A stretch of DNA of 64,000 nucleotides from Paraburkholderia ginsengiterrae (GTDB taxonomy: Bacteria > Pseudomonadota > Gammaproteobacteria > Burkholderiales > Burkholderiaceae). Positions 1-64,000 of this stretch are shown piece by piece. Position numbers and translations under genes: made by a program. The stretch is taken from contig NZ_LXKA01000221.1 of assembly GCF_001645125.1 (NCBI RefSeq), positions 124,001 through 188,000 on the forward strand, in the 5' to 3' direction. Numbering within the stretch: position 1 is the stretch's first letter; each line of letters begins with the position of its first letter. The notes beneath the pieces were generated by a model. It was not told where the DNA came from, searched no databases, and was given only the letters and a program-made list of their open reading frames with translations.

Positions 1-1383
1 GTTGCCGCCGGCGTCGAGCGACGCGCTCACCTCGGTGACCATAGCAGGTGTGAAGTGGTCCCAGGTGTGTTCCTGCTCGCGCATCCACTGCACGCGAATC
101 GGCTGGCCCGGCATTTCACGAGCGATCAGGGCGGCGTGCGTCGCCGCGTCGTCCGCTGCGTTGTGGCCGTAGCAGCCTGATCCTTCGACGTGAACGCAGC
201 GCACATTCTCTTTCGGCATTGACAGCATCTCCGCGAGCGCATCGCGCAGCGGATAGACGCCTTGCGAGTGCGTCCAGACTGTCATGGTGCCGTCCTTGAA
301 CTGCGCGACCGAACAGGACGGCCCGATCGAGCCGTGCAACATGTAGTGCTTGGAGTACTTCGCGCTCAGCGTTCTGACGGGCGCGCCGGCCGCGTTGTGT
401 GTGTTGGCGATCTCGATGTGCTGCGTGGAAATCGTCTTCAGGTCGCGGTGCACATCAGCCGGGTCGGGCAGCTTGCGCCCGGGGCTCCACTCGCTGCCCG
501 CGGCCAGCGCGCGTTGCGCCTGCACCGCCTGCCATTCGCCTTTGGCGACCACCGCCAGCATGCTGCCGTCCTTGATCACCTTGACCACGCCGGGCATCTT
601 TAGAATCTCGGGCGTATTGGTCTGCAGCAGCTTCGCAGCATAAACCGGCGGCAGCACCACGCGCGCGTGCAGCATGCCGGGCATCGACATGTCCTGCACG
701 TAGCTCGCGCCGCCGGTCACCTTGCCCGGAATATCCAGGCGCGGCAGCGAGGTGCCAATCGTGACGAACTTCGCGGGATCTTTCAGCGGCGAGACCGGCG
801 TCGCCATGCGATGCAGATCCACCGCACCGACGGCCTCGCCGTAGGTCATCGTGCGGCCGTCGGGTGCCTTGATGACGGCGTCCTGAACGATCAGCACGCT
901 GCTGTCGACGCCGAAGTGTTTGGCCGCCGCATCGACGAGCAGGCCGCGCACCTGGGCGGATGCGTTCAGCAAGGCGCTGCCGCTGTCGACAATGGTGTGG
1001 CTGCCGGCCGTCAGTCCCTCGTCTGGCGAGGCGCCGGTATCGGCGGTCAGGAACGTGATCAGCGAGGGCGCCATGTTCAGTTCTTCGGCGGCGATCTGCA
1101 GCAGGGCAGTGCGCACGCCGGTGCCGAGTTCCACCTTGCCGGTGTAGACGGTCACTTTGCCTGCGGGATCGATCTTGATCCAGGCGTCGAGGAACGGATT
1201 GGTCTTCAGGCTGCCCGCGAGCGTCTGGGTTTCTTTGGCGACGTGGACCGCAGCGCCTTCGTCGGCAATCACTTCCTGGGCCATCGCCTTGATGCCGGGG
1301 AACAGGCTGAAGCTCACCACCAGCGCGCCGGACATCATGAAGCGGCGGCGTCCCTCGTTGATATCGTCTTCTTTGACGCTCAT
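1..1383 (-). CDS. Molybdopterin-binding subunit of an aldehyde/isoquinoline oxidoreductase (IorB-like), 3' end outside window
   Basis: Large catalytic subunit of a xanthine-oxidase-family molybdenum hydroxylase, which hydroxylates N-heterocycles or oxidises aldehydes using water. The 461 codons seen open with MSVKEDDINEGRRRFMMSG followed by a hydrophobic stretch, a twin-arginine type leader, so the enzyme is probably exported folded to the periplasm. Family-typical segments follow, such as KVELGTGVRTALLQIAAEEL near residue 80 and MLHARVVLPP near 245. The reading frame is open to base 1, so the C-terminal part lies upstream of the window. The start ATG overlaps the stop of the 2Fe-2S subunit (ATGA at 1380-1383), showing translational coupling. 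The substrate cannot be told; nicotinate, isoquinoline and aldehydes are all handled by this family. Confidence 0.88.
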   Translation of the reverse strand, partial: MSVKEDDINEGRRRFMMSGALVVSFSLFPGIKAMAQEVIADEGAAVHVAKETQTLAGSLKTNPFLDAWIKIDPAGKVTVYTGKVELGTGVRTALLQIAAEELNMAPSLITFLTADTGASPDEGLTAGSHTIVDSGSALLNASAQVRGLLVDAAAKHFGVDSSVLIVQDAVIKAPDGRTMTYGEAVGAVDLHRMATPVSPLKDPAKFVTIGTSLPRLDIPGKVTGGASYVQDMSMPGMLHARVVLPPVYAAKLLQTNTPEILKMPGVVKVIKDGSMLAVVAKGEWQAVQAQRALAAGSEWSPGRKLPDPADVHRDLKTISTQHIEIANTHNAAGAPVRTLSAKYSKHYMLHGSIGPSCSVAQFKDGTMTVWTHSQGVYPLRDALAEMLSMPKENVRCVHVEGSGCYGHNAADDAATHAALIAREMPGQPIRVQWMREQEHTWDHFTPAMVTEVSASLDAGGN

Positions 1384-1928
1384 TGCGTGCCTCCGTGAGT
1401 CGCCGTGCCTTGATGCGAAACAGGCTGAGAAGCAGGCTGTGAAGCGGACTGAGAAGCGGCGGCAGCGTCCGGCGCCGGCAGGTTCGCCACCTTGCGGATC
1501 GCGGCGAGGATGCGCATGTGCGTGCCGCAACGGCAAAGATTCGGCTCCATGTGCTCGCGCAGCTCGGTTTCGGTCGGCCGCGGATTGCGTTCGAGCAGCG
1601 CCTGGGCGCGCATGATCATGCCGGCGATGCAATAGCCGCATTGCGCCGCCTGATGCTCGATGAACGACTTCTGCAGCGGGCCTGGGTGCTCGACGGTGCC
1701 GAGACTCTCGATCGTGCGCACAGGGCGGTTGCCGATCGACGACACGGGCATGAGACAGGAAAATGCGGGCTGATCGCCCACGATCACCGTGCACGCGCCG
1801 CATTGTCCAAGGCCGCAGCCGAACTTGGCGCCGTGCAGATGCAGGTCGTTGCGCAGTGCGTAAAGCAGCGGCGTCGACGGATCAATATCCAGCGCATGCT
1901 TCACGCCATTGACGGTAAGGTTGATCAT
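1380..1928 (-). CDS. 2Fe-2S subunit of the molybdenum hydroxylase (IorA-like)
   Basis: Small electron-transfer subunit, 182 residues, carrying two [2Fe-2S] clusters between the Mo centre and the cytochrome. The plant-type ferredoxin cysteines are visible in FGCGLGQCGACTV and the following PAFSC. The second cluster motif is QCGYCIAGM with NLCRCGTH. I chose the ATG at 1928 because translation from there begins with the canonical MINLTVNG and because it overlaps the stop of the upstream cytochrome gene (ATGA at 1925-1928). An in-frame extension upstream is a shadow of the cytochrome gene. The C-terminus ends in a low-complexity Ser/Gln/Pro tail (SQSASQPASQPVSHQ), longer than the family core needs. 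It is the middle gene of a three-gene overlapping operon. Confidence 0.93.
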   Translation of the reverse strand: MINLTVNGVKHALDIDPSTPLLYALRNDLHLHGAKFGCGLGQCGACTVIVGDQPAFSCLMPVSSIGNRPVRTIESLGTVEHPGPLQKSFIEHQAAQCGYCIAGMIMRAQALLERNPRPTETELREHMEPNLCRCGTHMRILAAIRKVANLPAPDAAAASQSASQPASQPVSHQGTATHGGTQ

Positions 1929-3214
1929 CGCGCGTTGTTCTCCTTTCTGACCTTGGCCACCATCTCCTCGACGTCCTTCCACTCGCCGCGCTGCGAATAG
2001 GTCGCGCGAATGTAGTACACGAGGTCGGCGATTTCCTGGTCGCTGTAGATTTCGCTGAAGGCGGGCATATAGTTCATGCGGTCCTCGCCGTGCCAGCCGT
2101 TGCCGCTGAGAATCATCTGGGCGGCGTTGCGTGGGGTGCTTGCGTTGACGGCGGTGCTGAACGCGAGCGTGGGCCGCTCGCCGATCGATTGCATCGGTGC
2201 GGCGGGGCCATGGCACTGCGCGCATGAGGCGGCGAACAGGACCGCGCCGCGTTGCGCCGCGGGCGACGGATCGGCGTGATCCGCGCTGCCCGCGGCGGCG
2301 TTCAAGGTGGCCGGTTGCGGTTTCTGAATCGACAGAAGGTAAGTGGCGATCGCCTGCACGTCTTCTTCAGGCACCGTGGCGAGGTCGCGCGTGACCGGCA
2401 GCATCGGACCGGCCGCGGCGCCATGTTCGCTGGCCCGGCCGCTGCGCAGATACATCACGAGCTGTTCCTTGGTCCAGGGCTTCGGCGCCGCACCGAGTGC
2501 ATTGAGCGGCGGAGCTTCCCAACCGTCGACGATACCGCCGTCGAGCGCATGTCCCGTCTTTTCGCCGCCAATCGCATTGAGCGGCGAATGGCACGAGGCG
2601 CAATGACCGAGGCCGTCCACCAGCAGCTTGCCGCGATTCCACTCGGCGTCTTGCGTGGTATCCGCGGCGCGCTCGCCGGAGCGCAGGAACAGAATGTTCC
2701 AGAAGGCCAGCGGCGGCCGGAAGTTCAGCGGAAAAATCAGGTCGTTCGGCGGCGCGACCGCGTTGACCGGCTCGCGCGACATCAGATACGCGTAGGCCGC
2801 CGCAATGTCGCCATCGGACATGCGCGTGAAGTGAATATAAGGAAACGCGGGGTACAGCAGGTGGCCGTCGCGGGAGACGCCGTAGCGCACCGCACGCGTG
2901 AAGGCTTCGAGCGACCAGCTGCCGATGCCGGTTTCGACGTCGGGCGTGATGTTGGTCGCGTAAATGGTGCCGAACGGCGTGGCGAGCGGCAGGCCTCCCG
3001 CGAACGGCTGGCCGCCCTTCGCGGTGTGGCACACGATACAGTCGCCGAGCGCCACCACGCGCGCGCCGGCGAGCTTCGTCTGCGTGTCGAACGACGATGC
3101 CGCCGGCGGGCTGATCGGGGCGATGGCGGGTCGCCACATCAGCAAGGCGGCGACGATCGCCGCGGCCACGATGAGCGCACCGCCCACCGCGAGCAATCGG
3201 GACTTGCGAGTCAT
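1925..3214 (-). CDS. Triheme membrane-anchored cytochrome c, electron acceptor of the Mo hydroxylase
   Basis: A 429-residue protein with an N-terminal hydrophobic anchor (about residues 8-27) and three CxxCH heme-binding sites: CIVCH, CASCH and CAQCH. This is the layout of the cytochrome subunit of alcohol/gluconate dehydrogenases and of NicB-type nicotinate hydroxylases. In those complexes it passes electrons from the 2Fe-2S subunit to quinone or terminal oxidase in the periplasmic membrane. It is the first gene of the operon, and its stop overlaps the 2Fe-2S subunit start. The combination of triheme cytochrome, small Fe-S subunit and Tat-exported Mo subunit is known for periplasmic nicotinate- and aldehyde-oxidising complexes. 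No strong Shine-Dalgarno is visible before the ATG. Confidence 0.9.
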   Translation of the reverse strand: MTRKSRLLAVGGALIVAAAIVAALLMWRPAIAPISPPAASSFDTQTKLAGARVVALGDCIVCHTAKGGQPFAGGLPLATPFGTIYATNITPDVETGIGSWSLEAFTRAVRYGVSRDGHLLYPAFPYIHFTRMSDGDIAAAYAYLMSREPVNAVAPPNDLIFPLNFRPPLAFWNILFLRSGERAADTTQDAEWNRGKLLVDGLGHCASCHSPLNAIGGEKTGHALDGGIVDGWEAPPLNALGAAPKPWTKEQLVMYLRSGRASEHGAAAGPMLPVTRDLATVPEEDVQAIATYLLSIQKPQPATLNAAAGSADHADPSPAAQRGAVLFAASCAQCHGPAAPMQSIGERPTLAFSTAVNASTPRNAAQMILSGNGWHGEDRMNYMPAFSEIYSDQEIADLVYYIRATYSQRGEWKDVEEMVAKVRKENNAR

Positions 3215-3427
3215 TCCAGCACCTGGTCGAGAAGATCTGATTTAAAGAACACGGGCGCGTGACCCCGTGCGTCATTCCGATAAATGACTATGTGATAAAT
3301 GACGATGCCGACCAGCGTATCGCCAACGTCATGGAATTTCCTGAATCCACTCTGAAATGTTATTAAGGGGAAAACGCGGGGAAACTCGGGAACACCCGGA
3401 CAGCGCGCTGCCCGGGCAAAGATGCAT

Positions 3428-4660
3428 TTAAGCGATGCTGGCCGCGTGCGCACGGCCAATCGCGAGGTAGTGCGCCAGTGCGATCAGCGGGAAGGCTGTA
3501 GCGACACAGGCGACCAGCGGCCAGCCGCCGTGTTCATAAAGCGGGCTGGCGAGCGCGGAACCGAAGGCGCCGCCGACGAAGATGCTGGTCATATACAGCG
3601 CGTTCAGACGGTTTCGGCTCGCCGCATGCAACGCGTAGATTTCACGCTGGCCGAGCACCATGTTCATCTGCACGCCGAAATCGAGCACGATGCCGGTCAC
3701 GACGAGCCCGGCCACACCCCACGCCGGATGGATCAACGCCGGCAGGTAGGCGATGGCGCCCACCACGAGCGCAATCAGCGTCGCGCGCACCGTGTGGCCC
3801 GCATCGGCCAGGTGTCCGGCCACCGGTGCGGAGGTTGCGCCGATCGCCCCGACCAGCGCAAAGACGGCGATGGCGGTTTGCGAGAGTCCGTAATGGCGCG
3901 TCAACTCGACCGGGATCGCGGTCCAGAACAGGCTGAACGAAGCGAACATCAGCCCCTGATAGAACGAGCGGTGGCGCAGAACCGGCATGGTGCGGACCAG
4001 ATGGCCGAGCGAGCCGATCAGCTGGAAGTAGGTGGCCTTGTGTTCCGGCTGGCGCGACGGAATGGTCAGCGCCAGCACGCTGGTGACGATCGCCATCAGC
4101 ACGGCTGCGGAACCGAACACCGCGCGCCAGCCGAAGTGCCCGGCCACGAGGCTCGAGAGCGGACGCGACAGCAGAATGCCGAGCAGCAGGCCGCTCATGA
4201 TGGTGCCGACCACCTTGCCGCGCGACTCGTCCGGCGCGAGGTGCGCGGCGAGCGGGATCAGTATCTGCACGGCCACGGAGCTGAAGCCGACCAGCAGGGA
4301 GATCGCGAGGAACCAGCCCGGCTGCTGCGCGAAAGCCGCCGCGCCGAGACTCGCGATCGAGACGAGCGCGGTGGTGATCATCAGCTTGCGGTTCTCCAGC
4401 AGGTCGCCGAGCGGCACGAGAAAGAACAGGCCGAATGCGTAGCCGATCTGCGTGAGCGAAACGATCATGCTGGCGGTATTGCCGGACATGTGAATGTCCG
4501 GTGCGATCAGTTCGGTGATCGGTTGCGCGTAGTACAGGTTCGCGACGATTGCGCCGCAGCAGAACGCGAACAGCGCGATCAGACTGCGCGTCATCTTGAC
4601 GTGGCCGAGGTGGCCGGGGTGGCCTTTGCCGCCCGCCGTGGTGGATGCCTGAGGTGACAT
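3428..4660 (-). CDS. MFS transporter, drug/metabolite exporter type
   Basis: A 410-residue protein with about 12 hydrophobic segments. It starts after a short cytoplasmic His/Gly-rich tail (GGKGHPGHLGHVKM), and the first helix contains ANLYYAQPITELIA, a signature of the YgaY/EmrD-like major facilitator group. The motif-A-like loop after TM2 reads PLGDLLENRKLM. The start ATG at 4660 is preceded by AAGGAG with good spacing. It is divergent from the LysR gene at 4899, whose product is the obvious candidate regulator. The substrate is unknown. A short fragment of a related MFS protein recurs at 56416. The 213 bases between this stop and the cytochrome start (3215-3427) show no gene. Confidence 0.88.
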   Translation of the reverse strand: MSPQASTTAGGKGHPGHLGHVKMTRSLIALFAFCCGAIVANLYYAQPITELIAPDIHMSGNTASMIVSLTQIGYAFGLFFLVPLGDLLENRKLMITTALVSIASLGAAAFAQQPGWFLAISLLVGFSSVAVQILIPLAAHLAPDESRGKVVGTIMSGLLLGILLSRPLSSLVAGHFGWRAVFGSAAVLMAIVTSVLALTIPSRQPEHKATYFQLIGSLGHLVRTMPVLRHRSFYQGLMFASFSLFWTAIPVELTRHYGLSQTAIAVFALVGAIGATSAPVAGHLADAGHTVRATLIALVVGAIAYLPALIHPAWGVAGLVVTGIVLDFGVQMNMVLGQREIYALHAASRNRLNALYMTSIFVGGAFGSALASPLYEHGGWPLVACVATAFPLIALAHYLAIGRAHAASIA

Positions 4661-4815
4661 GTGAACTCCTTGAGTAAAAAATAAAGGGCGGACGTTAGCG
4701 GGCTACGTTCATCAACCGGTTGCCGAGTGAAATGCCCAGATCGGTCATCAGCTTGCCGCGTCGATCTCCTGATTGCCGGCGGCGGACAGCAGATTTGGCA
4801 ATGAATGTAGCTTAT

Positions 4816-4868
4816 GCGTTGCGTTGAATTTATAGAATTGGTCTAGAATGCAACTCGGCGTTGCGTTG
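4816..4868. promoter_or_regulatory. Direct repeats and dyad in the MFS-LysR divergent region, probable LysR sites
   Basis: The 11-mer GCGTTGCGTTG occurs exactly twice, at 4816-4826 and 4858-4868. The start-to-start distance is 42 bases, about four helical turns. Between them lies an AT-rich segment with TATAGAATT and TCTAGA, and CAAC-N5-GTTG (4851-4863) forms a small dyad touching the second copy. Repeated sites in helical phase in a divergent LysR promoter are the expected arrangement for a LysR tetramer. Assignment to the regulator is inference. Confidence 0.5.
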
Positions 4869-4898
4869 TGCGCAATCAAACGATCGATAAGGCCAGCC

Positions 4899-5819
4899 AT
4901 GGACAAACTCCTCGCCCTGAATACGTTGCTGGAAGTGGCCGACGCCGGCGGTTTCTCAAAGGCCGCACAACGTCTCGGGGTCGCCACCTCATCGATTACG
5001 CGTCTGATGGATTCGCTGGAGAGCTCCCTCGGCACCGCACTGCTGACCCGCACGCCGCGCAAGGTCAGCCTCACGGACGCCGGCATTGCCTACGTCGAGC
5101 AGGTCAGCAAGGTGCTCGACGATCTGGCCGAGGCGGACGAGAGCGTCTTCGACAGCGGCGCGTCGCCGGTCGGCTCGTTCAGAATTTCGGTGCCGTCCAC
5201 CTACAACCGCCTGCGGCTCGCGCCGCAGCTGGCGGCCCTTCTTGCCGCCCATCCGCGCGTCTTTCTCGACGTCGTCGTGGCCGATAACTTTGCCGATCTC
5301 GCGCTCGACCGCATCGACCTCGCGATCCGGATCGGGCGGCCTGATCGTGACGCGAATCTGATCGTCAGAAAGCTCGCGGACAATCCACGCTACGTGGTGG
5401 CAAGCCACGACTACCTCGAGCGCAGCGGCACGCCGGAAACACCGCAAGCGCTCGAAACCCACCAGTGCCTGCGTGTCGCGTATGGCGGCGGCTACCGCAC
5501 CCGGCAGATCTGGGCTTTTCGCCAGGACGGCGCCGAGCAGTGCGTCGAGGTGCGCGGCCATCTGTTATCGAACAGTCTGGACATGCTGCTCGAGGCCGTG
5601 ATGGCGGGATGCGGCATTGCGTTGCTGCCCGAATGGCTGGTCGGCGCGGAGATTCGCGCAGGGCGCCTGATGCGTCTGTTCGAAACCTTCGAGGCGAGCC
5701 CTCATCGAGGTGATGCAGTTGTCTATGCCGCCTATTTGCCCAATCGCCGGCACTCCAGCAAAGTGCGCGCGCTCGTTCAGTTTCTAGAAGCACGGCTTCA
5801 CACCTCGCCCGAAGGCTGA
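4899..5819 (+). CDS. LysR-family transcriptional regulator
   Basis: A 306-residue regulator with an N-terminal winged helix (about residues 1-60, MDKLLALNTLLEVADAGGFS then AAQRLGVATSSITRLMDSLE) and a LysR substrate-binding domain (about 90-300). The ATG at 4899 gives the canonical LysR N-terminus; an earlier in-frame ATG at 4848 lies in the promoter region and adds non-family sequence. The effector domain is of the group where the protein represses or activates a neighbouring exporter or reductase. It is transcribed away from the MFS gene across a 238-base region with repeated sites. The inducer is unknown. Confidence 0.92.
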   Translation: MDKLLALNTLLEVADAGGFSKAAQRLGVATSSITRLMDSLESSLGTALLTRTPRKVSLTDAGIAYVEQVSKVLDDLAEADESVFDSGASPVGSFRISVPSTYNRLRLAPQLAALLAAHPRVFLDVVVADNFADLALDRIDLAIRIGRPDRDANLIVRKLADNPRYVVASHDYLERSGTPETPQALETHQCLRVAYGGGYRTRQIWAFRQDGAEQCVEVRGHLLSNSLDMLLEAVMAGCGIALLPEWLVGAEIRAGRLMRLFETFEASPHRGDAVVYAAYLPNRRHSSKVRALVQFLEARLHTSPEG

Positions 5820-5881
5820 ACGGCAACGGGCCCGCTTGGGTTGCTTCGATCATGGCGGAGTCATATATGGTTTGCGTTCGT

Positions 5882-5900
5882 CACTGCGCTGATCGCAGTG
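5882..5900. promoter_or_regulatory. Perfect 7-bp inverted repeat in the 5820-6142 intergenic region
   Basis: CACTGCG-CTGAT-CGCAGTG is a perfect dyad, extended outward by imperfect GCGTT/AACGC pairing. It lies between the LysR stop and the first gene of the long plus-strand cluster. It could be an operator for that cluster or a weak hairpin terminator for lysR; there is no T-tract. The rest of 5820-6142 has no gene. TTTTTAAGAA at 6008-6017 recurs upstream of the HD gene (10399-10408). Confidence 0.4.
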
Positions 5901-6142
5901 TAGAAACGCAGCGCCCATAAAGTCCTGCAGAAAATATGAAATGTTCTGAGACGTCGGCGGTGAGGGGCCGGGTCGGGATGAGTCGGGGTCCGGTGTTCGG
6001 TAATCGATTTTTAAGAACTATTAAGGTTTCCGGAAAGGACTCTTTAGAAGGCCGTCGATAGAATGAATTCCAGCTCTTCCCGCACTCCCGTTAAGTGCGG
6101 TATGTGGCCCGTGTTCACTCATTCTCCAGGACGTACATAGCC

Positions 6143-6832
6143 ATGGCAAATCCGAAACTCGAAGTTCTCACGCCTGCCAACTCGCAGATCATCTTCATCG
6201 ACCACCAGCCGCAAATGGCGTTCGGGGTCCAGTCCATCGACCGTCAGGTCCTCAAGAACAACGTCGTCGGCCTCGCGAAGGCTGCGAAGGTGTTCAACAT
6301 TCCGACCACGATCACGACGGTGGAATCGGAAAGCTTCTCGGGTTACACGTATCCGGAGCTGCTGGACGTGTTCCCGGGTCACAAGATCCTCGAGCGCTCG
6401 TCCATGAACTCGTGGGACGACCAGAAGGTCCGTGACTCGCTCGCTGCGAACGGCCGCAAGAAGGTGGTGGTCGCAGGTCTGTGGACCGAAGTGTGCAACA
6501 ACACCTTCGCTCTGTGCGCGATGGCCGAAGGCGACTACGAAATCTACATGGTCGCCGACGCATCGGGCGGCACGTCGAAGGACGCGCACGACTACGCGAT
6601 GCAGCGCATGATTCAGGCCGGCGTGGTGCCGATGACCTGGCAACAGGTGCTGCTCGAATGGCAGCGCGATTGGGCGCACAAAGAGACGTACAACGACGTC
6701 ATGGCGATCGCCAAGGAGCACTCGGGCGCGTACGGCATGGGCGTGGACTATGCCTACACGATGGTGCACAAGGCTGCGCAGCGCACGTCGGGTTCGCATG
6801 AAGTGCTCGCACCGGTGCCGGCCAAGAAGTAA
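6143..6832 (+). CDS. Isochorismatase-family hydrolase, YcaC-like
   Basis: A 229-residue cysteine hydrolase of the isochorismatase/nicotinamidase fold. Asp20 (IIFIDHQPQM) and Cys118 (AGLWTEVCNN) are at the positions of the catalytic Asp and Cys in YcaC. Arg85 in KILERSSMNSWDD sits where nicotinamidases have Lys. This is the YcaC pattern, whose physiological substrate is not established even in well-studied homologues. Start chosen at 6143 (MANPKLEVL), preceded by CCAGGA; an upstream in-frame ATG at 6095 adds an untypical leader. It is the first gene of the plus-strand cluster. The next gene, an amidohydrolase, follows after 143 bases full of hairpins. Cytoplasmic. Confidence 0.9.
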   Translation: MANPKLEVLTPANSQIIFIDHQPQMAFGVQSIDRQVLKNNVVGLAKAAKVFNIPTTITTVESESFSGYTYPELLDVFPGHKILERSSMNSWDDQKVRDSLAANGRKKVVVAGLWTEVCNNTFALCAMAEGDYEIYMVADASGGTSKDAHDYAMQRMIQAGVVPMTWQQVLLEWQRDWAHKETYNDVMAIAKEHSGAYGMGVDYAYTMVHKAAQRTSGSHEVLAPVPAKK

Positions 6833-6857
6833 GCAGTCGCACCTATCGCTTGAGGGT

Positions 6858-6960
6858 GCGGCCCGCACCTTGTGCGGGCCGCGTCGACCCCCGGATCTAT
6901 CGAGCATCCACCTGCACCGGCGTGCAGGTGGATGCCGCGGCATTCGAGCGCGCAGCGCTC
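6858..6960 (+). promoter_or_regulatory. Three consecutive perfect hairpins before the amidohydrolase start
   Basis: Hairpin 1 (6858-6882) is GCGGCCCGCAC-CTT-GTGCGGGCCGC, an 11-bp perfect stem. Hairpin 2 (6904-6935) is a 14-bp perfect stem, GCATCCACCTGCAC and its complement, around the tetraloop CGGC. Hairpin 3 (6946-6960) is GAGCGC-GCA-GCGCTC, ending six bases before the GAGGA ribosome site at 6966-6970. None is followed by a T-run, so these are not ordinary intrinsic terminators. They could punctuate the operon mRNA, block exonucleases, or set translation of the downstream gene. Confidence 0.7.
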
Positions 6961-6975
6961 CCTATGAGGATCACC

Positions 6976-8844
6976 ATGAATTCCAATACTTCCCAGCCAA
7001 CACCGGCCGAGGTCGTGTTCTTCAACGGCAAGATCGCGACGCAGGATGACAAGCGGTCATTCGCCGACGCGGTGGCCGTCGCGAACGGCCGCATTATCGC
7101 GTCGGGATCGCGCGAAGTCGTGATGCGTCACGTGAACGCCTCGACGCGTCAGGTTGACCTCAAAGGGCGCACGGTCATCCCCGGTCTGAACGATTCCCAC
7201 CTGCACATCATTCGAGGCGGCCTGAACTTCAACATGGAGCTGCGCTGGGACGGCGTGCCGTCGCTCGCGGACGCGCTCGACATGCTGAAGAAGCAGGTAG
7301 CCCGCACGCCGGCGCCCCAATGGGTGCGCGTGGTGGGCGGCTGGAACGAATTCCAGTTTGCCGAGCGCCGTGGACCGACGCTCGAAGAAATCAATGCGAT
7401 TGCGCCGGATACGCCGGTGTTCATTCTGCATCTGTACGACAGCGCGCTCCTGAATGCAGCGGCGCTGCGCGCGGTCGGCTACACCAAGGACACGCCCAAC
7501 CCGCCCGGCGGCGAGATCCAGCGCGACAAGCGCGGCAACCCGACCGGCATGCTGATCGCACGCCCGAACGCCGGCCTTCTGTATGCGACGCTCGCCAAAG
7601 GGCCGAAGCTCGCACCGGAAGATCAGCGCAATTCCACGCTGCACTTCATGCGCGAACTGAACCGTCTCGGCGTGACGAGCGCGATCGACGCGGGCGGCGG
7701 CTATCAGGCTTATCCGGACGACTACGCGGTCATCATGGATCTCGCGAAGCGCAACGAATTGACCGTGCGTATCGCGTACAACCTGTTCACGCAGAATGCG
7801 AAGAAGGAAATCGAAGACTTCGCGAAATGGGTGAAGGTGACCAAGCCCGGCGACGGCGACGATTTCCTGCGCGTCAACGGCGCCGGTGAAATGCTGGTGT
7901 TCTCGGCAGCGGACTTCGAAGACTTTCTCGAGCCGCGCCCGGACCTGCCGGATACGCTGGAAGCCGAGCTGGAAGCGGTCGTCAAACTGCTGGTGGCGAA
8001 TCGCTGGCCGTTTCGCCTGCACGCCACGTATAACGAATCCATCGAGCGCTTCCTCAACGTGTTCGAACGTGTAAACGCCGAGATCCCGTTCAACGGATTG
8101 CGCTGGTTCTTCGACCATTGCGAGACCATTACGCAGAAGAACATCGAGCGGGTGCGTGCGCTCGGCGGCGGCATCGCGATCCAGCATCGGATGGCCTTCC
8201 AGGGCGAATACTTCATCCAGCGATACGGCGAAGAGGCCGTCAAGCGCACCCCGCCGATTCGCCACATGCTCGACGCCGGCCTGCCCGTTGGCGCGGGGAC
8301 AGACGCCACGCGCGTAGCGAGTTTCAATCCGTTCGTGTCGCTGTACTGGATGGTGTCGGGCAAGACGGTCGGCGGCACGGCGATGTATGCCAGCGAAAAC
8401 CGTCTGGACCGGATGGAAGCGCTGCGCCGCTACACGGTAGGCAGTGCATGGTTCTCGAACGAAGACGACCGCAAAGGCGCGCTGGTGCCGGGACATTTCG
8501 CGGACTTCGCGGTGCTGAGCGAAGACTACTTTACCGTCGACGAAGACCGCATCAAGTTCCTCACGTCCGCGATGACGGTGGTGGGCGGCAAGATCGTCTA
8601 CGCCGACGACGAGTTCGCGCCACTCGCACCGCCTGATCTGCCGGTCAGCCCGTCGTGGTCGCCGGTCGCGGAATTCGGCGGCTACAGCCGCTATAAGCCG
8701 ACGGCGGTGGCATGCGTGGATGGCTGCGTGAATCTGTGCGGCGTGCATGCCCACGCACACGGCTGGGCGTGGCGCAAGAACGTCCCGGTCAGCGATTCGA
8801 ACGGCTTCTGGGGCGCATTGGGATGTAGCTGCTTCGCGTTCTGA
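6976..8844 (+). CDS. YtcJ-type metal-dependent amidohydrolase with cysteine-rich tail
   Basis: A 622-residue amidohydrolase-superfamily enzyme. VVFFNGKIATQDD opens the small beta-sandwich domain and the barrel's metal ligands begin with GLNDSHLHI near residue 75. Later ligand regions include PFRLHATYN, WFFDHCETI and GAGTDATR. The YtcJ/NfdA branch cleaves N-substituted formamides or similar amides; the true substrate here is unknown. The ATG at 6976 is preferred because GAGGA lies six bases before it; another ATG at 6964 sits upstream of that site. The last 45 residues (CVDGCVNLCGVHAHAHGWAW and beyond, ending CSCFAF) are rich in Cys and His and lie outside the barrel, an unusual possible metal site. 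A hairpin, GTACGCGT-N10-ACGCGTAC, follows the stop at 8848-8873. Confidence 0.9.
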   Translation: MNSNTSQPTPAEVVFFNGKIATQDDKRSFADAVAVANGRIIASGSREVVMRHVNASTRQVDLKGRTVIPGLNDSHLHIIRGGLNFNMELRWDGVPSLADALDMLKKQVARTPAPQWVRVVGGWNEFQFAERRGPTLEEINAIAPDTPVFILHLYDSALLNAAALRAVGYTKDTPNPPGGEIQRDKRGNPTGMLIARPNAGLLYATLAKGPKLAPEDQRNSTLHFMRELNRLGVTSAIDAGGGYQAYPDDYAVIMDLAKRNELTVRIAYNLFTQNAKKEIEDFAKWVKVTKPGDGDDFLRVNGAGEMLVFSAADFEDFLEPRPDLPDTLEAELEAVVKLLVANRWPFRLHATYNESIERFLNVFERVNAEIPFNGLRWFFDHCETITQKNIERVRALGGGIAIQHRMAFQGEYFIQRYGEEAVKRTPPIRHMLDAGLPVGAGTDATRVASFNPFVSLYWMVSGKTVGGTAMYASENRLDRMEALRRYTVGSAWFSNEDDRKGALVPGHFADFAVLSEDYFTVDEDRIKFLTSAMTVVGGKIVYADDEFAPLAPPDLPVSPSWSPVAEFGGYSRYKPTAVACVDGCVNLCGVHAHAHGWAWRKNVPVSDSNGFWGALGCSCFAF

Positions 8845-8892
8845 CCGGTACGCGTTTGTGCCACCACGCGTACGACCACGCAAGCGAGGACC

Positions 8893-10365
8893 ATGATGCC
8901 GACCCTGACCGACGGTGTGCTGTTTGGGCTGGGCATCCTGGTCCTCGATTTCCTTGCATGGCGCTTCATGGACCGCAAGAGCGGCCAGATGCGGCTCGCC
9001 TTGCGTGCCCTCATGTTCGGTCTGTCGACCTACGTGCTGTTCCGCTCGGGGATGTATCCGCTGCGCGCGGCGCCCTGGCCGGACGAGCCGCTGCGCCATC
9101 TGCTCGCGCAGTTTCTGGAGGTGGTCTGGTGGTTGCAGGGTGCGCGCCTCGTGATCATCGTGCTCGATCGCGTGGTGCTGCCCGAGACGTGGCACAAGGA
9201 GCGCCTGTTCCAGGACGTGCTGGGCGCGCTGGTGTTCATGGCCGCTGCGGTGGGGGCGATCGCGTTCGTGCTGCAACTGCCGGTGAAGGGCCTGCTCGCC
9301 ACCTCCGGCGCGCTCGCCGTGGTGCTTGGCCTTGCGATCCAGAGCACGCTCAACGATGTGTTTTCCGGCGTCGTGCTGAACGCCACGGAGCCGTTTCAGA
9401 TCGGCGACTGGGTGACGATCGGCGACGTGGAAGGCAAAGTGGTTGAAAGCAACTGGCGTGCGACGAGCCTGCTGAACAGCCAGGGCAATATCGTCGTGAT
9501 TCCGAACAGCGTGGCGGCGCGCACCAATATCGTCAACGCCAACGAACCGTCGCATACGCACGGCATCAGCATCGTGCTGCCGATCAAGCCGACCATCCGT
9601 CCCGCGTTGGTGCTCGAGGCGCTCACCAATGCCGCGGCCAGTTCGGCCGACGTGCTGACCGATCCCAAGCCGCTCGTCAGCGTGCGCCGCGCCACCAACG
9701 ACGCGATCGAGTACGAGATCGTCTGCTACGTCGACGCCCTGAGCAAAAAGATCGGTGTGCGCAACGACCTGTTCGATCTCGCGCACCGGCATCTGCTGTC
9801 CCACGGCGTCGTGTTGCGGCCGCTCTCGGTGCCCGAGCCCATTCTCGACCCGGCAGACGAGAAACATCGCCTGCTGCGCAATGTGCTGATCTTCCAGACG
9901 CTGGAACGCGAAGAGATCTCGCATCTCGCGGCGCAATTGACAAAGCACGAGTTCGATGCCGACGACGTGATCTACACCGCGGCGGACGAGGGCGGCCACG
10001 AGCTGCATATTCTGGCGCAGGGCGTCGCGAAAGCGGTCGTGGCGAAGGGCGGCCGCGAGGTCGAACTGCGCAGGCTTGCGCCGGGTGATTCGATCGGCCA
10101 GTCGGGCGTTCTCGCCGGCGTGCGGACCGCGATCGTCGTGCGTGCCATGACCCGCGCCACGGTGTTCCGGTTGGACAAGAGCGCGTTGACACCGGTGCTT
10201 GCGCAGCGCCCGGAGGTGGTGAAGGAAATGTGCCGCCTGCTGTCGGAACACCATGCCACCGAGGAGCTGGTGCTTGCCGCGCCGAGCAGCGTGGAGGAGA
10301 GCGCCGGGGGTTTTCTGCAATGGATACGCGATGGCGTGCGGCGTTTCCATGAACTGTCGTTTTGA
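8893..10365 (+). CDS. MscS-family mechanosensitive channel with C-terminal cyclic-nucleotide-binding domain
   Basis: A 490-residue protein. Hydrophobic helices lie at about residues 5-22, 35-55, 75-95 and 110-145. The pore-lining helix is seen in GLLATSGALAVVLGLAIQST followed by the MscS beta-domain start LNDVFSGVVLNATEPFQIGD. The C-terminal 150 residues form a cNMP-binding fold (FQTLEREEISHLAAQL, then GDSIGQSGVLAGVRTAIV). The Arg-Thr-Ala of the phosphate-binding cassette is kept, while the usual Glu of GE is Gln. Such channels are ion channels gated or tuned by ligand. AGGA at 8887-8890 fits the second ATG (8896) slightly better than the first. It belongs to the plus-strand cluster, with a second cNMP-domain protein at 13996. 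Confidence 0.9.
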   Translation: MMPTLTDGVLFGLGILVLDFLAWRFMDRKSGQMRLALRALMFGLSTYVLFRSGMYPLRAAPWPDEPLRHLLAQFLEVVWWLQGARLVIIVLDRVVLPETWHKERLFQDVLGALVFMAAAVGAIAFVLQLPVKGLLATSGALAVVLGLAIQSTLNDVFSGVVLNATEPFQIGDWVTIGDVEGKVVESNWRATSLLNSQGNIVVIPNSVAARTNIVNANEPSHTHGISIVLPIKPTIRPALVLEALTNAAASSADVLTDPKPLVSVRRATNDAIEYEIVCYVDALSKKIGVRNDLFDLAHRHLLSHGVVLRPLSVPEPILDPADEKHRLLRNVLIFQTLEREEISHLAAQLTKHEFDADDVIYTAADEGGHELHILAQGVAKAVVAKGGREVELRRLAPGDSIGQSGVLAGVRTAIVVRAMTRATVFRLDKSALTPVLAQRPEVVKEMCRLLSEHHATEELVLAAPSSVEESAGGFLQWIRDGVRRFHELSF

Positions 10366-10476
10366 GCGGGTTCATGGAGTGCCTGCGTCAATTAAGTGTT
10401 TTTAAGAATTCGCCAAAGTCTTAATGGCTTTAATCCGATACGCTGCATTGGACAGGTGCTCCTTGGAGGAGTTGAG

Positions 10477-11118
10477 ATGAGGAAGACCATTGCCGGCGTC
10501 GATATTCCCGACGGCGTCATGGCTCGGGCGGCGACCGAACAGATTCGGGGCACGGAGTCGGAGTTGATGTTCCAGCATGCGCTGAGAGCATTTCTGTTCG
10601 GTGCGCTGACCGGGTATCGCGAGAACCTGGCGTTCGACGCCGAGCTGCTGTATGTCGCCGCCATGTTTCACAACGCCGGTCTGAACGCGAAGTATCAGCG
10701 CTCGCCGCACCGCTTCGAGGTGGACGGCGCGAATGCCGCGCGCGATTTTCTGCGCCAGTACGACGTCGCCGACCATTCGATCGACGAAGTACGGTTGGCG
10801 ATCGCCTTGCACACGACGCCGGGCATTCCGGAACATCTGTCGCCGCTGGTTGCGCTGCTCAGCGCCGGCGTGCAAATGGATGTTCGCGGCGCAAGCCATG
10901 ACGCATTCACCGCGCAGCAGCGCAATGAAATCGTGCAGGCCTGTCCGCGCGAATGCGGTTTCAAGAAGAAGATCATCGAAGCTTACGCGCGTGGCATGGA
11001 GCATCGTCCGGGGACCACGTTCGGCACGGTGAATGCCGACATTCTGGACCGGTGGGATCCGAATTATCGGCGCCTGAATTTTTGCGGACTGGTGCTGGGA
11101 TCGGACTGGCCGAATTGA
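10477..11118 (+). CDS. HD-superfamily protein (cyanamide-hydratase-like) with HN in place of HD
   Basis: A 213-residue alpha-helical protein of the HD phosphohydrolase superfamily, closest by eye to the cyanamide hydratase/DUF-type HD proteins (LLYVAAMFHNAGL, SPHRFEVDGANAARDF, IALHTTPGIPEH). The signature doublet is His65-Asn66: the metal-binding Asp is replaced by Asn. Other ligand-type residues (H in the RFEVDG region, the H of ALHTTPG) remain. The start at 10477 follows GGAGGA (10465-10470); the in-frame extension to 10396 is promoter sequence. It is flanked by the channel gene and XapX in the cluster. It may be a changed-metal enzyme or a binding protein; the substrate is unknown. Confidence 0.85.
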   Translation: MRKTIAGVDIPDGVMARAATEQIRGTESELMFQHALRAFLFGALTGYRENLAFDAELLYVAAMFHNAGLNAKYQRSPHRFEVDGANAARDFLRQYDVADHSIDEVRLAIALHTTPGIPEHLSPLVALLSAGVQMDVRGASHDAFTAQQRNEIVQACPRECGFKKKIIEAYARGMEHRPGTTFGTVNADILDRWDPNYRRLNFCGLVLGSDWPN

Positions 11119-11152
11119 AAGTTGAAGAGTGTTTCAAGAAAGGACGGATAGC

Positions 11153-11401
11153 ATGGGTTACATCATTTCTCTCGGAGTCGGCTTCGGCGTTGGACTTCTC
11201 TATTGGCTACTCAAGGTGCAGTCGCCGGCGCCGCCACTGATTGCGCTGGCCGGGCTGCTCGGCATGGTATTGGGCGAACACGCCATACCGGTCGTCAAAT
11301 CGCAGCTGTTTGCGCAGACGACTGTTCAGAGCGCAGCGCCGGCGCCGGCCGCCGCACCGAAAACATCGGCGGTGCAGGACGCGACCAAGCAGGGCAGCTG
11401 A
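11153..11401 (+). CDS. XapX-domain small membrane protein
   Basis: An 82-residue protein. Two hydrophobic helices (about residues 3-20 and 24-42) contain GVGFGVGLLYWLLKVQSP and PPLIALAGLLGMVLGE, the XapX-domain pattern. A flexible Ala/Pro-rich C-terminus (SAAPAPAAAPKTSA) follows. XapX proteins often sit beside hydrolase genes, and their role is not known. The ATG at 11153 has AAGGA 8 bases upstream; an earlier in-frame ATG at 11129 would place the start before this site. It lies 34 bases after the HD gene, so it is probably co-transcribed. Confidence 0.85.
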   Translation: MGYIISLGVGFGVGLLYWLLKVQSPAPPLIALAGLLGMVLGEHAIPVVKSQLFAQTTVQSAAPAPAAAPKTSAVQDATKQGS

Positions 11402-11464
11402 CCCGGCACCTCGGTCGATCCGAGTTGGACCCTTCATACATTGCTAATTTATTTGAGTAATACC

Positions 11465-12421
11465 ATGTTCAAACCGCTTTATCGTCTCCGCGCACTGGCG
11501 TCCGTCTGCGCCGTGGTACTGATTGGACTGACACCGGCTGCATCCGCATTCGCCGATAACGGGCAGCCGGAGGTGGCAACCGGAAAACCCGCGGCCGCCG
11601 CCGTCGCGCGGCACCCCGACGTATCGGTGGGTGCGCAGTACGACACGACGCACGTGTACGTGGCGTCGGCCGATCTCGACGCGTTCGTGACCAGCTTTCT
11701 CGCCACCTTCGGCGGCAAGGCATCGCCACGTGCGGTGTTCACGGTGACGCCCACGCCGAGCAAGACCGCGTCGCAGTACGTGCAAACGCCGGTCGGCATG
11801 CTGTCGGTGTTCGGTTTCGAAACGGCGATTCCGTATCCGTTCGGCAATGAGCGAACCGGCTATCTGGTCACCGATATCGACAAGGCGGTGCAAGCCGCGC
11901 GTGCGGCCGGCGCCGACGTCGTCGTCGAGCCGTTCGACGATCCGATCGGCAAGGACGCGATCATTCAATGGCCGGGCGGGCTGACGATGCAGCTCTACTG
12001 GCACACCAAGGCGCCGAACTATGCGCCGCTGCAGAGCGTCCCGGACAACCGCGTGTATGTGTCGCGCTACGAAGTGGACAACTTCGTGCACCGCTGGGTG
12101 CGTTTCTCGCACGGCAAGGTGGTGTCGGACGACAAGAATGCCGATGCAGGCGTGATCGGCCGGCCGGGCGAGACGATCCGTGTGATCCGCATCAAGTCGG
12201 GCTTCGGCCAGATGATCGTGTTCGTCACGGACGGCAAGCTGCCGGTTCCGTTCGGAACCGAAACGACCGGCTATAGCGTGGACGATGTCGCCCAGACGAT
12301 CGAGCGCGCACAAGCGGCCGGCGCGAAGGTGCTGTCCCAGCCGTACCACAGCGCGACGGGCACGACTGCCATGCTGGAGTTCCCGGGCCGGTACATCGCC
12401 GAAGTGCACGATGGCAAGTGA
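11465..12421 (+). CDS. Exported glyoxalase/VOC-superfamily protein, two domains
   Basis: A 318-residue protein with a signal peptide (about residues 1-30: positively charged MFKPLYRLR, hydrophobic VCAVVLIGL, cleavage near ASAFA-D). Two VOC halves follow: VSVGAQYDTTHVYVASADLD to the EPFDDPIGKDAI region, then NRVYVSRYEVDNFVHRWV to the C-terminus. Glyoxalase-fold enzymes use a divalent metal held by residues from both halves. An exported version is unusual and suggests binding or lysis of a ligand in the periplasm. The start codon has only a weak ribosome site. The end overlaps the next gene by 11 bases. The substrate is unknown. Confidence 0.82.
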   Translation: MFKPLYRLRALASVCAVVLIGLTPAASAFADNGQPEVATGKPAAAAVARHPDVSVGAQYDTTHVYVASADLDAFVTSFLATFGGKASPRAVFTVTPTPSKTASQYVQTPVGMLSVFGFETAIPYPFGNERTGYLVTDIDKAVQAARAAGADVVVEPFDDPIGKDAIIQWPGGLTMQLYWHTKAPNYAPLQSVPDNRVYVSRYEVDNFVHRWVRFSHGKVVSDDKNADAGVIGRPGETIRVIRIKSGFGQMIVFVTDGKLPVPFGTETTGYSVDDVAQTIERAQAAGAKVLSQPYHSATGTTAMLEFPGRYIAEVHDGK

Positions 12422-13949
12422 ATCAATCATCGCAAAGCCGTTGAAGTCACTGAAGGGACGTAAGTGCGCGGCGCGTGTGTTCGCACGGCGCGCCGCCCGT
12501 GCCTTGCTGATCAGCACGGGTCTCGCGGCAGCGCTGCCGGCGTGCGCCGCGGACACCGCGCTCGGCGGTGCCGACGATACCTCCGCGGCAAGCACCGCAA
12601 CGGCAACGGCAGCGGCGGCTTCCACGAGTGCGTCGTGTGCGCGGCCGGCCATCATGTTCAACCGCTGGCAGGAGAACTGGTCGGTCCTCGCGAATCCTTG
12701 CGTGCCGAAACGCCCGCTCGATTCGCTGAAGTACATTCCGCTGTTCGGCAATCCCGACGCGTACATCTCGCTCGGCGTGGTGCTCCGGGAACGCCTGGAG
12801 GTGAACGACGCGCCGCTGTTCGGTCTCGGATCGGGACACGACGATACGTATCTGCTGCAACGCCTCGACGTTCATGCGGATATCCGCCTCGGCCCTCACG
12901 TGCAGATTTTCACGCAATTCGAAGACGCCCGCCCCTACGGCAAGGACAACGTCACGCCGGTCGACAAGAATCCGCTGGACTTGCGCCAGGCGTTCCTCGC
13001 CATTACCGAGCCGCTTGGGCCGGGTACGTTCAAGTTCCGCGTCGGCCGGCAGGAAATGGCGTTCGACTTGCAGCGTTTCGTCTCGGTTCGCGATGGCCCG
13101 AACGTGCGCCAGGCGTTCGACGCGGTGTGGGCCGACTATGAAACCGGTCCGTGGCGCTGGATCGCCTATGCGACGCAACCGGTGCAGTATCGCGACAATT
13201 CCGATTTCGACGACATCTCCAATCGCGATCTGACGTTCAGCGGCGTGCGCGTGGAGCGCAAGGGCGTGGGCCCGGGCGATCTGTCCGCGTATTACTCCCG
13301 CTACAACCGCAGCAACGCGCGCTTTCTCGACGCGATCGGCGGCGAGCATCGCGACGTGTTCGACGTGCGCTATTCGGGCAATGTCAACGCCATCGACTGG
13401 GACGCCGAGGGGATGTATCAGACGGGCCATGTCGGCAGCAGCACGATCGGTGCGTGGGCGGTGGGCTCGCTCGCCGGCTATACGCTGAAGGCCGTGCCAT
13501 GGACACCGCGGATCGGCCTTCAGGTCGACGCCGCGTCGGGCGACACGCATCCGGGCGACGGCCGCGTCGGCACGTTCAATCCGCTCTTCCCGAACGGATA
13601 CTACTTCGCGCTGGCCGGCTATACCGGCTACTCGAACCTGATTCACGTCAAGCCGTCGCTGATCCTCAAACCGAACAGCAAGCTGTCGCTGCTGGCCGGC
13701 GTGGGGCTGCAATGGCGCGAGACCACCGCTGACGCGGTCTATCAGCAAGGCTCGGCCGTCGTGCCGGGCACAGCGGGACACGGCAGCCGCTGGACGGGTT
13801 TCTATACGCAGCTGCGCGCCGACTGGGCGGTCGCCGCGAATCTTGCCGCCGCGCTTGAAGCCGTGCATTTCCAGGTTGGACCGTCGCTGCGCGAACTCGG
13901 CGCCCGCAATTCCGACTACATAGGCGCGGAACTGAAATTTGGCTGGTAG
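12411..13949 (+). CDS. Outer-membrane porin, alginate_exp family
   Basis: A 512-residue protein. A charged N-terminus and hydrophobic stretch (RALLISTGLAAALPACA, about residues 30-48) form the signal. After a low-complexity Ala/Thr/Ser linker, the barrel domain begins around residue 95 with ISLGVVLRERLEV. Alternating strands follow, such as TFKFRVGRQEMAFDLQRFVS and GAWAVGSLAGYTLKAV, ending in ELKFGW with the terminal aromatic typical of barrels. The family includes AlgE-like and other substrate-specific porins. The start at 12411 lies inside the end of the glyoxalase-fold gene, in another frame. It probably admits the substrate handled by the exported VOC protein or the hydrolases upstream. 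A small hairpin (13959-13980) follows it. Confidence 0.87.
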   Translation: MASESIIAKPLKSLKGRKCAARVFARRAARALLISTGLAAALPACAADTALGGADDTSAASTATATAAAASTSASCARPAIMFNRWQENWSVLANPCVPKRPLDSLKYIPLFGNPDAYISLGVVLRERLEVNDAPLFGLGSGHDDTYLLQRLDVHADIRLGPHVQIFTQFEDARPYGKDNVTPVDKNPLDLRQAFLAITEPLGPGTFKFRVGRQEMAFDLQRFVSVRDGPNVRQAFDAVWADYETGPWRWIAYATQPVQYRDNSDFDDISNRDLTFSGVRVERKGVGPGDLSAYYSRYNRSNARFLDAIGGEHRDVFDVRYSGNVNAIDWDAEGMYQTGHVGSSTIGAWAVGSLAGYTLKAVPWTPRIGLQVDAASGDTHPGDGRVGTFNPLFPNGYYFALAGYTGYSNLIHVKPSLILKPNSKLSLLAGVGLQWRETTADAVYQQGSAVVPGTAGHGSRWTGFYTQLRADWAVAANLAAALEAVHFQVGPSLRELGARNSDYIGAELKFGW

Positions 13950-13995
13950 AGGCACAGAGGCACGATCTTTCAGCCGTGCCAGATGAGGTCATGTG

Positions 13996-15717
13996 ATGAA
14001 CACTTCCGATTTATCCGCCGACGCGATGACAGCGTCGGAACTCGATGTACCGAACTCCTCGCTGGAGTACCGCCGGCACCAGATGTTTCCCCGCCTTTCA
14101 GCGGCGGAGATTCAAAGTTTGCGGCGCTTCGCGCGGCCCATGTCGTTCAAGTCCGGCGAACTGATCTTCAAGACGGGGGAAGTCGCGCTCGGCCTGTTCG
14201 TGTTGCTGAGCGGGCGCGTGAGGATCTATTCGCTCGACAGTTTCGGCCGCTCGACGCTCGTCACCGAACATGAAGACGGGCACTTCATGGCCGAGATGGC
14301 GCAGCTCTCCGGCAAGCCGGCCCTGATCGACGGCATCGCGCTGACCGACGTCGAGACGCTCATGATCGAGCCGGACAAGCTGCGCGCGCTGATCGTGGCC
14401 GATGCGCAACTGGGCGAGCACATCATGCGCGCGCTGATCCTGCGGCGGCTTGGACTGATCGAGCAGGGGCTCGGGCCGATCATCGTGGGCGACGGCGACT
14501 GCTCGAAGCTGGTGGGGCTGCAGGGTTTTCTGCGGCGCAATGCCTACCCGGCGACGGTTGTCGACGCGCGCAGCGATCCCGAGGCGATCACGCTCCTGAG
14601 CGGCATGACGACCGGCCCCGACGACTTTCCGCTGGTGTTCTGTCCGAACGGCAATGTGCTGCGTGCGCCGGACGAGGTCCAGCTCGCGTCGTGCCTTGGA
14701 CTCGTGCCGACCTTCGAGCAGTCGCACGTGTATGACGTGGCGATTGTCGGCGCCGGGCCTGCCGGGCTGGCGGCGTCCGTCTACGCGGCCACGGAAGGCC
14801 TGTCGGTTGCCGTGTTCGATCAACGTGCGCCGGGCGGCCAGGCCGGCGCCAGCTCGCGCATCGAGAATTACCTGGGCTTTCCGACCGGCATTTCGGGCCA
14901 GGCACTCGCCGCGCGGGCGTTCCAGCAGGCGCTGAAGTTCGGCGCGCATCTGGCGATTCCCGGCAAGGTCACGTGCGTGAGCCGTCACGAAGGCATCTTT
15001 CTGCTGGCGCTGCTCGACGGGCAGCGCATCAGTGCCCGCACGGTGGTGGTCGCGAGCGGCGCCGCGTATCGCAAGCCATCGGTGAACGGCTTCGAGCGCT
15101 TCGACGGTCGCGGCACGTTCTACTGGGCGTCGACGATCGAGGCCAAGCTGGTGAAAGGGCAGGACATCGTGTTGATCGGCGGGGGCAATTCCGCCGGGCA
15201 GGCGATCGTGTTTCTCGCCAACTTCGCGCGCAGCATCCGCGTGCTGATTCGTGGCAAGGATCTCGAGGCCAGCATGTCGAAGTACCTGATCGACCGGATC
15301 GGCTCGCTGCCCAACGTGACGCTGTGCACGCGCTGCACGCTGCATGCGCTCGACGGCGACGAAGCCGGACTCACCCACGTCCGCGTCCGCCACGAGCGCG
15401 AGGATGACGACGAAGTCGTCGCGACGCGCCATCTGTTTCTCTTCGTCGGCGCGGACCCGAAGACCGATTGGCTCGAATCGAGCGGCGTGGAGCTCGATAA
15501 CCGAGGGTTTGTCGTGACAGGCTTTGCCCGCAACGAGCATAGCCTGCCCGAAGGAGGCGAGCACTATCCGCTCGAGACCAGCTTGCCGGGCATGTTTGCC
15601 GTTGGCGACGTGCGTTCGGAGTCGGCGAAACGGGTGGCCGCGGCGGTAGGAGACGGCGCAGCCGTGGTCGCTCAGATTCATGCCTACCTGAGCCAGTTGA
15701 AGGCTGCAATCGTGTAG
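13996..15717 (+). CDS. cNMP-domain thioredoxin-reductase-like flavoprotein lacking the CxxC
   Basis: A 573-residue fusion. Residues about 20-150 are a cNMP-binding-type beta-roll (GELIFKTGEVALGLFVLLSG), but the cassette reads AEMAQLSGKPALIDG without the Arg needed for phosphate contact. Residues about 165-245 form a small glutaredoxin/receiver-like domain. The rest is a class-II thioredoxin reductase fold, with an FAD motif (GAGPAG, about 251) and an NADPH motif (GGGNSAG, about 394). At the site of the redox pair the sequence is YWASTIEAK (about 376), with no cysteines, so it cannot work as a normal thioredoxin reductase. GAGG precedes a GTG (13993) and an ATG (13996); ATG is preferred. Related fusions are often neighbours of two-component genes. 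Confidence 0.88.
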   Translation: MNTSDLSADAMTASELDVPNSSLEYRRHQMFPRLSAAEIQSLRRFARPMSFKSGELIFKTGEVALGLFVLLSGRVRIYSLDSFGRSTLVTEHEDGHFMAEMAQLSGKPALIDGIALTDVETLMIEPDKLRALIVADAQLGEHIMRALILRRLGLIEQGLGPIIVGDGDCSKLVGLQGFLRRNAYPATVVDARSDPEAITLLSGMTTGPDDFPLVFCPNGNVLRAPDEVQLASCLGLVPTFEQSHVYDVAIVGAGPAGLAASVYAATEGLSVAVFDQRAPGGQAGASSRIENYLGFPTGISGQALAARAFQQALKFGAHLAIPGKVTCVSRHEGIFLLALLDGQRISARTVVVASGAAYRKPSVNGFERFDGRGTFYWASTIEAKLVKGQDIVLIGGGNSAGQAIVFLANFARSIRVLIRGKDLEASMSKYLIDRIGSLPNVTLCTRCTLHALDGDEAGLTHVRVRHEREDDDEVVATRHLFLFVGADPKTDWLESSGVELDNRGFVVTGFARNEHSLPEGGEHYPLETSLPGMFAVGDVRSESAKRVAAAVGDGAAVVAQIHAYLSQLKAAIV

Positions 15718-15794
15718 GTCCGTCCTGCTCACGCAATCGGGCTGTAGGCGCAGCATGCGATACTCTTTCTCACTGGGCGGACGGGAGAAATGAA

Positions 15795-18700
15795 GTGAGC
15801 GGGGGGGCATTCATCGAGGGCGGTCAGGGCGTGTCGCCGGACCTTGGTGCAACGATGCACTTCGACCAGGCGTGGTTCGATCGGCTCTCGCTCGAAGCCC
15901 TGCTGGTTGATGGGAACATCGTGCGTTATCGCGCGAGATCGCAGGACACCACGCAGTCGTGGCTGATCGCGGTACCGACCGATCTGCCCTCGGAAGCGGT
16001 GTTGCGGCGCTTGCAGCAGGAATTCGCGCTGGCCGGCCGGCTCGATTCGAGCTGGGCCGTGCGGCCGCTGGCACTCGTGCGGCTATCGCGGGGCCCTGTG
16101 CTCGTGTACGAAGACAACGGCGGCACGTTGGTTCTGCCCCCCGCCGACGGGCGGATTGCGGTCAGCCGGCTGCTGCGCATCGCGGTCGGCGCCGCGCATG
16201 CGCTGCGTCGCGCGCTCGCGTGCGGCATTCTGCATCACGACCTCAAGCCGTCCAACCTGCTGGAAGGTCGCGACGGCACCATCCGCTTGCTGGGCTTTCG
16301 CGACGCCGTCAAAACTGCCGGCGATCCGCTCGCCGAAGCGCCGGATACCTTGTATGGGACGCTCGCCTATATGTCGCCGGAACAGGCGCGGCGAGCGGAA
16401 GGGCAGGCCGATGAACGAAGCGATCTTTATTCGCTCGGCGTGACGATCTATGAACTGCTCACCGGGCAATTGCCGTTCGAGGCGGCGGATCCGGTCGAGT
16501 GGGTGTATGCCCACGTGGCGCGTCAGCCCGCCGACCCGCGGCAACACCGTCAAACTGTCCCCGCTGTGCTGGGCTCGATCGTCCTCAAGCTGCTGGCCAA
16601 AAATCCCGCGGAGCGCTATCAAAGCGCCTCGAGTCTCGAAGCGGATCTACGCCGTTGTCTGGCGGGCTGGAACGAGATGCAGCATATCGTTCCCTTCGAG
16701 CCCGCCGCTGAGGACAATGTTAGAAACCTCGCCATCACGCATCGCCTGTTTGGCCGCACGCGTGAATACAACACGCTGCTCGAGGCATTCGAGCGCAATG
16801 CGCGGCAGGGCAAGGCGGAACTGATCTTCGTGTCCGGCTACTCGGGCGCGGGCAAATCGGAACTCGTGCGCAGCGTGCACCGCGCGACCGCGCAGACACC
16901 TGCGCTGTTCGCCTCGGGAAAGCTCGAACAGTACGGCCAGAACGCGCCGTACGCGCCGCTGATGCAGGCGATACGGTCGCTCTTCCAGCGCATTCTGGGG
17001 GAGATCGACAGTGAGCTGGACTGCTGGCGAGACGCACTGCGCGCAGCCGTCGGGCTGCAAGGCAAACTGCTCGTCAGCTATAGCCCCGAACTGGAACTGG
17101 TGCTCGGCGCGCAGCCGGACGTGCCGGACCTGCCGCCGGTGGAAGCGCAGCTGCGTTTTCAGGCGCTGCTCACGCGCCTCTTGTCCGTCTTCGCGAACGA
17201 GGCGCACCCGCTTATCCTTTTTTTCGACGACGTTCACTGGTTCGACGACGCCACGCTGAATTTCATCGCCAGTTTCCTGACGACGGTCGAAGACCGGCAT
17301 GTGCTGCTGATCTGCGCGTATCGGGTCAACGAAGTCGACCGGTCGCCGAGGTTCAAGGCTTTCCTGAATGGCTTGCCAGGCTGCAATGGCACGACACGTA
17401 TCTCCACGATCGAGGTGGAGCCGCTCGATGTCGCGAACGTCGCGGCCTTGCTGGCAGACGCGCTGCATTGCGGTTCCGCGCACGTGTATCCACTGGCCGC
17501 GGTCGTTCACGAGAAGACGGGCGGCAATCCTTTATTCGTCAAACAATTGCTGCTTGCGCTCGCCGACAACCGGTTGATCCGCTATGACGGTGTGACCGGC
17601 TGTTGGACATGGGATATCGATTCCATTAGCGAATACGAGTCGTCCGATAACGTCGTCGACCTGATGGTGGCGCGCCTGTCGAGACTGCCCGCGCAAGCGC
17701 TGGCCGTTCTCAAGCTGCTTGCGGCGATGGGCCGGCGGCTCAACAAGGCGACCCTGGCGCGGATCGATCCTGACGGCGGCGTGGACCTGGAGCGGCGTCT
17801 CCTTCCCGCGTTGGAGGCGGGGCTGATCGTCTCGGACCGCACGGGTTATGCCTTCGCGCACGACCGGGTTCAGGAGGCGGCGTATGCGCTGATCGCGCAG
17901 GAGGATCGAGGCTGCGGCCATGCCCGGATCGCGCGCATTCTGCTGGAAGACTTCGACGAACGCGATGCGCGAAAACCTGCATTCGACGTTGTTCACCATA
18001 TTGAGCGCGCGCAGGCAGCGGGGACCTTGTGCGAACTGGGCGCGCACGAAACGGCTGCTTTCGCCCGAATCTGTCTGCAGGCGGCACGTCAAGCCAAAGA
18101 AGCGATTGCCATCCAGTCCGCGCTGAAGTACCTGGACGTCGGGCAGAAACTGCTCGACGCCAGTGGCGAAGACTATTCGCAATCGCTCGGTTACGAGATC
18201 GGCATTCTGCGGGTGCAATGCCACATTTGCGATGCGAACTTCGACGCCGCCGGCGACCAGATCGAGAAGCTGCTGAGCCAGAATCTGTCGATCATCGCGC
18301 GTGCCTCGGTGTACAAGCTGAAAGCCGACATGCAGCAGCATCTGTCGGACTACGAAGCGGCCGTCGACACGGTTCTCGAAGGCCTCAAACTGTTTGGCAC
18401 CTGCCTGCCGCGCTATCCGGACGCAGCGGAGGTCGAGGCCGCTTACGGGCGGCTCAATGAATCGCTCGGCACGCGCACCATTGCCTCGCTCGCCGAATTG
18501 CCGCCTTTGAGCAATGCGGCGATCGAAGCGGAAATGAGTCTGCTGGCGAGTGTCTTCGCGCCCGCATCGTTCGTGAATGGGCGGCTTGGCTTCCTGCACC
18601 TGTGCCATATGGTGCAGCTCACCATCGACCACGGTATCACGGCAGCCTCGGCGCATTGCTTCGCGTGGTTCGGCGTGTACGTGGCGGAAACCTTCGGCCG

Positions 18701-21386
18701 GTATGCGGAAGGTTTCGAATTCTCCCGTCTGGCGCAAACCCTGGTTGCCGAGCGCGGCTATCATGCGATGGCCACGAGCACGCTGGTGGCGCTCGATCAG
18801 GTCGCTGTGTGGACCCAGCCGCTGTCATACGCGCTGGAATGCGCCCGCGCCGCCTTCGAGTCGGCTCGCCCGAGCGGCGACCTGACCATGAGCTGCTACG
18901 CGTGCAATCACATCGTGTCGGACCTGCTGATCCAGGGCGCGCCGCTGGAGCAGGTCGACAAGGAAATCGACCTGGGGTTGTCGTTCGCACGGCGTATGCG
19001 TTTCAAGGACGTCGAAGGCATTCTTGAACTGCAGAAGCGCTTCGTCCACAGTTTGACGGGCGGCCCCGGCTTGCCGGGTAACTTCGGCGTCGTTGTCGAC
19101 GGCAGAATGACGTTCGACGCCGGCCTGCTCGATACCCAGATGACCACGCTGCGCTTCTGGATCTGGCTGCTGAAAGGCGTCTCCTGCTATTTGCATGGCG
19201 ACTATGAGAACGCCCGGTATTGTCTGGACGAAGCCGGTGAGTTGAAGTGGTCGACACCGGCCCACATTCATCTGCTCGACTATCACTTCTACTCGGCGCT
19301 CAATCTCGCGAAGGTGCGCGGCAATGAACAGGATGCGTCCGCCACGGTCGCTCGAATCGAGCCGCATCTGGCGAAACTGCGCCATTGGGCGCAGCTCAAT
19401 CCGGCCACGTTCACGGACAAGCTCCTGTTAGTCGAGGCCGAAGTGGAGCGGCTTAGCGGCTCGCCGCTCGCGGCGCTGTCGCTGTACGAGCGGGCCGCCG
19501 AGGCGGCGGCGCAGGACGGGTTCAATCACGGCAACGCGCTGGCTCACGAACTCGCGTCGGCATGTTCCGAGGCGAATGGCCTCTTCAGTGCGGCGCGCCA
19601 TCACAGCCGTTGCGCGATCGAAGGCTACATGCGCTGGGGCGCGCAGGCCAAAGTCGCGCAGCTCGAACGTGGCCAGCGTTCTGCCCAGCCTTCGCTCGAC
19701 CGGCTCGCGGCGTCGCGGCCTTCCGTTGAAATACCCGAGGCGCAGCAGCAGTTCGACCTCGTGTCCGTATTGAAGTCGTCGCAGGCGCTCTCCGAGGAGA
19801 TCGTGCTCGACAAACTGATCCGCACGCTCGTGACGCTTGCCATCGTTCATGCCGGCGCGCAAAGCGGCATGCTGATCCTGTTGAAGGGCAATGTTCCCGT
19901 TGTTGAGGCGACCGGGCGCGACGGGCCGGGCGGCGTGCAGGTGAGTTTGGGGCAGGACCAGGCGGCGTGCGAGGGTGTGCCGGCTTCCGTGCTGTACACG
20001 GCATTGCGTACCCGCAAGCCGGTCGTGGTGGAAGACGCGCAATACGATCCGCAGTTCTCGTTCGATGCGTCCTTCACGAACCGTCTGGTTCGTTCGGTGT
20101 GCTGTTTACCGCTCGTCAAGCAGGGTAACGTGGTTGGCGTGCTTTATCTGGAGAACAATCTGACCGCGGGCGTGTTTACGGCAAGCCGCACGTCGGTGCT
20201 GGAAATGCTGGCTACGCAAGCCGCTATTTCGCTTGAAACTGCCCGCCTTTATGCGGAACTCGTGGAAGAGAACGCACGGCGCCAGGAAACGGAGGCGGCG
20301 CTGCGCATGAGCGAGGAGGCGCTCGCGCTGGGGCAACGGATCAGCCGCTCGGGAAGCTATATCTGGAACGCGCTGACAGGCGAGCGCTACTGGTCGAAAG
20401 AGCTTTACAACGTGTTCGGCCTGCCCATCGAAGCAGGGAGCCCGAGCACCCAGGCCGTGCTTGAACGGATTCATCCTGAAGACGTCGCTGCCTACCAGCA
20501 GGCGATCACGCGGGCCGCGCACGACCGCACGTCATTCCGGCAGAAGTACCGGATCGTGACACCGCAGGGCGTGATCAAATATCTCGAAGTGCTCGGCGAG
20601 CCTTCGGGCGTCAGCAATTTTGTCGGCGTCGTCACGGACGTCACGGACCGGCACACGACTGAACTGGCCTTGCAGAACGCCAAGATTGAACTGGCGAAAG
20701 CGTCGCGGGCTACCACGATGGGCGAGCTGGCAGCATCCATCGCGCACGAGATCAATCAGCCGTTGGCGTCGATCGTGTCGAATGCAAGCGCGGGACTGCG
20801 CTGGCTCGGCCGTCCTGCGCCGGACATTCCGGAAGCGCTGGCGGGCCTGCGCGATATCGTGAAAGATGGCAAACGGGCCGGCGACATCATCCGGGCGTTG
20901 CAGTCTCTGGCGAAGGAAGCGAAGCCGAGTCTCGTGCCCACCCTCGTCGACGGTGTCATTCGTGAAGTGTTCGACCTCGCGGCCGCCGAAGTCGAGCAGC
21001 GGGGTTTGGCCGTGCGGCTGGATCTGGCAGCCGGGCGTACTGTAATGGCCGACCGGGTGCAATTGCAGCAGGTTCTGTTCAACCTCATCATGAACGCCGC
21101 TGATGCAATGAGTCATCTCGACGCGCGGCAGCGCTTGCTGAGCGTCACGTCTCGCGTCGACGAGCGGGGATCGGTGGTGGTGTCCGTGCGGGACAGCGGC
21201 AGCGGGATCAGTCAGGAGATCGGGGCCCGCATTTTCGACGCATTCTTTACGACGAAAAAAACCGGCATGGGTATGGGACTCGCTATTTGCAAATCCATCA
21301 TTCAGGCGCACGGCGGGACGTTGACCGTCACTGCCGCTCACCCGCGCGGGACGGTGTTCGTTTTCAGCTTGCCAATTGCAGCATAA
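15795..21386 (+). CDS. Giant pseudokinase-ATPase-GAF-PAS-histidine kinase sensor
   Basis: An 1863-residue soluble sensor starting at GTG (GGGAG upstream). The order is: Ser/Thr kinase-like domain (about 10-290); STAND/AAA ATPase with Walker A GYSGAGKS (348-355) and Walker B LILFFDD (about 473-479); long helical repeat region (about 650-1310); GAF (about 1325-1485); PAS (about 1500-1630); HisKA with His1651 (IAHEINQPLASI); and HATPase with NLIMNAADAM, RDSGSGIS and GMGMGLAICKS. In the kinase domain the catalytic loop HHDLKPSN is present. The metal-binding DFG is GFR (167-169) and no VAIK-type Lys is evident, so it looks like a pseudokinase. Its partner may be the convergent regulator, whose stop lies within this gene's last 23 bases. 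Confidence 0.92.
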   Translation: MSGGAFIEGGQGVSPDLGATMHFDQAWFDRLSLEALLVDGNIVRYRARSQDTTQSWLIAVPTDLPSEAVLRRLQQEFALAGRLDSSWAVRPLALVRLSRGPVLVYEDNGGTLVLPPADGRIAVSRLLRIAVGAAHALRRALACGILHHDLKPSNLLEGRDGTIRLLGFRDAVKTAGDPLAEAPDTLYGTLAYMSPEQARRAEGQADERSDLYSLGVTIYELLTGQLPFEAADPVEWVYAHVARQPADPRQHRQTVPAVLGSIVLKLLAKNPAERYQSASSLEADLRRCLAGWNEMQHIVPFEPAAEDNVRNLAITHRLFGRTREYNTLLEAFERNARQGKAELIFVSGYSGAGKSELVRSVHRATAQTPALFASGKLEQYGQNAPYAPLMQAIRSLFQRILGEIDSELDCWRDALRAAVGLQGKLLVSYSPELELVLGAQPDVPDLPPVEAQLRFQALLTRLLSVFANEAHPLILFFDDVHWFDDATLNFIASFLTTVEDRHVLLICAYRVNEVDRSPRFKAFLNGLPGCNGTTRISTIEVEPLDVANVAALLADALHCGSAHVYPLAAVVHEKTGGNPLFVKQLLLALADNRLIRYDGVTGCWTWDIDSISEYESSDNVVDLMVARLSRLPAQALAVLKLLAAMGRRLNKATLARIDPDGGVDLERRLLPALEAGLIVSDRTGYAFAHDRVQEAAYALIAQEDRGCGHARIARILLEDFDERDARKPAFDVVHHIERAQAAGTLCELGAHETAAFARICLQAARQAKEAIAIQSALKYLDVGQKLLDASGEDYSQSLGYEIGILRVQCHICDANFDAAGDQIEKLLSQNLSIIARASVYKLKADMQQHLSDYEAAVDTVLEGLKLFGTCLPRYPDAAEVEAAYGRLNESLGTRTIASLAELPPLSNAAIEAEMSLLASVFAPASFVNGRLGFLHLCHMVQLTIDHGITAASAHCFAWFGVYVAETFGRYAEGFEFSRLAQTLVAERGYHAMATSTLVALDQVAVWTQPLSYALECARAAFESARPSGDLTMSCYACNHIVSDLLIQGAPLEQVDKEIDLGLSFARRMRFKDVEGILELQKRFVHSLTGGPGLPGNFGVVVDGRMTFDAGLLDTQMTTLRFWIWLLKGVSCYLHGDYENARYCLDEAGELKWSTPAHIHLLDYHFYSALNLAKVRGNEQDASATVARIEPHLAKLRHWAQLNPATFTDKLLLVEAEVERLSGSPLAALSLYERAAEAAAQDGFNHGNALAHELASACSEANGLFSAARHHSRCAIEGYMRWGAQAKVAQLERGQRSAQPSLDRLAASRPSVEIPEAQQQFDLVSVLKSSQALSEEIVLDKLIRTLVTLAIVHAGAQSGMLILLKGNVPVVEATGRDGPGGVQVSLGQDQAACEGVPASVLYTALRTRKPVVVEDAQYDPQFSFDASFTNRLVRSVCCLPLVKQGNVVGVLYLENNLTAGVFTASRTSVLEMLATQAAISLETARLYAELVEENARRQETEAALRMSEEALALGQRISRSGSYIWNALTGERYWSKELYNVFGLPIEAGSPSTQAVLERIHPEDVAAYQQAITRAAHDRTSFRQKYRIVTPQGVIKYLEVLGEPSGVSNFVGVVTDVTDRHTTELALQNAKIELAKASRATTMGELAASIAHEINQPLASIVSNASAGLRWLGRPAPDIPEALAGLRDIVKDGKRAGDIIRALQSLAKEAKPSLVPTLVDGVIREVFDLAAAEVEQRGLAVRLDLAAGRTVMADRVQLQQVLFNLIMNAADAMSHLDARQRLLSVTSRVDERGSVVVSVRDSGSGISQEIGARIFDAFFTTKKTGMGMGLAICKSIIQAHGGTLTVTAAHPRGTVFVFSLPIAA

Positions 21387-22785
21387 CGGGAACGTGGCGC
21401 GCGTGCCGCGCGGTGATGTGCTGCTGCTCGCCTTCTGCCTGGAGCTTGGCCAGCGCGTACGCACGGGCCGACTCGGACAGGCGGTATTTCGCCACCGGAC
21501 CCTCGAACTCGACGTTGACCAGCGATTTCGCCGCCAGCTCGCCAATGCTGCCGATCGCGTGCGCCACGGTGTACTCGTCGTCGCACACGACCGCACACAT
21601 CGCCTCGAACGTAAAGGCGTCGGCGAATACCGCAAGACGCCGGAACAGCGACTTGGCGCTCTGATTGAGCAGCGCGAAGCTCCAGTCGAACGTCGCGCGC
21701 AAGGTTTGATGGCGCGGCAGCGCAGTCCGGTAACCGCCTGCCAGAATCGCCATGCGATCGTCCAGCCGGCGATACACGCCTTCCAGGCCGAGCGCGGCGA
21801 CCCGCGCCGCCGCGAGCTCGATCGCGAGCGGAATGCCGTCGAGGCGGCGGCATATCTGGCCGGCGAGCTGGATTTCCGCGCTGTCGCCGCCCACCTTGAC
21901 CTGCAATGAGTTGGCAAGCTGCAGAAACAGCTTCACCGCCGAACACCGCAGGACGTCCGCATCGGTGGAACAGGGTGGCGGCACGTCCAGCGGTTCAACC
22001 CGGAACACCGTTTCGGGCATGATGCGCAGCGGTTCTCTGCTGGTGACGAGCACCCGGAGCGCATCGTTGCCGGCGATCAGTACCTCGACGATGTGCGCTA
22101 CCGCGCCGATCACATGCTCCGCGTTATCGAGCAGAAGCAGCCTGTGCTGCCGGGCCAGCGCCGCCGCCACCTGATCGGCGCTGACTTGCGGGCCGTGCAA
22201 AGGCAGCTCGCAACTCTCGACGATGGCGCGAAGCACGGCCTCCTCGGTCGTCACCACGGCCAGGTCGACAAAGCAGACGGGCTCCGCGAAGTCCGCCGAG
22301 CTATGGTGTGCCGCCTCGATGGCGACACTTGTTTTGCCGATGCCGCCCGCGCCGACCAGCGTCAGCACGTGCGTGTGTTCAAGCATCGCGCGGATTTTCT
22401 TCACTGCTTCGCTGCGCCCCAGCAGTCCGGATTTGGGCGGCGGGAGGCGGCGACAGGCGGCCGCCCGCGAGCCGGCTTCGCAGGACGAGGTGTTTTTCTG
22501 GCGCTGACGCAATTGATACCCGCGTCCAGGCACAGTGAGAATCAGATCCCGGTCCTGACCGAGTACCTTGCGCAGTGCCGACAGATGAACCTGAATGTTG
22601 TTTTCTTCGACGATCGTGTCCGGCCAGACGGTATTCATCAGCTCGTCTTTCGTGACAAGGCGGCCATTGGCGGACGCCACGGCGGCGAGGATGTCGAAGG
22701 CGCGCGACCCGAGTGGAAGGGTTTCGCCATTCTGCTGCAGTGTGCGCATCTCCAGATCAATCTGAAAGCGGCCTAGTTCGATCAT
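21364..22785 (-). CDS. Winged-helix regulator with NB-ARC/STAND ATPase domain
   Basis: A 473-residue regulator. An OmpR/ToxR-type winged helix occupies residues 1-95 (PLGSRAFDILAAVASANGRL then VEENNIQVHLSALRKVLG). A signal-transduction ATPase follows, with Walker A LVGAGGIGKTS near 145, Walker B RLLLLDNAEHV near 220 and the GIPLAIELAAAR sensor motif near 330. It lacks the long helical-repeat effector region of its relative at 30384 and ends shortly after the ATPase winged helix. The ATG at 22785 gives MIELGRF; an in-frame ATG at 22860 adds untypical residues. Its last 23 bases overlap the sensor kinase gene tail-to-tail, and there is no terminator between them. The ligand is unknown. Confidence 0.88.
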   Translation of the reverse strand: MIELGRFQIDLEMRTLQQNGETLPLGSRAFDILAAVASANGRLVTKDELMNTVWPDTIVEENNIQVHLSALRKVLGQDRDLILTVPGRGYQLRQRQKNTSSCEAGSRAAACRRLPPPKSGLLGRSEAVKKIRAMLEHTHVLTLVGAGGIGKTSVAIEAAHHSSADFAEPVCFVDLAVVTTEEAVLRAIVESCELPLHGPQVSADQVAAALARQHRLLLLDNAEHVIGAVAHIVEVLIAGNDALRVLVTSREPLRIMPETVFRVEPLDVPPPCSTDADVLRCSAVKLFLQLANSLQVKVGGDSAEIQLAGQICRRLDGIPLAIELAAARVAALGLEGVYRRLDDRMAILAGGYRTALPRHQTLRATFDWSFALLNQSAKSLFRRLAVFADAFTFEAMCAVVCDDEYTVAHAIGSIGELAAKSLVNVEFEGPVAKYRLSESARAYALAKLQAEGEQQHITARHARHVPVMLQLAS

Positions 22786-22995
22786 GATTTCTTCACGTTC
22801 AGAAACAGTGAGCGAGTCACGGTAGGGATGTCGCGTGCCGACATGAGAGAGGGCAGCCACAGATACCGGAGCCTGATGGGGTGAAAGTACCGCGACTCGC
22901 TTTATGCGTCTTGCACGTTAGTGCGATGCTTTGTAGGAAAGTCCATGAGCGTGGCCGGGCGGCCGTCTGTCGAGCCGCGAAGGGGAGGGGCCCGT

Positions 22996-23910
22996 TCAGG
23001 CGCGGGTCTGGCGGCGCCAGGTGCCAGGCGGCGTGCCGACCAGTTGCGAGAAGGTTCGTGTGAAGTGGCTTTGATCGGAGAAACCGCAGGCGATGGCGAT
23101 ATCCGACAGGGAGGAGTCCGAATGTGCCAGCAACTCGCGCGCGCGCTCGACGCGCTGTTCCAGCAGCCATTGATGCGGCGTGCGACGCGTGGTTTCACGA
23201 AACGCGCGGATGAAGTAGCTGCGCGACAGGTTGCAGGCGTCCGCGATCTCGCCTAGCGAAACGTTGCCCTCGGCTTTCGCGAGCAGCATGTCTTTGGCGC
23301 GCGTTTCATGCAGCGTCGAAAGCCGCGGATTTTTCTTGTCCGAGCGGGCCGGCGCAGTACCGTACTTGTCGATCAGATGCGTGCTGATCGTCACGCCGAG
23401 TTGCTCGACAAAGAGCGGGCTCGCTTCGTTCTGGCTATCCAGTGTCAGCGCCAATACCTGAGCGAGGTGGCCGAAAATCGGGTCTTTGCGGCCGAGCGGC
23501 GACGCGAAGCCATCGATGACCGTGCCGTTGCGCTCGTAGCAGGTGTTGGTGATAAATGCGCGCGACAACTCCACCAGCACGAAGTCGAACGCGCCGTGCA
23601 AGTCGGCCCGGTAGTCGTCGGTGAAATTGCGGATGTAGACCGAGTCTTTTTCGAAGTCGTGCGACGCAGAGCGGTTGCCCGAAAAAATCTGCCGGCGGTG
23701 GCCGGCTGTCAGCGAAACGCCGATCAGGAAGCCGCGATCCGAAGCGGGCGTGACAACTTCACTGGTCTTGTCGTGGCGCCGGCATTTGCGATAAAACGCA
23801 AATTCGCCGGTGTGGAGTTCAAGGTCTTTGTGTAATTGATTCGAAAGACATCCGAGCGAATCTTTCTGCCGCGCTGCCATCGCGATGGACGTTTCCGTAC
23901 CGTTCAACAT
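22996..23910 (-). CDS. AraC-family transcriptional regulator
   Basis: A 304-residue protein with an N-terminal cupin-like sensing region (about 1-190) and a C-terminal double helix-turn-helix (about 200-300). The pattern is seen in VSLGEIADACNLSRSYFIRA and SLSDIAIACGFSDQSHFTRT, followed by FSQLVGTPPGTWRRQ. It is encoded divergently from nothing obvious: the 210 bases up to the winged-helix regulator and the 254 bases to the hydrolase operon carry no gene. It may control the catabolic operon ending at 24165 or the cluster before it. The inducer is unknown. Confidence 0.9.
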   Translation of the reverse strand: MLNGTETSIAMAARQKDSLGCLSNQLHKDLELHTGEFAFYRKCRRHDKTSEVVTPASDRGFLIGVSLTAGHRRQIFSGNRSASHDFEKDSVYIRNFTDDYRADLHGAFDFVLVELSRAFITNTCYERNGTVIDGFASPLGRKDPIFGHLAQVLALTLDSQNEASPLFVEQLGVTISTHLIDKYGTAPARSDKKNPRLSTLHETRAKDMLLAKAEGNVSLGEIADACNLSRSYFIRAFRETTRRTPHQWLLEQRVERARELLAHSDSSLSDIAIACGFSDQSHFTRTFSQLVGTPPGTWRRQTRA

Positions 23911-24135
23911 GATCCGTCACCTCCGTTGTCGCGCCACAGCCGCATGCCCGTTCGCTTTGCCACAAGCGGGAGAGAGAGATAATCAGGCTTGCTGCGCGAT
24001 TATCTCGAAAATGCCGGCGTTGATTATTAATTTTCGTTAAGGTTCGGTGAGCAGGCGAGATAACGCCTTCAACTTGCTTTCAAAGGGCGGCATCGTTCGG
24101 AAGGATTTCTACGGAGGCGACGGATTGGGCGGCGA

Positions 24136-24155
24136 CCCTCCACGGCGGTGGAGGG
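24136..24155. terminator. GC-rich hairpin after the ACMSD-type amidohydrolase
   Basis: CCCTCCAC-GGCG-GTGGAGGG is a perfect 8-bp stem nine bases beyond the stop at 24165. It lacks a T-run, so it is either a Rho-assisted or RNA-stabilising 3' end rather than a strong intrinsic terminator. Confidence 0.5.
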
Positions 24156-24164
24156 CGAGTCCCG

Positions 24165-25289
24165 TCAGATCTTCAGCAGTTGTGCCGCATTGCCGCCGAG
24201 AATCTGATTCTTTTGTTCCGGCGGCAACGCCAGCCGGTCCAGGAATCTGACCGGCTGCTCGTAGCCCATATCGAAGCAATAGTCGCTGCCCAGCACCAGC
24301 CTGTCGATGCCGATGTTCTGAATCAGAAAGTCCAGCACGGGTCCGGAATGCGAGACCGTGTCGTAGTTGAAGCGGCGCAGATAGCTGCTCGGCTTTTGCG
24401 CCAGCCGCCGCGTTTCCGGGCGCACTGTCCAGCCCGCGTCGATACGGCCCATCAGGATGGGCAGCGCCCCGCCGGCATGCGGCAGCGTAATACGCAAGCG
24501 CGGGTGGCGGTCCATCACACCGCCGAGTATCAGATGAGAACCGGCGATGGCGGTGTCGAACGGATTGCCCAGCAGGTTGCTCAGATAGAAGTCGCCGAGC
24601 CGCGAGCCGCCGACGGTCTGCTGCGGATGCAGGAACACCGGCAGATCCAGTTGTTCGATGCGTGCGAAGACCGGCTCGAACAAGGGGTCGTCAAGATCGC
24701 GGTTGTTGATGTTGGTCCCCATGTAGACACCGCGGACGCCGGGCAACTCCGCGGCGCGTTCGAGCTCGTCAAGCGCGTCGTGCGGGTTGAGCATGGGGAG
24801 TGTCGCCAGCACCACGAAGCGGGTCGGGTGCTGCAAGTGGACGCCGGATGCAGCCGTGTTCCACGTTGCCGCCATCTTCGCATTGAAGGCCCGGTCGGCC
24901 CAGTAGGCCATCGGCACGCTCAAGGAAATGGCCTGCACGTCGACGCCGGACGCGTCCATGTCGGCGAGCCGCTCGTCGACATGGATGAATTTGAGCGGCA
25001 ACGGTCCCAGGCCGCCGGCCGGCGTCTGAAAGCTGAAGCTCGTGGCGTCGCGCGTGAATTTCCCGCCGAATTTCTGGCCTTCGCCGCCCACCAGGTCGCA
25101 GTAGCTTTCCGGGTAGTAGTGAGCGTGAATGTCGATCGACTTGACCGCGCTCACTGCACCCGCGGTGTTGGCGGCGGCCCCGGTGGTCGCGGCTGAGGCC
25201 GGCCGCCCCGAAGCGAGCCCGCCGGCAAGTGCGGCCATCGTGCCGAGCAGCTTTCGGCGTTTCGGCGAAATACAACAAAAACAATCCAT
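24165..25289 (-). CDS. Exported ACMSD/amidohydrolase_2-type decarboxylase or hydrolase
   Basis: A 374-residue TIM-barrel metalloprotein of the aminocarboxymuconate-semialdehyde/resorcylate decarboxylase family. The metal pair HAH is in VKSIDIHAHYYP near residue 54. Later ligand regions are LPVFLHPQQT, LRITLPHAGG and DRLVLGSDYCFD. It starts with MDCFCCISPKRRKLLGTMA and a hydrophobic Ala/Gly stretch, a twin-arginine-like leader; most family members are cytoplasmic, so this is unusual. AGGAGA lies 7 bases before the ATG at 25289; a further upstream in-frame start lacks a site. It is the last gene of the minus-strand catabolic operon with ActP, a hydroxylase and a VOC protein. The substrate is probably an aromatic acid (inference). 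Confidence 0.87.
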   Translation of the reverse strand: MDCFCCISPKRRKLLGTMAALAGGLASGRPASAATTGAAANTAGAVSAVKSIDIHAHYYPESYCDLVGGEGQKFGGKFTRDATSFSFQTPAGGLGPLPLKFIHVDERLADMDASGVDVQAISLSVPMAYWADRAFNAKMAATWNTAASGVHLQHPTRFVVLATLPMLNPHDALDELERAAELPGVRGVYMGTNINNRDLDDPLFEPVFARIEQLDLPVFLHPQQTVGGSRLGDFYLSNLLGNPFDTAIAGSHLILGGVMDRHPRLRITLPHAGGALPILMGRIDAGWTVRPETRRLAQKPSSYLRRFNYDTVSHSGPVLDFLIQNIGIDRLVLGSDYCFDMGYEQPVRFLDRLALPPEQKNQILGGNAAQLLKI

Positions 25290-25318
25290 GAATCGGTCTC
25301 CTGGGTCTGCTGTTAGCG

Positions 25319-26995
25319 TTATCCGTGCTTCACCATGCCGAGCTCGCAATCGACGAGCTGGTTGCCGTACAGCGCGCGTTCACGCGCGGCGCGTGGCGAG
25401 TTGTCGGTGATCGAGAAAAAGAACACGCCGGCGAAGGCAACGATCATTGAAAAGAGAGCGGGGTATTCGTAGGGATAGATCGCGTGCGGGTGTCCCAGCA
25501 CCTGTACCCAGACAGTCGGGCTGAGGATCGTCAAGGTCACCGCTGTGATCAGCCCGAGCGAGCCGCCGAGCACCGCGCCCCGCGTGGTCATGCCGCGCCA
25601 GTAGATCGAAAGAAGCAGAACGGGAAAGTTCGAGCTGGCCGCGATCGAGAAAGTCAGGCTGACGATGAACGCGATGTTCTGCTTCTCGAAGGCGATGCCC
25701 AGCAGAATGGCGAGCACGCCCAGCACCAGCGTGGTGATGCGCGACACTTGCAGTTCTTCGCGGTCCCCGGCCGCGCCGCGGCGAATGACGTTCGCGTACA
25801 GATCGTGCGAAACCGCCGACGATCCGGCGAGCGTCAGACCCGCGACGACCGCGAGAATCGTCGAGAAGGCGACCGCACAGATGAAGCCGAGAAACACGTT
25901 GCCGCCCACCGCGTGCGCCAGATGAATCGCCACCATGTTGACGCCGCCGATCACCGCGCCGGAGGCCGTGTGATATTGCGGATCGGTCGCCACTAGCGCA
26001 ATCGTGCCGAAGCCGATGATGATGATCAGCGCGTAGCCGATGCCCACAATGCCCGTCGCGTAAAGAATGCTTTTTCTCGCGGCTTTCGCGTCGCCCACCG
26101 TGAAAAAGCGCATCAGGATGTGCGGCAAGCCGGCCGTGCCGAAGATCAACGCCAACCCTAGCGAGACGGCGGAAACCGGATCCGAGACGAGGCCGCCGGG
26201 TCGCATGATCGCGGCATGCTTCGGATGAGCCAGGATCGCCTGCGAGAACAGGGCATTCAGACTGAAGCCGAAGTGGCTCAGCACCATCAGCGCCATGAAG
26301 GCGGCGCCCGCCAGCAGCAGTGCGGCCTTGATGATCTGGATCCACGTGGTGGCGAGCATGCCGCCGAAAAACACATACACCACCATCAATACGCCGACGA
26401 TCACCACCGCGACCGTATAGTTGAAGCCGAACAGCAATTCGACCAGCTTGCCGGCGCCGACCATCTGCGAGACGAGATAGAGCAGCACGATGACAATCGA
26501 GCTCGAGGCGGCGAAGGCGCGAATTGGCCGCTGTTGCAGCCGATAAGACACCACGTCGGCGAGCGTATAGCGCCCGAGATTGCGCAGCGGCTCGGCAATC
26601 AGGAACAGAATGACCGGCCAGCTGGCGAGAAAGCCGATTGAATAGATCAGGCCGTCATAGCCGCTCGTGAACACCAGCGCGGAGATGCCGAGCAGCGAAG
26701 CGGCGGACATATAGTCGCCAGCAATTGCCCAGCCATTCTGGAAGGCTGTGATCTTGCCGCCGGCCGCGTAGTGGTCGGACACGCTGTTGTTCTTTTTTGC
26801 CGCCCAGCGGGTGATGAACAGCGTGGAGGCGACGAACAGCAGGAACATGCCGATCGCGATGGGATTGTGCGATCGCGCCGGCGCCGCGGTTTCCGCGGCA
26901 GCAGCGGGCAGGGCGGCGAGGGCGCCGAAGATGCCGGGGATGCCGATAAGCGGTGCGATCGAAAGCAGCCGATACCGAAGAGGATGCCGTTTCAT
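25319..26995 (-). CDS. actP: Sodium:solute symporter, ActP (acetate/monocarboxylate) type
   Basis: A 558-residue SSS-family symporter with a signal-like N-terminus and about 13 membrane helices. ActP-type segments are visible: [60 protein letters not shown] and [20 protein letters not shown]. ActP takes up acetate, glycolate and other short acids with cations. It overlaps the DUF485 gene start-to-stop (26992-26995), the usual YjcH-ActP pairing. In this operon it probably imports an acidic substrate or a cleavage product of the aromatic pathway. The substrate cannot be read from sequence. Confidence 0.92.
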
Positions 26996-27357
26996 TGCCG
27001 TACTCCTTGCCGGATTTCACTCACGGCGCGGTCCTGAGTGGTGTTGGCTCGCGCGACATACACAGCGACCAGCACGAAGGTAAAGATGAACATGCCGAAG
27101 CCGGCCGGAATACCCCACGTCGCCGGCTGGCCTTCGACGATCGGCCGGCCGAGCAGTGCCGGGGCGAAGGCCAGCGTGAGAATGAAGGCAAAGTACACAG
27201 CCAGCATCAGGGCGGTTAGCATCCACGAGAATGTGCGCCGTGCTCGCACATGTGCCTGAAAGCGCGGATCGTCGAGCAGCGGATGGGATGGGGGCGGCGG
27301 CGGGTCGCTCGCGACGTGCTGCGCGCTCATCGAATAGGTTGGGGCGCCAGGTTCCAC
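26992..27357 (-). CDS. DUF485 (YjcH-like) inner-membrane partner of ActP
   Basis: A 121-residue protein with two membrane helices (about 45-68 and 82-104: [20 protein letters not shown] and [20 protein letters not shown]). The core [19 protein letters not shown] is the DUF485 signature. The start is GTG at 27357, supported by GAAAGGAGAC immediately upstream; the first ATG (27330) would leave that site unused. It overlaps actP by four bases. YjcH-type proteins are co-encoded with ActP, and their exact role is not established. Confidence 0.9.
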
Positions 27358-27431
27358 TTTGTCTCCTTTCGAAACGGATTCTTGTCGATGCCGCGACGGT
27401 TGAACGAACCAATCGCAGGCCTAACTAATGT

Positions 27432-28667
27432 TTAAAAAGCGGATGAAAAACGTGCAGGCACGGCGGTCTCGCGCATCACCGCGTCCGGTGTGCGATAGCG
27501 CTCGGCCATTTCCCGATCGACCTCGTTCTTCAATTGCGCCTGCATGTAAGCGCCAAGATGGCGCGCGTGCTCGACGATTGCGGTGCCGACTTGCGTGCGC
27601 ACGCGGCTGTATTCCGCGAGCGCGTCCTGAATGCCGGTATGGCTGTTCAACGCGCCGACGAGCGCCATGGCATCGCTTGCCGCCTTGGTGACGCCCATGC
27701 CGCAATGCGGCCGCGCGACGAACGCCGCGTCGCCCAGCAAGGCAACCCGGCCGAACGCCATCTGCGGCACTTCGAGATCGAAGATGGGCTGGAAGAGTGG
27801 CTGCGTCGACTGGGTCACCACTTCGGCAAATTGCGGGGCCAGCAGCGTGTGCGCCGCGTTTTCCATGTCGGCGAGCACCTCGTCGCGAATCAGCGTGGGG
27901 GGAATGCCGCCCACCCAGCGTTTGCCGGATGCGTCGGTCAACAGGTTCGGCAACTGGATATCTTCGCTCGTCGCGCGATACCAGACGAAGTTGTAGCGGC
28001 GTTCGCCCGTTTTCGTGCTGTTGTTCTGGCCGGCAACCGGATAGCCGAGAATCTGTTCGTGCGGCGGCAGGCAGAAGGCGAACTTGTCGAACAGCGCCTC
28101 GCGCGTGGCGCGTGACAGCGACGTTTCGTCGACGAGGCCGCGCCATGCGACATAACCCGCGTATTGAAGCTTCACGTCAGGCAGGAACTGCTCGCGAATC
28201 GCCGACTTGAAACCGTCCGCCGCAATCACAAGGTCGGCGTGCAATACCGTGCCGTCACTGAGCGTCACGCTGGCCTGATCGGGGCCGTCCTGTACGGATG
28301 CGACCGTGCCGCCGGAATGGTAGTGGACAGCGGGCAGGGCGGCGCGCAACACGTGATACATCTTTCCCCACGCCGTCAGGGTTTGCGGCATTTCGCGCTC
28401 GGACAACACCGCGCCGTTCTGCGCGAATGTCACGCGCGACTGCACTTTGACGCCGATCGAGTCGTCGATCGACACCCCGGCGGCGGTCATTGCCTCGAAC
28501 AGTTCGGGATGCGTAACGATGCCGGCGCCACGGCCGGCCAGTTCTTCGGGAACGCGCTCGAATATGTCGACGTGCCAGCCGTTGCGGACCAGCAGATTGG
28601 CGGCAAACAGGCCGCCCAGCGAGCCGCCGACAATGATCGCCTTTGAACGTGAGGAAGGATTGGCCAT
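27432..28667 (-). CDS. FAD-dependent aromatic hydroxylase (2,6-dihydroxypyridine/salicylate hydroxylase group)
   Basis: A 411-residue class-A flavoprotein monooxygenase. The N-terminal dinucleotide motif is KAIIVGGSLGGLFAANLL, the middle DG motif is ADLVIAADGFKSAIREQFL, and the GD motif is VALLGDAAFVARPHCGMGV. The presence of PHCGMGV and of GKRWVGGIPPTLIRDEVLADM points to the branch that includes 2,6-dihydroxypyridine 3-hydroxylase. The reaction is NAD(P)H- and O2-dependent ring hydroxylation. AGGAGC precedes the ATG, and the VOC gene ends two bases upstream. It sits with a decarboxylase-type amidohydrolase and an ActP symporter, fitting degradation of a hydroxylated aromatic or pyridine acid. 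Confidence 0.9.
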   Translation of the reverse strand: MANPSSRSKAIIVGGSLGGLFAANLLVRNGWHVDIFERVPEELAGRGAGIVTHPELFEAMTAAGVSIDDSIGVKVQSRVTFAQNGAVLSEREMPQTLTAWGKMYHVLRAALPAVHYHSGGTVASVQDGPDQASVTLSDGTVLHADLVIAADGFKSAIREQFLPDVKLQYAGYVAWRGLVDETSLSRATREALFDKFAFCLPPHEQILGYPVAGQNNSTKTGERRYNFVWYRATSEDIQLPNLLTDASGKRWVGGIPPTLIRDEVLADMENAAHTLLAPQFAEVVTQSTQPLFQPIFDLEVPQMAFGRVALLGDAAFVARPHCGMGVTKAASDAMALVGALNSHTGIQDALAEYSRVRTQVGTAIVEHARHLGAYMQAQLKNEVDREMAERYRTPDAVMRETAVPARFSSAF

Positions 28668-28669
28668 GA

Positions 28670-29155
28670 TTACGCTCCTGCGTTGATGGATGCCCGATCA
28701 ATGGCCGGATGGGTTTCGGCCAGACCGTTGAGTTCTTCTGCGGGGAAATTCAGTTCGATGGTCACGCCGGATGGATCCTCCAGGAACACCTGATGCAGGC
28801 CGAGGCTCGGCACCGTGCGATCGCGCCAGGCCACGCCTTCTGCCTGCAGCGTTTTCCACATGGCTTCGACACCGGTCGCGAGAAACGCAATGTGATCGAC
28901 CGTGCCGGTTCCGGTGGCGGGCAGCGCCTTGTCGCCGAGATAGGCGGTGAGACCGGCGGGATTGCCCGGATCGACGCCGATGATGTGGACGGTGCCGAAG
29001 TCGGCTTCGTCATCACCCTTGTAAAGCCACGCGCCGGGAAAATCGAAGGGCGGGCGGTAGCCGCGCTTGAACCCGAGAATCCGCTCGTAGAAGCGGCAGG
29101 ATTTCTCGAGATCCATGGTGCGGATCGAGTAGTGGGCAAGCTTTGAGACGGGCAT
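28670..29155 (-). CDS. VOC-superfamily protein, single domain
   Basis: A 161-residue glyoxalase/extradiol-dioxygenase-fold protein: LAHYSIRTMDLEKSCRFYERI at the start, TVDHIAFLATGVEAMWKTL in the second half, and metal-ligand type Glu in DPSGVTIELNF. It could be a ring-cleavage-type enzyme, an isomerase or a lyase; the length fits a dimeric single-domain VOC. It is the promoter-proximal gene of the catabolic operon, just downstream of the TetR-type operator at 29175-29207. Start at 29155 (MPVSKLAHYSI). Confidence 0.85.
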   Translation of the reverse strand: MPVSKLAHYSIRTMDLEKSCRFYERILGFKRGYRPPFDFPGAWLYKGDDEADFGTVHIIGVDPGNPAGLTAYLGDKALPATGTGTVDHIAFLATGVEAMWKTLQAEGVAWRDRTVPSLGLHQVFLEDPSGVTIELNFPAEELNGLAETHPAIDRASINAGA

Positions 29156-29174
29156 GAATAACTCCTGCTACGTT

Positions 29175-29207
29175 ATTTATCGATCGATTAGTGATCGTTA
29201 GATAAAT
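29175..29207. promoter_or_regulatory. 33-bp near-perfect palindrome, TetR-type operator of the catabolic operon
   Basis: Centred on 29191, the two 16-base arms match at 13 of 16 positions. The outer blocks are perfect (ATTTATC and GATAAAT), with CGAT cores inside. It starts 20 bases before the operon's first gene and lies between that gene and the TetR gene, where a repressor would cover the promoter. Binding by the TetR product of 29350-30057 is inference from position. The remaining bases to 29349 carry no gene. Confidence 0.72.
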
Positions 29208-29349
29208 AGTAGGTGAATTCCTGAGCAGGAGAAAGCGGCGTAGCGGCGGTGTTTACCCTGGAAAACGGCTTGGAAAACGCAAAGGAGGTTTGCGCAATGA
29301 GCAACGAGGGGGCGATGAAACGAGTGGCCGGCGAGGGTGCCGGCCGGCG

Positions 29350-30057
29350 TCAGGCTTTGGTTTTGGCGGGGGCTTTCGAGGCGTGCTTGAGCGCTTCAGG
29401 CACGCCGTTGAGGAAGGCGTCGACCTGGCGCGCAATGTGGTCTTCCACGTTGTCGCTGACCGGCAGACCGTAGATCCACTTGCGCACGCCAAGATAGAAG
29501 ATGCTGGCGTGCAGGCTCCAGATCAGCTCCAGGTCGATATCGCGCTGCTTGCTGCTGGACGATGCCGGCAGGTTGTAGGCCGAGCGGATTTCCGCCATGA
29601 CGGGCAGGAACACGCGTTCTCGCAGCCTCGACAGATATTTGGAGTTGATGCCTTCGCGCGTCAGTCCGGCGAAGATGAAAATCCGGATCCATTCGCGGCG
29701 CAGGATCGCAGCGGCGTACGCCGAGTAGAACCTGACCATGCGTTCCTGGATCGGCACCGAGCGGTCCTTGATCAGACACTCCCAGCTCGTGTCCCATTGA
29801 TAGACCTCTTCGTACACGCGGTCGATCAAGGCCTCCTTGCTCGGAAAATAGCGGTACAGCAGCGGCTGCGTCACGCCGAGTTGACGTGCGAGCTCGCGGG
29901 TGCTGCCGGAGAAGCCGTGCGTGGCGAAATGGTCGACGGCCTTCAGCACGATCTGACGCTCCCGCACCTCGGGGGCGAGGCGGCGCGTGACGCCCTTCTC
30001 GATGTCCTGCCCCTCGCTGGTCGACGCCGCCTCGGGCGGCTGTGCTTTTCTCGGCAT
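29350..30057 (-). CDS. TetR-family transcriptional regulator
   Basis: A 235-residue regulator. The helix-turn-helix (about 30-75) reads HFATHGFSGSTRELARQLGV then TQPLLYRYFPSKEALIDRVY. The ligand-binding region is helical. The ATG at 30057 (MPRKAQPPE) is chosen; the longer in-frame start at 30093 is possible and neither has a clear ribosome site. It is encoded upstream of, and in the same direction as, the VOC/hydroxylase/symporter operon, with the palindrome at 29175-29207 between them. It is likely a repressor relieved by the aromatic substrate. Confidence 0.9.
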   Translation of the reverse strand: MPRKAQPPEAASTSEGQDIEKGVTRRLAPEVRERQIVLKAVDHFATHGFSGSTRELARQLGVTQPLLYRYFPSKEALIDRVYEEVYQWDTSWECLIKDRSVPIQERMVRFYSAYAAAILRREWIRIFIFAGLTREGINSKYLSRLRERVFLPVMAEIRSAYNLPASSSSKQRDIDLELIWSLHASIFYLGVRKWIYGLPVSDNVEDHIARQVDAFLNGVPEALKHASKAPAKTKA

Positions 30058-30236
30058 GGTGTATCCGGTACCCGGGATGTTCGCACGCATCATACAAAGA
30101 TTACCCCTGTCTGGCTAGGCGAAGGCGCCCGCGAGGCCACGCGCGCCGGGCGTGTGCCACGCATGTTGGGAGCGCACACCACGTCCGCTTGCGAGGCGCG
30201 GCGCAATCGGGCCGGAGGCGCTTGGTACAAATTTTT

Positions 30237-30251
30237 TGAACGATACGTTCA
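30237..30251. promoter_or_regulatory. 15-bp perfect palindrome flanked by T-tracts
   Basis: TGAACG-ATA-CGTTCA is a perfect inverted repeat bracketed by TTTTTT on each side. It lies between the TetR gene (minus) and the winged-helix ATPase gene (plus). GAACG/CGTTC dyads are common TetR-family sites, so this may be an autoregulatory operator. The rest of 30058-30383 holds no gene that I can support. Confidence 0.6.
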
Positions 30252-30383
30252 GTTTTTTCCGAGCATGCCAAAGCGTCGCTGCTCTAGACTCCGGGGAGCC
30301 GACGCTGAGTGTTCTTTCCTCAGTTCTCCCCGCCGTCTTCCCCCGGCTGTTCTTTTATCCGCTGTGTTTGGGATGTTCAGGTA

Positions 30384-33300
30384 ATGATCCGTATTGGCCC
30401 GCTTGAGGTAGACGTTGAGCGTCGGGAACTGTCTCTCGACGGGCAACCCGTGCGCCTCGGCAGCCGTGCGTTCGACATGCTGACCGTGCTGATCGCAGCG
30501 AACGGCGGGCTCGTGTCGAAGGACGAGTTGCTCAAGCAGGTCTGGCCGAACGCGGTTGTCGAAGAGAACAACCTTCAGGTCCACATGTCCGCGCTCCGCA
30601 AGATGCTGGGCGAAAGCCGCGGGCTGATACAGACCGTGTCCGGACGAGGCTACCGGCTGGTTCCGAGAGTGTCGTCGGCGGCTGCCTCCGGCAACGCTGA
30701 CGATGACGACAGGCTCGAACGCGTCGACCAGGACGAGAGCGTCCCCCACAACCTGCCGGTCAATCTGTCTGCGCTGATCGGCCGGGACCTGGCGTTGCAG
30801 GACGTTTCGCTGGCGCTCGCGTCGGCCCGCCACGTGACGCTGCTCGGCTCCGGCGGCATCGGCAAGACCCGGCTGGCCGTCGAAGTCGCGCGCGATTCGC
30901 TGGCGCGCTTCCCGGACGGCGTCTATCTGGTCGCGCTCGCCTCGGCCTCCGATGCGAGCAGCGTGCTCGCGGCGTTCGCAGCCAGCATCGGTGTGAATCC
31001 GGCGAGCGGACCGCTCACGCTCGCGCGCTTCTGCAAGGAGTTCCGCGAACGTCGCGTGCTGTTCGTGCTCGACAACTGCGAGCACGTACTCGGCCACGCC
31101 GCCGAGCTGGCCGAGACGCTGCTGAACGTCGGGCCGGCCGTGCATGTGCTCGCCACCAGCCGGGAGCCGCTACGCATCCAGAACGAACACCTGTATTGGG
31201 TCGCCGCGCTGCAGGTGCCCGCTCAGGACGAGGACAGCGAGAATGTCCCGCAATACAGCGCGGTCGAGTTATTCCTGTCGCGCGCCCGCGCGATCGACGC
31301 GCGATTCTCATCCGATGAGAAAAGCATGCAGCTGACCGGCATGGTGTGCCGCCGGCTCGACGGCATACCGTTGGCCATCGAACTGGCGGCGGCGCGCGCG
31401 GCGATACTCGGCATCGCGACACTGGCAAGCCATCTGGACGACCGTTTCAACATGCTGACCGGCGGCAACCGCACCGCGTTGCCGCGCCACCAGACCTTGA
31501 AGGCGACCCTCGACTGGAGCCACGCGATGCTCGACGAGGCCGAGCGCGCGACGCTGCGCCGGCTGGGCATTTTCGTCAGCAGTTTTACGATGGACGCGGC
31601 GATCGCCGTGGTGAACGACGGCGCGTTGCGCGAAGCGGAAGTGATCGAGGCGATGTCGGGGCTGGTCGAAAAATCGTTGATGGTGAGGTGCGTGAAGTGC
31701 GGTGAGGAGCGCTATCGCCTGCTGGAAACCACGCGCGCCTACGCGATGCAGAAGCTCGAGGATAACGGCGAGCAGCGCCTGGCCGCGTTCAATCACGCGC
31801 GCTACTTCGCGGGCCTGCTGGAACGCGAAGCGCTGAGCCGCGCGGATCCCGCGAGCGCCTTCGCCGATGGCTGGCTTCATCAGATGCACGCGCTGCTCGA
31901 CGACTTGCGCATGGCGCTCGGCTGGGCCCTGTCGCCGAAGGGCGACGAAGCGCTGGGCGAAACGCTGGCCGTCAAGGTCGTGTTCCTTCTCTATGAACTG
32001 TCGCTGGTCGACGAGTGCTGCGCATGGGCGCGTCGCGCCCTCGATAGCGTGGCCGCGACGCACCATGGCTCGCGCTCGACCCGGCACCTGCGCGTGCGTA
32101 TGCAACTGAAGGCGGCGCTTGGGGCGTCCCTTGTCTACGTCAACGGCCCGAACCAGGAAACCTTCGGCATCTGGTCCGAGACGCTCGCCTCGGCGATTGC
32201 GCTAGGGGACCACGCGTTCGAGGCTCGCGCGTTATGGGGCATGTGGAACGCGAGTCAATCGTCCGGTGCGGCACGCAATGCGCTGGCGTTCGCCGGGCGC
32301 TTCGCGTTGCTCGCCTCCGAGGTGGGCGACGCGGCGAGCGCGGTGCTGGCCTACCGGCTGCTCGGCATCGCCTCGCATTATGCGGGCGATCAACGGCAAG
32401 CCCGCGCGTCGCTTGAACAGTTCCTGCAGCACAGCGACGGGTTGCATCAGCGCCTGCCGCTCGGCCAGTCCGTCGATCATCGGATCGCCGTTTGTGCGAC
32501 GCTCGCGCGCGTGCTGTGGCTGCAGGGTTTCCGCGATCAGGCGCTGCGGCTCGCGCAGGATAGCGTGGTTGCCGCGTGCGACCAGCAACAGGCGATCGTG
32601 ACGACTTATGTGCTGGTCGAGGCGCTCGTTCCGCTCGCGCTGTTGTCGGACAAACGGGATCGCGCGGCTCATGCCATCGCGTTGCTCAAGGATGTGTCGA
32701 CGCGCGCCGGGTTGAGCGTCGCGCAGGCGTGCTGCCGCTGTTTCGATGAATACCTGCACTCGATGGACGACGTGTCGTGCGAGCGTTTGCAAGCCTTCCG
32801 CAGCGCGCTGGACGATCTGGAGTCGGTCGAGTTCGGTGCGCCGCGCGCCATGCTCGCCGGACAATACAGCCTGGCGCTCGGCCGCGCCGGCCGGCGGGAA
32901 GAAGGGATTGCCACGGTCGTGCGCGAGCTGGAGCACTGCGACGAAACCGGCGACCATTGGTACGTCAGCGAACTCAGGCGCATTCATGGCGAACTGCTGC
33001 TGATGGAGCCGGCAGGCGCGTCCTTAGCCGTTTCCGTTGCCATTTCTCATGAGGCGCAGAGGGATGCGGAGGTGTGTCTGGTCGCGGCTCTGGATGAGTC
33101 GCTGATGCAAGGCTGCCGCTCGCTGCAATTGCGGGCCGCGACCAGCCTTGGGCGACTCTGGCACGCGCAGGGTCGAAGCCGGGACGCAGCGCAACTTCTG
33201 ACGTCGGTCTGTTCGAGCTTGACCGAGGGCCTCGACTGGCAGGATTTCGAAGCTGCTGGGGATTTGCTGCGGATGACGGCCGCGGCCGGTGACCGGACCG

Positions 33301-33389
33301 CTGCGCGCGGCGGCAAGCGTGCCGGCAAGCCTCCGGTGGCCAGTTCATCCGACGCGCCGCCGAATGCGGAAGTACCCGAGCGCGGTTAG
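30384..33389 (+). CDS. Winged-helix regulator with STAND ATPase and helical-repeat domain
   Basis: A 1001-residue regulator. The winged helix (1-95) is closely related to the one at 21364 (RLGSRAFDMLTVLIAANGGL; VEENNLQVHMSALRKMLG). Walker A LLGSGGIGKTRL is near 155, Walker B RVLFVLDNCEHVL near 225, and GIPLAIELAAARAAI near 335. A helical repeat sensor region covers about 480-960. A basic C-terminal tail (RTAARGGKRAGKPP) ends it. STAND regulators bind an inducer through the repeats and ATP through the NB-ARC-like core. Start at 30384 with AGG just upstream; a longer in-frame start at 30309 is less likely. The target is unknown; it faces away from the TetR operon. Confidence 0.88.
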   Translation: MIRIGPLEVDVERRELSLDGQPVRLGSRAFDMLTVLIAANGGLVSKDELLKQVWPNAVVEENNLQVHMSALRKMLGESRGLIQTVSGRGYRLVPRVSSAAASGNADDDDRLERVDQDESVPHNLPVNLSALIGRDLALQDVSLALASARHVTLLGSGGIGKTRLAVEVARDSLARFPDGVYLVALASASDASSVLAAFAASIGVNPASGPLTLARFCKEFRERRVLFVLDNCEHVLGHAAELAETLLNVGPAVHVLATSREPLRIQNEHLYWVAALQVPAQDEDSENVPQYSAVELFLSRARAIDARFSSDEKSMQLTGMVCRRLDGIPLAIELAAARAAILGIATLASHLDDRFNMLTGGNRTALPRHQTLKATLDWSHAMLDEAERATLRRLGIFVSSFTMDAAIAVVNDGALREAEVIEAMSGLVEKSLMVRCVKCGEERYRLLETTRAYAMQKLEDNGEQRLAAFNHARYFAGLLEREALSRADPASAFADGWLHQMHALLDDLRMALGWALSPKGDEALGETLAVKVVFLLYELSLVDECCAWARRALDSVAATHHGSRSTRHLRVRMQLKAALGASLVYVNGPNQETFGIWSETLASAIALGDHAFEARALWGMWNASQSSGAARNALAFAGRFALLASEVGDAASAVLAYRLLGIASHYAGDQRQARASLEQFLQHSDGLHQRLPLGQSVDHRIAVCATLARVLWLQGFRDQALRLAQDSVVAACDQQQAIVTTYVLVEALVPLALLSDKRDRAAHAIALLKDVSTRAGLSVAQACCRCFDEYLHSMDDVSCERLQAFRSALDDLESVEFGAPRAMLAGQYSLALGRAGRREEGIATVVRELEHCDETGDHWYVSELRRIHGELLLMEPAGASLAVSVAISHEAQRDAEVCLVAALDESLMQGCRSLQLRAATSLGRLWHAQGRSRDAAQLLTSVCSSLTEGLDWQDFEAAGDLLRMTAAAGDRTAARGGKRAGKPPVASSSDAPPNAEVPERG

Positions 33390-33568
33390 GCAGCGGTTAT
33401 CAAATCAGTCGTAGAATTGGACTCGGCGCAGGTTTGCCAGGACTTCGGGAAGACTCACTGCGTGCTGTACGGCGCACGCGTCATGTGCTGACCGCATCGG
33501 TTCGCATCAAGAGACAGTCGTCCCGTGCTGCAATCAGGACTGCAGCGCAAACCTCATGGAAGGCAGTC

Positions 33569-34087
33569 GTGCGGCGCAAAGTCGTTGACACTGCGTATCT
33601 CGAAGGCACCGTGCCCGCGACGAGCGCGCCCCCGTTCGAAGTGGCGGACGGTGTTCGCTGCGTGCCCGCCGGCGATGTCACACGCATCACGGAGCGGCCC
33701 GAACGTTTTGTCGTCATCGGCGCGGGCAAGACCGCGCTCGACACCTGCGTGTGGCTGCTCGAACAGTTCGCGATGCTGGGCGTGATCGAGGCCCTGATTG
33801 GAAGCGATGCGGAAAAGAATCGACTCTGTCCGCCGATCGCTTACTGAGATGCGAACACGGACTACCTCGGTGCTTTCCTCGTGACCCTCGCGAATGAGCG
33901 AGCTCGCATGGCCTATCCGGCGCTTGTGAGCTGGGCAAAGGAGACCCGCCTCAACCCGTTCGGCGGAATCGGGCACTATCGCGATGCACCGGACGTTGTA
34001 GATGCGCGCGAGCGTATCAAGCGCTTTGCGACGGGGGCAGTTGGTAATTTGGCGCAGCTCGTCAGATCGAATATCGCTCGGACGTGA
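33569..34087 (+). pseudogene. Decayed NAD(P)/FAD-binding oxidoreductase
   Basis: One frame reads RRKVVDTAYLEGTVPATSAP, then RFVVIGAGKTALDTCVWLLE. It jumps at about 33765 to FAMLGVIEALIGSDAEKNRL and CPPIAY. A TGA at 33845-33847 interrupts it where relatives have Trp (AYWD). The same frame continues with DANTDYLGAFLVTLANERAR to a final TGA at 34085. In the family as I know it, some 150 or more residues lie between the dinucleotide motif and the FAMLGV segment, so there is an internal deletion plus a nonsense mutation. No N-terminal part is recognisable upstream (33390-33568). Function is lost. Confidence 0.75.
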
Positions 34088-34574
34088 TGTGTTGGAGATG
34101 CGAGATGCGGGCTGGCCGGGGTTGCCGCGATCAGATTTGCGTTGTCGGTCTGTCAATGTCCGGCGGCGATTGCTGAGCTGACGCCTGGATGGGGGATGAC
34201 GGCGATCGGCAGCACACGGCCCACTTCGGCCGTTCAACCCAGCCGATCTCAACGGCGGCTTCCAAGGTAGAACGGCCGCTTGTTGACACGCATGGCCAGG
34301 CGCGGCAAGGCCCGATAATGTGACAACGCCATGAAAATGCCAATGTGTGGATTCGCACACTTCTGCTCGGATTCGTCTTCGGGCTTCGTGCCCGGAGCAC
34401 TATTTTTCAGAAGCACGTCCCTCGGCTGACACAACCGGCGCGGAACGTGCCGACCTGTACGGCGCGCCGATCTGATTGCGCCGTACTGCATCCTTACTTG
34501 CCCGCCGCCTCCGTGAAAAAGCCATCCGGTCTCTTGATGGCGGCCGTCGCCTGTGCTGAAAATTGGAGGACGTC
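34088..34574. other. Intergenic stretch without a supported gene
   Basis: Between the decayed oxidoreductase and the exported beta-propeller-like gene I see no convincing coding frame. GTTGACAC (about 34281) followed by GATAAT (about 34315) is a possible promoter for the plus strand, but the spacing is too long to be convincing. Confidence 0.4.
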
Positions 34575-36503
34575 ATGAAACGAATCTGTGCCGCACTCCT
34601 TGTGGCAGTGCTGAGCGCGGCTATTGCGTCGGAATGTCAGGGGCAGTACACGACTGACTGGATAGCGAATACGTTTGGGACTAACGCCACGCACGTAGGT
34701 AACGCCGCGCGTTCGATGTGGGTCGCACCAGAAGGCACCATCTACACTGCTTCCATGTGGGATGAGAACGAAGGTGGCATTGCGATCTACAAGAACGGTG
34801 CTAATGCGGGCAGCATCGGCGCGCACGGCGAGCCGCAGGGCTCGGCGATTACCGGCAATGCGACGTACCTTTGGGCTCCCCGCCAATTCGGCCGTGTCAA
34901 CGGCGTCTTCGTGAACGGGTCGGTCTTCCGCTATATCCGCGCGACTGGTGTGAACGACCAGCAGATTCAGGTCAGCGCTGACACCACCGAGCGGCGCGCA
35001 GACGTCATCACCGGCATCGCTACATGGGGCCAATACTGGGCCGCATCTGATCATCCAGGCAACCGCGTCCGCCTCTACAAAACCGACGGCACCTGGGTCC
35101 TCGACATCCCCGTGACCGATCCTGGCGCCATTGCCTTTGACCGTAACGGCAACCTGGTCATCGCGCAAGAGACCGAAGGCGCACTCCAGCGCTTCAAGCT
35201 CTCCGGCCAGTCCCTTGGCACAGTCACCCTCGCCGCAGGCGTCCAGCCTCACGCCCTCTACTTCGACCCGACGACCCAGTACCTGTGGATCGGCGACGTC
35301 GGGCCAGACCAACAGGTCAAGATCTACGACACGCGCACTTATACGCAGGTCTCAACCTTCGGCATCAAGGGTGGGTACCTGGACGCAACCACTGGAACCA
35401 AAGGCCAGGTAGGCAGCTTGCGCTTTGCTCGAATCGATGGCATTGGGCGAGACTCTGCGGGCAACACCTACATCCTCTCCCAGCCCTGGGGCGGCAGCTG
35501 GGACAACGGACGAACAGGAGGCACGGACATCTATGCGTACGGTTCGACTGGAGCACTTAAGTACAGGTTGCTGGCGCTGAATTTTGAAGCTATTGGAGCG
35601 CCGGACCCAGCGGCAGATGCTGGAATTTTCTACAGTGGCGTCAACGTCTACAGTGGTACGGGTGGTGCAAACTGGTCCTTCGTCGCCAATACGGTTGATC
35701 CCTTCACCTACCCCGACGATCAGCGACTGAACTCGACTACCTACCCCGGCCGCGGCTTGCACTTCGGCATGATTGCGAGCGCAGGAACAAACAGGGTGCT
35801 GGTCGCCACTGACCAGAACCCCGACGGCTTCTATTTCTTCCACTTCGACCCGGCCCAAGGCTATATCGCCGTTCCGGACGGGGCATTGCCGGGCACGCAA
35901 TTTAATGCCACTGCGCGGGTCCGCAACGGCTTCTGCCTCGACAGCAGGGGCGACGTGTGGGCGGGCCTGGACAAGACGAACCAGATCTGGCACTGGCCCC
36001 TCACAGGGTTCGATGCTAACGGCAAACCGTCATGGGGAGCGCCTTTGACTGTGGCGACTCCTGCGTCGATCGGCGACCTGAGCCGCATCATTTACCTGCC
36101 AGAAAGCGACACGATGATTCTCGGGCAACGCATCACGGGCAGCACGGACTGGACCGGCATCGGAACCCGCGTAGAGGTCTATCACGGTTGGCTCGCTGGC
36201 AACACGACCAACCCCAATCCGGTAATCACCCTCTCCAGTGCGAACCCGAAGTCCCTCACCGCTGCTGGCAACTACCTGTTCGTTGGCTACGTCCACACTG
36301 TGCCCAACATCGACGCCTTCAATCTGACGTCGGGCAGCCTGGACAACACATTCACCAACAGCAACCCCAGCAACGTGTACGTCGGCAATGATGTGGATTC
36401 AATGTACGGGCTGAGATCGGTGCTGCGTTCGAACGGTGAGTATGTTGTGACCAAGGACGACTACAACGGCACCAGCATCGTTGTTTATCGTTGGACTCCT
36501 TGA
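34575..36503 (+). CDS. Exported beta-propeller-like protein of unknown function
   Basis: A 642-residue protein. The signal peptide is clear (MKRICAALLVAVLSAAIASE, with cleavage after about residue 20-24). The mature part is made of repeating segments of the NHL/YncE type: GAIAFDRNGNLVIAQE, HALYFDPTTQYLWIGDVGPD, IDGIGRDSAGNTYILSQPWG and NGFCLDSRGDVWAGLDKTNQ. It is rich in Asn, Gly and Thr, with few Cys. GGAGG lies 6 bases before the ATG at 34575. By eye the codon choice (more AAC, ACC and A/T-rich codons) differs from the very GC-rich neighbours. It stands alone between degenerate regions, so it was probably acquired. Ligand and location beyond export (periplasm or surface) are unknown. Confidence 0.75.
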   Translation: MKRICAALLVAVLSAAIASECQGQYTTDWIANTFGTNATHVGNAARSMWVAPEGTIYTASMWDENEGGIAIYKNGANAGSIGAHGEPQGSAITGNATYLWAPRQFGRVNGVFVNGSVFRYIRATGVNDQQIQVSADTTERRADVITGIATWGQYWAASDHPGNRVRLYKTDGTWVLDIPVTDPGAIAFDRNGNLVIAQETEGALQRFKLSGQSLGTVTLAAGVQPHALYFDPTTQYLWIGDVGPDQQVKIYDTRTYTQVSTFGIKGGYLDATTGTKGQVGSLRFARIDGIGRDSAGNTYILSQPWGGSWDNGRTGGTDIYAYGSTGALKYRLLALNFEAIGAPDPAADAGIFYSGVNVYSGTGGANWSFVANTVDPFTYPDDQRLNSTTYPGRGLHFGMIASAGTNRVLVATDQNPDGFYFFHFDPAQGYIAVPDGALPGTQFNATARVRNGFCLDSRGDVWAGLDKTNQIWHWPLTGFDANGKPSWGAPLTVATPASIGDLSRIIYLPESDTMILGQRITGSTDWTGIGTRVEVYHGWLAGNTTNPNPVITLSSANPKSLTAAGNYLFVGYVHTVPNIDAFNLTSGSLDNTFTNSNPSNVYVGNDVDSMYGLRSVLRSNGEYVVTKDDYNGTSIVVYRWTP

Positions 36504-36861
36504 TCACCCATGTCTGTCGTACCTACTCTCCCGGCCTCAGACTGGCAATCTTGCAAACGATAGCGAGCAGACAACGGCGCGTTGCCAATGAATCATTGAC
36601 CGATGAACGGTGAAACCCGCAGTGGAACCGCGTCCGTCACATGTCAGCCTGCAAGCGGACCGTCGCGACATTTGCTCGAGTGGCGGAATCTGGCCGACCC
36701 CGGTCCGATGCAGAACTGGCGATGAGAGGCCATCGTCGACCCGGCTGCATCCGACAGAAGCCGACTCTCAAGGGACATTCGTATCGTTCGGACGCGGACA
36801 TTCTGCGCGGCCAAGACGTGCGACCCTATGCATGGTTTGTTACCGATGTTCGAGGTTACCA
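36504..36861. other. Intergenic region with degenerate repeat-like sequence
   Basis: No supported gene. The segment around 36680-36720 (GCGGAATCTGGCCGACCCCGG, shown only in part here) resembles the degenerate TGGCCGA-containing intergenic repeats better preserved at 37177-37220 and 40879-40922. Confidence 0.4.
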
Positions 36862-37134
36862 ATGGCTGAGAACGACGAAGGCAAGATGAGCGCGATTGAG
36901 AAAGCCGCATTGAACACGCTTGCAATTGGCGTCGGGATTCTCGTCGCATTCGTTATCTGGGGTGCACTGTTTAACTTGCTCACGTATCACAGCCTCTTCC
37001 AGCCACGGCATCCCGTGGCTGACGGTGTCGTCCTCGGCGGGGGATTTATGCTGATCGCGACGCTTCCGGCTTTGATTATTTTGCTGCCCATGTGTGTAAT
37101 CGCAAGTCTCCGGCTCTTTCAAAAATTGCGATGA
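36862..37134 (+). CDS. Small two-helix membrane protein, unknown
   Basis: A 90-residue protein. After a short charged start (MAENDEGKMSAIEKAAL) come two hydrophobic helices, about 18-40 (LAIGVGILVAFVIWGALFNL) and 55-82 (GVVLGGGFMLIATLPALIIL). Basic residues follow at the end. GAGG lies 6 bases before the ATG. I do not recognise the family. It sits alone in the accessory region, just before a copy of the dispersed repeat. Confidence 0.6.
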   Translation: MAENDEGKMSAIEKAALNTLAIGVGILVAFVIWGALFNLLTYHSLFQPRHPVADGVVLGGGFMLIATLPALIILLPMCVIASLRLFQKLR

Positions 37135-37169
37135 CAAGGTAGCCGGACGCGTGCCGCGCTCGGGCAACG

Positions 37170-37220
37170 GCAGATCGTCGACGATCTGCGAAGTGTTAAC
37201 GGATGTCCGTTCCTGGCCGA
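37170..37220. repeat. Dispersed intergenic repeat, copy 1, with 20-bp palindrome
   Basis: GCAGATCGTCGACGATCTGC (37170-37189) is a perfect palindrome. From its GTCGACGATC half (37177-37186), 17 unmatched bases lead to TGTCCGTTCCTGGCCGA (37204-37220). Both blocks recur at the same spacing at 40879-40922. Confidence 0.7.
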
Positions 37221-37324
37221 CATCTGCCGATAAAGGATGACCCTTTTCAAACAGTGGGCGGGTGTATTCTGCGGTCGTATGCACGCCATTTCGCCGACGT
37301 CGGCGCTCATTGTTTGGAGAAGCG

Positions 37325-37777
37325 ATGAACATCAGCGCACACAAGCCTTGCACTCCCAACTGCCAACTGGTGCAAGCTGGCCCACAGTTCGAGGGGAAGC
37401 AAGGGCTGACCTATGCGGTAGGTATCTCATCTGAAAGTGTGGGATCGAAGCATGTGCATCTTCAGCTAGCAACAATTCCGCCGGCTGCCAGGGCCAAAGC
37501 GCATCTCCATGCGGAGCATGAGACCGCCATCTATCAGCTGAGCGGCATCTCGGGGTGCTGGTATGGCGAAAGATTGGAGCACCATGCGGTGGTTCGGGCC
37601 GGAGATTTCTTCTACATCCCCGCAGGGGTCCCGCATGTTCCGTACAACGCGAGCGCGGATGAGCCTTGCGTCGCGGTAATCGCCCGAACCGATCCCAACG
37701 AACAGGAAAGCGTCACGATGCGGCCGGATCTTGATGCCTTACCTGACTGGCCGAGCGTTCTGCCTTCCCCGCTCTAA
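37325..37777 (+). CDS. Cupin-domain protein
   Basis: A 150-residue single-domain cupin. The first motif is visible as AKAHLHAEHETAIYQLSG (His, His, Glu metal ligands) and the second as GDFFYIPAGVPHVPYN. Cupins with these ligands bind a metal and may be dioxygenases, isomerases or binding proteins; nothing more specific is readable. The N-terminus holds two Cys (KPCTPNC). GGAGAAG precedes the ATG at 37325, which is preferred to the in-frame ATG at 37262. Confidence 0.85.
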   Translation: MNISAHKPCTPNCQLVQAGPQFEGKQGLTYAVGISSESVGSKHVHLQLATIPPAARAKAHLHAEHETAIYQLSGISGCWYGERLEHHAVVRAGDFFYIPAGVPHVPYNASADEPCVAVIARTDPNEQESVTMRPDLDALPDWPSVLPSPL

Positions 37778-38102
37778 TTGAGCTGAGTGCAACGGAGCAG
37801 TTGCGCCATGACGCGTCATCATGTCGTGGCTGAACAGGACACGCTAGCATCGCAAACCTCGCATGCCGTGTGAAGGCATGCGGCCCAGTTCGACCCCTAG
37901 GTGCCGTTCGACCCGGCAACATGTCAACGGCAGCTTTTAGAATTCCAACGGCCATCCATGAGCCGGGAGCGGCCGGCAGGTTCTCAGATTTTTTCTGGTT
38001 GGCGAGCGCACGGTTTTGGTGACTCGACTATGATGATCTGGTAACGGCCTCGATTCCGCAGCAATACTGAAAGATCTCCAAACGGCGATTATGGGAGGCG
38101 CA
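37778..38102. other. Intergenic region with one hairpin
   Basis: No gene seen. CGCATGCC-GTGTGAA-GGCATGCG (37860-37882) is a perfect 8-bp stem after the cupin gene, without a T-run. A possible promoter for the next gene lies near 38010-38040 (TTTTTCTGG, TATGATG), not well formed. Confidence 0.4.
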
Positions 38103-38507
38103 ATGAGCGAGCAACAAAACGTTCAACTGGTGCAGCAGGCATACGATGCTTTCAGCAAAGCCGATATCGATGGCGTCCTGAAAACGCTCGCTGATAATGT
38201 CGACTGGTTCATACCTGGGCCTACAGAGATCATCCCATTCGCTGGTAGAAGGCACGGCCCTCAGGAGGTCGCGGAATTCTTCAGTGCGCTTGCTGCGACT
38301 CAGACTGCCGAACGGTTCGAACCTGTCGATTTTATTGCCAGCGAAGACAAGGTCGTCGTGCTTGGGGTGCAGCGCTGGCGCGTAAATTCCACTGGCATTA
38401 CGTATGAAGATGAGTGGGCTCACGTCTTCACGATCGAAAACGGAAGAATCACGAAATTCAAGGAATACCACGACACGGCGGCTGAAGCGGCGGCCCATCG
38501 GCCATAG
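38103..38507 (+). CDS. SnoaL-like (NTF2-fold) protein
   Basis: A 134-residue protein with the SnoaL-type ketosteroid-isomerase fold: NVQLVQQAYDAFSKADIDGV, LADNVDWFIPGP, HGPQEVAEFFSAL and DEWAHVFTIENGRITKFKEY. These proteins are small-molecule binding or isomerising enzymes, often induced under stress. GGGAGG lies 5 bases before the ATG at 38103. There is no operon partner. Confidence 0.85.
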   Translation: MSEQQNVQLVQQAYDAFSKADIDGVLKTLADNVDWFIPGPTEIIPFAGRRHGPQEVAEFFSALAATQTAERFEPVDFIASEDKVVVLGVQRWRVNSTGITYEDEWAHVFTIENGRITKFKEYHDTAAEAAAHRP

Positions 38508-39235
38508 AAATATTGGCCTACATTGATTGAAGCCCATGCAACGTTCAGCGGCCGCGAGTCTGGCCCTCATGTCGGTTTTCTTAGGCACCACCAGCGGCGA
38601 CGTGCATCGATCCGCAACATAACCTCCCGCACGCGCCAGAAGCCTCGTGTGGATCGCCACAACGCTTCGCTCAACAAATATCGCGCTCGGGTCATTCTCT
38701 CTCGTCAAAGGCCCGCCCGTTGCACCACTAGCCCGCTTTTCGCGTGGGACAGATCTGGATGCCGAATTCGGCCCTGGCCCGGCGATCGAGCGCCCCGCAG
38801 AAGGCTATCCACCTGCGCCTCCTGCATCGCACTACACGCGTGGTGAACATGTCTTCATGCTGAAGTCCAGGTAATCGAATATCGCCAAGAGAACTGGTAG
38901 CTGATACAGGCGGATCGTCGCTGAGTGAACGCCAAGGTCGATGACCGCCCCAAAACAACAATGACCGCTCTCGGGCCCGACCAGTTGTTCCAACGACGGA
39001 GCGCCAGCGGTAGCGTAGTGCCGCTCTTGGCCGGCTGCGGTCTTCCAGTTCGAGGTGGGCGGCCGTCGTTTCACGGGCCAACGCGCCGGATTCCTCGCCC
39101 ATCGCGGAGTCCGGCGAATCATTGGCGGCAGGAGAATGCCAGTCAAACCCGCAAAGCCAGGCTTTATCAACATTCTCTATCCAGCGCGTGCCGCCATGTG
39201 TCTTGCGCTGGAATGGCGACGCGTATCGGCGCTTC
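38508..39235. other. Long region without a supported gene
   Basis: Frames on both strands are short or shadow-like. Around 38950-39130 the text (GACCGCTCTCGGGCCCGACC and similar) looks like degenerate copies of the GACCG/TGGCCGA intergenic repeat family. Probably decayed accessory DNA. Confidence 0.4.
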
Positions 39236-39487
39236 TTAGTGCAGCGTGTAAAGTGTCTGCGGCCCCTCGACATAGAGGGTCATGGCGACCTTCAGGATCT
39301 CATTGCGATGCCGGTCGAAGGAGGCCAGCACCCCTGCTTCGTCAGAACCAAGCGCGGAGTCGAAATTCTTCAGTACACGGTCTTCCACAAAGAAGGTAAT
39401 CTCGCGTGCGTTGTCGTACCCCCAGAACCACACGCCATGCCTGGTCCCATCATAGCTGCGGCTGGGGTTAGAAAAACTGAGTGCCAT
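39236..39487 (-). CDS. DUF1488-like small protein
   Basis: An 83-residue protein beginning MALSFSNPSRSYDGTRHGVW, then ITFFVEDRVLKNF and a helical middle (VLASFDRHRNEILKVAMTLY). This is the DUF1488 pattern, a family of small cytoplasmic proteins of unknown function common in Burkholderiales. It may belong with the two small minus-strand genes upstream (39556 and 39984). Confidence 0.75.
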   Translation of the reverse strand: MALSFSNPSRSYDGTRHGVWFWGYDNAREITFFVEDRVLKNFDSALGSDEAGVLASFDRHRNEILKVAMTLYVEGPQTLYTLH

Positions 39488-39555
39488 GTGTCGTCCTTCC
39501 TTCTACGCCCTTGATGGACCGGGTGCACGCTCACTACCACCGCGGAGCGCTCCCG

Positions 39556-39873
39556 CTAGTGCGTATCGCCCTTCATGCTCTCGGCTTCCATCGCGGCATG
39601 CAATTCCTCGTACGCCTCGATTGGCTCCATGTCCTGATCGACGAACGCGGCTGCGCGCTCTGCGGCGGTCAAAGCGTCGCCCACGATGTCGCTCTGGCTG
39701 TCGTCCTCGGTACTCGGCGGCACCAGCATGTCCTCAAGCATCCCGCGCAGCTCGGGGGTATTCCATGGCTTGCCCAGCTTGGCCTTCCTGTTCAGGTAGT
39801 GACGAATTTCGGAGTCTTGCTCGGCCGTGAGCGGAAGCCCGTGAAAAGTGGGGTCGGAGTTGTGATGGATCAT
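39556..39873 (-). CDS. Conserved small hypothetical protein
   Basis: A 105-residue acidic helical protein: LTAEQDSEIRHYLNRKAKLG, KPWNTPELRGMLEDML, AAERAAAFVDQDMEPIEAYE. No membrane segment or signal is seen. I do not recognise a named domain; its composition and position next to the DUF1488 gene suggest a Burkholderiales-specific small protein. The start at 39873 is preceded by GGGAGG on the minus strand. Confidence 0.65.
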   Translation of the reverse strand: MIHHNSDPTFHGLPLTAEQDSEIRHYLNRKAKLGKPWNTPELRGMLEDMLVPPSTEDDSQSDIVGDALTAAERAAAFVDQDMEPIEAYEELHAAMEAESMKGDTH

Positions 39874-39983
39874 GATGCGCCTCCCGAAGTGGTCTGCGCT
39901 TTCAATGTGAAGATATCAATTTCCTGCGGTGAACGTTACAAGTTGCGTGTGATCATTGCGCCGCGTGTCCGCGGCCAACCGAT

Positions 39984-40121
39984 TTACGTCTTCTTCTTGG
40001 CGGCACCTTCGTTTCCAACTCGCGAATGAACCGTGCTGAACGGGGTTGTCGGCACTGACGGCTTTGTAGGCTGCTTGGGCTTTTTCGCTTCGCGAGTGCT
40101 GCGTAGTTGACTTTTGGCCAT
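39984..40121 (-). CDS. Very small basic protein (45 residues)
   Basis: MAKSQLRSTREAKKPKQPTK starts a 45-residue Lys/Pro-rich protein ending GAAKKKT. TAGGAG lies six bases upstream of the ATG at 40121, supporting translation from here rather than from the longer in-frame start at 40253, whose extra residues come from transposase remnant DNA. Similar short basic proteins are common in Burkholderia; function unknown. Confidence 0.65.
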   Translation of the reverse strand: MAKSQLRSTREAKKPKQPTKPSVPTTPFSTVHSRVGNEGAAKKKT

Positions 40122-40204
40122 GGTATTGCTCCTAGTGCGTTGCGTGCCAAGGTGGCATTCCCAGCATACGCGCTTAGAAGCTCTGACAAAACGACTTTCA
40201 CGAC

Positions 40205-40660
40205 TCTTATGAGATGGCGCGAGCAGATGATGCAGCAAGCGGGAAGGCTTCATGAATGATGGCCGGTTTCTCGAAGCAAACTCACAGTTGCTTGAAATTG
40301 CTCAACCAGGCGATCGTCCGTTCGACAACCAGCGGGTCTTGCCAAGGCCGCTGCCGTGCGGCTAGCCCTGGCGGGCGATCTCCGTGGCGATGCCGAAGGC
40401 GTGTAGGGGCTTGCGGTACCTGTCGTGGTTGTATCCGCGATCACTCTGCACAAAGCCGGGCTTGGATAGGGGACGACCACGTTGCCACGGATCGGAGGAA
40501 TCGCCTTGATCAGCGGCAGCAGTTCGGTGACGTCGTTGCGGGTGGCGCCAGTCAGGATCAGTGCCAGTAGAATGCAGTTCGCATCCGTCAGGAGGTGGCG
40601 CTTTGTACTCGCACGATCGGTGGCGTTGGGTCCTGTTTTGAGCTGCACAACGGCGTGCGC
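40205..40660 (-). pseudogene. IS5-family transposase remnant, frameshifted
   Basis: Reading the minus strand, one frame gives TGPNATDRASTKRHLLTDAN and LILTGATRNDVTELLPLIKA, IPPIRG. The sense then moves to another frame (GRPLSKPGFVQSDRGYNHDR, HAFGIATEIARQG, stop). It returns as GLGKTR, LVVERTIAWLSNFKQL, stop, VCFEKPAIIHEAF. These are the DDE-transposase segments NDVTQLLPL, DRGYDHDKYR and VVERTIAW of IS5-type elements. The N-terminal part is missing, at least two frameshifts and two stops are present, and I see no terminal inverted repeats. It is inactive. Confidence 0.8.
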
Positions 40661-41206
40661 CGGCCGATCGAAATGAGACAGTCTTTCGGTATGGTGACCG
40701 TGGCTTGGCGTGGGAGCTTTTCAACCGTCTGAAATGGCTTTGGCGTGGAGAGCGCGACGCAGCGAGGCGCTATCTGATCAAGCCTGGTAAGGCGACCGAG
40801 GCGTCAGAGGGGAAAGATCGCGAACCGGTACGTGGCTGTACGCCGAATTCCACGCGGCGTGCGCCGCGCTGGAAAATTGTCGACGATCCTCCTTACTGTC
40901 GCGATTGTCCGTTCCTGGCCGAACCCGGTCCGACGTTGAGCCGCCGACGTGGCTGCCAGCTATCGTGCCACATCGGGTAAAAAGCGCCCCTACCGGTCGT
41001 CGCCGGAACCGATGGCGATGGCAGATGCTGGCGGGAAACCGGTCAACTGGATGCTCCGCCAGGAAAGACTTCCATCTTCCCTCCGACGGATACACGCTGA
41101 ATTGTCGATAAATCGGGTATTCCCAAATCCGCGCAAATCGGTAATCTGCGAGGTTTCAGTGCACGAAAAAGCCTCGCATTCCTGAATGCAACCATTCGGA
41201 TCCTCC
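40661..41206. other. Non-coding stretch after the IS remnant, including repeat copy 2
   Basis: Apart from the repeat at 40879-40922, no gene is supported. Short frames here lack ribosome sites and family features. Confidence 0.4.
40879..40922. repeat. Dispersed intergenic repeat, copy 2
   Basis: GTCGACGATC (40879-40888), 17 bases, then TGTCCGTTCCTGGCCGA (40906-40922): both blocks and the spacing are identical to copy 1 at 37177-37220, while the 17 bases between differ. Confidence 0.7.
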
Positions 41207-41776
41207 ATGACTGAGCCTCGCCTGACATTCCTTGACCAGAATGAATGGGAAAACTGGTTGACTCAAAATGGCGGTACCTCGGCCGGGATATGGCTTCGCC
41301 TTGCCAAAAAGGGTGCCGGGCAACCAACCTTGACGTACGAACAGGCACTGGAAAGTGCCCTGTGTCATGGCTGGATCGACGGTCAAAAACAGACTGAAAG
41401 TGAAGAGTACTGGTTGCAACGCTTCACTCGACGCTCCGCAAAAAGTATCTGGTCCAGGCTCAACAAGGACCGGGCCGAAGCGCTGATCGCCGCAGGCAGA
41501 ATGCTTCCTTCTGGCATGCTAGAAATCGAGAAAGCCAAAGAGGATGGCCGCTGGGAGGCTGCCTATACGTCGGCCAGCAACTCGGTCGTGCCGGACGACC
41601 TACAGGCCGCACTGGATGCCAATCCCAAGGCCAGCGCGTTCTTTGCGACACTGAACGGCCGAAACCGCTACGCCATCCTGTTTCGGATACAGAATGCCAA
41701 AAAGCCTGCAACACGGGTGCGCAAGATCGAGGAGTTCATCGGCATGCTGAATCGCGGCGAAACCATTCATCCCTAG
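41207..41776 (+). CDS. YdeI/OmpD-associated family protein
   Basis: A 189-residue cytoplasmic protein of the YdeI group: QNEWENWLTQNGGTSAGIWL, KKGAGQPTLTYEQALESALC, HGWIDGQKQTESEEYWLQRF, TRRSAKSIWSRLNKDRAEAL. YdeI-type proteins are found with stress genes; their activity is not established. Start at 41207 (MTEPRLTF); an in-frame ATG at 41186 is possible. Confidence 0.88.
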   Translation: MTEPRLTFLDQNEWENWLTQNGGTSAGIWLRLAKKGAGQPTLTYEQALESALCHGWIDGQKQTESEEYWLQRFTRRSAKSIWSRLNKDRAEALIAAGRMLPSGMLEIEKAKEDGRWEAAYTSASNSVVPDDLQAALDANPKASAFFATLNGRNRYAILFRIQNAKKPATRVRKIEEFIGMLNRGETIHP

Positions 41777-42099
41777 ACCAGGAAATTCGACAGCCGACGA
41801 AAGTCGCCGGACGATACCGCGCTCAAGGCGGGCAACCTGCAGCGCTCTCCAAGCCTCAGCGCTGCCGAGCGTCACCAACCGTACGCCGAACCCCGCCTAT
41901 ACTAGACACCGGCCGCGTCTACAGCGAGGCGTCGCTGCTGCATGACATGATCCTCGGCGACTGATCGCATCACATGTATGTCGCCGTCAACGTGCTGGCC
42001 TTGTGGGCTAAACGGACATTGGGCACGTTGTCCCCTTGCATGCAAGCCTGCACGGACCGGTGATACATTCTGTTCAGACGCCCACTGAGGAACAGCGAC
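41777..42099. other. Intergenic region before atoE
   Basis: No gene supported. A short readable segment on the plus strand (VYSEASLLHDMILGD, near 41920-41963) may be the tail of something decayed, but I cannot name it. Confidence 0.35.
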
Positions 42100-43551
42100 A
42101 TGCCTTCAAAAAACGACTTGAACGATAAGTTGCAGACGCGAATGGAGGACACGCGCTCCGCCCGTTTCGCGATGGCGTGCGCGGCCTGGGCGGAGAAATG
42201 GTTTCCCGATTCCTGGGTGTTCGCGGTGGCCGGGATCTTTATCGTCGTGGCCGCTGCACTCGCGATCGGTGTGCCGGCGCGGCAAGTCAGCGCCGCGTTC
42301 GGCAAGGGCTTCTGGAGCCTGATTCCGTTCACGATGCAGATGGCGTTCGTCGTGATCGGCGGATACGTGGTGGCGAGCTCCCGGCCGGCCACGCGGCTGA
42401 TCGAGCGCCTCGCGCAGGTGCCGCGCACCGGCCGCACAGCGGTGGCGTGGGTCGCGCTGATCTCGATGATGGCCTCGCTGCTGAACTGGGGGTTGAGCCT
42501 CGTGTTCGGCGGCCTGCTCGTCAAGGCGCTCGCGCGCCGCACCGACATCAAGATGGACTATCGCGCCGCTGGTGCTGCTGCCTACCTCGGCTTGGGCGCC
42601 GTATGGGCGCTCGGCTTGTCGTCGTCCGCCGCGCAGTTGCAGGCCAACAAGGCGAGCCTGCCGTCGTCGCTGCTCGCGATCACCGGCGTGATCCCGTTCA
42701 CCGATACGATCTTCCTGTGGCAGTCCGGCTTGATGCTGCTCATTCTGATCGTGGTGTCTCTCATGATCGCGTACATGACCGCGCCCGGCGAGGCCCACGC
42801 GCGCGACGCCGCGCACTGCGAGGTGGATACGCGCGAAGATGCGCATCATGAGATCGCAAAGCCCACACGCCCCGGCGAGTGGCCGGAGTACAGCCCGGTC
42901 CTGATCATATTCCTTGTGCTGCTCGGCATCGGCTGGATGATCGACGAGTTTTCCACCAAGCCGGCGATCCAGGCGATCTCGGGATTGAACACCTATAACC
43001 TGATTTTCCTGACGGTCGGCGCATTGCTGCACTGGCGCCCGCGCAGTTTCCTGAACGCGGTGGCGCGCGCGGTGCCGACGACCACAGGCGTGCTGATCCA
43101 GTTCCCACTATACGGCTCAATCGCCGCGCTGATGACCGACGTGAAGGACGCAGGCGGGCATACGCTTGCGCATCACGTTTCAACCTTCTTCGTGCAGGTG
43201 GCCTCGCACGACACGTTCGCGCTGCTGATGGGCGTGTATTCCGCAGTGCTCGGCTTCTTCATTCCGTCGGGCGGCGGCAAGTGGATCATCGAGGCGCCGT
43301 ACGTGATGCAGGTGGCCAACGACCTGAAATACCACCTGGGCTGGACGGTGCAGATCTACAACGCCGCCGAGGCGTTGCCGAACCTGATCAACCCGTTCTA
43401 CATGCTGCCGCTCCTGGGCGTGCTAGGCCTGAAGGCGCGCGACCTGATCGGCTTCACGTTCGTGCAGATGCTCGTTCACATTCCGCTCGTGCTGTTCCTG
43501 CTGTGGTTCCTGGGACGGACCTTGCCGTATGTGCCTGCCGTGATCCCGTAA
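42100..43551 (+). CDS. atoE: Short-chain fatty acid transporter, AtoE family
   Basis: A 483-residue inner-membrane protein with about 10-12 hydrophobic helices. AtoE-type segments are visible: WFPDSWVFAVAGIFIVVAAA, FGKGFWSLIPFTMQMAFVVI, GLSSSAAQLQANKASLP and FFIPSGGGKWIIEAPYVMQV. The family imports short-chain fatty acids such as acetoacetate or butyrate. It stands alone here, with no CoA-transferase genes beside it. It converges on cusF, with a strong hairpin between. Confidence 0.92.
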   Translation: MPSKNDLNDKLQTRMEDTRSARFAMACAAWAEKWFPDSWVFAVAGIFIVVAAALAIGVPARQVSAAFGKGFWSLIPFTMQMAFVVIGGYVVASSRPATRLIERLAQVPRTGRTAVAWVALISMMASLLNWGLSLVFGGLLVKALARRTDIKMDYRAAGAAAYLGLGAVWALGLSSSAAQLQANKASLPSSLLAITGVIPFTDTIFLWQSGLMLLILIVVSLMIAYMTAPGEAHARDAAHCEVDTREDAHHEIAKPTRPGEWPEYSPVLIIFLVLLGIGWMIDEFSTKPAIQAISGLNTYNLIFLTVGALLHWRPRSFLNAVARAVPTTTGVLIQFPLYGSIAALMTDVKDAGGHTLAHHVSTFFVQVASHDTFALLMGVYSAVLGFFIPSGGGKWIIEAPYVMQVANDLKYHLGWTVQIYNAAEALPNLINPFYMLPLLGVLGLKARDLIGFTFVQMLVHIPLVLFLLWFLGRTLPYVPAVIP

Positions 43552-43591
43552 GGAGACAGTCCGGGGAAGCGCGCATCGGCTCCTGCTTGCC

Positions 43592-43617
43592 GGCGCGCGG
43601 ACCGAAGTCCGCGCGCC
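43592..43617. terminator. Bidirectional hairpin between atoE and cusF
   Basis: GGCGCGCGGAC-CGAA-GTCCGCGCGCC is an 11-bp perfect stem with a CGAA loop, placed between the convergent stops at 43551 and 43634. There is no long T-run, so termination strength is uncertain. Confidence 0.6.
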
Positions 43618-43633
43618 ATGCGTCAGCACTTCA

Positions 43634-43984
43634 TCAAGACTGCTTTTCGAGTTTCACGATGGTCAGCGTGCCGTCGACGTTTTCGACACGTACCTTGACC
43701 TTGTCACCCACGTGAACCTGCTTGACCATCGCAGGGTCCTTTGCCTTGAAGGCCATCGTCATCGGCGGCATCCCGACGTTCTCGAGCGCACCGTGTTTCA
43801 GCGTGACCATGCCGCTCGCCGGGTCCACCTTCTTGACTTCCGCGTCGGTCAGCGCGGCGTTCGACGACGCCTTCGCAGCGGAAGGCTTCGCAGACATGTT
43901 CATGCCTGCCATATCGTCGCCGGCGAATGCAGGGGTAGCCAGGACAGCTGCCAACGCAGCAGACACAACAATCAGTTTCTTCAT
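43634..43984 (-). CDS. cusF: Periplasmic copper chaperone, CusF-like
   Basis: A 116-residue protein with a signal peptide ([20 protein letters not shown], cleavage near AFA-G). A Met-rich spacer (DDMAGMNMS) leads to the OB-fold: [13 protein letters not shown] and [13 protein letters not shown]. The ligands His and the two Met of MTM-type sites are kept. The Trp that caps copper in E. coli CusF (NWPEMTM) is Met here (GMPPMTM). It is the last gene of the operon and overlaps the cusA stop (ATGA, 43981-43984). Confidence 0.9.
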
Positions 43985-46900
43985 CGGATTTCTCCAGTTT
44001 CGATAGAGGGCACTCGCGTGCCGGAGGGGACTACTTCGGGGAACTGCTCATCGCTCGCACGTCTTGCGCGACGACGCTGCAACAGGTACCAGGCGGCGGG
44101 AATAACGAACATCGAAAGAAGCGGTGCGGTGACCATGCCGCCGACCATCGGCGCGGCGATGCGCTGCATGACTTCTGACCCGGAGCCGTGCCCGATCATG
44201 ATGGGGATGAGCCCTGCAAGCACCACCGCGACGGTCATGGCCTTGGGCCGCACTCGCAGCACTGCGCCTTCACGGATGGCATCGAGCAGCACGGCCTCGG
44301 TGAACGGTTCGCCATCTTCAAGGCGGCGATTCAGCGAGCCCTTCAGATACAACAGCATCACAACACCGAATTCCGCCGCAACGCCGGCTAGCGCGATAAA
44401 CCCGACCGACGTCGCAACCGATACCGCGTGCCCCAGAATCCAGATCAGCCAGAACCCGCCAACGAGCGCGAACGGCACCATGGACATCAACAGCAGTGCA
44501 TCGGCGGCCGAATTGAATGTCAGGAACAGAAGCACGAAGATGACCACGAGCGTCACGGGTATCACCGTGCGCAACTTCGCCGCCGCGCGCTCCAGATACT
44601 CGAACTGCCCAGACCACGCAATCGAATAACCCGGCGGCAACACCACCTTCTCCGCGACGGCGTGCTGCATCTCTTTCACGGCCGACTGCAGGTCCGTATT
44701 GCGAATATCGACGTAGACGAAGCCCGAGAGCCGCGCGTTTTCACTACGAATCGACGGTGGGCCATCGGTAATGGCGATATGCGCGACATCGCCGAGCTGG
44801 ATTTGTGCGCCCCGGTCGGTGATGACAGGCAACTGCCGCAACTTTTCGAGGGAATCCCTGACCTCGCGTGGATAGCGGATGTTGATCGGAAAGCGCTCCC
44901 GGCCGGAGATGACCTCACCGATGTTTTCGCCCCCAACCGCCGACGAGACGACGGACTGGATGTCCGCCACCGACAGTCCGTAACGTGCGGCCGCCAGGCG
45001 GTCAATATCGACGTCGATGTACCGCCCGCCATTCAGCCGCTCGGCGAGCGCGGAGGTCACACCCGGCAAATGCTTCACCGCCGCTTCGACCTGCGTCGCG
45101 ATGCTGTCGATCTGCGTCAGCTCGGGTCCTGAAATCTTGACCCCGACGGGCGTCTTGATGCCCGTCGACAGCATGTCGATGCGGTTGCGGATCGGCGGAA
45201 CCCATACATTCGACAGCCCTGGCACCTTCACCGTCCGGTCCAGTTCATCGACCAGCTTTTCCGGCGTCATGCCGGGTCGCCACTGGCTGCGCGGCTTGAA
45301 CTGGATCGTCGTCTCGAACATCTCGAGCCCCGGAGCGGGGTCGGTGGCCGTTTCAGCCTGGCCCGCCTTGCCAAAGACCGAAGCCACCTCCGGTACCGTC
45401 TTGATGAGCCGGTCGGTTTGCTGCAGCAACTCGCTTGCTTTCTCCGTCGAAATGCTGGGAAGCGCAGTCGGCATGTACAGCAGGTCACCCTCATCGAGCG
45501 GTGGCAGGAATTCTCCGCCAAGGCGCGAAACCGGGACGATAGTGGCAGCCAGCGCGACGACGGCGATGCCAATCGCAACCCATGGGCGTCGAAGCGTTGC
45601 CTCGAGCAGCGGCCTGTAGAGGCGAATCAGCACACGGTTGATGGGATTGGCGTTCTCATGCGGAATGCGGCCCCGGATGAGGTAGCCCATCAGCACGGGC
45701 ACGAGCGTCACGGACAGCCCGGCTGCAGCCGCAATCGTGTACGTCTTCGTGTATGCCAGCGGCGAGACGAGCTTGCCTTCCTGCCCCTCCAGTGAAAACA
45801 CCGGGATGAACGACAGCGTGATGATGAGCAGCGAGAAGAACAGCGCGGGCCCGACCTCGGCCGCCGATGTCGCAATCAGCTCCCAGCGCTGCGCTGCTGT
45901 GAGTTGCGTGTCGGGAAACTCGTGCTCGAACGCCTCCAGATGCTTGTGGGCGTTCTCTATCATCACAATGGCGGCGTCTATCATCGCGCCGATGGCAATG
46001 GCAATACCGCCGAGCGACATCAGGTTCGCGTTGATGCCCTGGTAGCGCATCACGATGAACGCGGCCAGTACGCCAAGCGGCAGCGACAGGATGGCCACGA
46101 ACGCACTGCGCAGGTGAAACAGGAACACCGCGCAGACTATCGCAACGACAATGAACTCCTCGATCAGCTTGTCCTTGAGGTTGTCCACCGCGCGGTCGAT
46201 GAGCTGTGAGCGGTCATAGGTCGTGACAACTTCGACGCCAGCTGGCAGCGACCGCTTCAGGTCAGTCAGCTTCGCCTTCACCGCCTCGATCGTCGTCAAC
46301 GCGTTCTTGCCCGAACGCATGACGATGACGCCACCCGTGACCTCGCCCTGACCATTCAGCTCCGCGATGCCACGGCGCGTATCGGGCCCGATCTGGATGC
46401 GCGCCACGTCGCCAAGCAGCACCGGCGTACCCGCATCGTTCGTGCGCAGCACGACGTGGCGAAAGTCATCCAGCGAATGAAGGTAGCCCGACGCGCGCAC
46501 CACGTACTCCGACTCAGCCAGTTCGACCACGGAGCCGCCCGACTCCTGATTGGCCTTGCTTAGCGCGTCGGCCACCTGCTGCTGCGTGATGCCGTATGCA
46601 CGCAGTTTGTCGGGGTCGAGCACGACCTGGTACTGGCGCACCATGCCGCCGATGCTCGCGACTTCCGAGACGTCCGGCACGGCTTTCAACTCGAATTTCA
46701 GGAACCAGTCGTTAAGTGCGCGCAGTTGTGCGAGATCGTGGTGACCGGTTTTATCAACGAGCGCATACTCATAGACCCAGCCCACACCGGTCGCGTCCGG
46801 ACCGAGCGATACCGTCGCGCCAGGCGGCAGCCGGCTCTGCACCTGGTTCAGGTATTCGAGCACGCGCGAACGTGCCCAATACTGGTCGGTCTTGTCATCG

Positions 46901-47190
46901 AAGAGCACATAGACGAAAGCTTCGCCGAACGACGAATACCCGCGAATGGCCTTCGCACCGGGCACGCCAAGCAGCGTCGTGGTGAGCGGATAGGTCACCT
47001 GGTCTTCGATGACCTGCGGCGCCTTGCCCGGGTACGAGGCCTTGATGATGACCTGCGTATCGGACAGGTCGGGCAGCGCGTCGAGTGGCGTTTGCGTGAC
47101 CGAGTAGACGCCCCACGCCGTGACGAGCACGGTCGCGAGCAGTACCAGGAACCGGTTGTGAATCGACCAGCGGATCAGGCGTGCAATCAT
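43981..47190 (-). CDS. cusA: Copper/silver RND efflux pump, CusA
   Basis: A 1069-residue heavy-metal RND transporter. The methionines that line the metal path in CusA are present at about 572 (GDLLYMP), 624 (LEMFET) and 673 (IDMLSTG). Proton-relay residues are seen in [13 protein letters not shown] (Asp), [11 protein letters not shown] (Glu) and RPKAMTVA (Lys). The pump moves Cu(I)/Ag(I) from the periplasm or cytoplasm through CusC. It overlaps cusB at its start (47187-47190) and cusF at its stop, so the three are translationally coupled. The C-terminal 25 residues after the last helix are basic and then acidic. Confidence 0.96.
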
Positions 47191-48740
47191 TTCGCACCTC
47201 CTGCGGCTTCGACCTTTGTCAGCTGGTAGCCGTCATCCGATTGCCGGAAGACGAAATGCATCGTCTGGCCAGGCTTGACGTCCGCAAACGCGTCCGACGC
47301 TGGCTTGTTGAACGTCATCGTCATCGCAGGCCAGCCGAGCGCCGGCACCGGTTGATGCGAAAACGTGATGTCTTTCGGTGTGACGTTCTCGACCTTGCCG
47401 ATGGTCTCGTACGTCTGGGTGGCTGCAGGGGCAGAGGTTGGCGCCGAACCGCCCGTGGTCGCGGACGTGGTGCCTGTTACCGACGGTGCCGATCCACTTG
47501 CCAGCCTTGGCAGAACCGATTTCAGGCTGGCTTCCGAATCAATCAGGAACTGGCCGGAAGCCACCACCGTATCGCCGTCGTTCAACCCACCAAGAACCTC
47601 GGTATCGTTGCCGATGTCATTGCCCACGGTAACCGTAGCGGGCTGCAGACGGCCGTCGCCGTTCTTCAGGATAACGACGGATCGCTTGCCCGTCGTGATG
47701 ACAGCCTCGGACGGCACGAGCAGCCGCGACTCCGCCTTCTTGCCGGCCACGCGCACGCGCATCAGCATGCCCGGCGTCAGCCTGAAGGTTGAGTTGTCGA
47801 GCTCCAGACGTGCCTGCAGCGTGCGGCTGGTGGTACTGATGCCGGGCAGGATTTCGCGTAGCTGCCCCTTGAAGTGCTGCGCCGGGTCACCGGCAAACGT
47901 CGCGTCCACCGACATGCCTGGCCGCACACTGAGCGCGAGCGCCTCGGGAATTTCGACGATAAGCCACAGCTTCGAGAGACCCGCGACCTTGGCGAGCGTC
48001 TGACCCGGCGTCACCATCGCGCCATCCCTGACGTTCAGTTCGCTGATGACACCCGTTTCCGGCGACGACAGCACAATGTGTGTCTGTGCCTTTCCGGTGC
48101 TGTCGAGGGCCGCAATGATGCCCTCCGGAATCGACAGCGCACGCATCCGCGCACGGGACGCTTCCAGCATGCTGCTGTCCATTCCGCCGCGCCTGAGCGC
48201 CAGATACTCTTCCTGTGGCGCCAGCCAGTCGGGTACGAACAGCGACGCAATCGGTGCGCCCTTCGCAATCCGCTGCATCGGCGCGCTGGCGTAAAGGCGG
48301 TCGATATAACCGGTGACGCGCGTCTGCACGACGTCTGACTGCGATTCGTCGAACTGCGTCGTGCCGACGGCGTCGAATCCGTCCGACGTTTCCTGCCGGC
48401 GCACGGTCGCGTAGCGGATGCCGAGGTTCTGCTGGAGGCCGGAGTCAATCTTGATGCCCGTCGAGCTGCCGCCTTCGTCCGCGTAGACGGGCTCCAGCTG
48501 CATGTCCATGAAAGGCGACTTGCCCGGCTTGTCGAAATGCTGCGCCGGGACCATCGGATCGTGCCAGTACAGCACCTTACGCCCCGTCTTCGGGTCGACC
48601 TTGTCGCCGGGCGTGGTGGTGACGGCAGCGCTCGCTTCGCCAGCAGCGGGACGATGCGTGCCGGCGACATAGCCGACCGCGAGCAGCGCCGCTGCCGCAA
48701 ACACCATGAGGGCCGCGCGCGCCAGAAGTTTCTTTTGCAT
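47187..48740 (-). CDS. cusB: Membrane-fusion protein CusB with heavy-metal-binding and C-terminal CusF-like domains
   Basis: A 517-residue periplasmic adaptor. An N-terminal signal/anchor ([20 protein letters not shown]) is followed by a heavy-metal-binding domain ([33 protein letters not shown]). The usual barrel-hairpin core follows (about 100-400). After a Thr/Ser/Ala linker, a complete CusF-like domain begins ([20 protein letters not shown]), with His, Trp and the MTM pair of canonical CusF. So the fused domain keeps the Trp that the free CusF at 43634 lacks. The ATG at 48740 has GGAGAA upstream; a GTG at 48755 would bury this site. cusC ends 11 bases before the start. Confidence 0.94.
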
Positions 48741-48751
48741 GTTGTTCTCCT

Positions 48752-50047
48752 TCACTGACCCACGGACATAGAAGATGGCACGACCTGGTATTCGAGCTGG
48801 GCCCAGGTCTGGGACACATCGCGCTGCAGGTCCAGCACCTGAAGTTCAGCGTCAAGTTGCGCGCGCCTTGCAGCAAAGGTATCGGCGAGCGAGCCGGTGC
48901 CGGCCCGGTACGAGGCAGCCGCAAGTTGCGCGCGCTGATCTGCAGCCGGGAGCAGCGAATTGGAAAGATTGGCAATGCGCTCGCGACCGCTCGCGAGGGT
49001 GGCGGACTGGCTGCGAATGTCGGCTTCCACCTGGCGCCGCGCGTCTTCGTACATCAATCGCGCCTTGGTGGCGAGCTCCGCTTTCTCCGAGGTGTCCCGG
49101 TCCTGGCGGTCCTTGCGATTGATGGGCAGCGGAATGCTGACGCCAATCGACACCATGTTCGAATAGGCGCCGCCGCGTTGCTGATAGGCGATCTCCCATG
49201 TCCAGTTGGGGCTGCGGTTACTGTTCGCGACAGCCGTATCGGCATCGGCAACCTCGATGTCTCGCGAGGCTGCGACGAGGGTCGGCTGCACTTCACGCAG
49301 TTCCTCGGGCGGCAAAGATGACACATAGGACTGTGGCGAGGGTGGCTCGCCAGACACGTCGGAGACAGGCGTTGCTGTCCATCGTGACAGGCCGATGAGC
49401 GCGGTCTGCAAAGTCTCTTGTGCCTTGAGCATCTGGTCCTGCGTCTGCGCGAGCATCGCCTGAGCCTGCGTGACGTCGGCGGCAGTCGCCTTTGCCCCGC
49501 GGTAGGACGCTTTCGTTGCGTCCAGCTCATGGGTCATATGGTGAACGAGTTCCTGCTGCAGGGAGACGGCCTTCTTTGCATAGATTGCCTTCAGCCACGC
49601 GGTGGCGGTCTGCTGGCGGGTGTTCGCAAGCTGGGCCAGGTAGCCCGCCCGCTCGCGGTCGACGACGTTATTCGCCAGTTCGGACCGAAGTCGGCGCTTT
49701 TCACCCGACACCCATTCCTGCTCGATGCCGATGCGGCGCATCGTCATGAAATCCTGGCCGATGGTGAATTTCTGCTGCCCGTTCACGGGCAGATTGTCGA
49801 TGCCAGCCTTGAGGGTCGGGTCGGGCAGTTGCCCGGCTCGGACGGACGCTTCAGAGCTGGCGCGTACCGATGCTTGCGCCGCCCCCATGGCGGCGGAGTG
49901 GTCGGTGGCAGCCTGCAGTGCTGCGTCGAGCGTAACGGGCGCTTGCTGGGCGTAAGCAGAGGCGCTCGCGCGAATCAGTACCGCAAGAAGTGGACGCGCG
50001 CACAACGGCGCACGCCGACGTGACGGCGCGTCAATAGTGGAAAACAT
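48752..50047 (-). CDS. cusC: Outer-membrane channel, TolC/CusC family
   Basis: A 431-residue OEP-family protein. The signal sequence (PLLAVLIRASASAYA, to about residue 34) is followed by the repeated coiled-coil halves (VTLDAALQAATDHSAAMGAA, then long helices with LDATKASYRGAKATAADVTQ, later RAQLAAASYRAGTGSLADTF). No lipobox Cys is obvious, unlike E. coli CusC. It provides the outer-membrane exit for CusBA. The gene is preceded by two small hairpins (50085-50122) that separate it from the Met-rich small gene. Confidence 0.92.
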   Translation of the reverse strand: MFSTIDAPSRRRAPLCARPLLAVLIRASASAYAQQAPVTLDAALQAATDHSAAMGAAQASVRASSEASVRAGQLPDPTLKAGIDNLPVNGQQKFTIGQDFMTMRRIGIEQEWVSGEKRRLRSELANNVVDRERAGYLAQLANTRQQTATAWLKAIYAKKAVSLQQELVHHMTHELDATKASYRGAKATAADVTQAQAMLAQTQDQMLKAQETLQTALIGLSRWTATPVSDVSGEPPSPQSYVSSLPPEELREVQPTLVAASRDIEVADADTAVANSNRSPNWTWEIAYQQRGGAYSNMVSIGVSIPLPINRKDRQDRDTSEKAELATKARLMYEDARRQVEADIRSQSATLASGRERIANLSNSLLPAADQRAQLAAASYRAGTGSLADTFAARRAQLDAELQVLDLQRDVSQTWAQLEYQVVPSSMSVGQ

Positions 50048-50084
50048 GTTCTAACCCCAATGACGGAGTCCCATAGGGAATCCA

Positions 50085-50122
50085 CGTCCTGGACGCAGGA
50101 CGACCTCGCCGCGAGTGCGGCG
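50085..50122 (-). promoter_or_regulatory. Two hairpins between the small copper gene and cusC
   Basis: CGTCCTG-GACG-CAGGACG (50085-50102) and CGCCGC-GAGT-GCGGCG (50107-50122) are perfect stems in the 92-base gap. They may adjust the level of cusCBAF against the upstream small genes by processing or partial termination. Confidence 0.5.
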
Positions 50123-50139
50123 AACCTGTCAGCAAGGGA

Positions 50140-50502
50140 TCAGAGTGTGCGAGGGGGGCGCCAGAGGCCGGCCGGTTCACGGACGGCGAGCGACTGTGCG
50201 TAGTGGAATACAAGCGGGCTGGTCAGCCCGGCGGGACGGCTTACCTCAATGCGCGGCACGGGGTGATACAGGCTGCCGAGCTGACATTGCGCTGTCGCCT
50301 TGCAGAACAAGCCTTTGGCTTTAACCGGTTGGGACGATTTCATCATCTCGCACCCAGGCATCGCCGACGACATCTCGCTGCCGTTGTCAGCATTCATGCT
50401 CATCTGCATCGGACATTCTCCGGTCAAGCCGCTGGCTGCCAGCCCACTGATGGGCAGCACAGCGCAGAGCAACAGGAGGATGAAAGTCCGGAATAGTTTC
50501 AT
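50140..50502 (-). CDS. Small exported Met/Cys-containing protein of the copper operon
   Basis: A 120-residue protein with a signal peptide (MKLFRTFILLLLCAVLPISG, cleavage near LAA-S). The mature part has a Met/Cys-rich segment (ECPMQMSMNADNG, SEMSSAMPGCEMMKS) suited to Cu(I), then FCKATAQCQLGS. Proteins of this kind sit at the head of many Burkholderiales cus operons; their role is presumably periplasmic copper binding or sensing (inference). The next gene downstream is cusC, and a second small exported protein lies directly upstream. Confidence 0.82.
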   Translation of the reverse strand: MKLFRTFILLLLCAVLPISGLAASGLTGECPMQMSMNADNGSEMSSAMPGCEMMKSSQPVKAKGLFCKATAQCQLGSLYHPVPRIEVSRPAGLTSPLVFHYAQSLAVREPAGLWRPPRTL

Positions 50503-50521
50503 GGCAGCAGATGTGGCGCCG

Positions 50522-50689
50522 CTAGTTTACCCAAAAATCAGCGATGGGGGTCGCCGCGAGCTGCCCAGCCATGTGCGAGGCCGGGATCGGGGACGAAACG
50601 TGAGAGCAAAGCGGCGCCTGCGCGGCGAACCCTGCCAGAGGCAGCCACGCAACCAGAAAGTACAGCGCCAGTTTTACAGCCCACTTCAC
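50522..50689 (-). CDS. Unreported 55-residue exported protein in the copper operon leader
   Basis: A GTG start at 50689 has GGGAG 10 bases upstream. Translation gives MKWAVKLALYFLVAWLPLAG, then FAAQAPLCSHVSSP, IPASHMAGQLAATPIADFWV and N, ending in TAG at 50522-50524. The first 23 residues are a textbook signal peptide ending FAA-Q. The mature peptide has one Cys, two His and one Met. It lies 19 bases before the Met-rich small gene in the same direction. The small size and GTG start make it easy to miss. A real gene is likely from the signal peptide, ribosome site and operon position; the function is not known. Confidence 0.68.
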   Translation of the reverse strand: MKWAVKLALYFLVAWLPLAGFAAQAPLCSHVSSPIPASHMAGQLAATPIADFWVN

Positions 50690-50725
50690 GATCTTGCGCT
50701 CCCGTTTAGTGTCTATGCCCAGGTT

Positions 50726-50893
50726 TCACGAGTTTGCTCGGTCGTCCACTCCCGATGCTGACCTTTCCAGCAGACTCGACTCGCGACGCGCGAGCTTCCG
50801 CCCGTCACCCCGGCCCAGTTCATCGAGAATGGGGCAGGAAGGCCGACGATCCCTCGCGCAATGCCGCGCGAGATGCGCGAGTGCGTCCCGCAT
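50726..50893 (-). pseudogene. C-terminal remnant of a CueR-like MerR regulator
   Basis: From an ATG at 50893 the minus strand reads MRDALAHLARHCARDRRPSC, then PILDELGRGDG and a basic tail to TGA at 50726. The pattern Leu-x2-Leu, Cys-x7-Cys and CPIL-D-L is the C-terminal dimer helix and copper-binding loop of CueR, with the C-x7-C spacing of Cys112/Cys120 in E. coli. The whole N-terminal DNA-binding half is absent: an in-frame TAG lies just upstream, and the CueR-type promoter takes its place. Transcription from that promoter would begin about at the ATG, so translation is unlikely. Confidence 0.72.
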
Positions 50894-50899
50894 CCCGAC

Positions 50900-50930
50900 A
50901 AGCTAGACCTTCCTGCCGTGGGAAGGTCAA
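50900..50930 (-). promoter_or_regulatory. CueR-type copper promoter with 19-bp spacer
   Basis: On the minus strand TTGACC (complement of 50925-50930) is followed after 19 bases by TAGCTT (complement of 50900-50905). The spacer contains the dyad GACCTTCC-N7-GGAAGGTC (50906-50928), the classical CueR box of copA promoters. The long 19-bp spacer is typical for MerR-type activation. It points toward the small exported genes and cusCBAF. No intact CueR gene is in the window, so the activator must be elsewhere. The remaining bases 50931-51283 hold no gene, only a tandem repeat. Confidence 0.88.
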
Positions 50931-51145
50931 GCGTTTTGCGTCAGGCCACGTAAATATTTAGGCGATTCCTCTTTGTGCCGCCATGTATCCGCTGGGCGCG
51001 TTGATACATGCGCTTGCAAAAACCCTCGTTCATGGAAACAAGCGAGATACATCCGCGCGTTTTACTACATCAACACCGAGTCGGCTTTGCGTTAAGGATT
51101 GTCGCCAATGGCTCGTGCGATCACATTGCCATCGCGGTGGTTGCC

Positions 51146-51187
51146 AGCGCTGGAAGGTCGGCAAGCGCTGGAAGGTCGGCAAGCGCT
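51146..51187. repeat. 18-bp tandem duplication
   Basis: AGCGCTGGAAGGTCGGCA occurs twice in tandem (51146-51163 and 51164-51181), followed by six bases of a third copy. It lies 100 bases before the DipZ-like gene, possibly in its leader. A recent slippage or duplication. Confidence 0.8.
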
Positions 51188-51283
51188 GCTATCTGCGCCA
51201 ATTCCTGGCCTTGCCCGCGATTTTTTGCCATTCGCGCCCGTGCGCACAGGGTGTGGCTCCCTCACTTGTTATGGAAAGCGATC

Positions 51284-52462
51284 ATGAAAATAACTGCCCG
51301 GCTTAACCGTTTCATCCTCGCAACCCTGCTGCTTTCCACCTCCGTCGCGGCCTTTGCCGACGGCGATGGTGGGATCAAACAGGGAATGCTGGACCGCAAT
51401 TTCCCGGCGTTGGCCGCCGCCAAAGTTGAAGACGCGGCAACGCTGGCGAAGCAGGAAGCATCGTCGTTTTTGATGAAGGTCTCGGCGCGCAGCGCGCTGA
51501 CCGTGGAAGGCACGCTGCCCCCGCTCGACGGCGCCGTGCAATGGCTCAATTCGCCCCCGCTCACGGCTGCCGATCTGCGCGGCAAGGTCGTGATCGTCGA
51601 CTTCTGGACCTACTCGTGCATCAATTCCCTGCGCATGCTGCCGTACCTGAAGGCCTGGGCCGACAAGTACCGCTCGGCGGGCCTCGTCGTGATCGGCGTG
51701 CACGCGCCCGAGTTCGGGTTCGAAAAAGACACCGGAAACGTGCGCCACGCAGTGAGCGACCTGAAGATCGACTACCCGGTCGCGATCGACAACGACCACG
51801 CGATCTGGAATGCGTTCAGCAACGATTCCTGGCCGGCCAATTACTTCATCGATGCACGAGGTCGCATTCGCTATCACCAGTTCGGCGAGGGTAACTACGC
51901 GGAATCCGAGCAGGTCATTCGCGAGCTGCTGACCGAGGCGGGCGCGAAGAACCTGCCGGGCGGGTTCGTTGCCGACACCGGCAAGGGCGCCGAAGCGCCG
52001 CCCGCATTCGGCGAGTTGCAGTCGCCGGAGACCTACCTCGGGTACGCACGCGCGCAGGGATTCGCGTCGGCGGGCGATTTGGTCGTCAACCAACCGCACC
52101 TCTACGCGGGTCGTGCGCTGAAGCTGAATCAGTGGGCGCTCGCGGGGACTTGGACGCTCGGCGCCGAGCATGCCGACCTCGATCGCGCGGGAGGCGACAT
52201 CGTCTACCGGTTTCATGCACGCGACTTGCACCTGGTGCTCGGCCCATCGGCGGATGGCCGGCCGGTGCGGTTTCGCGTGACCGTCGATGGCGCGGCGCCC
52301 GGCGCGAACCACGGTGCTGACGTCGATGCCGACGGCAACGGCGTGGTGACTGGCCATCGGCTCTATCAGTTAGTTCGTCAGCAGGGCCCAATTGCGGATC
52401 GCACGTTCGAGATCCACTTTCTCGATCCGGGCGTGCAGGCGTATACGTTCACGTTTGGCTAA
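51284..52462 (+). CDS. Exported thioredoxin-fold protein (DipZ/TlpA-like) with CxxS
   Basis: A 392-residue protein. A signal peptide (ITARLNRFILATLLLSTSVA, cleavage near AFA-D) precedes a thioredoxin-fold domain (about 85-235): KVVIVDFWTYSCINSLRMLP, VVIGVHAPEFGFEKDTGNVR, WPANYFIDARGRIRYHQFGE. A C-terminal beta domain follows (about 245-392, ending AYTFTFG), as in DipZ. The active site is Cys112-Ile-Asn-Ser115, where DipZ relatives have CINC, so the resolving Cys is lost. It could act as an isomerase or trapped-intermediate form rather than a reductase. It is transcribed away from the copper operon. Start ATG at 51284 (MKITARLN). Confidence 0.88.
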   Translation: MKITARLNRFILATLLLSTSVAAFADGDGGIKQGMLDRNFPALAAAKVEDAATLAKQEASSFLMKVSARSALTVEGTLPPLDGAVQWLNSPPLTAADLRGKVVIVDFWTYSCINSLRMLPYLKAWADKYRSAGLVVIGVHAPEFGFEKDTGNVRHAVSDLKIDYPVAIDNDHAIWNAFSNDSWPANYFIDARGRIRYHQFGEGNYAESEQVIRELLTEAGAKNLPGGFVADTGKGAEAPPAFGELQSPETYLGYARAQGFASAGDLVVNQPHLYAGRALKLNQWALAGTWTLGAEHADLDRAGGDIVYRFHARDLHLVLGPSADGRPVRFRVTVDGAAPGANHGADVDADGNGVVTGHRLYQLVRQQGPIADRTFEIHFLDPGVQAYTFTFG

Positions 52463-52526
52463 GCGGCCCATTTGTCAGTCTGGATACGGAGAGAACTGTA
52501 ATGCGCCACCATTGGGAGGTCGAATG

Positions 52527-52549
52527 GTCGGTTCCTGGGTGGAACCGAC
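52527..52549. other. Perfect 9-bp hairpin in an intergenic region
   Basis: GTCGGTTCC-TGGGT-GGAACCGAC lies between the DipZ-like gene and the FGE-fold gene; there is no T-run. It may be another member of the degenerate intergenic repeat family. No gene is seen in 52463-52680. Confidence 0.45.
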
Positions 52550-52680
52550 GCCTGAATTTCTGGACGACGGTGCTATTGGCGCGTTTCGCTACCCGGCCAT
52601 GGCATTTGCGTCAATGCGAGGCCAGCGTCGTGAGACACTACAATTGGAGCCATTTGCCACTGTAAGCTGCCTTCATCGTC

Positions 52681-53382
52681 ATGGAGAAAATGGAACTTCC
52701 CTCCGAAACACTCGATGTACAAACGCTACACGTTCCCGCGGGAACCATTGCATTGAGGGACGATAGAATAGGCCGTACGTGGTCCGTCAAACTGCCGCGC
52801 TTTGCGATCGGCCGCTATCCCGTCACTCAGGCGCAATATGCTGCAGTAACCGGACAATCGCCATCACCCTATGTCGCCGCGCAATGTCCAGTAGTGAACG
52901 TATCCTGGATTGATGCCGCCCGATTCTGCAACATGCTATCGAAGGCTGCCGGCCTTCTCGAGTGTTATGAATTTCATGGTGATGAAACGGGAGCTTCTCT
53001 TGTTCCAGAGGGCAACGGCTATCGCCTGCCCACCGAAGCTGAATGGGAGTACGCATGCCGCGCCGGAACAAATGGCCCGAGATACGGTGAACTCGGCGAT
53101 ATAGCCTGGTATAGGGAAAACTCCGGGGGCCACACGCATGAGATAGGTCAGAAGCAAGCAAATGACTGGGGGCTTTTCGATACGCTAGGCAACGTTTGGG
53201 AGTGGTGCACCGATCAATACGACCCGGAAGTCTATGGTTCGTATCGCGTGTTTCGTGGCGGTGGTTGGGCTGATGCTGAAAGAGGCTGCCTTGCTACGAA
53301 TCGGCGGCGTAGCCATCCGACATTTGCAATCGATGATCTTGGCTTTCGGGTTGCCCGATCGCTTGACACCAGTTGCGGGTAA
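52681..53382 (+). CDS. Formylglycine-generating-enzyme (SUMF1/EgtB/PvdO) fold protein
   Basis: A 233-residue protein of the FGE-sulfatase fold: FAIGRYPVTQAQYAAVTG, PVVNVSWIDAARFCNMLS, GYRLPTEAEWEYACRAG, GLFDTLGNVWEWCTD, YRVFRGGGWADAERGC and DDLGFRVARS. It has no signal peptide. Family members oxidise a Cys in a partner protein or act in ergothioneine/siderophore synthesis. Here only one Cys near the active-site region is seen (ERGC), and the FGE copper-cysteine pair is not obvious, so the activity is open. Start at 52681 or the ATG at 52690. It stands alone. Confidence 0.85.
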   Translation: MEKMELPSETLDVQTLHVPAGTIALRDDRIGRTWSVKLPRFAIGRYPVTQAQYAAVTGQSPSPYVAAQCPVVNVSWIDAARFCNMLSKAAGLLECYEFHGDETGASLVPEGNGYRLPTEAEWEYACRAGTNGPRYGELGDIAWYRENSGGHTHEIGQKQANDWGLFDTLGNVWEWCTDQYDPEVYGSYRVFRGGGWADAERGCLATNRRRSHPTFAIDDLGFRVARSLDTSCG

Positions 53383-53540
53383 TCGCGCGCGCATTTGGCT
53401 TTGCCGACTAGCCGAGTCGGCCTGAGCGCACGGTTGAACGACCGTTCTGGGCCGAATCTGGAACTAAGAGGGCCGCGATGCAGGCTGCGACAGCGGGCCT
53501 AGGCCGAACTTCCCTAGCTGACCCTCTCCTGCCGTTAAAG

Positions 53541-54120
53541 CTAGCGCGCGGTAAGCGGCGGCTTTTGAGGTGCAGCAGTCGTTCCGTGCGTATCCGGTGA
53601 TTGTCCGTCAACGCCGACGGCCTCGCCGCCAGCAGCGCGCAACGCTGCTGCAAGCTTCATCCGCTCCAGACCGCCTTCCCAGGCCGACACGGCAATCGCC
53701 CCCACGCCGTTGCCGACGATGTTCGTCAGCGCGCGGCACTCGGACATGAAGCGATCGATGCCGAGGATCAGCACCATCGCGCTGACCGGCACGGTCGGCA
53801 CGACAGACAGGCTCGCAGCGAGTGTGATAAAGCCTGCGCCCGTGACTCCCGTCTAACCTTTGGAAGTCAGCATGGTCACGAGCAGGAGCGTGACTTCCTG
53901 CGCGAGCGTCAGGTGCGTGTTGGTTGCCTGCGCGAGAAACAACACGGCCAGTGTCATGTAGATGTTGCTGCCATCGAGGTTGAACGAATACCCGGTCGGC
54001 ACAACGAGCCCCACGACACCACGCGGGCAACCGAGCCGTTCGAGCTTGTCCATCAGTTGCGGCAGCGCCGCTTCGGACGTCGATGTGCCAAGCACGATCA
54101 GCAGTTCGTCGCGAATATCG
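53541..54120 (-). pseudogene. Truncated dctA-type C4-dicarboxylate transporter
   Basis: The minus strand reads [60 protein letters not shown] and [17 protein letters not shown] follows, then [60 protein letters not shown] to a stop at 53541. These are the conserved C-terminal half segments of DctA/GltP. The N-terminal half is gone: homology ends abruptly at about 54120 against a relaxase fragment. The internal TAG (about 53854) also kills it. Confidence 0.85.
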
Positions 54121-54121
54121 G

Positions 54122-54294
54122 CGCGGCGTCATGCTCGCCTGCGGTCGCTACGAGATGCTCGATGACGGAATGGGCTTCTCATTGGTGCCGTGGAAGCCGG
54201 TGATCGAACAGCGGCTGGGCCAGCGGCTCGCCGCCCGGTGCGCGGAGGTAGAGTGTCGTGGGAGATTGGACGGCAACTGAGGCCGCAGCCGTAG
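54122..54294 (+). pseudogene. C-terminal fragment of a relaxase (DUF3363-type)
   Basis: The plus strand reads CGRYEMLDDGMGFSLVPWKP, VIEQRLGQRLAA. After a one-base shift near 54240 it reads GRVSWEIGRQLRPQP and stops at 54292. The motif YxMLDDGMGFSLVPWxPVIE and the final WEIGRQ are the end of DUF3363-type relaxase/mobilisation proteins of integrative elements. Only about 55 codons remain, frameshifted. It abuts the dctA fragment at 54120-54122, marking a deletion or excision scar. Confidence 0.72.
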
Positions 54295-54306
54295 ACCCGT
54301 TTTCTG

Positions 54307-54948
54307 TTACTTCGGGCGCTTTGCGTATGCACTTAAGATCACGGAAACCGCCTCTTGTACCACTCGTTTGCGTTCGGCTGGACCAGGCGCTCCTGCTTCG
54401 GCGCCGACGACACGCAGCCACAATAGGGGTTCATTGATCAAACCCAGGAATTGTTTGGCCACGCGCACCGCATCACTGAAGGTCAATGTACCCCGATGGG
54501 CGCATGTCTCAAGATATGTCACCAAAGCCTTCATTGCGGGTTCTTTACCAGCAGCCATGAAGCGCTGGGCCAGGTCCGGAAAGATCGTCCCCTCTGCAAT
54601 CACCATACGTAGTAGGGCAACGGTCTCCGGCGGCGCCCAGAAATCGGCAACAGCTTGTCCGAGCAGCCTCAATCCATGTTCGGGATTGGATAACGCAGCT
54701 ATATCCTGGGTGATTTCCAGCACCGGAAAGTCGCTCCAGACCTGCCGGACCGCCGCCTCGAATAAGGCTTCCTTGCTCTTGAACTGGTTGTAGATCGTCC
54801 GGCGGGCAACTCCTGCATCGCGTGCTACCAGATCGATGCTTGTGCCGCCGTAGCCGCGCGTGAGGAAAGACGCGACAGCGGCATCGAGGACCGCCTCCTG
54901 TGTGGGTGGGACACGTAGCACGGGAGGGGGGGCAACGGACTTCTTCAA
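54307..54948 (-). CDS. TetR-family regulator, TTG start
   Basis: A 213-residue regulator. The helix-turn-helix (about 15-65) reads AVLDAAVASFLTRGYGGTSI then VARDAGVARRTIYNQFKSKE. The C-terminal part (about 120-205) is the TetR_C type found with hydrolase operons. The start codon is TTG at 54948, with TAGGAG 7 bases upstream; no ATG fits. It is divergent from the decarboxylase/esterase genes, and the operator at 54976-55016 lies between. It is likely a repressor of both directions. Confidence 0.9.
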   Translation of the reverse strand: MKKSVAPPPVLRVPPTQEAVLDAAVASFLTRGYGGTSIDLVARDAGVARRTIYNQFKSKEALFEAAVRQVWSDFPVLEITQDIAALSNPEHGLRLLGQAVADFWAPPETVALLRMVIAEGTIFPDLAQRFMAAGKEPAMKALVTYLETCAHRGTLTFSDAVRVAKQFLGLINEPLLWLRVVGAEAGAPGPAERKRVVQEAVSVILSAYAKRPK

Positions 54949-54975
54949 GCTCGACTCCTATTGACGGGGACTGCA

Positions 54976-55016
54976 CTGCACAGTACAGTGCAATCAATAT
55001 GCACTGCACTGTGCAG
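54976..55016. promoter_or_regulatory. 41-bp TetR operator with 17-bp arms
   Basis: The left arm CTGCACAGTACAGTGCA (54976-54992) and right arm TGCACTGCACTGTGCAG (55000-55016) are inverted repeats with one mismatch and a 7-base spacer. Each arm is itself nearly palindromic (TGCAC...GTGCA), suggesting two adjacent dimer sites. TTGACG (54961-54966) and TACAGT (54984-54989), 17 bases apart, form a plausible promoter for the plus-strand genes covered by it. Confidence 0.78.
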
Positions 55017-55031
55017 TCTATGGAGCATAGC

Positions 55032-55466
55032 ATGTCCCGAAATTTATCTCCTGAACATCCATCGACACCTCCCGTTGGCAGCCGCTTTGAACGAGGATGT
55101 GCCACCTTCGAGCATGTGTTCGGCCTGCCCGCCAAGACATTCCTGGATGCGTTGGCTGACGTATCGCCAGATTTCGCGCGCCACGTCATGGAATGGGAAT
55201 TCGCAGATGTCTACAGCAGGCCAGCATTGAGCCTGCGTGAACGCGAACTGGTAGTTCTTGCGGCCTGCGCAGCACTTGGAGCTACCGGCCAAGGCCCATT
55301 ACGACTGCATGTGGGAGCAGCCCTGCGCTCCGGGCTTACCCAGGAGGCCATCGTCGAGACATTCATTCAGGTCGGTTTTGCCGCCGGTATGCCGGCGGCT
55401 TTGCTGGCAATGCAAACAGCCAAGGATGTGTTCGCCTCCGTGGTTTCCGCTGAACCGAGGGCCTGA
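55032..55466 (+). CDS. Carboxymuconolactone-decarboxylase-family protein
   Basis: A 144-residue protein of the CMD/AhpD-like fold: FGLPAKTFLDALADVSPDFA, YSRPALSLRERELVVLAACA, ALGATGQGPLRLHVGAALRS, GLTQEAIVETFIQVGFAAGM. The peroxidase CxxC of AhpD is not present, so it is of the decarboxylase type rather than an alkylhydroperoxidase. TGGAG lies 6 bases before the ATG at 55032; longer in-frame starts run through the operator. It is the first gene under the TetR operator, two bases before the esterase gene. Confidence 0.88.
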   Translation: MSRNLSPEHPSTPPVGSRFERGCATFEHVFGLPAKTFLDALADVSPDFARHVMEWEFADVYSRPALSLRERELVVLAACAALGATGQGPLRLHVGAALRSGLTQEAIVETFIQVGFAAGMPAALLAMQTAKDVFASVVSAEPRA

Positions 55467-55468
55467 AC

Positions 55469-56419
55469 ATGGAGCTTGATCCTCTCATCGCCGACTTCCT
55501 CGCCAAACTTCCGCCTGTGGGCGGGGCCACCGCCTCACTGGATGCCCTGCGTACCGCCGGCGAAGTGCAATTGCGGCTCTTGCATGGTCCGCTGGAATCC
55601 ATCGCCGACGTTCGAACTTATAGCGTTCTGAGCAGCGACGACCATCCGATCCAGATTCGCGCCTATACACCGGTCACGTCGAATTCCGCGCCCTTGCCAG
55701 CCATCGTCTACGCACATGGCGGCGGTTGGTTCCGATGCTCGCTCGATCTGTACGACAACCCTTGCAGGGCGTTGGCTCACGCCACGGGCTGTGTCGTCCT
55801 GTCAGTTGATTATCGACTGGCACCCGAAAACAAGTTTCCGTTTCCCCTGCACGACTACTACACGGCCTTGTGCTGGGCCGCGAGTCATGCGGACGAGTTG
55901 GGGATAGACCGCACCCGCCTGGTGGCGGGTGGCGATAGCTCGGGTGCCAACCTGGCTGCGGCGGCGACGTTGCGTGCGCGGGATGACGCGAGCGGCCCGG
56001 CCGTTGCGCACCAACTGCTGCTGTATCCGCCATTGGATTCGTCGATGTCGTCAACGTCCTATCGCGAGTTTGCCACGGGCTACTTCCTGACCCGCAGTAC
56101 GATGGAGTTTTGCTGGTCCGCCTATCTGAACGACAAGGCGGATGGTGACTCGCCGTGGGCGTCCCCACTCAGAGCGGCAAGCCTGTCAAATCTCCCTTCC
56201 GCCACGATCCTGGTTTGCGAATACGACCCGCTTCGCGATGAGGGTGAAGCCTATGCCCGTCGTCTCGCCGAGGCTGGCGTTGCCACGGAGTGTCATCGTT
56301 TGGACGGCATGGTGCATGCCTGCATCCACATGCTGGGCGTGACGCCTGGAGCCCGTCGTTTGTTCGAGCTTGCAGGTAGCTCGTTGAGGCGTTCGTTGAA
56401 TCTCGCGGCGCAAGCATGA
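55469..56419 (+). CDS. Alpha/beta hydrolase, hormone-sensitive-lipase family
   Basis: A 316-residue esterase of the HSL family. The oxyanion-hole motif is IVYAHGGGWF, the nucleophile motif GGDSSGANLAA (Ser near residue 155), the acid Asp is in EYDPLRDEGEAY and the His in DGMVHACIHM. It is cytoplasmic, with no signal. The neighbouring CMD protein and truncated MFS pump suggest detoxification or catabolism of an ester or lactone inducer. The stop overlaps the next start (ATGA, 56416-56419). Confidence 0.92.
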   Translation: MELDPLIADFLAKLPPVGGATASLDALRTAGEVQLRLLHGPLESIADVRTYSVLSSDDHPIQIRAYTPVTSNSAPLPAIVYAHGGGWFRCSLDLYDNPCRALAHATGCVVLSVDYRLAPENKFPFPLHDYYTALCWAASHADELGIDRTRLVAGGDSSGANLAAAATLRARDDASGPAVAHQLLLYPPLDSSMSSTSYREFATGYFLTRSTMEFCWSAYLNDKADGDSPWASPLRAASLSNLPSATILVCEYDPLRDEGEAYARRLAEAGVATECHRLDGMVHACIHMLGVTPGARRLFELAGSSLRRSLNLAAQA

Positions 56420-56604
56420 CCATGCGACTGCAAAATGACTCGACGGAGTTGGCACCAGTGGCGGTGCTGGCAATGGCCATCGTTTCTGGGCTGACAGTCG
56501 CCAACGTGTATTTCAATCAAGCGCTTCTGCCCACTGTCGCCGACAGTTTCAAGTTAGGGATACAGCAGGTCGGCTGGATCGCCACCTTGTCGAAATCCGG
56601 TTAA
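56416..56604 (+). pseudogene. N-terminal fragment of an MFS transporter
   Basis: 62 residues only: VLAMAIVSGLTVANVYFNQA, LLPTVADSFKLGIQQVGWIA, TLSKSG and stop. This is the first helix region of an MFS exporter of the same kind as the one at 3428 (ANLYYAQPI type). The rest of the gene is replaced by degenerate repeats (56605 onward). It was evidently the third gene of the TetR operon and is now truncated. Confidence 0.85.
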
Positions 56605-57048
56605 CCGAAGAAACCGAACCTGCGAACGACCGCTGTTGCGAAGGTTGAGGGTCGCTTCCTGGTCGAAACTACCCATTCATTGAACTCGGTAGCGGTCGTT
56701 CGCCGGTGGCCCTTGACGAACGACCGGTGAGCCGCAGAAAGCCGGCATATCCGGTTCGACCCACGACCGTCGGCTGAGGCCGACGACGCGACGTATCTCA
56801 TCAGTGGTCGAAGGGCCGTTGACCGAGCGAAGCAGTCGCACGAATGTCCAAACGGTGGTCGCGCCGAATGACTCTTCCTGGCCGAACTGAGCCTGACGAC
56901 GACCGGCTCTGGTCGCCCCTGAAGAGACGTTCGGGCCTCCCAAAAGCGGCTGTTCGAAATGCTAGCTGCCTAGCCAGTTCGAACTGCGACCATTCGAGCA
57001 ACGTGTGCGACAAAGCCATCGATCCGCCAATAGACGACACGGGCGGAC
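56605..57048. other. Degenerate intergenic repeat block
   Basis: No gene supported. The stretch is full of GACCG/CGACC words and includes GTCGCTTCCTGGTCGA (56651-56666), a close match to the repeat core TGTCCGTTCCTGGCCGA. It begins exactly where the MFS fragment ends. Confidence 0.5.
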
Positions 57049-57429
57049 TCAGCCCTGTTCGTTGCCAGGCGGGTCCCATGCGGTCACCAGTTGCAGCAGT
57101 CCCGGGAATCGCGAATCAAGATCCTCGGTTCGCACGCGGCTGCGTCGCTCGAGTCCATATTGACGCTGACGAATCACGCCCGCTTCACGCAGCGCTTTGA
57201 AGTGATGGGTCAATGACGATTTCGCACGATTGAAACCGAACCAGCTGCACGGGTGGTCGTACGCCTCGGATTCCAGCAACAACCGGCGGACGATCGTCAG
57301 GCGCAACGGGTCGGCCAGTGCACTGAATATCGCATCCAGACGCAAATCGGACACTGCCGGTTCCGGCAGCGGATCGGGAAGGTTGGCAGGTACTGCAGCG
57401 GCCAGGCCATGGTAGGTGGTGCGTTTCAT
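57049..57429 (-). CDS. ArsR-family transcriptional regulator
   Basis: A 126-residue winged-helix repressor: LDAIFSALADPLRLTIVRRL, LLESEAYDHPCSWFGFNRAK, SSLTHHFKALREAGVIRQRQ. No CxC-type metal site is present in the DNA-recognition helix, so it is probably not a metal sensor. The ATG at 57429 (MKRTTYHGL) is chosen; the much longer in-frame ORF extends through the promoter. It is divergent from the MFS gene, with a perfect inverted repeat between. Confidence 0.9.
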   Translation of the reverse strand: MKRTTYHGLAAAVPANLPDPLPEPAVSDLRLDAIFSALADPLRLTIVRRLLLESEAYDHPCSWFGFNRAKSSLTHHFKALREAGVIRQRQYGLERRSRVRTEDLDSRFPGLLQLVTAWDPPGNEQG

Positions 57430-57447
57430 GTTCACGACTTTATCACA

Positions 57448-57492
57448 GTACGAGTTTTTTCGAACTAAGCTATAGTACGAAAAAACTCGTAC
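57448..57492. promoter_or_regulatory. Perfect 15-bp inverted repeat, ArsR-type operator
   Basis: GTACGAGTTTTTTCG (57448-57462) and CGAAAAAACTCGTAC (57478-57492) are exact inverse complements, separated by 15 bases (start-to-start 30, about three helix turns). TATAGT (57471-57476) between them is a possible -10 element. The site covers both divergent promoters of the ArsR and MFS genes. Confidence 0.8.
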
Positions 57493-57505
57493 AAGGAAAG
57501 TCACC

Positions 57506-58723
57506 ATGAGCGACACTGCCGCAGTGCAATCCAGCCGCGCGTCCGCGCGCATTTCCCCCGACATGTGGTGCGCCGCATGGACGGTCACCTCGGTGTTCAT
57601 GCTGTCCAATTCCCGGACGCCGCTGTATGTGGTCTGGCAACGCACGCTCGGTTTTTCATCCGGCACCTTGACGGTCATCTTTGCCCTTTACATCCTTGGA
57701 CTACTGGGCACGCTGTCGGTCGCCGGACAGCTATCGGATCGTTACGGCCGCAAGCCGGTTCTTCTGCCGGGTATCCTGGTGGCGCTGGTCGCATGTGCGT
57801 TGTTCGCAAGCGCAACGTCCATTGCAACGCTTGCCGTTGCCCGGCTGCTGACGGGTATCGCGGTCGGTGTCATCGTGTCGGCAGGAATGGCGTCCGTGGC
57901 GGACCTCGGCGGTAGTGAGCGTCGACGTCAGGCGGCGCTGCTCGCATCGGTAGCGATGGTTCTCGGCGCGGGCCTCGGGCCGTTGCTGGCCGGCGGCGCC
58001 GCGCAAACAGTCGCGCATCCGGTAGCGCTGGTTTTCGGTATCGAATTCCTCGTGCTGCTGAGTGCTCTCGTCATTGCGTGGCGGTTGCCCCTTGGCCGGC
58101 CAGCAAGGGCAACTGGCAATGCCGCGCGTCTGCATTTGCCGTCGGTCCCGGCGATGAATCGACGGCACGTCGCGACCGGTATCGGCGTTTTCGGGCCTGG
58201 CATTACTGCAACATCGTTTGTGCTTGCTTTGGGGCCTTCGTTACTCGCCCGTCTGCTCGAAGTTCGCAGCCCGTTGCTTGCCGGCGGCATGGCGTGCGCG
58301 ATGTTTCTCGCTGCAACGGGAGTTCAGTTCGCCGTGCGGCGTTGGTCAGTGCTTGCGTTGTTCGTGGCAGGTACGACGGCGACCGTGCTGTCGATGTGTG
58401 CGCTATGTGCCGCGGTGCATTTGCTGTCGGCATCCGTACTGGTGGCCGCTGCGCTGTTCGCGGGGGTAGCGCAAGGCCTCGGGCAGTTGGGCGGCTTGAC
58501 ACTCATCGGTCTGCATGTGACGGACACGCGCAGGGCCGAAGCCATTGCCGTCATGAACATCGGCGGCTATCTGCCAGCGGGGCTGCTGCCCGTCATGACC
58601 GGCTACGCGATCGACTTTTTGGGCTTGGCAGCCGGTGCCACTGCATTTGCCATCGCACTGGCGCTAATTGCGCTTGGGGCCGGCTGCATGGTTTTTCGAT
58701 CGCTGAAACCCGGCGGCGATTGA
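57506..58723 (+). CDS. MFS transporter, DHA1-like
   Basis: A 405-residue protein with about 12 membrane helices. Motif A is GQLSDRYGRKPVLLPG, and a motif-C-like segment reads MVLGAGLGPLLAGGAAQ. Residues 1-20 are a short polar tail. It probably exports a small hydrophobic or aromatic compound sensed by the divergent ArsR repressor. AAGGAAAG lies before the ATG at 57506. The substrate is unknown. Confidence 0.9.
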   Translation: MSDTAAVQSSRASARISPDMWCAAWTVTSVFMLSNSRTPLYVVWQRTLGFSSGTLTVIFALYILGLLGTLSVAGQLSDRYGRKPVLLPGILVALVACALFASATSIATLAVARLLTGIAVGVIVSAGMASVADLGGSERRRQAALLASVAMVLGAGLGPLLAGGAAQTVAHPVALVFGIEFLVLLSALVIAWRLPLGRPARATGNAARLHLPSVPAMNRRHVATGIGVFGPGITATSFVLALGPSLLARLLEVRSPLLAGGMACAMFLAATGVQFAVRRWSVLALFVAGTTATVLSMCALCAAVHLLSASVLVAAALFAGVAQGLGQLGGLTLIGLHVTDTRRAEAIAVMNIGGYLPAGLLPVMTGYAIDFLGLAAGATAFAIALALIALGAGCMVFRSLKPGGD

Positions 58724-59083
58724 TGGTTGGCGCGCGTCAACATGACCTGCCATGTCGCGCAATACCTGAATAGCGCGATGTTGGTCGCTATATCGGTGTG
58801 ACAGATGGACTAGCGCGCGCTCGACACTGAGCGGTCCATCGCACCGCAGGCGAGAATATCCGTTGAGACTTAAGCAGGCGCATTACTCACGACATCGCTC
58901 AATGACGGCCGCATCGCGCACACGCGGCCGTCTGGTCCACCTTTGCTGCTTGAGACGGGCTCTGCGCAGCATCGCGCGCTTCACGCGGCCCAGAGGCTGA
59001 TTTATATCGTGGGTGACCCGGAGTCGATAAGGTCTGCTACGGACTACAGATCGACCCGGATGACATCATCAGCATCTTTGATA
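58724..59083. other. Intergenic region with one hairpin
   Basis: No gene supported. ACGGCCGC-N11-GCGGCCGT (58905-58931) is a perfect 8-bp dyad between the MFS and epoxide hydrolase genes, without a T-run. Confidence 0.4.
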
Positions 59084-60409
59084 TCAACGCATCGACTGGA
59101 AGCTCGCGCGAATCTCTTCCGAGAAAACTTGCGGCTGCTCCCAGGCCGCAAAGTGTCCGCCTTTCGGGAGGCGATTGTAATGAATCAGTTTGGGGTATGC
59201 CTGCTCTGCCCAGCTCCGCGGGGCGGCGTACAGTTCGTCCGGAAAGACGCTGACGGCAACGGGAATGGCGACGTGCTTCGGGGCAAAGAAGTTGAGCTTG
59301 TTCTCCCAGTACAGGCGGGCCGACGAGACCCCAGTGTTGGTCAGCCAGTAGAGCGTGACGTTGTCAAGGACGTCGTCCCGCGAAAGACCCTCAGGTTGCC
59401 CGTCAAACACGCGCGTAATGAGCGCGAGGCTGGCCGCATCGTGGTCGAGCATCCACGACGCGAGGCCGATAGGCGAATCTTCGATTCCATACAGCGTCTG
59501 CGGCCGGCCCGCCATCTCCTGCGCATAGCCGAGACCGTGCTTGTAGAAAAAGTCGAGCTGATCAAACGCGTGCTTCTCGTCGGGAGAGAGGCCGGCGGGA
59601 GCCGGGTCGCCGAACTTGAGCGCATGTGCAACGTTGTCCGGTACAGTCGCCGGCATGTTGGTGTGAATGCCGAGCAGTCCCGGTGGCGTAATGAGCGCCA
59701 TCTGTTCCGTGACAGCGTTGCCCCAATCGCCACCTTGCGCAACATATCGGTTGTATCCGAGACGCTGCATCAGAACAACCCACGCGCGTGCGATGCGAGC
59801 AGGATCCCAGCCGGTTGTGGTTGGCTTGCCTGAGAAGCCGTAGCCGGGCAGCGACGGAATTACGACGTCGAAAGCGTCCGATGAACTCCCACCATGAGCT
59901 GTCGGGTTGGTCAGCGGATCGATGATCTTCAACTGCTCAATGATCGAGCCCGGCCATCCATGCGTGACGATGATGGGCAACGCGTTCTGATGCTTCGAAC
60001 GAACGTGGATGAAATGAATGTCCAGCCCATCGATCTCGGTCACGAACTGCGGAAGCGCGTTCAGCCGCGCTTCGACCTTGCGCCAGTCATAGTCGGTCGA
60101 CCAGTATCGCGCGAGTTTCTGCATTGTCGCGAGCTGCACGCCTTGCGACGCGTCAGTGACCGTTTCACGCTCCGGCCACCTTGTCGCCTTCACGCGCCGT
60201 CGCAATTCGACGAGTTGCGATTCCGGCACATGCACACGAAGTGGACGAATTGCGGTCTTGTCACTGCCCGTCGGTGGTGCAACTTCAGCAATGGATTGAC
60301 TCGTTTCCGCAAAAGCGAGCTGACTCAATGAGGCCGCAGCAACGGACGCCGCCGCCACGCCAATGAAACGACGGCGCGAAGGCACCTGAGGAAGGATATC
60401 GTCTAACAT
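59084..60409 (-). CDS. Exported epoxide hydrolase (EHN/alpha-beta hydrolase)
   Basis: A 441-residue protein. A Tat leader (VPSRRRFIGVAAASVAAAS, to about residue 38) precedes the EHN domain (IRPLRVHVPESQLVELRRRV, KATRWPERE). The hydrolase core has the oxyanion segment VTHGWPGSI, the nucleophile motif AQGGDWGNAV and the catalytic His in KGGHFAAWEQP. It opens epoxides to diols. Location outside the cytoplasm suggests action on incoming compounds. TAGGAG lies about 6 bases before the ATG at 60409; a further in-frame ATG (60424) is upstream of it. Confidence 0.92.
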   Translation of the reverse strand: MLDDILPQVPSRRRFIGVAAASVAAASLSQLAFAETSQSIAEVAPPTGSDKTAIRPLRVHVPESQLVELRRRVKATRWPERETVTDASQGVQLATMQKLARYWSTDYDWRKVEARLNALPQFVTEIDGLDIHFIHVRSKHQNALPIIVTHGWPGSIIEQLKIIDPLTNPTAHGGSSSDAFDVVIPSLPGYGFSGKPTTTGWDPARIARAWVVLMQRLGYNRYVAQGGDWGNAVTEQMALITPPGLLGIHTNMPATVPDNVAHALKFGDPAPAGLSPDEKHAFDQLDFFYKHGLGYAQEMAGRPQTLYGIEDSPIGLASWMLDHDAASLALITRVFDGQPEGLSRDDVLDNVTLYWLTNTGVSSARLYWENKLNFFAPKHVAIPVAVSVFPDELYAAPRSWAEQAYPKLIHYNRLPKGGHFAAWEQPQVFSEEIRASFQSMR

Positions 60410-60574
60410 ACAAACTCCTATCAATAATTAGTCAAACTAAATACAAGTGCAGAAGGGATGCAATGCCGTTGTCAAGAAACCTGGTGATTTCCCACCTGAA
60501 CCTGCCATCCAGGCGGCGACCCGGCAAGCCTCAAACAATCACCACCTTGATTGGCCGCGAAACTGTAGTTCGCT

Positions 60575-60664
60575 TCAGGCAATGCCGCGCTGCTGGACGC
60601 TGGGGGCGTGGTTGACGGTGGTGTGGGTCTTGCCCGAGAAGAAGACTTTTTCGATCTTGCTCAT
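60575..60664 (-). pseudogene. N-terminal fragment of an Ohr (organic hydroperoxide resistance) gene
   Basis: From the ATG at 60664 the frame reads MSKIEKVFFSGKTHTT, the start of Burkholderia-type Ohr proteins. It then leaves homology (VNHAPSVQQRGIA) and stops at 60575. Both active-site cysteines would lie in the missing part. The gene is truncated after about 16 codons, while its operator region (60699-60733) looks intact. Function is lost. Confidence 0.65.
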
Positions 60665-60698
60665 GATGGTTTCCTTGATGGACACGGGGTTACGGCAT

Positions 60699-60733
60699 AT
60701 TAATCTTATACGATTCAATCGTATGCGATTAAT
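60699..60733. promoter_or_regulatory. OhrR-type operator, 35-bp palindrome
   Basis: The core ATACGATT-C-AATCGTAT (60708-60724) is perfect. Extended arms (ATTAATC ... GATTAAT) give 15 of 17 matches about base 60716. The half AATCGTATGCGAT recurs as AATCGTGTGCGAT at 60774-60786 (12 of 13). The AT-rich dyad upstream of an ohr start resembles MarR/OhrR sites. No ohrR gene is in the window. Confidence 0.7.
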
Positions 60734-60786
60734 AGTGCAGGAGGCGGAAGACAATGTCAAGCGTGCGAGATTTAATCGTGTGCGAT

Positions 60787-61345
60787 ATTTATGTGGGGCA
60801 AGGAACGACGTCCCACTCATTTTTGTATGATGAATTGCGCTACCGCAGCGGACGGTAGCCGGGGGCAATTGCGAATCGCGATGCACAGCGCAGTGTCACA
60901 GACGGCAGTCGGTAGAAAACACGCCGGGCGCCAACAGCGTTGCGGTTCCCGGTCGTTGCAAAGGAAGAGCCCCAGCGACTTCGCCACCAACAGTAATGGC
61001 GTCGGATCCACCCATATCACCCCGCAAGAACCGCCGGAAGATGCCTTCTAGACCTCGCCCGACGATTTTTCTACTTTGCCGGGCGTAGCTCCACGGCTAG
61101 GCAACACCCTTTGCCGCTACCCAAGCTTCAAACCTAAACGACCAAAGCCCAATTGAAACTACCCCCCACAGCGGCCCTCCACACTCCCTCTTCAGGTGTT
61201 TTCAGATCCATTCAGGACATTTATCCGACACTCGAATAGCTTAAGCGGGTTGCATGCGGGCGATCGTCAACGGAAGCGGCGATGAGCGCGTCGACGTAGC
61301 CCGGCCCTGTTTGCGCCGGCCGCACGCAGAACGGACGAGTAGCCT
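60787..61345. other. Region without a supported gene before the FUSC transporter
   Basis: Short frames on both strands have no family features. The segment 61030-61240 is noticeably less GC-rich than the flanks, by eye, and may hold the promoter for the transporter operon. Confidence 0.4.
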
Positions 61346-63517
61346 ATGACTTTGCTGACGGACAGCCCAGCCTTGCCGCGATGGCTGGACGAGCTGAAGA
61401 CATATTGGAAGGATGACGGCCCGCGCTTCGTGCATATCGCCAAGGTGGCCGCCGCGCTGAGCCTCGCGATGGGGCTATGCATGCGGCTCGAGCTTCGCAC
61501 GCCGGCCACGGCCATGGTGTCGGTCGTCATCGTCATGATGCACCAGCAAAGCGGCATGGTGATCGCGCGCGGTTTTTACCGCGGACTGGGCATGGTATGC
61601 GGCAGTATCGCCGGCGTCGTGCTGATCGCGCTGTTTCCGCAACAGCCGTTGCTGTTCTTCATCGCGCTGGCCGCGTGGATCGGCGTGTGCGTATTTGGCG
61701 CAGCGTACTACCGCAATTTCCAGTCGTACGGCTTCGTTTTGACGGGATACGGCACGGCCATCACGGCGATGCCGGCCTGGTCGAATCCGTATGGCGTTTT
61801 CGATAACGTCGTGTTTACCGTGAGTGAAGTGGTGGTCGGCGTGGTGTGCGCGAGCGTGGTCAGCGCGGTGGTGTTTCCGCAGCCCGTCACGCCCGCGCTC
61901 TACGCGTCGAGCCGCAGAAACTTCACGAACCTGTTGAGCGCGGTGCACGAGATGCTGGGGCGCGCCACGGCCGTTGCCGCCTTCGACACGTTTCTCGATC
62001 TGATTCGCGAGCGCGCCGGCGTGCAAAGCCTGCGTAGCGGGGCCGTATTCGAGGATCCGTCGATACGCCTGCACCACCATGTCTTTCTCGATCTCGACAG
62101 GAGTTTTCTCGACACGGTTGCGTGGATTCACGCCCTGCATCAATTGAAGGCGCGCGTGGAAGCGGAGGCCCATCCGCGCGCACTCGCCGCTGTCGGTGAG
62201 CTGATCGGCGCGCTAATCGCCATAGTGCCGGGCGAAGGGCAGCCGGAGCCGATCACGCTCGAGCAGGTCGAGACACTCGCGCACGCGCTCGACGCTTTCG
62301 AGCAGTCACTGCCCGCGCATCTGGGCAGGCTGCTCCATTCACTCGCGGATTTGCCTCCGCAGCAGCGGCAGTTCGTGGCGACCACGGGCTCCGCGCTGTT
62401 CTTTTCGATTGCAGATCTTCGGCAGTACTGCAGAAGCTATATCGATGCGCGCGCCGTCGACCGGTTGCCGTGGTCGCGTTCGGTGATTCACGCGATTCGC
62501 GGCATCGGCAGAACGCGCGCCACGGCCAATCGCATGGCCGCGCTCATCGCCGGCACGCGCGCGGCGGTAGCGGTGCTGCTGGTCGGGTCGGCATGGATCG
62601 CGTCGGGCTGGGTGGGCGGATCGAGTGCGATCGTCGCGGTGGCGATTACGAGCGCGCTCTTTGCACTCGTGCCCAACCCCGTCGCGGCGAGCCGGCAGAT
62701 ATTCTGCGGTTGTCTCGCCGGCTGGCTGGCCGGTTTCGCGTTCAACTTTTTTCTGCTGCCGCGCCTCGATGGTTTCGTGCTGCTCGCCGCGTCGATTGCG
62801 ATCTTCGTGATGATCGGCAGCTATGTGAATACGTTTGCGAAGACGTCCATTTTCGGGCTCGGCTTCAACATCTATCTCTGCTTTATCGTCGGCATATCGA
62901 ATCCGACCGTCTACAACCCGAGCGCTTATCTCGACACAGGGTTTGCGCTGCTGGCCGGCATCGCGGCGGCGGCCGCCGCGTTTTCGATCCTCGTGCCGCG
63001 CGCGGGCGACTGGATCTCGGCTCAATACCTGCAACAGATTCGCACGCTGGTCTCGCAAAGCGCGCAGGACGGCGACCTCGACGATCTGCTCTACACGTTC
63101 GAATTGAGTCTGCGTGACTTCATCCTGCAGATCGCGTCGGCGCCGGCCGATGCGAGAGTGGACCGCAATCATCTGATCGGCTGGGCGTTCGCGGCACTGG
63201 AGATCGGCCGCGCGATGATCCAGATACGGCTGGACACCGAGCAACTAGGCGAGCGATTGCCGGAGGAGTGGCTGGATACGCAGACTGCCTGGCTGGCCGC
63301 GCTAGCCGATGTATTCGCCGCCGTCACGCCGCAGGCGGCCGATGCGGCGCGGGTCGCGACGCGAAGGGCATTGGATGTGCTGCCGTTCGCGCAACATGCG
63401 GAGGTTGACACGGCGATGCTCACGCATTGCCGGATGCGGGCGTTGCTGCACTTCACCGATCTGGCGCTGCAGGACGAGACGTTGTCGCTGTGGCAAAGCG
63501 CGAGGCAGCCGGCATGA
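61346..63517 (+). CDS. FUSC-family aromatic acid/fusaric acid exporter (AaeB-like)
   Basis: A 723-residue inner-membrane protein with two sets of about five helices: residues about 35-180 (VAAALSLAMGLCMRLELRTP, GFYRGLGMVCGSIAGVVLIA) and about 400-550 (IAGTRAAVAVLLVGSAWIAS, FVMIGSYVNTFAKTSIFGLG). Long soluble parts lie between and after them. This is the FusB/AaeB/YccS duplication. It exports aromatic acids or fusaric acid together with an adaptor and an outer-membrane factor. Its stop overlaps the start of the outer-membrane lipoprotein gene (ATGA, 63514-63517). No regulator is visible immediately upstream. Confidence 0.93.
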   Translation: MTLLTDSPALPRWLDELKTYWKDDGPRFVHIAKVAAALSLAMGLCMRLELRTPATAMVSVVIVMMHQQSGMVIARGFYRGLGMVCGSIAGVVLIALFPQQPLLFFIALAAWIGVCVFGAAYYRNFQSYGFVLTGYGTAITAMPAWSNPYGVFDNVVFTVSEVVVGVVCASVVSAVVFPQPVTPALYASSRRNFTNLLSAVHEMLGRATAVAAFDTFLDLIRERAGVQSLRSGAVFEDPSIRLHHHVFLDLDRSFLDTVAWIHALHQLKARVEAEAHPRALAAVGELIGALIAIVPGEGQPEPITLEQVETLAHALDAFEQSLPAHLGRLLHSLADLPPQQRQFVATTGSALFFSIADLRQYCRSYIDARAVDRLPWSRSVIHAIRGIGRTRATANRMAALIAGTRAAVAVLLVGSAWIASGWVGGSSAIVAVAITSALFALVPNPVAASRQIFCGCLAGWLAGFAFNFFLLPRLDGFVLLAASIAIFVMIGSYVNTFAKTSIFGLGFNIYLCFIVGISNPTVYNPSAYLDTGFALLAGIAAAAAAFSILVPRAGDWISAQYLQQIRTLVSQSAQDGDLDDLLYTFELSLRDFILQIASAPADARVDRNHLIGWAFAALEIGRAMIQIRLDTEQLGERLPEEWLDTQTAWLAALADVFAAVTPQAADAARVATRRALDVLPFAQHAEVDTAMLTHCRMRALLHFTDLALQDETLSLWQSARQPA

Positions 63518-64000
63518 AACGGCATCACCAGAGCGCTCTTGCTGCTGGTCCAGCAGCGGCCGCCGCGCTCGCGTGCGCGCTTTTGCTGGGCGGATGCATC
63601 ACTAGCGGAGGCATTCGCACGCAAGCGTCGATGATCGATCCGGCGACGCTCGATCCGGGCACGGCGTTGCGCGCCACTCAACAGGATGCGCAATGGCCGG
63701 CTGACGGATGGTGGCGTCAGTGGGGCGACCCGCAACTGGACACGCTGGTTCAGGACGCCACCGCCGGCAACCCCGGCTTGCGCGCAGTGCAGGAACGTAT
63801 CGACGAGGCAAGCTTCCAGGCGCAGATCGCAGGCGCCGCGGAATGGCCGCAACTCAATGCGGGCAGCGCGTTCGAGCGCAGACGCTACGCGCGCTACACG
63901 ACGCCGGCGCCGCCGGGCGGCACGACGGTATGGAGCAACAACGTCGAGGCCGACCTGACCTACGATCTGGATTTGTGGGGCAGGACGCGTGCGCTTCGCG
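63514..64000 (+). CDS. NodT-family outer-membrane efflux lipoprotein, 3' end outside window
   Basis: The visible 162 residues begin MKRHHQSALAAGPAAAAALA and reach the lipobox LLLGGC (Cys at about 28). The OEP start WWRQWGDPQLDTLVQDATAG follows, then NPGLRAVQERIDEASFQAQI and VEADLTYDLDLWGRTRALR. This is the NodT/OprM-like channel that completes FUSC or RND export systems. The gene is cut by the window end. Coupled translation with the FUSC gene shows one exporter. Confidence 0.92.
   Translation, partial: MKRHHQSALAAGPAAAAALACALLLGGCITSGGIRTQASMIDPATLDPGTALRATQQDAQWPADGWWRQWGDPQLDTLVQDATAGNPGLRAVQERIDEASFQAQIAGAAEWPQLNAGSAFERRRYARYTTPAPPGGTTVWSNNVEADLTYDLDLWGRTRALR

Follow-up and report, generated by a model that had tools for sequence, protein, structure and literature searches.

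The closest described systems come from Pseudomonas aeruginosa, and the accessible portions of the published reports allow the following comparison. PA2699 encodes a YtcJ-like amidohydrolase with a working Tat signal (PMC4899797, PMC6085387), and PA2698, PA2699, and PA1202 were upregulated together in the same comparisons, PA2698 and PA1202 being hydrolases (PMC8402870). BexR, a LysR-type regulator, raises PA2698 and PA1202-PA1205, the latter encoding a hydrolase, a redox protein, an FMN reductase, and a pirin homologue (PMC2796861, PMC5521831), and a ChIP-seq peak of CzcR is found at PA2698 (PMC13209446). In E. coli, the available text of a further report describes ycaC as a target of YcaN, the neighboring LysR regulator (PMC9068703).

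We analyzed a 64,000-nt stretch of Paraburkholderia ginsengiterrae DNA (the window; all coordinates are positions within it), in which a first-pass annotation had proposed a dedicated module of nine plus-strand genes and one convergent regulator. We found all ten genes close to the positions proposed, and profile searches confirmed the families that had been named. As in this module, a probable hydrolase gene is numbered beside a YtcJ-like gene in P. aeruginosa (PA2698-PA2699), and the two pairs are presumably orthologous; the printed PA2699 signal peptide resembles those of the YtcJ proteins encoded in the Pseudomonas loci described below. However, the accessible portions of the P. aeruginosa reports mention no VOC protein, alginate_exp porin, HD protein, flavoprotein, or giant sensor alongside this pair. 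Our literature search, with most subscription journals outside its reach, found no description of the combination.

Three of the proteins can be set against named families. The window hydrolase belongs to the same family as E. coli YcaC (closest solved structures, 1yac and 4wgf), but it represents a separate subfamily outside YcaC itself, reaching 130.1 bits with the YcaC equivalog model NF041461 against a cut-off of 310. Among named families, the HD protein fits best to the cyanamide-hydratase-type HD proteins (TIGR03401), yet its 35.2 bits fall below the cut-off of 109.85 and it does not have the dyad Asp, which places it outside that family. The flavoprotein shares its fold and order of parts with cNMP plus thioredoxin-reductase-like flavoproteins, but it is not a thioredoxin reductase by the TIGR01292 model (210.4 bits, cut-off 343.45) and is without the CxxC motif. 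The genes of the run and its surroundings are as follows.

3428..4660, minus strand: MFS transporter (MFS_1), outside the limits of the first-pass annotation
4848..5819, plus strand: LysR-type regulator (Pfam HTH_1 and LysR_substrate), upstream of the run on the same strand
6143..6832, plus strand: YcaC-like isochorismatase-family hydrolase, core (Isochorismatase, 94 bits)
about 6976..8844, plus strand: YtcJ-type amidohydrolase with a Cys/His-rich C-terminal tail, core (Amidohydro_3, 446.4 bits)
8893..10365, plus strand: MscS-type channel with a C-terminal cNMP-fold domain, accessory (MS_channel_2nd and cNMP_binding)
10477..11118, plus strand: HD-family protein with HN for HD, accessory in Burkholderiaceae, probable pseudoenzyme (Pfam, 21.2 bits)
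about 11153..11401 (open frame from 11129), plus strand: XapX/DUF1427 small membrane protein, core (TIGR03510)
about 11465..12421, plus strand: two-part VOC protein with a signal-peptide-like N terminus, core (Glyoxalase/Glyoxalase_4)
about 12450..13949, plus strand: Alginate_exp-type outer-membrane porin, core in Burkholderiaceae (Alginate_exp, 454.1 bits)
13996..15717, plus strand: cNMP-fold and thioredoxin-reductase-like flavoprotein without CxxC, accessory
15795..21386, plus strand: giant sensor with a kinase-like part, AAA_16, GAF, PAS, and histidine kinase, accessory
21364..22785, minus strand: winged-helix (Trans_reg_C) regulator with an NB-ARC/AAA part, convergent
22996..23910, minus strand: AraC-type regulator (HTH_18), outside the limits of the first-pass annotation

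The YtcJ frame is open from 6850, and the ATG at 6976 was taken as its start. No more than about 145 bases separate any two neighbors among the nine plus-strand genes. A terminator scan gave no excess over shuffles (12 sites; shuffle mean, 15.9), and both observations fit with one or two transcripts. Upstream of the run, a tandem cytochrome c protein and the MFS transporter are encoded on the minus strand (1925-4660), and past the AraC gene lie genes for an Amidohydro_2 protein and a sodium:solute symporter (24165-26995); a relative of this Amidohydro_2 protein is found near the module in region L139. An anti-phage defense reading was rejected, since with PADLOC models nine of the ten proteins were unmatched at 1e-10 and the sensor was matched solely via its kinase-like part.

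A conserved core around the YtcJ-type amidohydrolase

To describe the neighborhood in relatives, we used 35 Burkholderiaceae regions of up to 20 kb anchored on YtcJ (33 distinct loci in 30 genomes), picked from 76 YtcJ places by taking the best matches first and then spreading the choice. The window's own paralogue region (L113) was excluded, and two pairs of regions share one YtcJ (L075/L116 and L078/L119). For controls we used 54 HD-anchored regions in which YtcJ is absent, so that the comparison is silent on the HD link; matches covering less than 40% of the query were dropped. The HD protein was rejected as an anchor for the module: HD matches occur in 66 of 150 genomes of the family, most of these regions being without the other genes, and the apparent refutation given by an HD-anchored search was overturned when the YtcJ-anchored search revealed the module.

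Around YtcJ, the YcaC-like hydrolase was present in 24 of the 35 regions, the VOC protein and the alginate_exp porin in 21 each, and XapX in 19, compared to none of the 54 controls in every case. The neighborhood also includes regulators, namely the winged-helix/AAA class (21/35 versus 1/54), LysR-like (18/35 versus 7/54), and AraC (16/35 versus 4/54) proteins, together with MFS transporters (10/35 versus 1/54). Further neighborhood genes in relatives encode DoxX (16/35 versus 1/54), YoaK-like (14/35 versus 0/54), and alpha/beta-hydrolase (12/35 versus 1/54) proteins. For these 11 families, Fisher P values ranged from 1.3e-13 to 0.00028. Alkene-reductase-like genes were seen in 9/35 versus 2/54 regions and the tandem cytochrome c gene in 10/35 versus 7/54, while differences were not significant for the flavoprotein (3 versus 0), MscS (2 versus 1), and the N-terminal part of the sensor (3 versus 1) in the same 35 and 54 regions. 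The limits first drawn at 6143 and 22785 lie within this conserved neighborhood, which extends past them with LysR and MFS genes upstream and AraC and winged-helix/AAA genes downstream.

The first-pass annotation had suggested looking for at least five of the nine families together in Burkholderiales genomes. At least five occur in 15/35 YtcJ regions and in 15 of 19 Burkholderiaceae loci among the named loci, which are the best 80 of 593 YtcJ matches (19 Burkholderiaceae and 61 other). This amounts to 30/54 Burkholderiaceae YtcJ regions, compared to 0/54 controls; among the 61 named loci from outside Burkholderiaceae (best 80 of 593), none has five. All nine families were found in one region only in L146 (Paraburkholderia elongata) and L147 (a metagenome bin titled Rudaea), the nearest relatives among the best 80 of 593 matches, where the nine genes lie on the same strand and are 77 to 97% identical to those of the window; within the same 80 matches, the P. 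elongata YtcJ is 97% identical to the window protein. L147 appears to be a misbinned Paraburkholderia contig. In many loci (L040, L042, L093, L106, L120, L121, and L138), two XapX genes flank the YcaC-like gene.

These counts bear on whether the neighborhood is a coincidence of an accessory-gene-rich region in a large genome. Most relatives of the flavoprotein, the sensor, and MscS do lie elsewhere and most HD relatives stand alone, as coincidence would have it, but core families found in 19 to 24 of 35 regions against 0/54 controls, and at least five of the nine families in 30/54 Burkholderiaceae YtcJ regions against 0/54, make this explanation highly improbable. The run represents the form that a conserved accessory module takes in one lineage. 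What stands of the proposed dedicated module is a conserved core; one fixed set of nine genes does not, since core and accessories differ. Independent occurrence in relatives, which had been named as evidence against a module, is contradicted by these counts for the core, whereas the flavoprotein, sensor, MscS, and HD genes mostly do occur independently.

The core also reaches beyond Burkholderiaceae, and the cluster is shared by many bacteria from soil or associated with plants. The hydrolase, XapX, and amidohydrolase are encoded together on annotated plasmids of Burkholderia pyrrocinia, Rhizobium, Pantoea, Sinorhizobium, and Novosphingobium, thereby spanning alpha-, beta-, and gammaproteobacteria. 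On the Pantoea plasmid a response-regulator gene and one for a giant AAA protein come after the three genes, and on the Novosphingobium plasmid they are accompanied by genes for an alginate export protein, DoxX, and YoaK. Taken by itself, the hydrolase matched 259 plasmid records, including Rhizobium (92), Pantoea (52), and Sinorhizobium (45). Metagenome bins L147, L164, L186, L197, and L222, titled Rudaea, Gracilibacteria, Deltaproteobacteria, Puniceicoccales, and Acidobacteriaceae, respectively, contain YtcJ at 54 to 97% identity (best 80 of 593). According to the accessible part of one survey, DUF1427 was among nine families confined to plant-associated bacteria in the genomes known by 2005 (PMC554113).

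The core proteins are clear members of their superfamilies. The catalytic triad of the isochorismatase superfamily includes Asp, Cys, and Lys. The YcaC-like hydrolase belongs to this superfamily (Isochorismatase, 94 bits; Pfam cut-off, 27), and the Asp of FIDHQ and the Cys of EVCNN are kept in all 112 distinct matches; in the window protein the triad Asp and Cys are present, and the Lys could not be placed with certainty. The hydrolase slot is held by two paralogue types, of about 50% or 84 to 95% identity, and different loci may therefore act on different substrates. YtcJ is an amidohydrolase by its Amidohydro_3 score (cut-off, 29.7) and by its SHLHI (HxH) and GTDAT (late Asp) motifs, and the HxH, FDH, and GTDAT places are mostly kept in 127 distinct matches. 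After the amidohydrolase domain and outside the Pfam match, its tail carries Cys/His residues at positions 626, 630, 633, 635, 637, 659, and 661 of the 664-residue frame. Among 132 YtcJ matches, from which overlapping regions were not removed, 8 end early, and the seven places are kept in 117 to 122 of the 124 that reach the C terminus. The tail looks like a metal site, and a link to Tat export of the folded protein is possible. Twin-arginine-like motifs precede the domain in 34 of the same 132 matches, mostly from Pseudomonas; the window YtcJ has no Tat motif. XapX (TIGR03510, 68.7 bits; cut-off, 27.8) and the porin (Alginate_exp cut-off, 25.2) belong to their families as well. In the VOC protein the YDTTHVYV motif is kept in 35 of 49 distinct matches, and the signal-peptide-like start was judged by eye.

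Swappable accessory genes

Accessory genes were counted as places within 12 kb of YtcJ in the 150 genomes of the family, the window's own genome being excluded. The expected numbers assume 6.9-Mb genomes and independent places, and related genomes make the resulting P values too small. Near YtcJ were 10 of 65 places of the giant sensor (0.25 expected), 3 of 20 places of MscS (0.07 expected), and 3 of 80 places of the flavoprotein (0.18 expected), leaving 55, 17, and 77, respectively, elsewhere. These three genes are exchangeable accessories: they are overrepresented around YtcJ, yet most of their places lie away from it. The three YtcJ-linked flavoproteins belong to seven places with at least 70% identity, of which the other four are unlinked (L108-L112); in Paraburkholderia largidicola, the flavoprotein gene adjoins the HD gene about 20 kb from the core. 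Full-length MscS relatives are found near YtcJ in Pseudomonas loci.

Both the flavoprotein and MscS contain a cNMP-binding domain (60.4 and 42.7 bits, respectively; cut-off, 27.5). The phosphate-binding cassette of this domain has a Glu and an Arg. In the flavoprotein cassette (FMAEMAQLSGKPALIDGIA) the Glu is kept and the Arg is absent at its usual place, and in the MscS cassette (SIGQSGVLAGVRTAIVV) Gln replaces the Glu. The giant sensor consists, in order, of a kinase-like part, AAA_16, GAF, PAS, HisKA, and HATPase. Its Ser/Thr-kinase-like part is matched only over positions 104 to 257 of the 263-position model, has GFRD where DFG would stand, and is not a protein kinase as defined by an N lobe with Lys and the DFG Asp. 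The C-terminal part is a histidine kinase, with a phospho-acceptor His in AHEINQPL and HATPase_c.

A CxxC-less flavoprotein and a pseudokinase sensor had been read as peculiar to this locus. Both motifs are indeed absent: the flavoprotein has YWASTIEA at the CxxC place. However, CxxC is absent from all 18 distinct flavoprotein matches and DFG from that place in all 13 sensor matches, and as both absences are family-wide in the matches examined, they were rejected as marks of the locus.

Loss of the metal-binding dyad in the HD-family protein

The HD protein falls just below the Pfam cut-off (21.2 bits against 22) and has HN at the dyad, visible directly in the sequence, so that it does not qualify as an HD metal hydrolase. 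We compared 120 distinct copies with at least 130 aligned residues, shorter fragments being dropped, and called a copy linked when at least two module genes lay within 12 kb. The family is mostly stand-alone (77/120 copies). Of the 40 linked copies, the His-Asp dyad is missing from 33, which bears out the singling out of the HN variant, and kept in seven; it is also missing from 1 of the 3 copies with one module gene within 12 kb and from a single stand-alone copy out of 77. These groups were sampled differently, the HD search having supplied the stand-alone copies and the YtcJ search many of the linked ones. The stand-alone exception is a partial copy beside an intact one: in L252/L077, an intact stand-alone HD gene adjoins a partial copy that has YD at the dyad and one internal stop. 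Replacements in the linked copies are AN (17), HN (9), HH (2), and HS, RC, SN, TN, and VN (one each).

In a quick tree of 117 copies, computed with the dyad columns removed, three copies below 170 residues dropped, and SH-aLRT support only, a single group of 41 contains most of the linked copies; L115, L245, L078, and others sit on long branches, where placement is uncertain. The loss label needs 4 changes on this tree, at least 3 of them forced by starred branches, and their direction cannot be read. Linkage and dyad loss follow phylogeny, and the independent cases are therefore few: a test of independent pairs had four, too few for significance.

Median dN/dS was 0.19 for 28 HN pairs, 0.255 for 45 AN pairs, and 0.19 for 44 stand-alone pairs; such low values indicate that the dyad-less copies are not decaying genes. 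They would also suit a protein that has exchanged its dyad for other chemistry, such as a different metal set or metal-free hydrolysis, and is still an enzyme, as would the remaining His, Asp, and Glu positions of the alignment, which are nearly always kept in dyad-less copies. The replacements, though, vary widely (HN, AN, HH, HS, SN, TN, VN, and RC), which fits relaxed metal binding better, and we consider a persisting enzyme unlikely. Since the dyad was repeatedly lost under purifying selection, the HD protein is most likely a non-catalytic partner binding a ligand or another protein, and we infer that a recruited enzyme has become a non-catalytic, probably sensing, partner.

Proposed function of the module

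The porin and the exported VOC protein point outward and the hydrolases inward, so uptake and hydrolysis would be the simplest reading. We tentatively favor, at somewhat less than even confidence, a core that takes up and hydrolyzes a small amide- or hydrazide-like compound, with exchanged regulators and the HD protein as a non-catalytic partner. Both the pathway and the substrate class are proposed here from the protein families, with which the uptake and hydrolysis suggested by the first-pass annotation are compatible; equal membership of all nine genes is not. The porin would admit the compound, perhaps of plant or microbial origin, and the exported VOC protein would bind or modify it in the periplasm. 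YtcJ would then hydrolyze it, in the periplasm where a Tat signal is present and otherwise in the cytoplasm, as is probably the case here; the Tat support for a periplasmic YtcJ is drawn by analogy from P. aeruginosa and relatives. The cysteine hydrolase would complete degradation, with XapX and the MscS channel acting at the inner membrane. The regulators that surround the core (LysR, AraC, winged-helix/AAA, and giant kinase-like sensors) are swapped among lineages, and the HD protein, which would have been recruited into the module, has repeatedly lost its metal-binding dyad under purifying selection.

The main rival, which we regard as quite possible if doubtful, is that the module is an electrophile/redox stress response set, not a catabolic pathway, and detoxifies reactive compounds under LysR/AraC control through its hydrolases and the DoxX, YoaK-like, alpha/beta-hydrolase, and alkene-reductase genes. 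The presence of DoxX and alkene-reductase-like genes in 16 and 9 of the 35 YtcJ regions, against 1 and 2 of the 54 controls, is consistent with such a set, as is the regulation of PA2698 by BexR together with PA1202-PA1205, which include a redox protein and an FMN reductase in the accessible portions of the reports (PMC2796861, PMC5521831). A core outer-membrane porin and an exported VOC protein, on the other hand, suggest the handling of an external compound, and detoxification and catabolism are not exclusive.

Within the uptake and hydrolysis reading, a more specific version, which we hold to be rather unlikely, is that this undescribed proteobacterial module hydrolyzes a specific, perhaps plant-derived, compound, and that the HD pseudoenzyme acts as an internal ligand sensor feeding the flavoprotein, the MscS channel, or the regulators.

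The DUF1427/XapX, YtcJ, YcaC-like, and alginate_exp families, which are without known function, become one testable unit as co-travelling genes; since they travel together, putting a single deletion strain through one substrate screen could be enough to assign all of them. The repeated dyad loss in linked HD copies provides a natural experiment in the conversion of a metal hydrolase into a non-catalytic partner.
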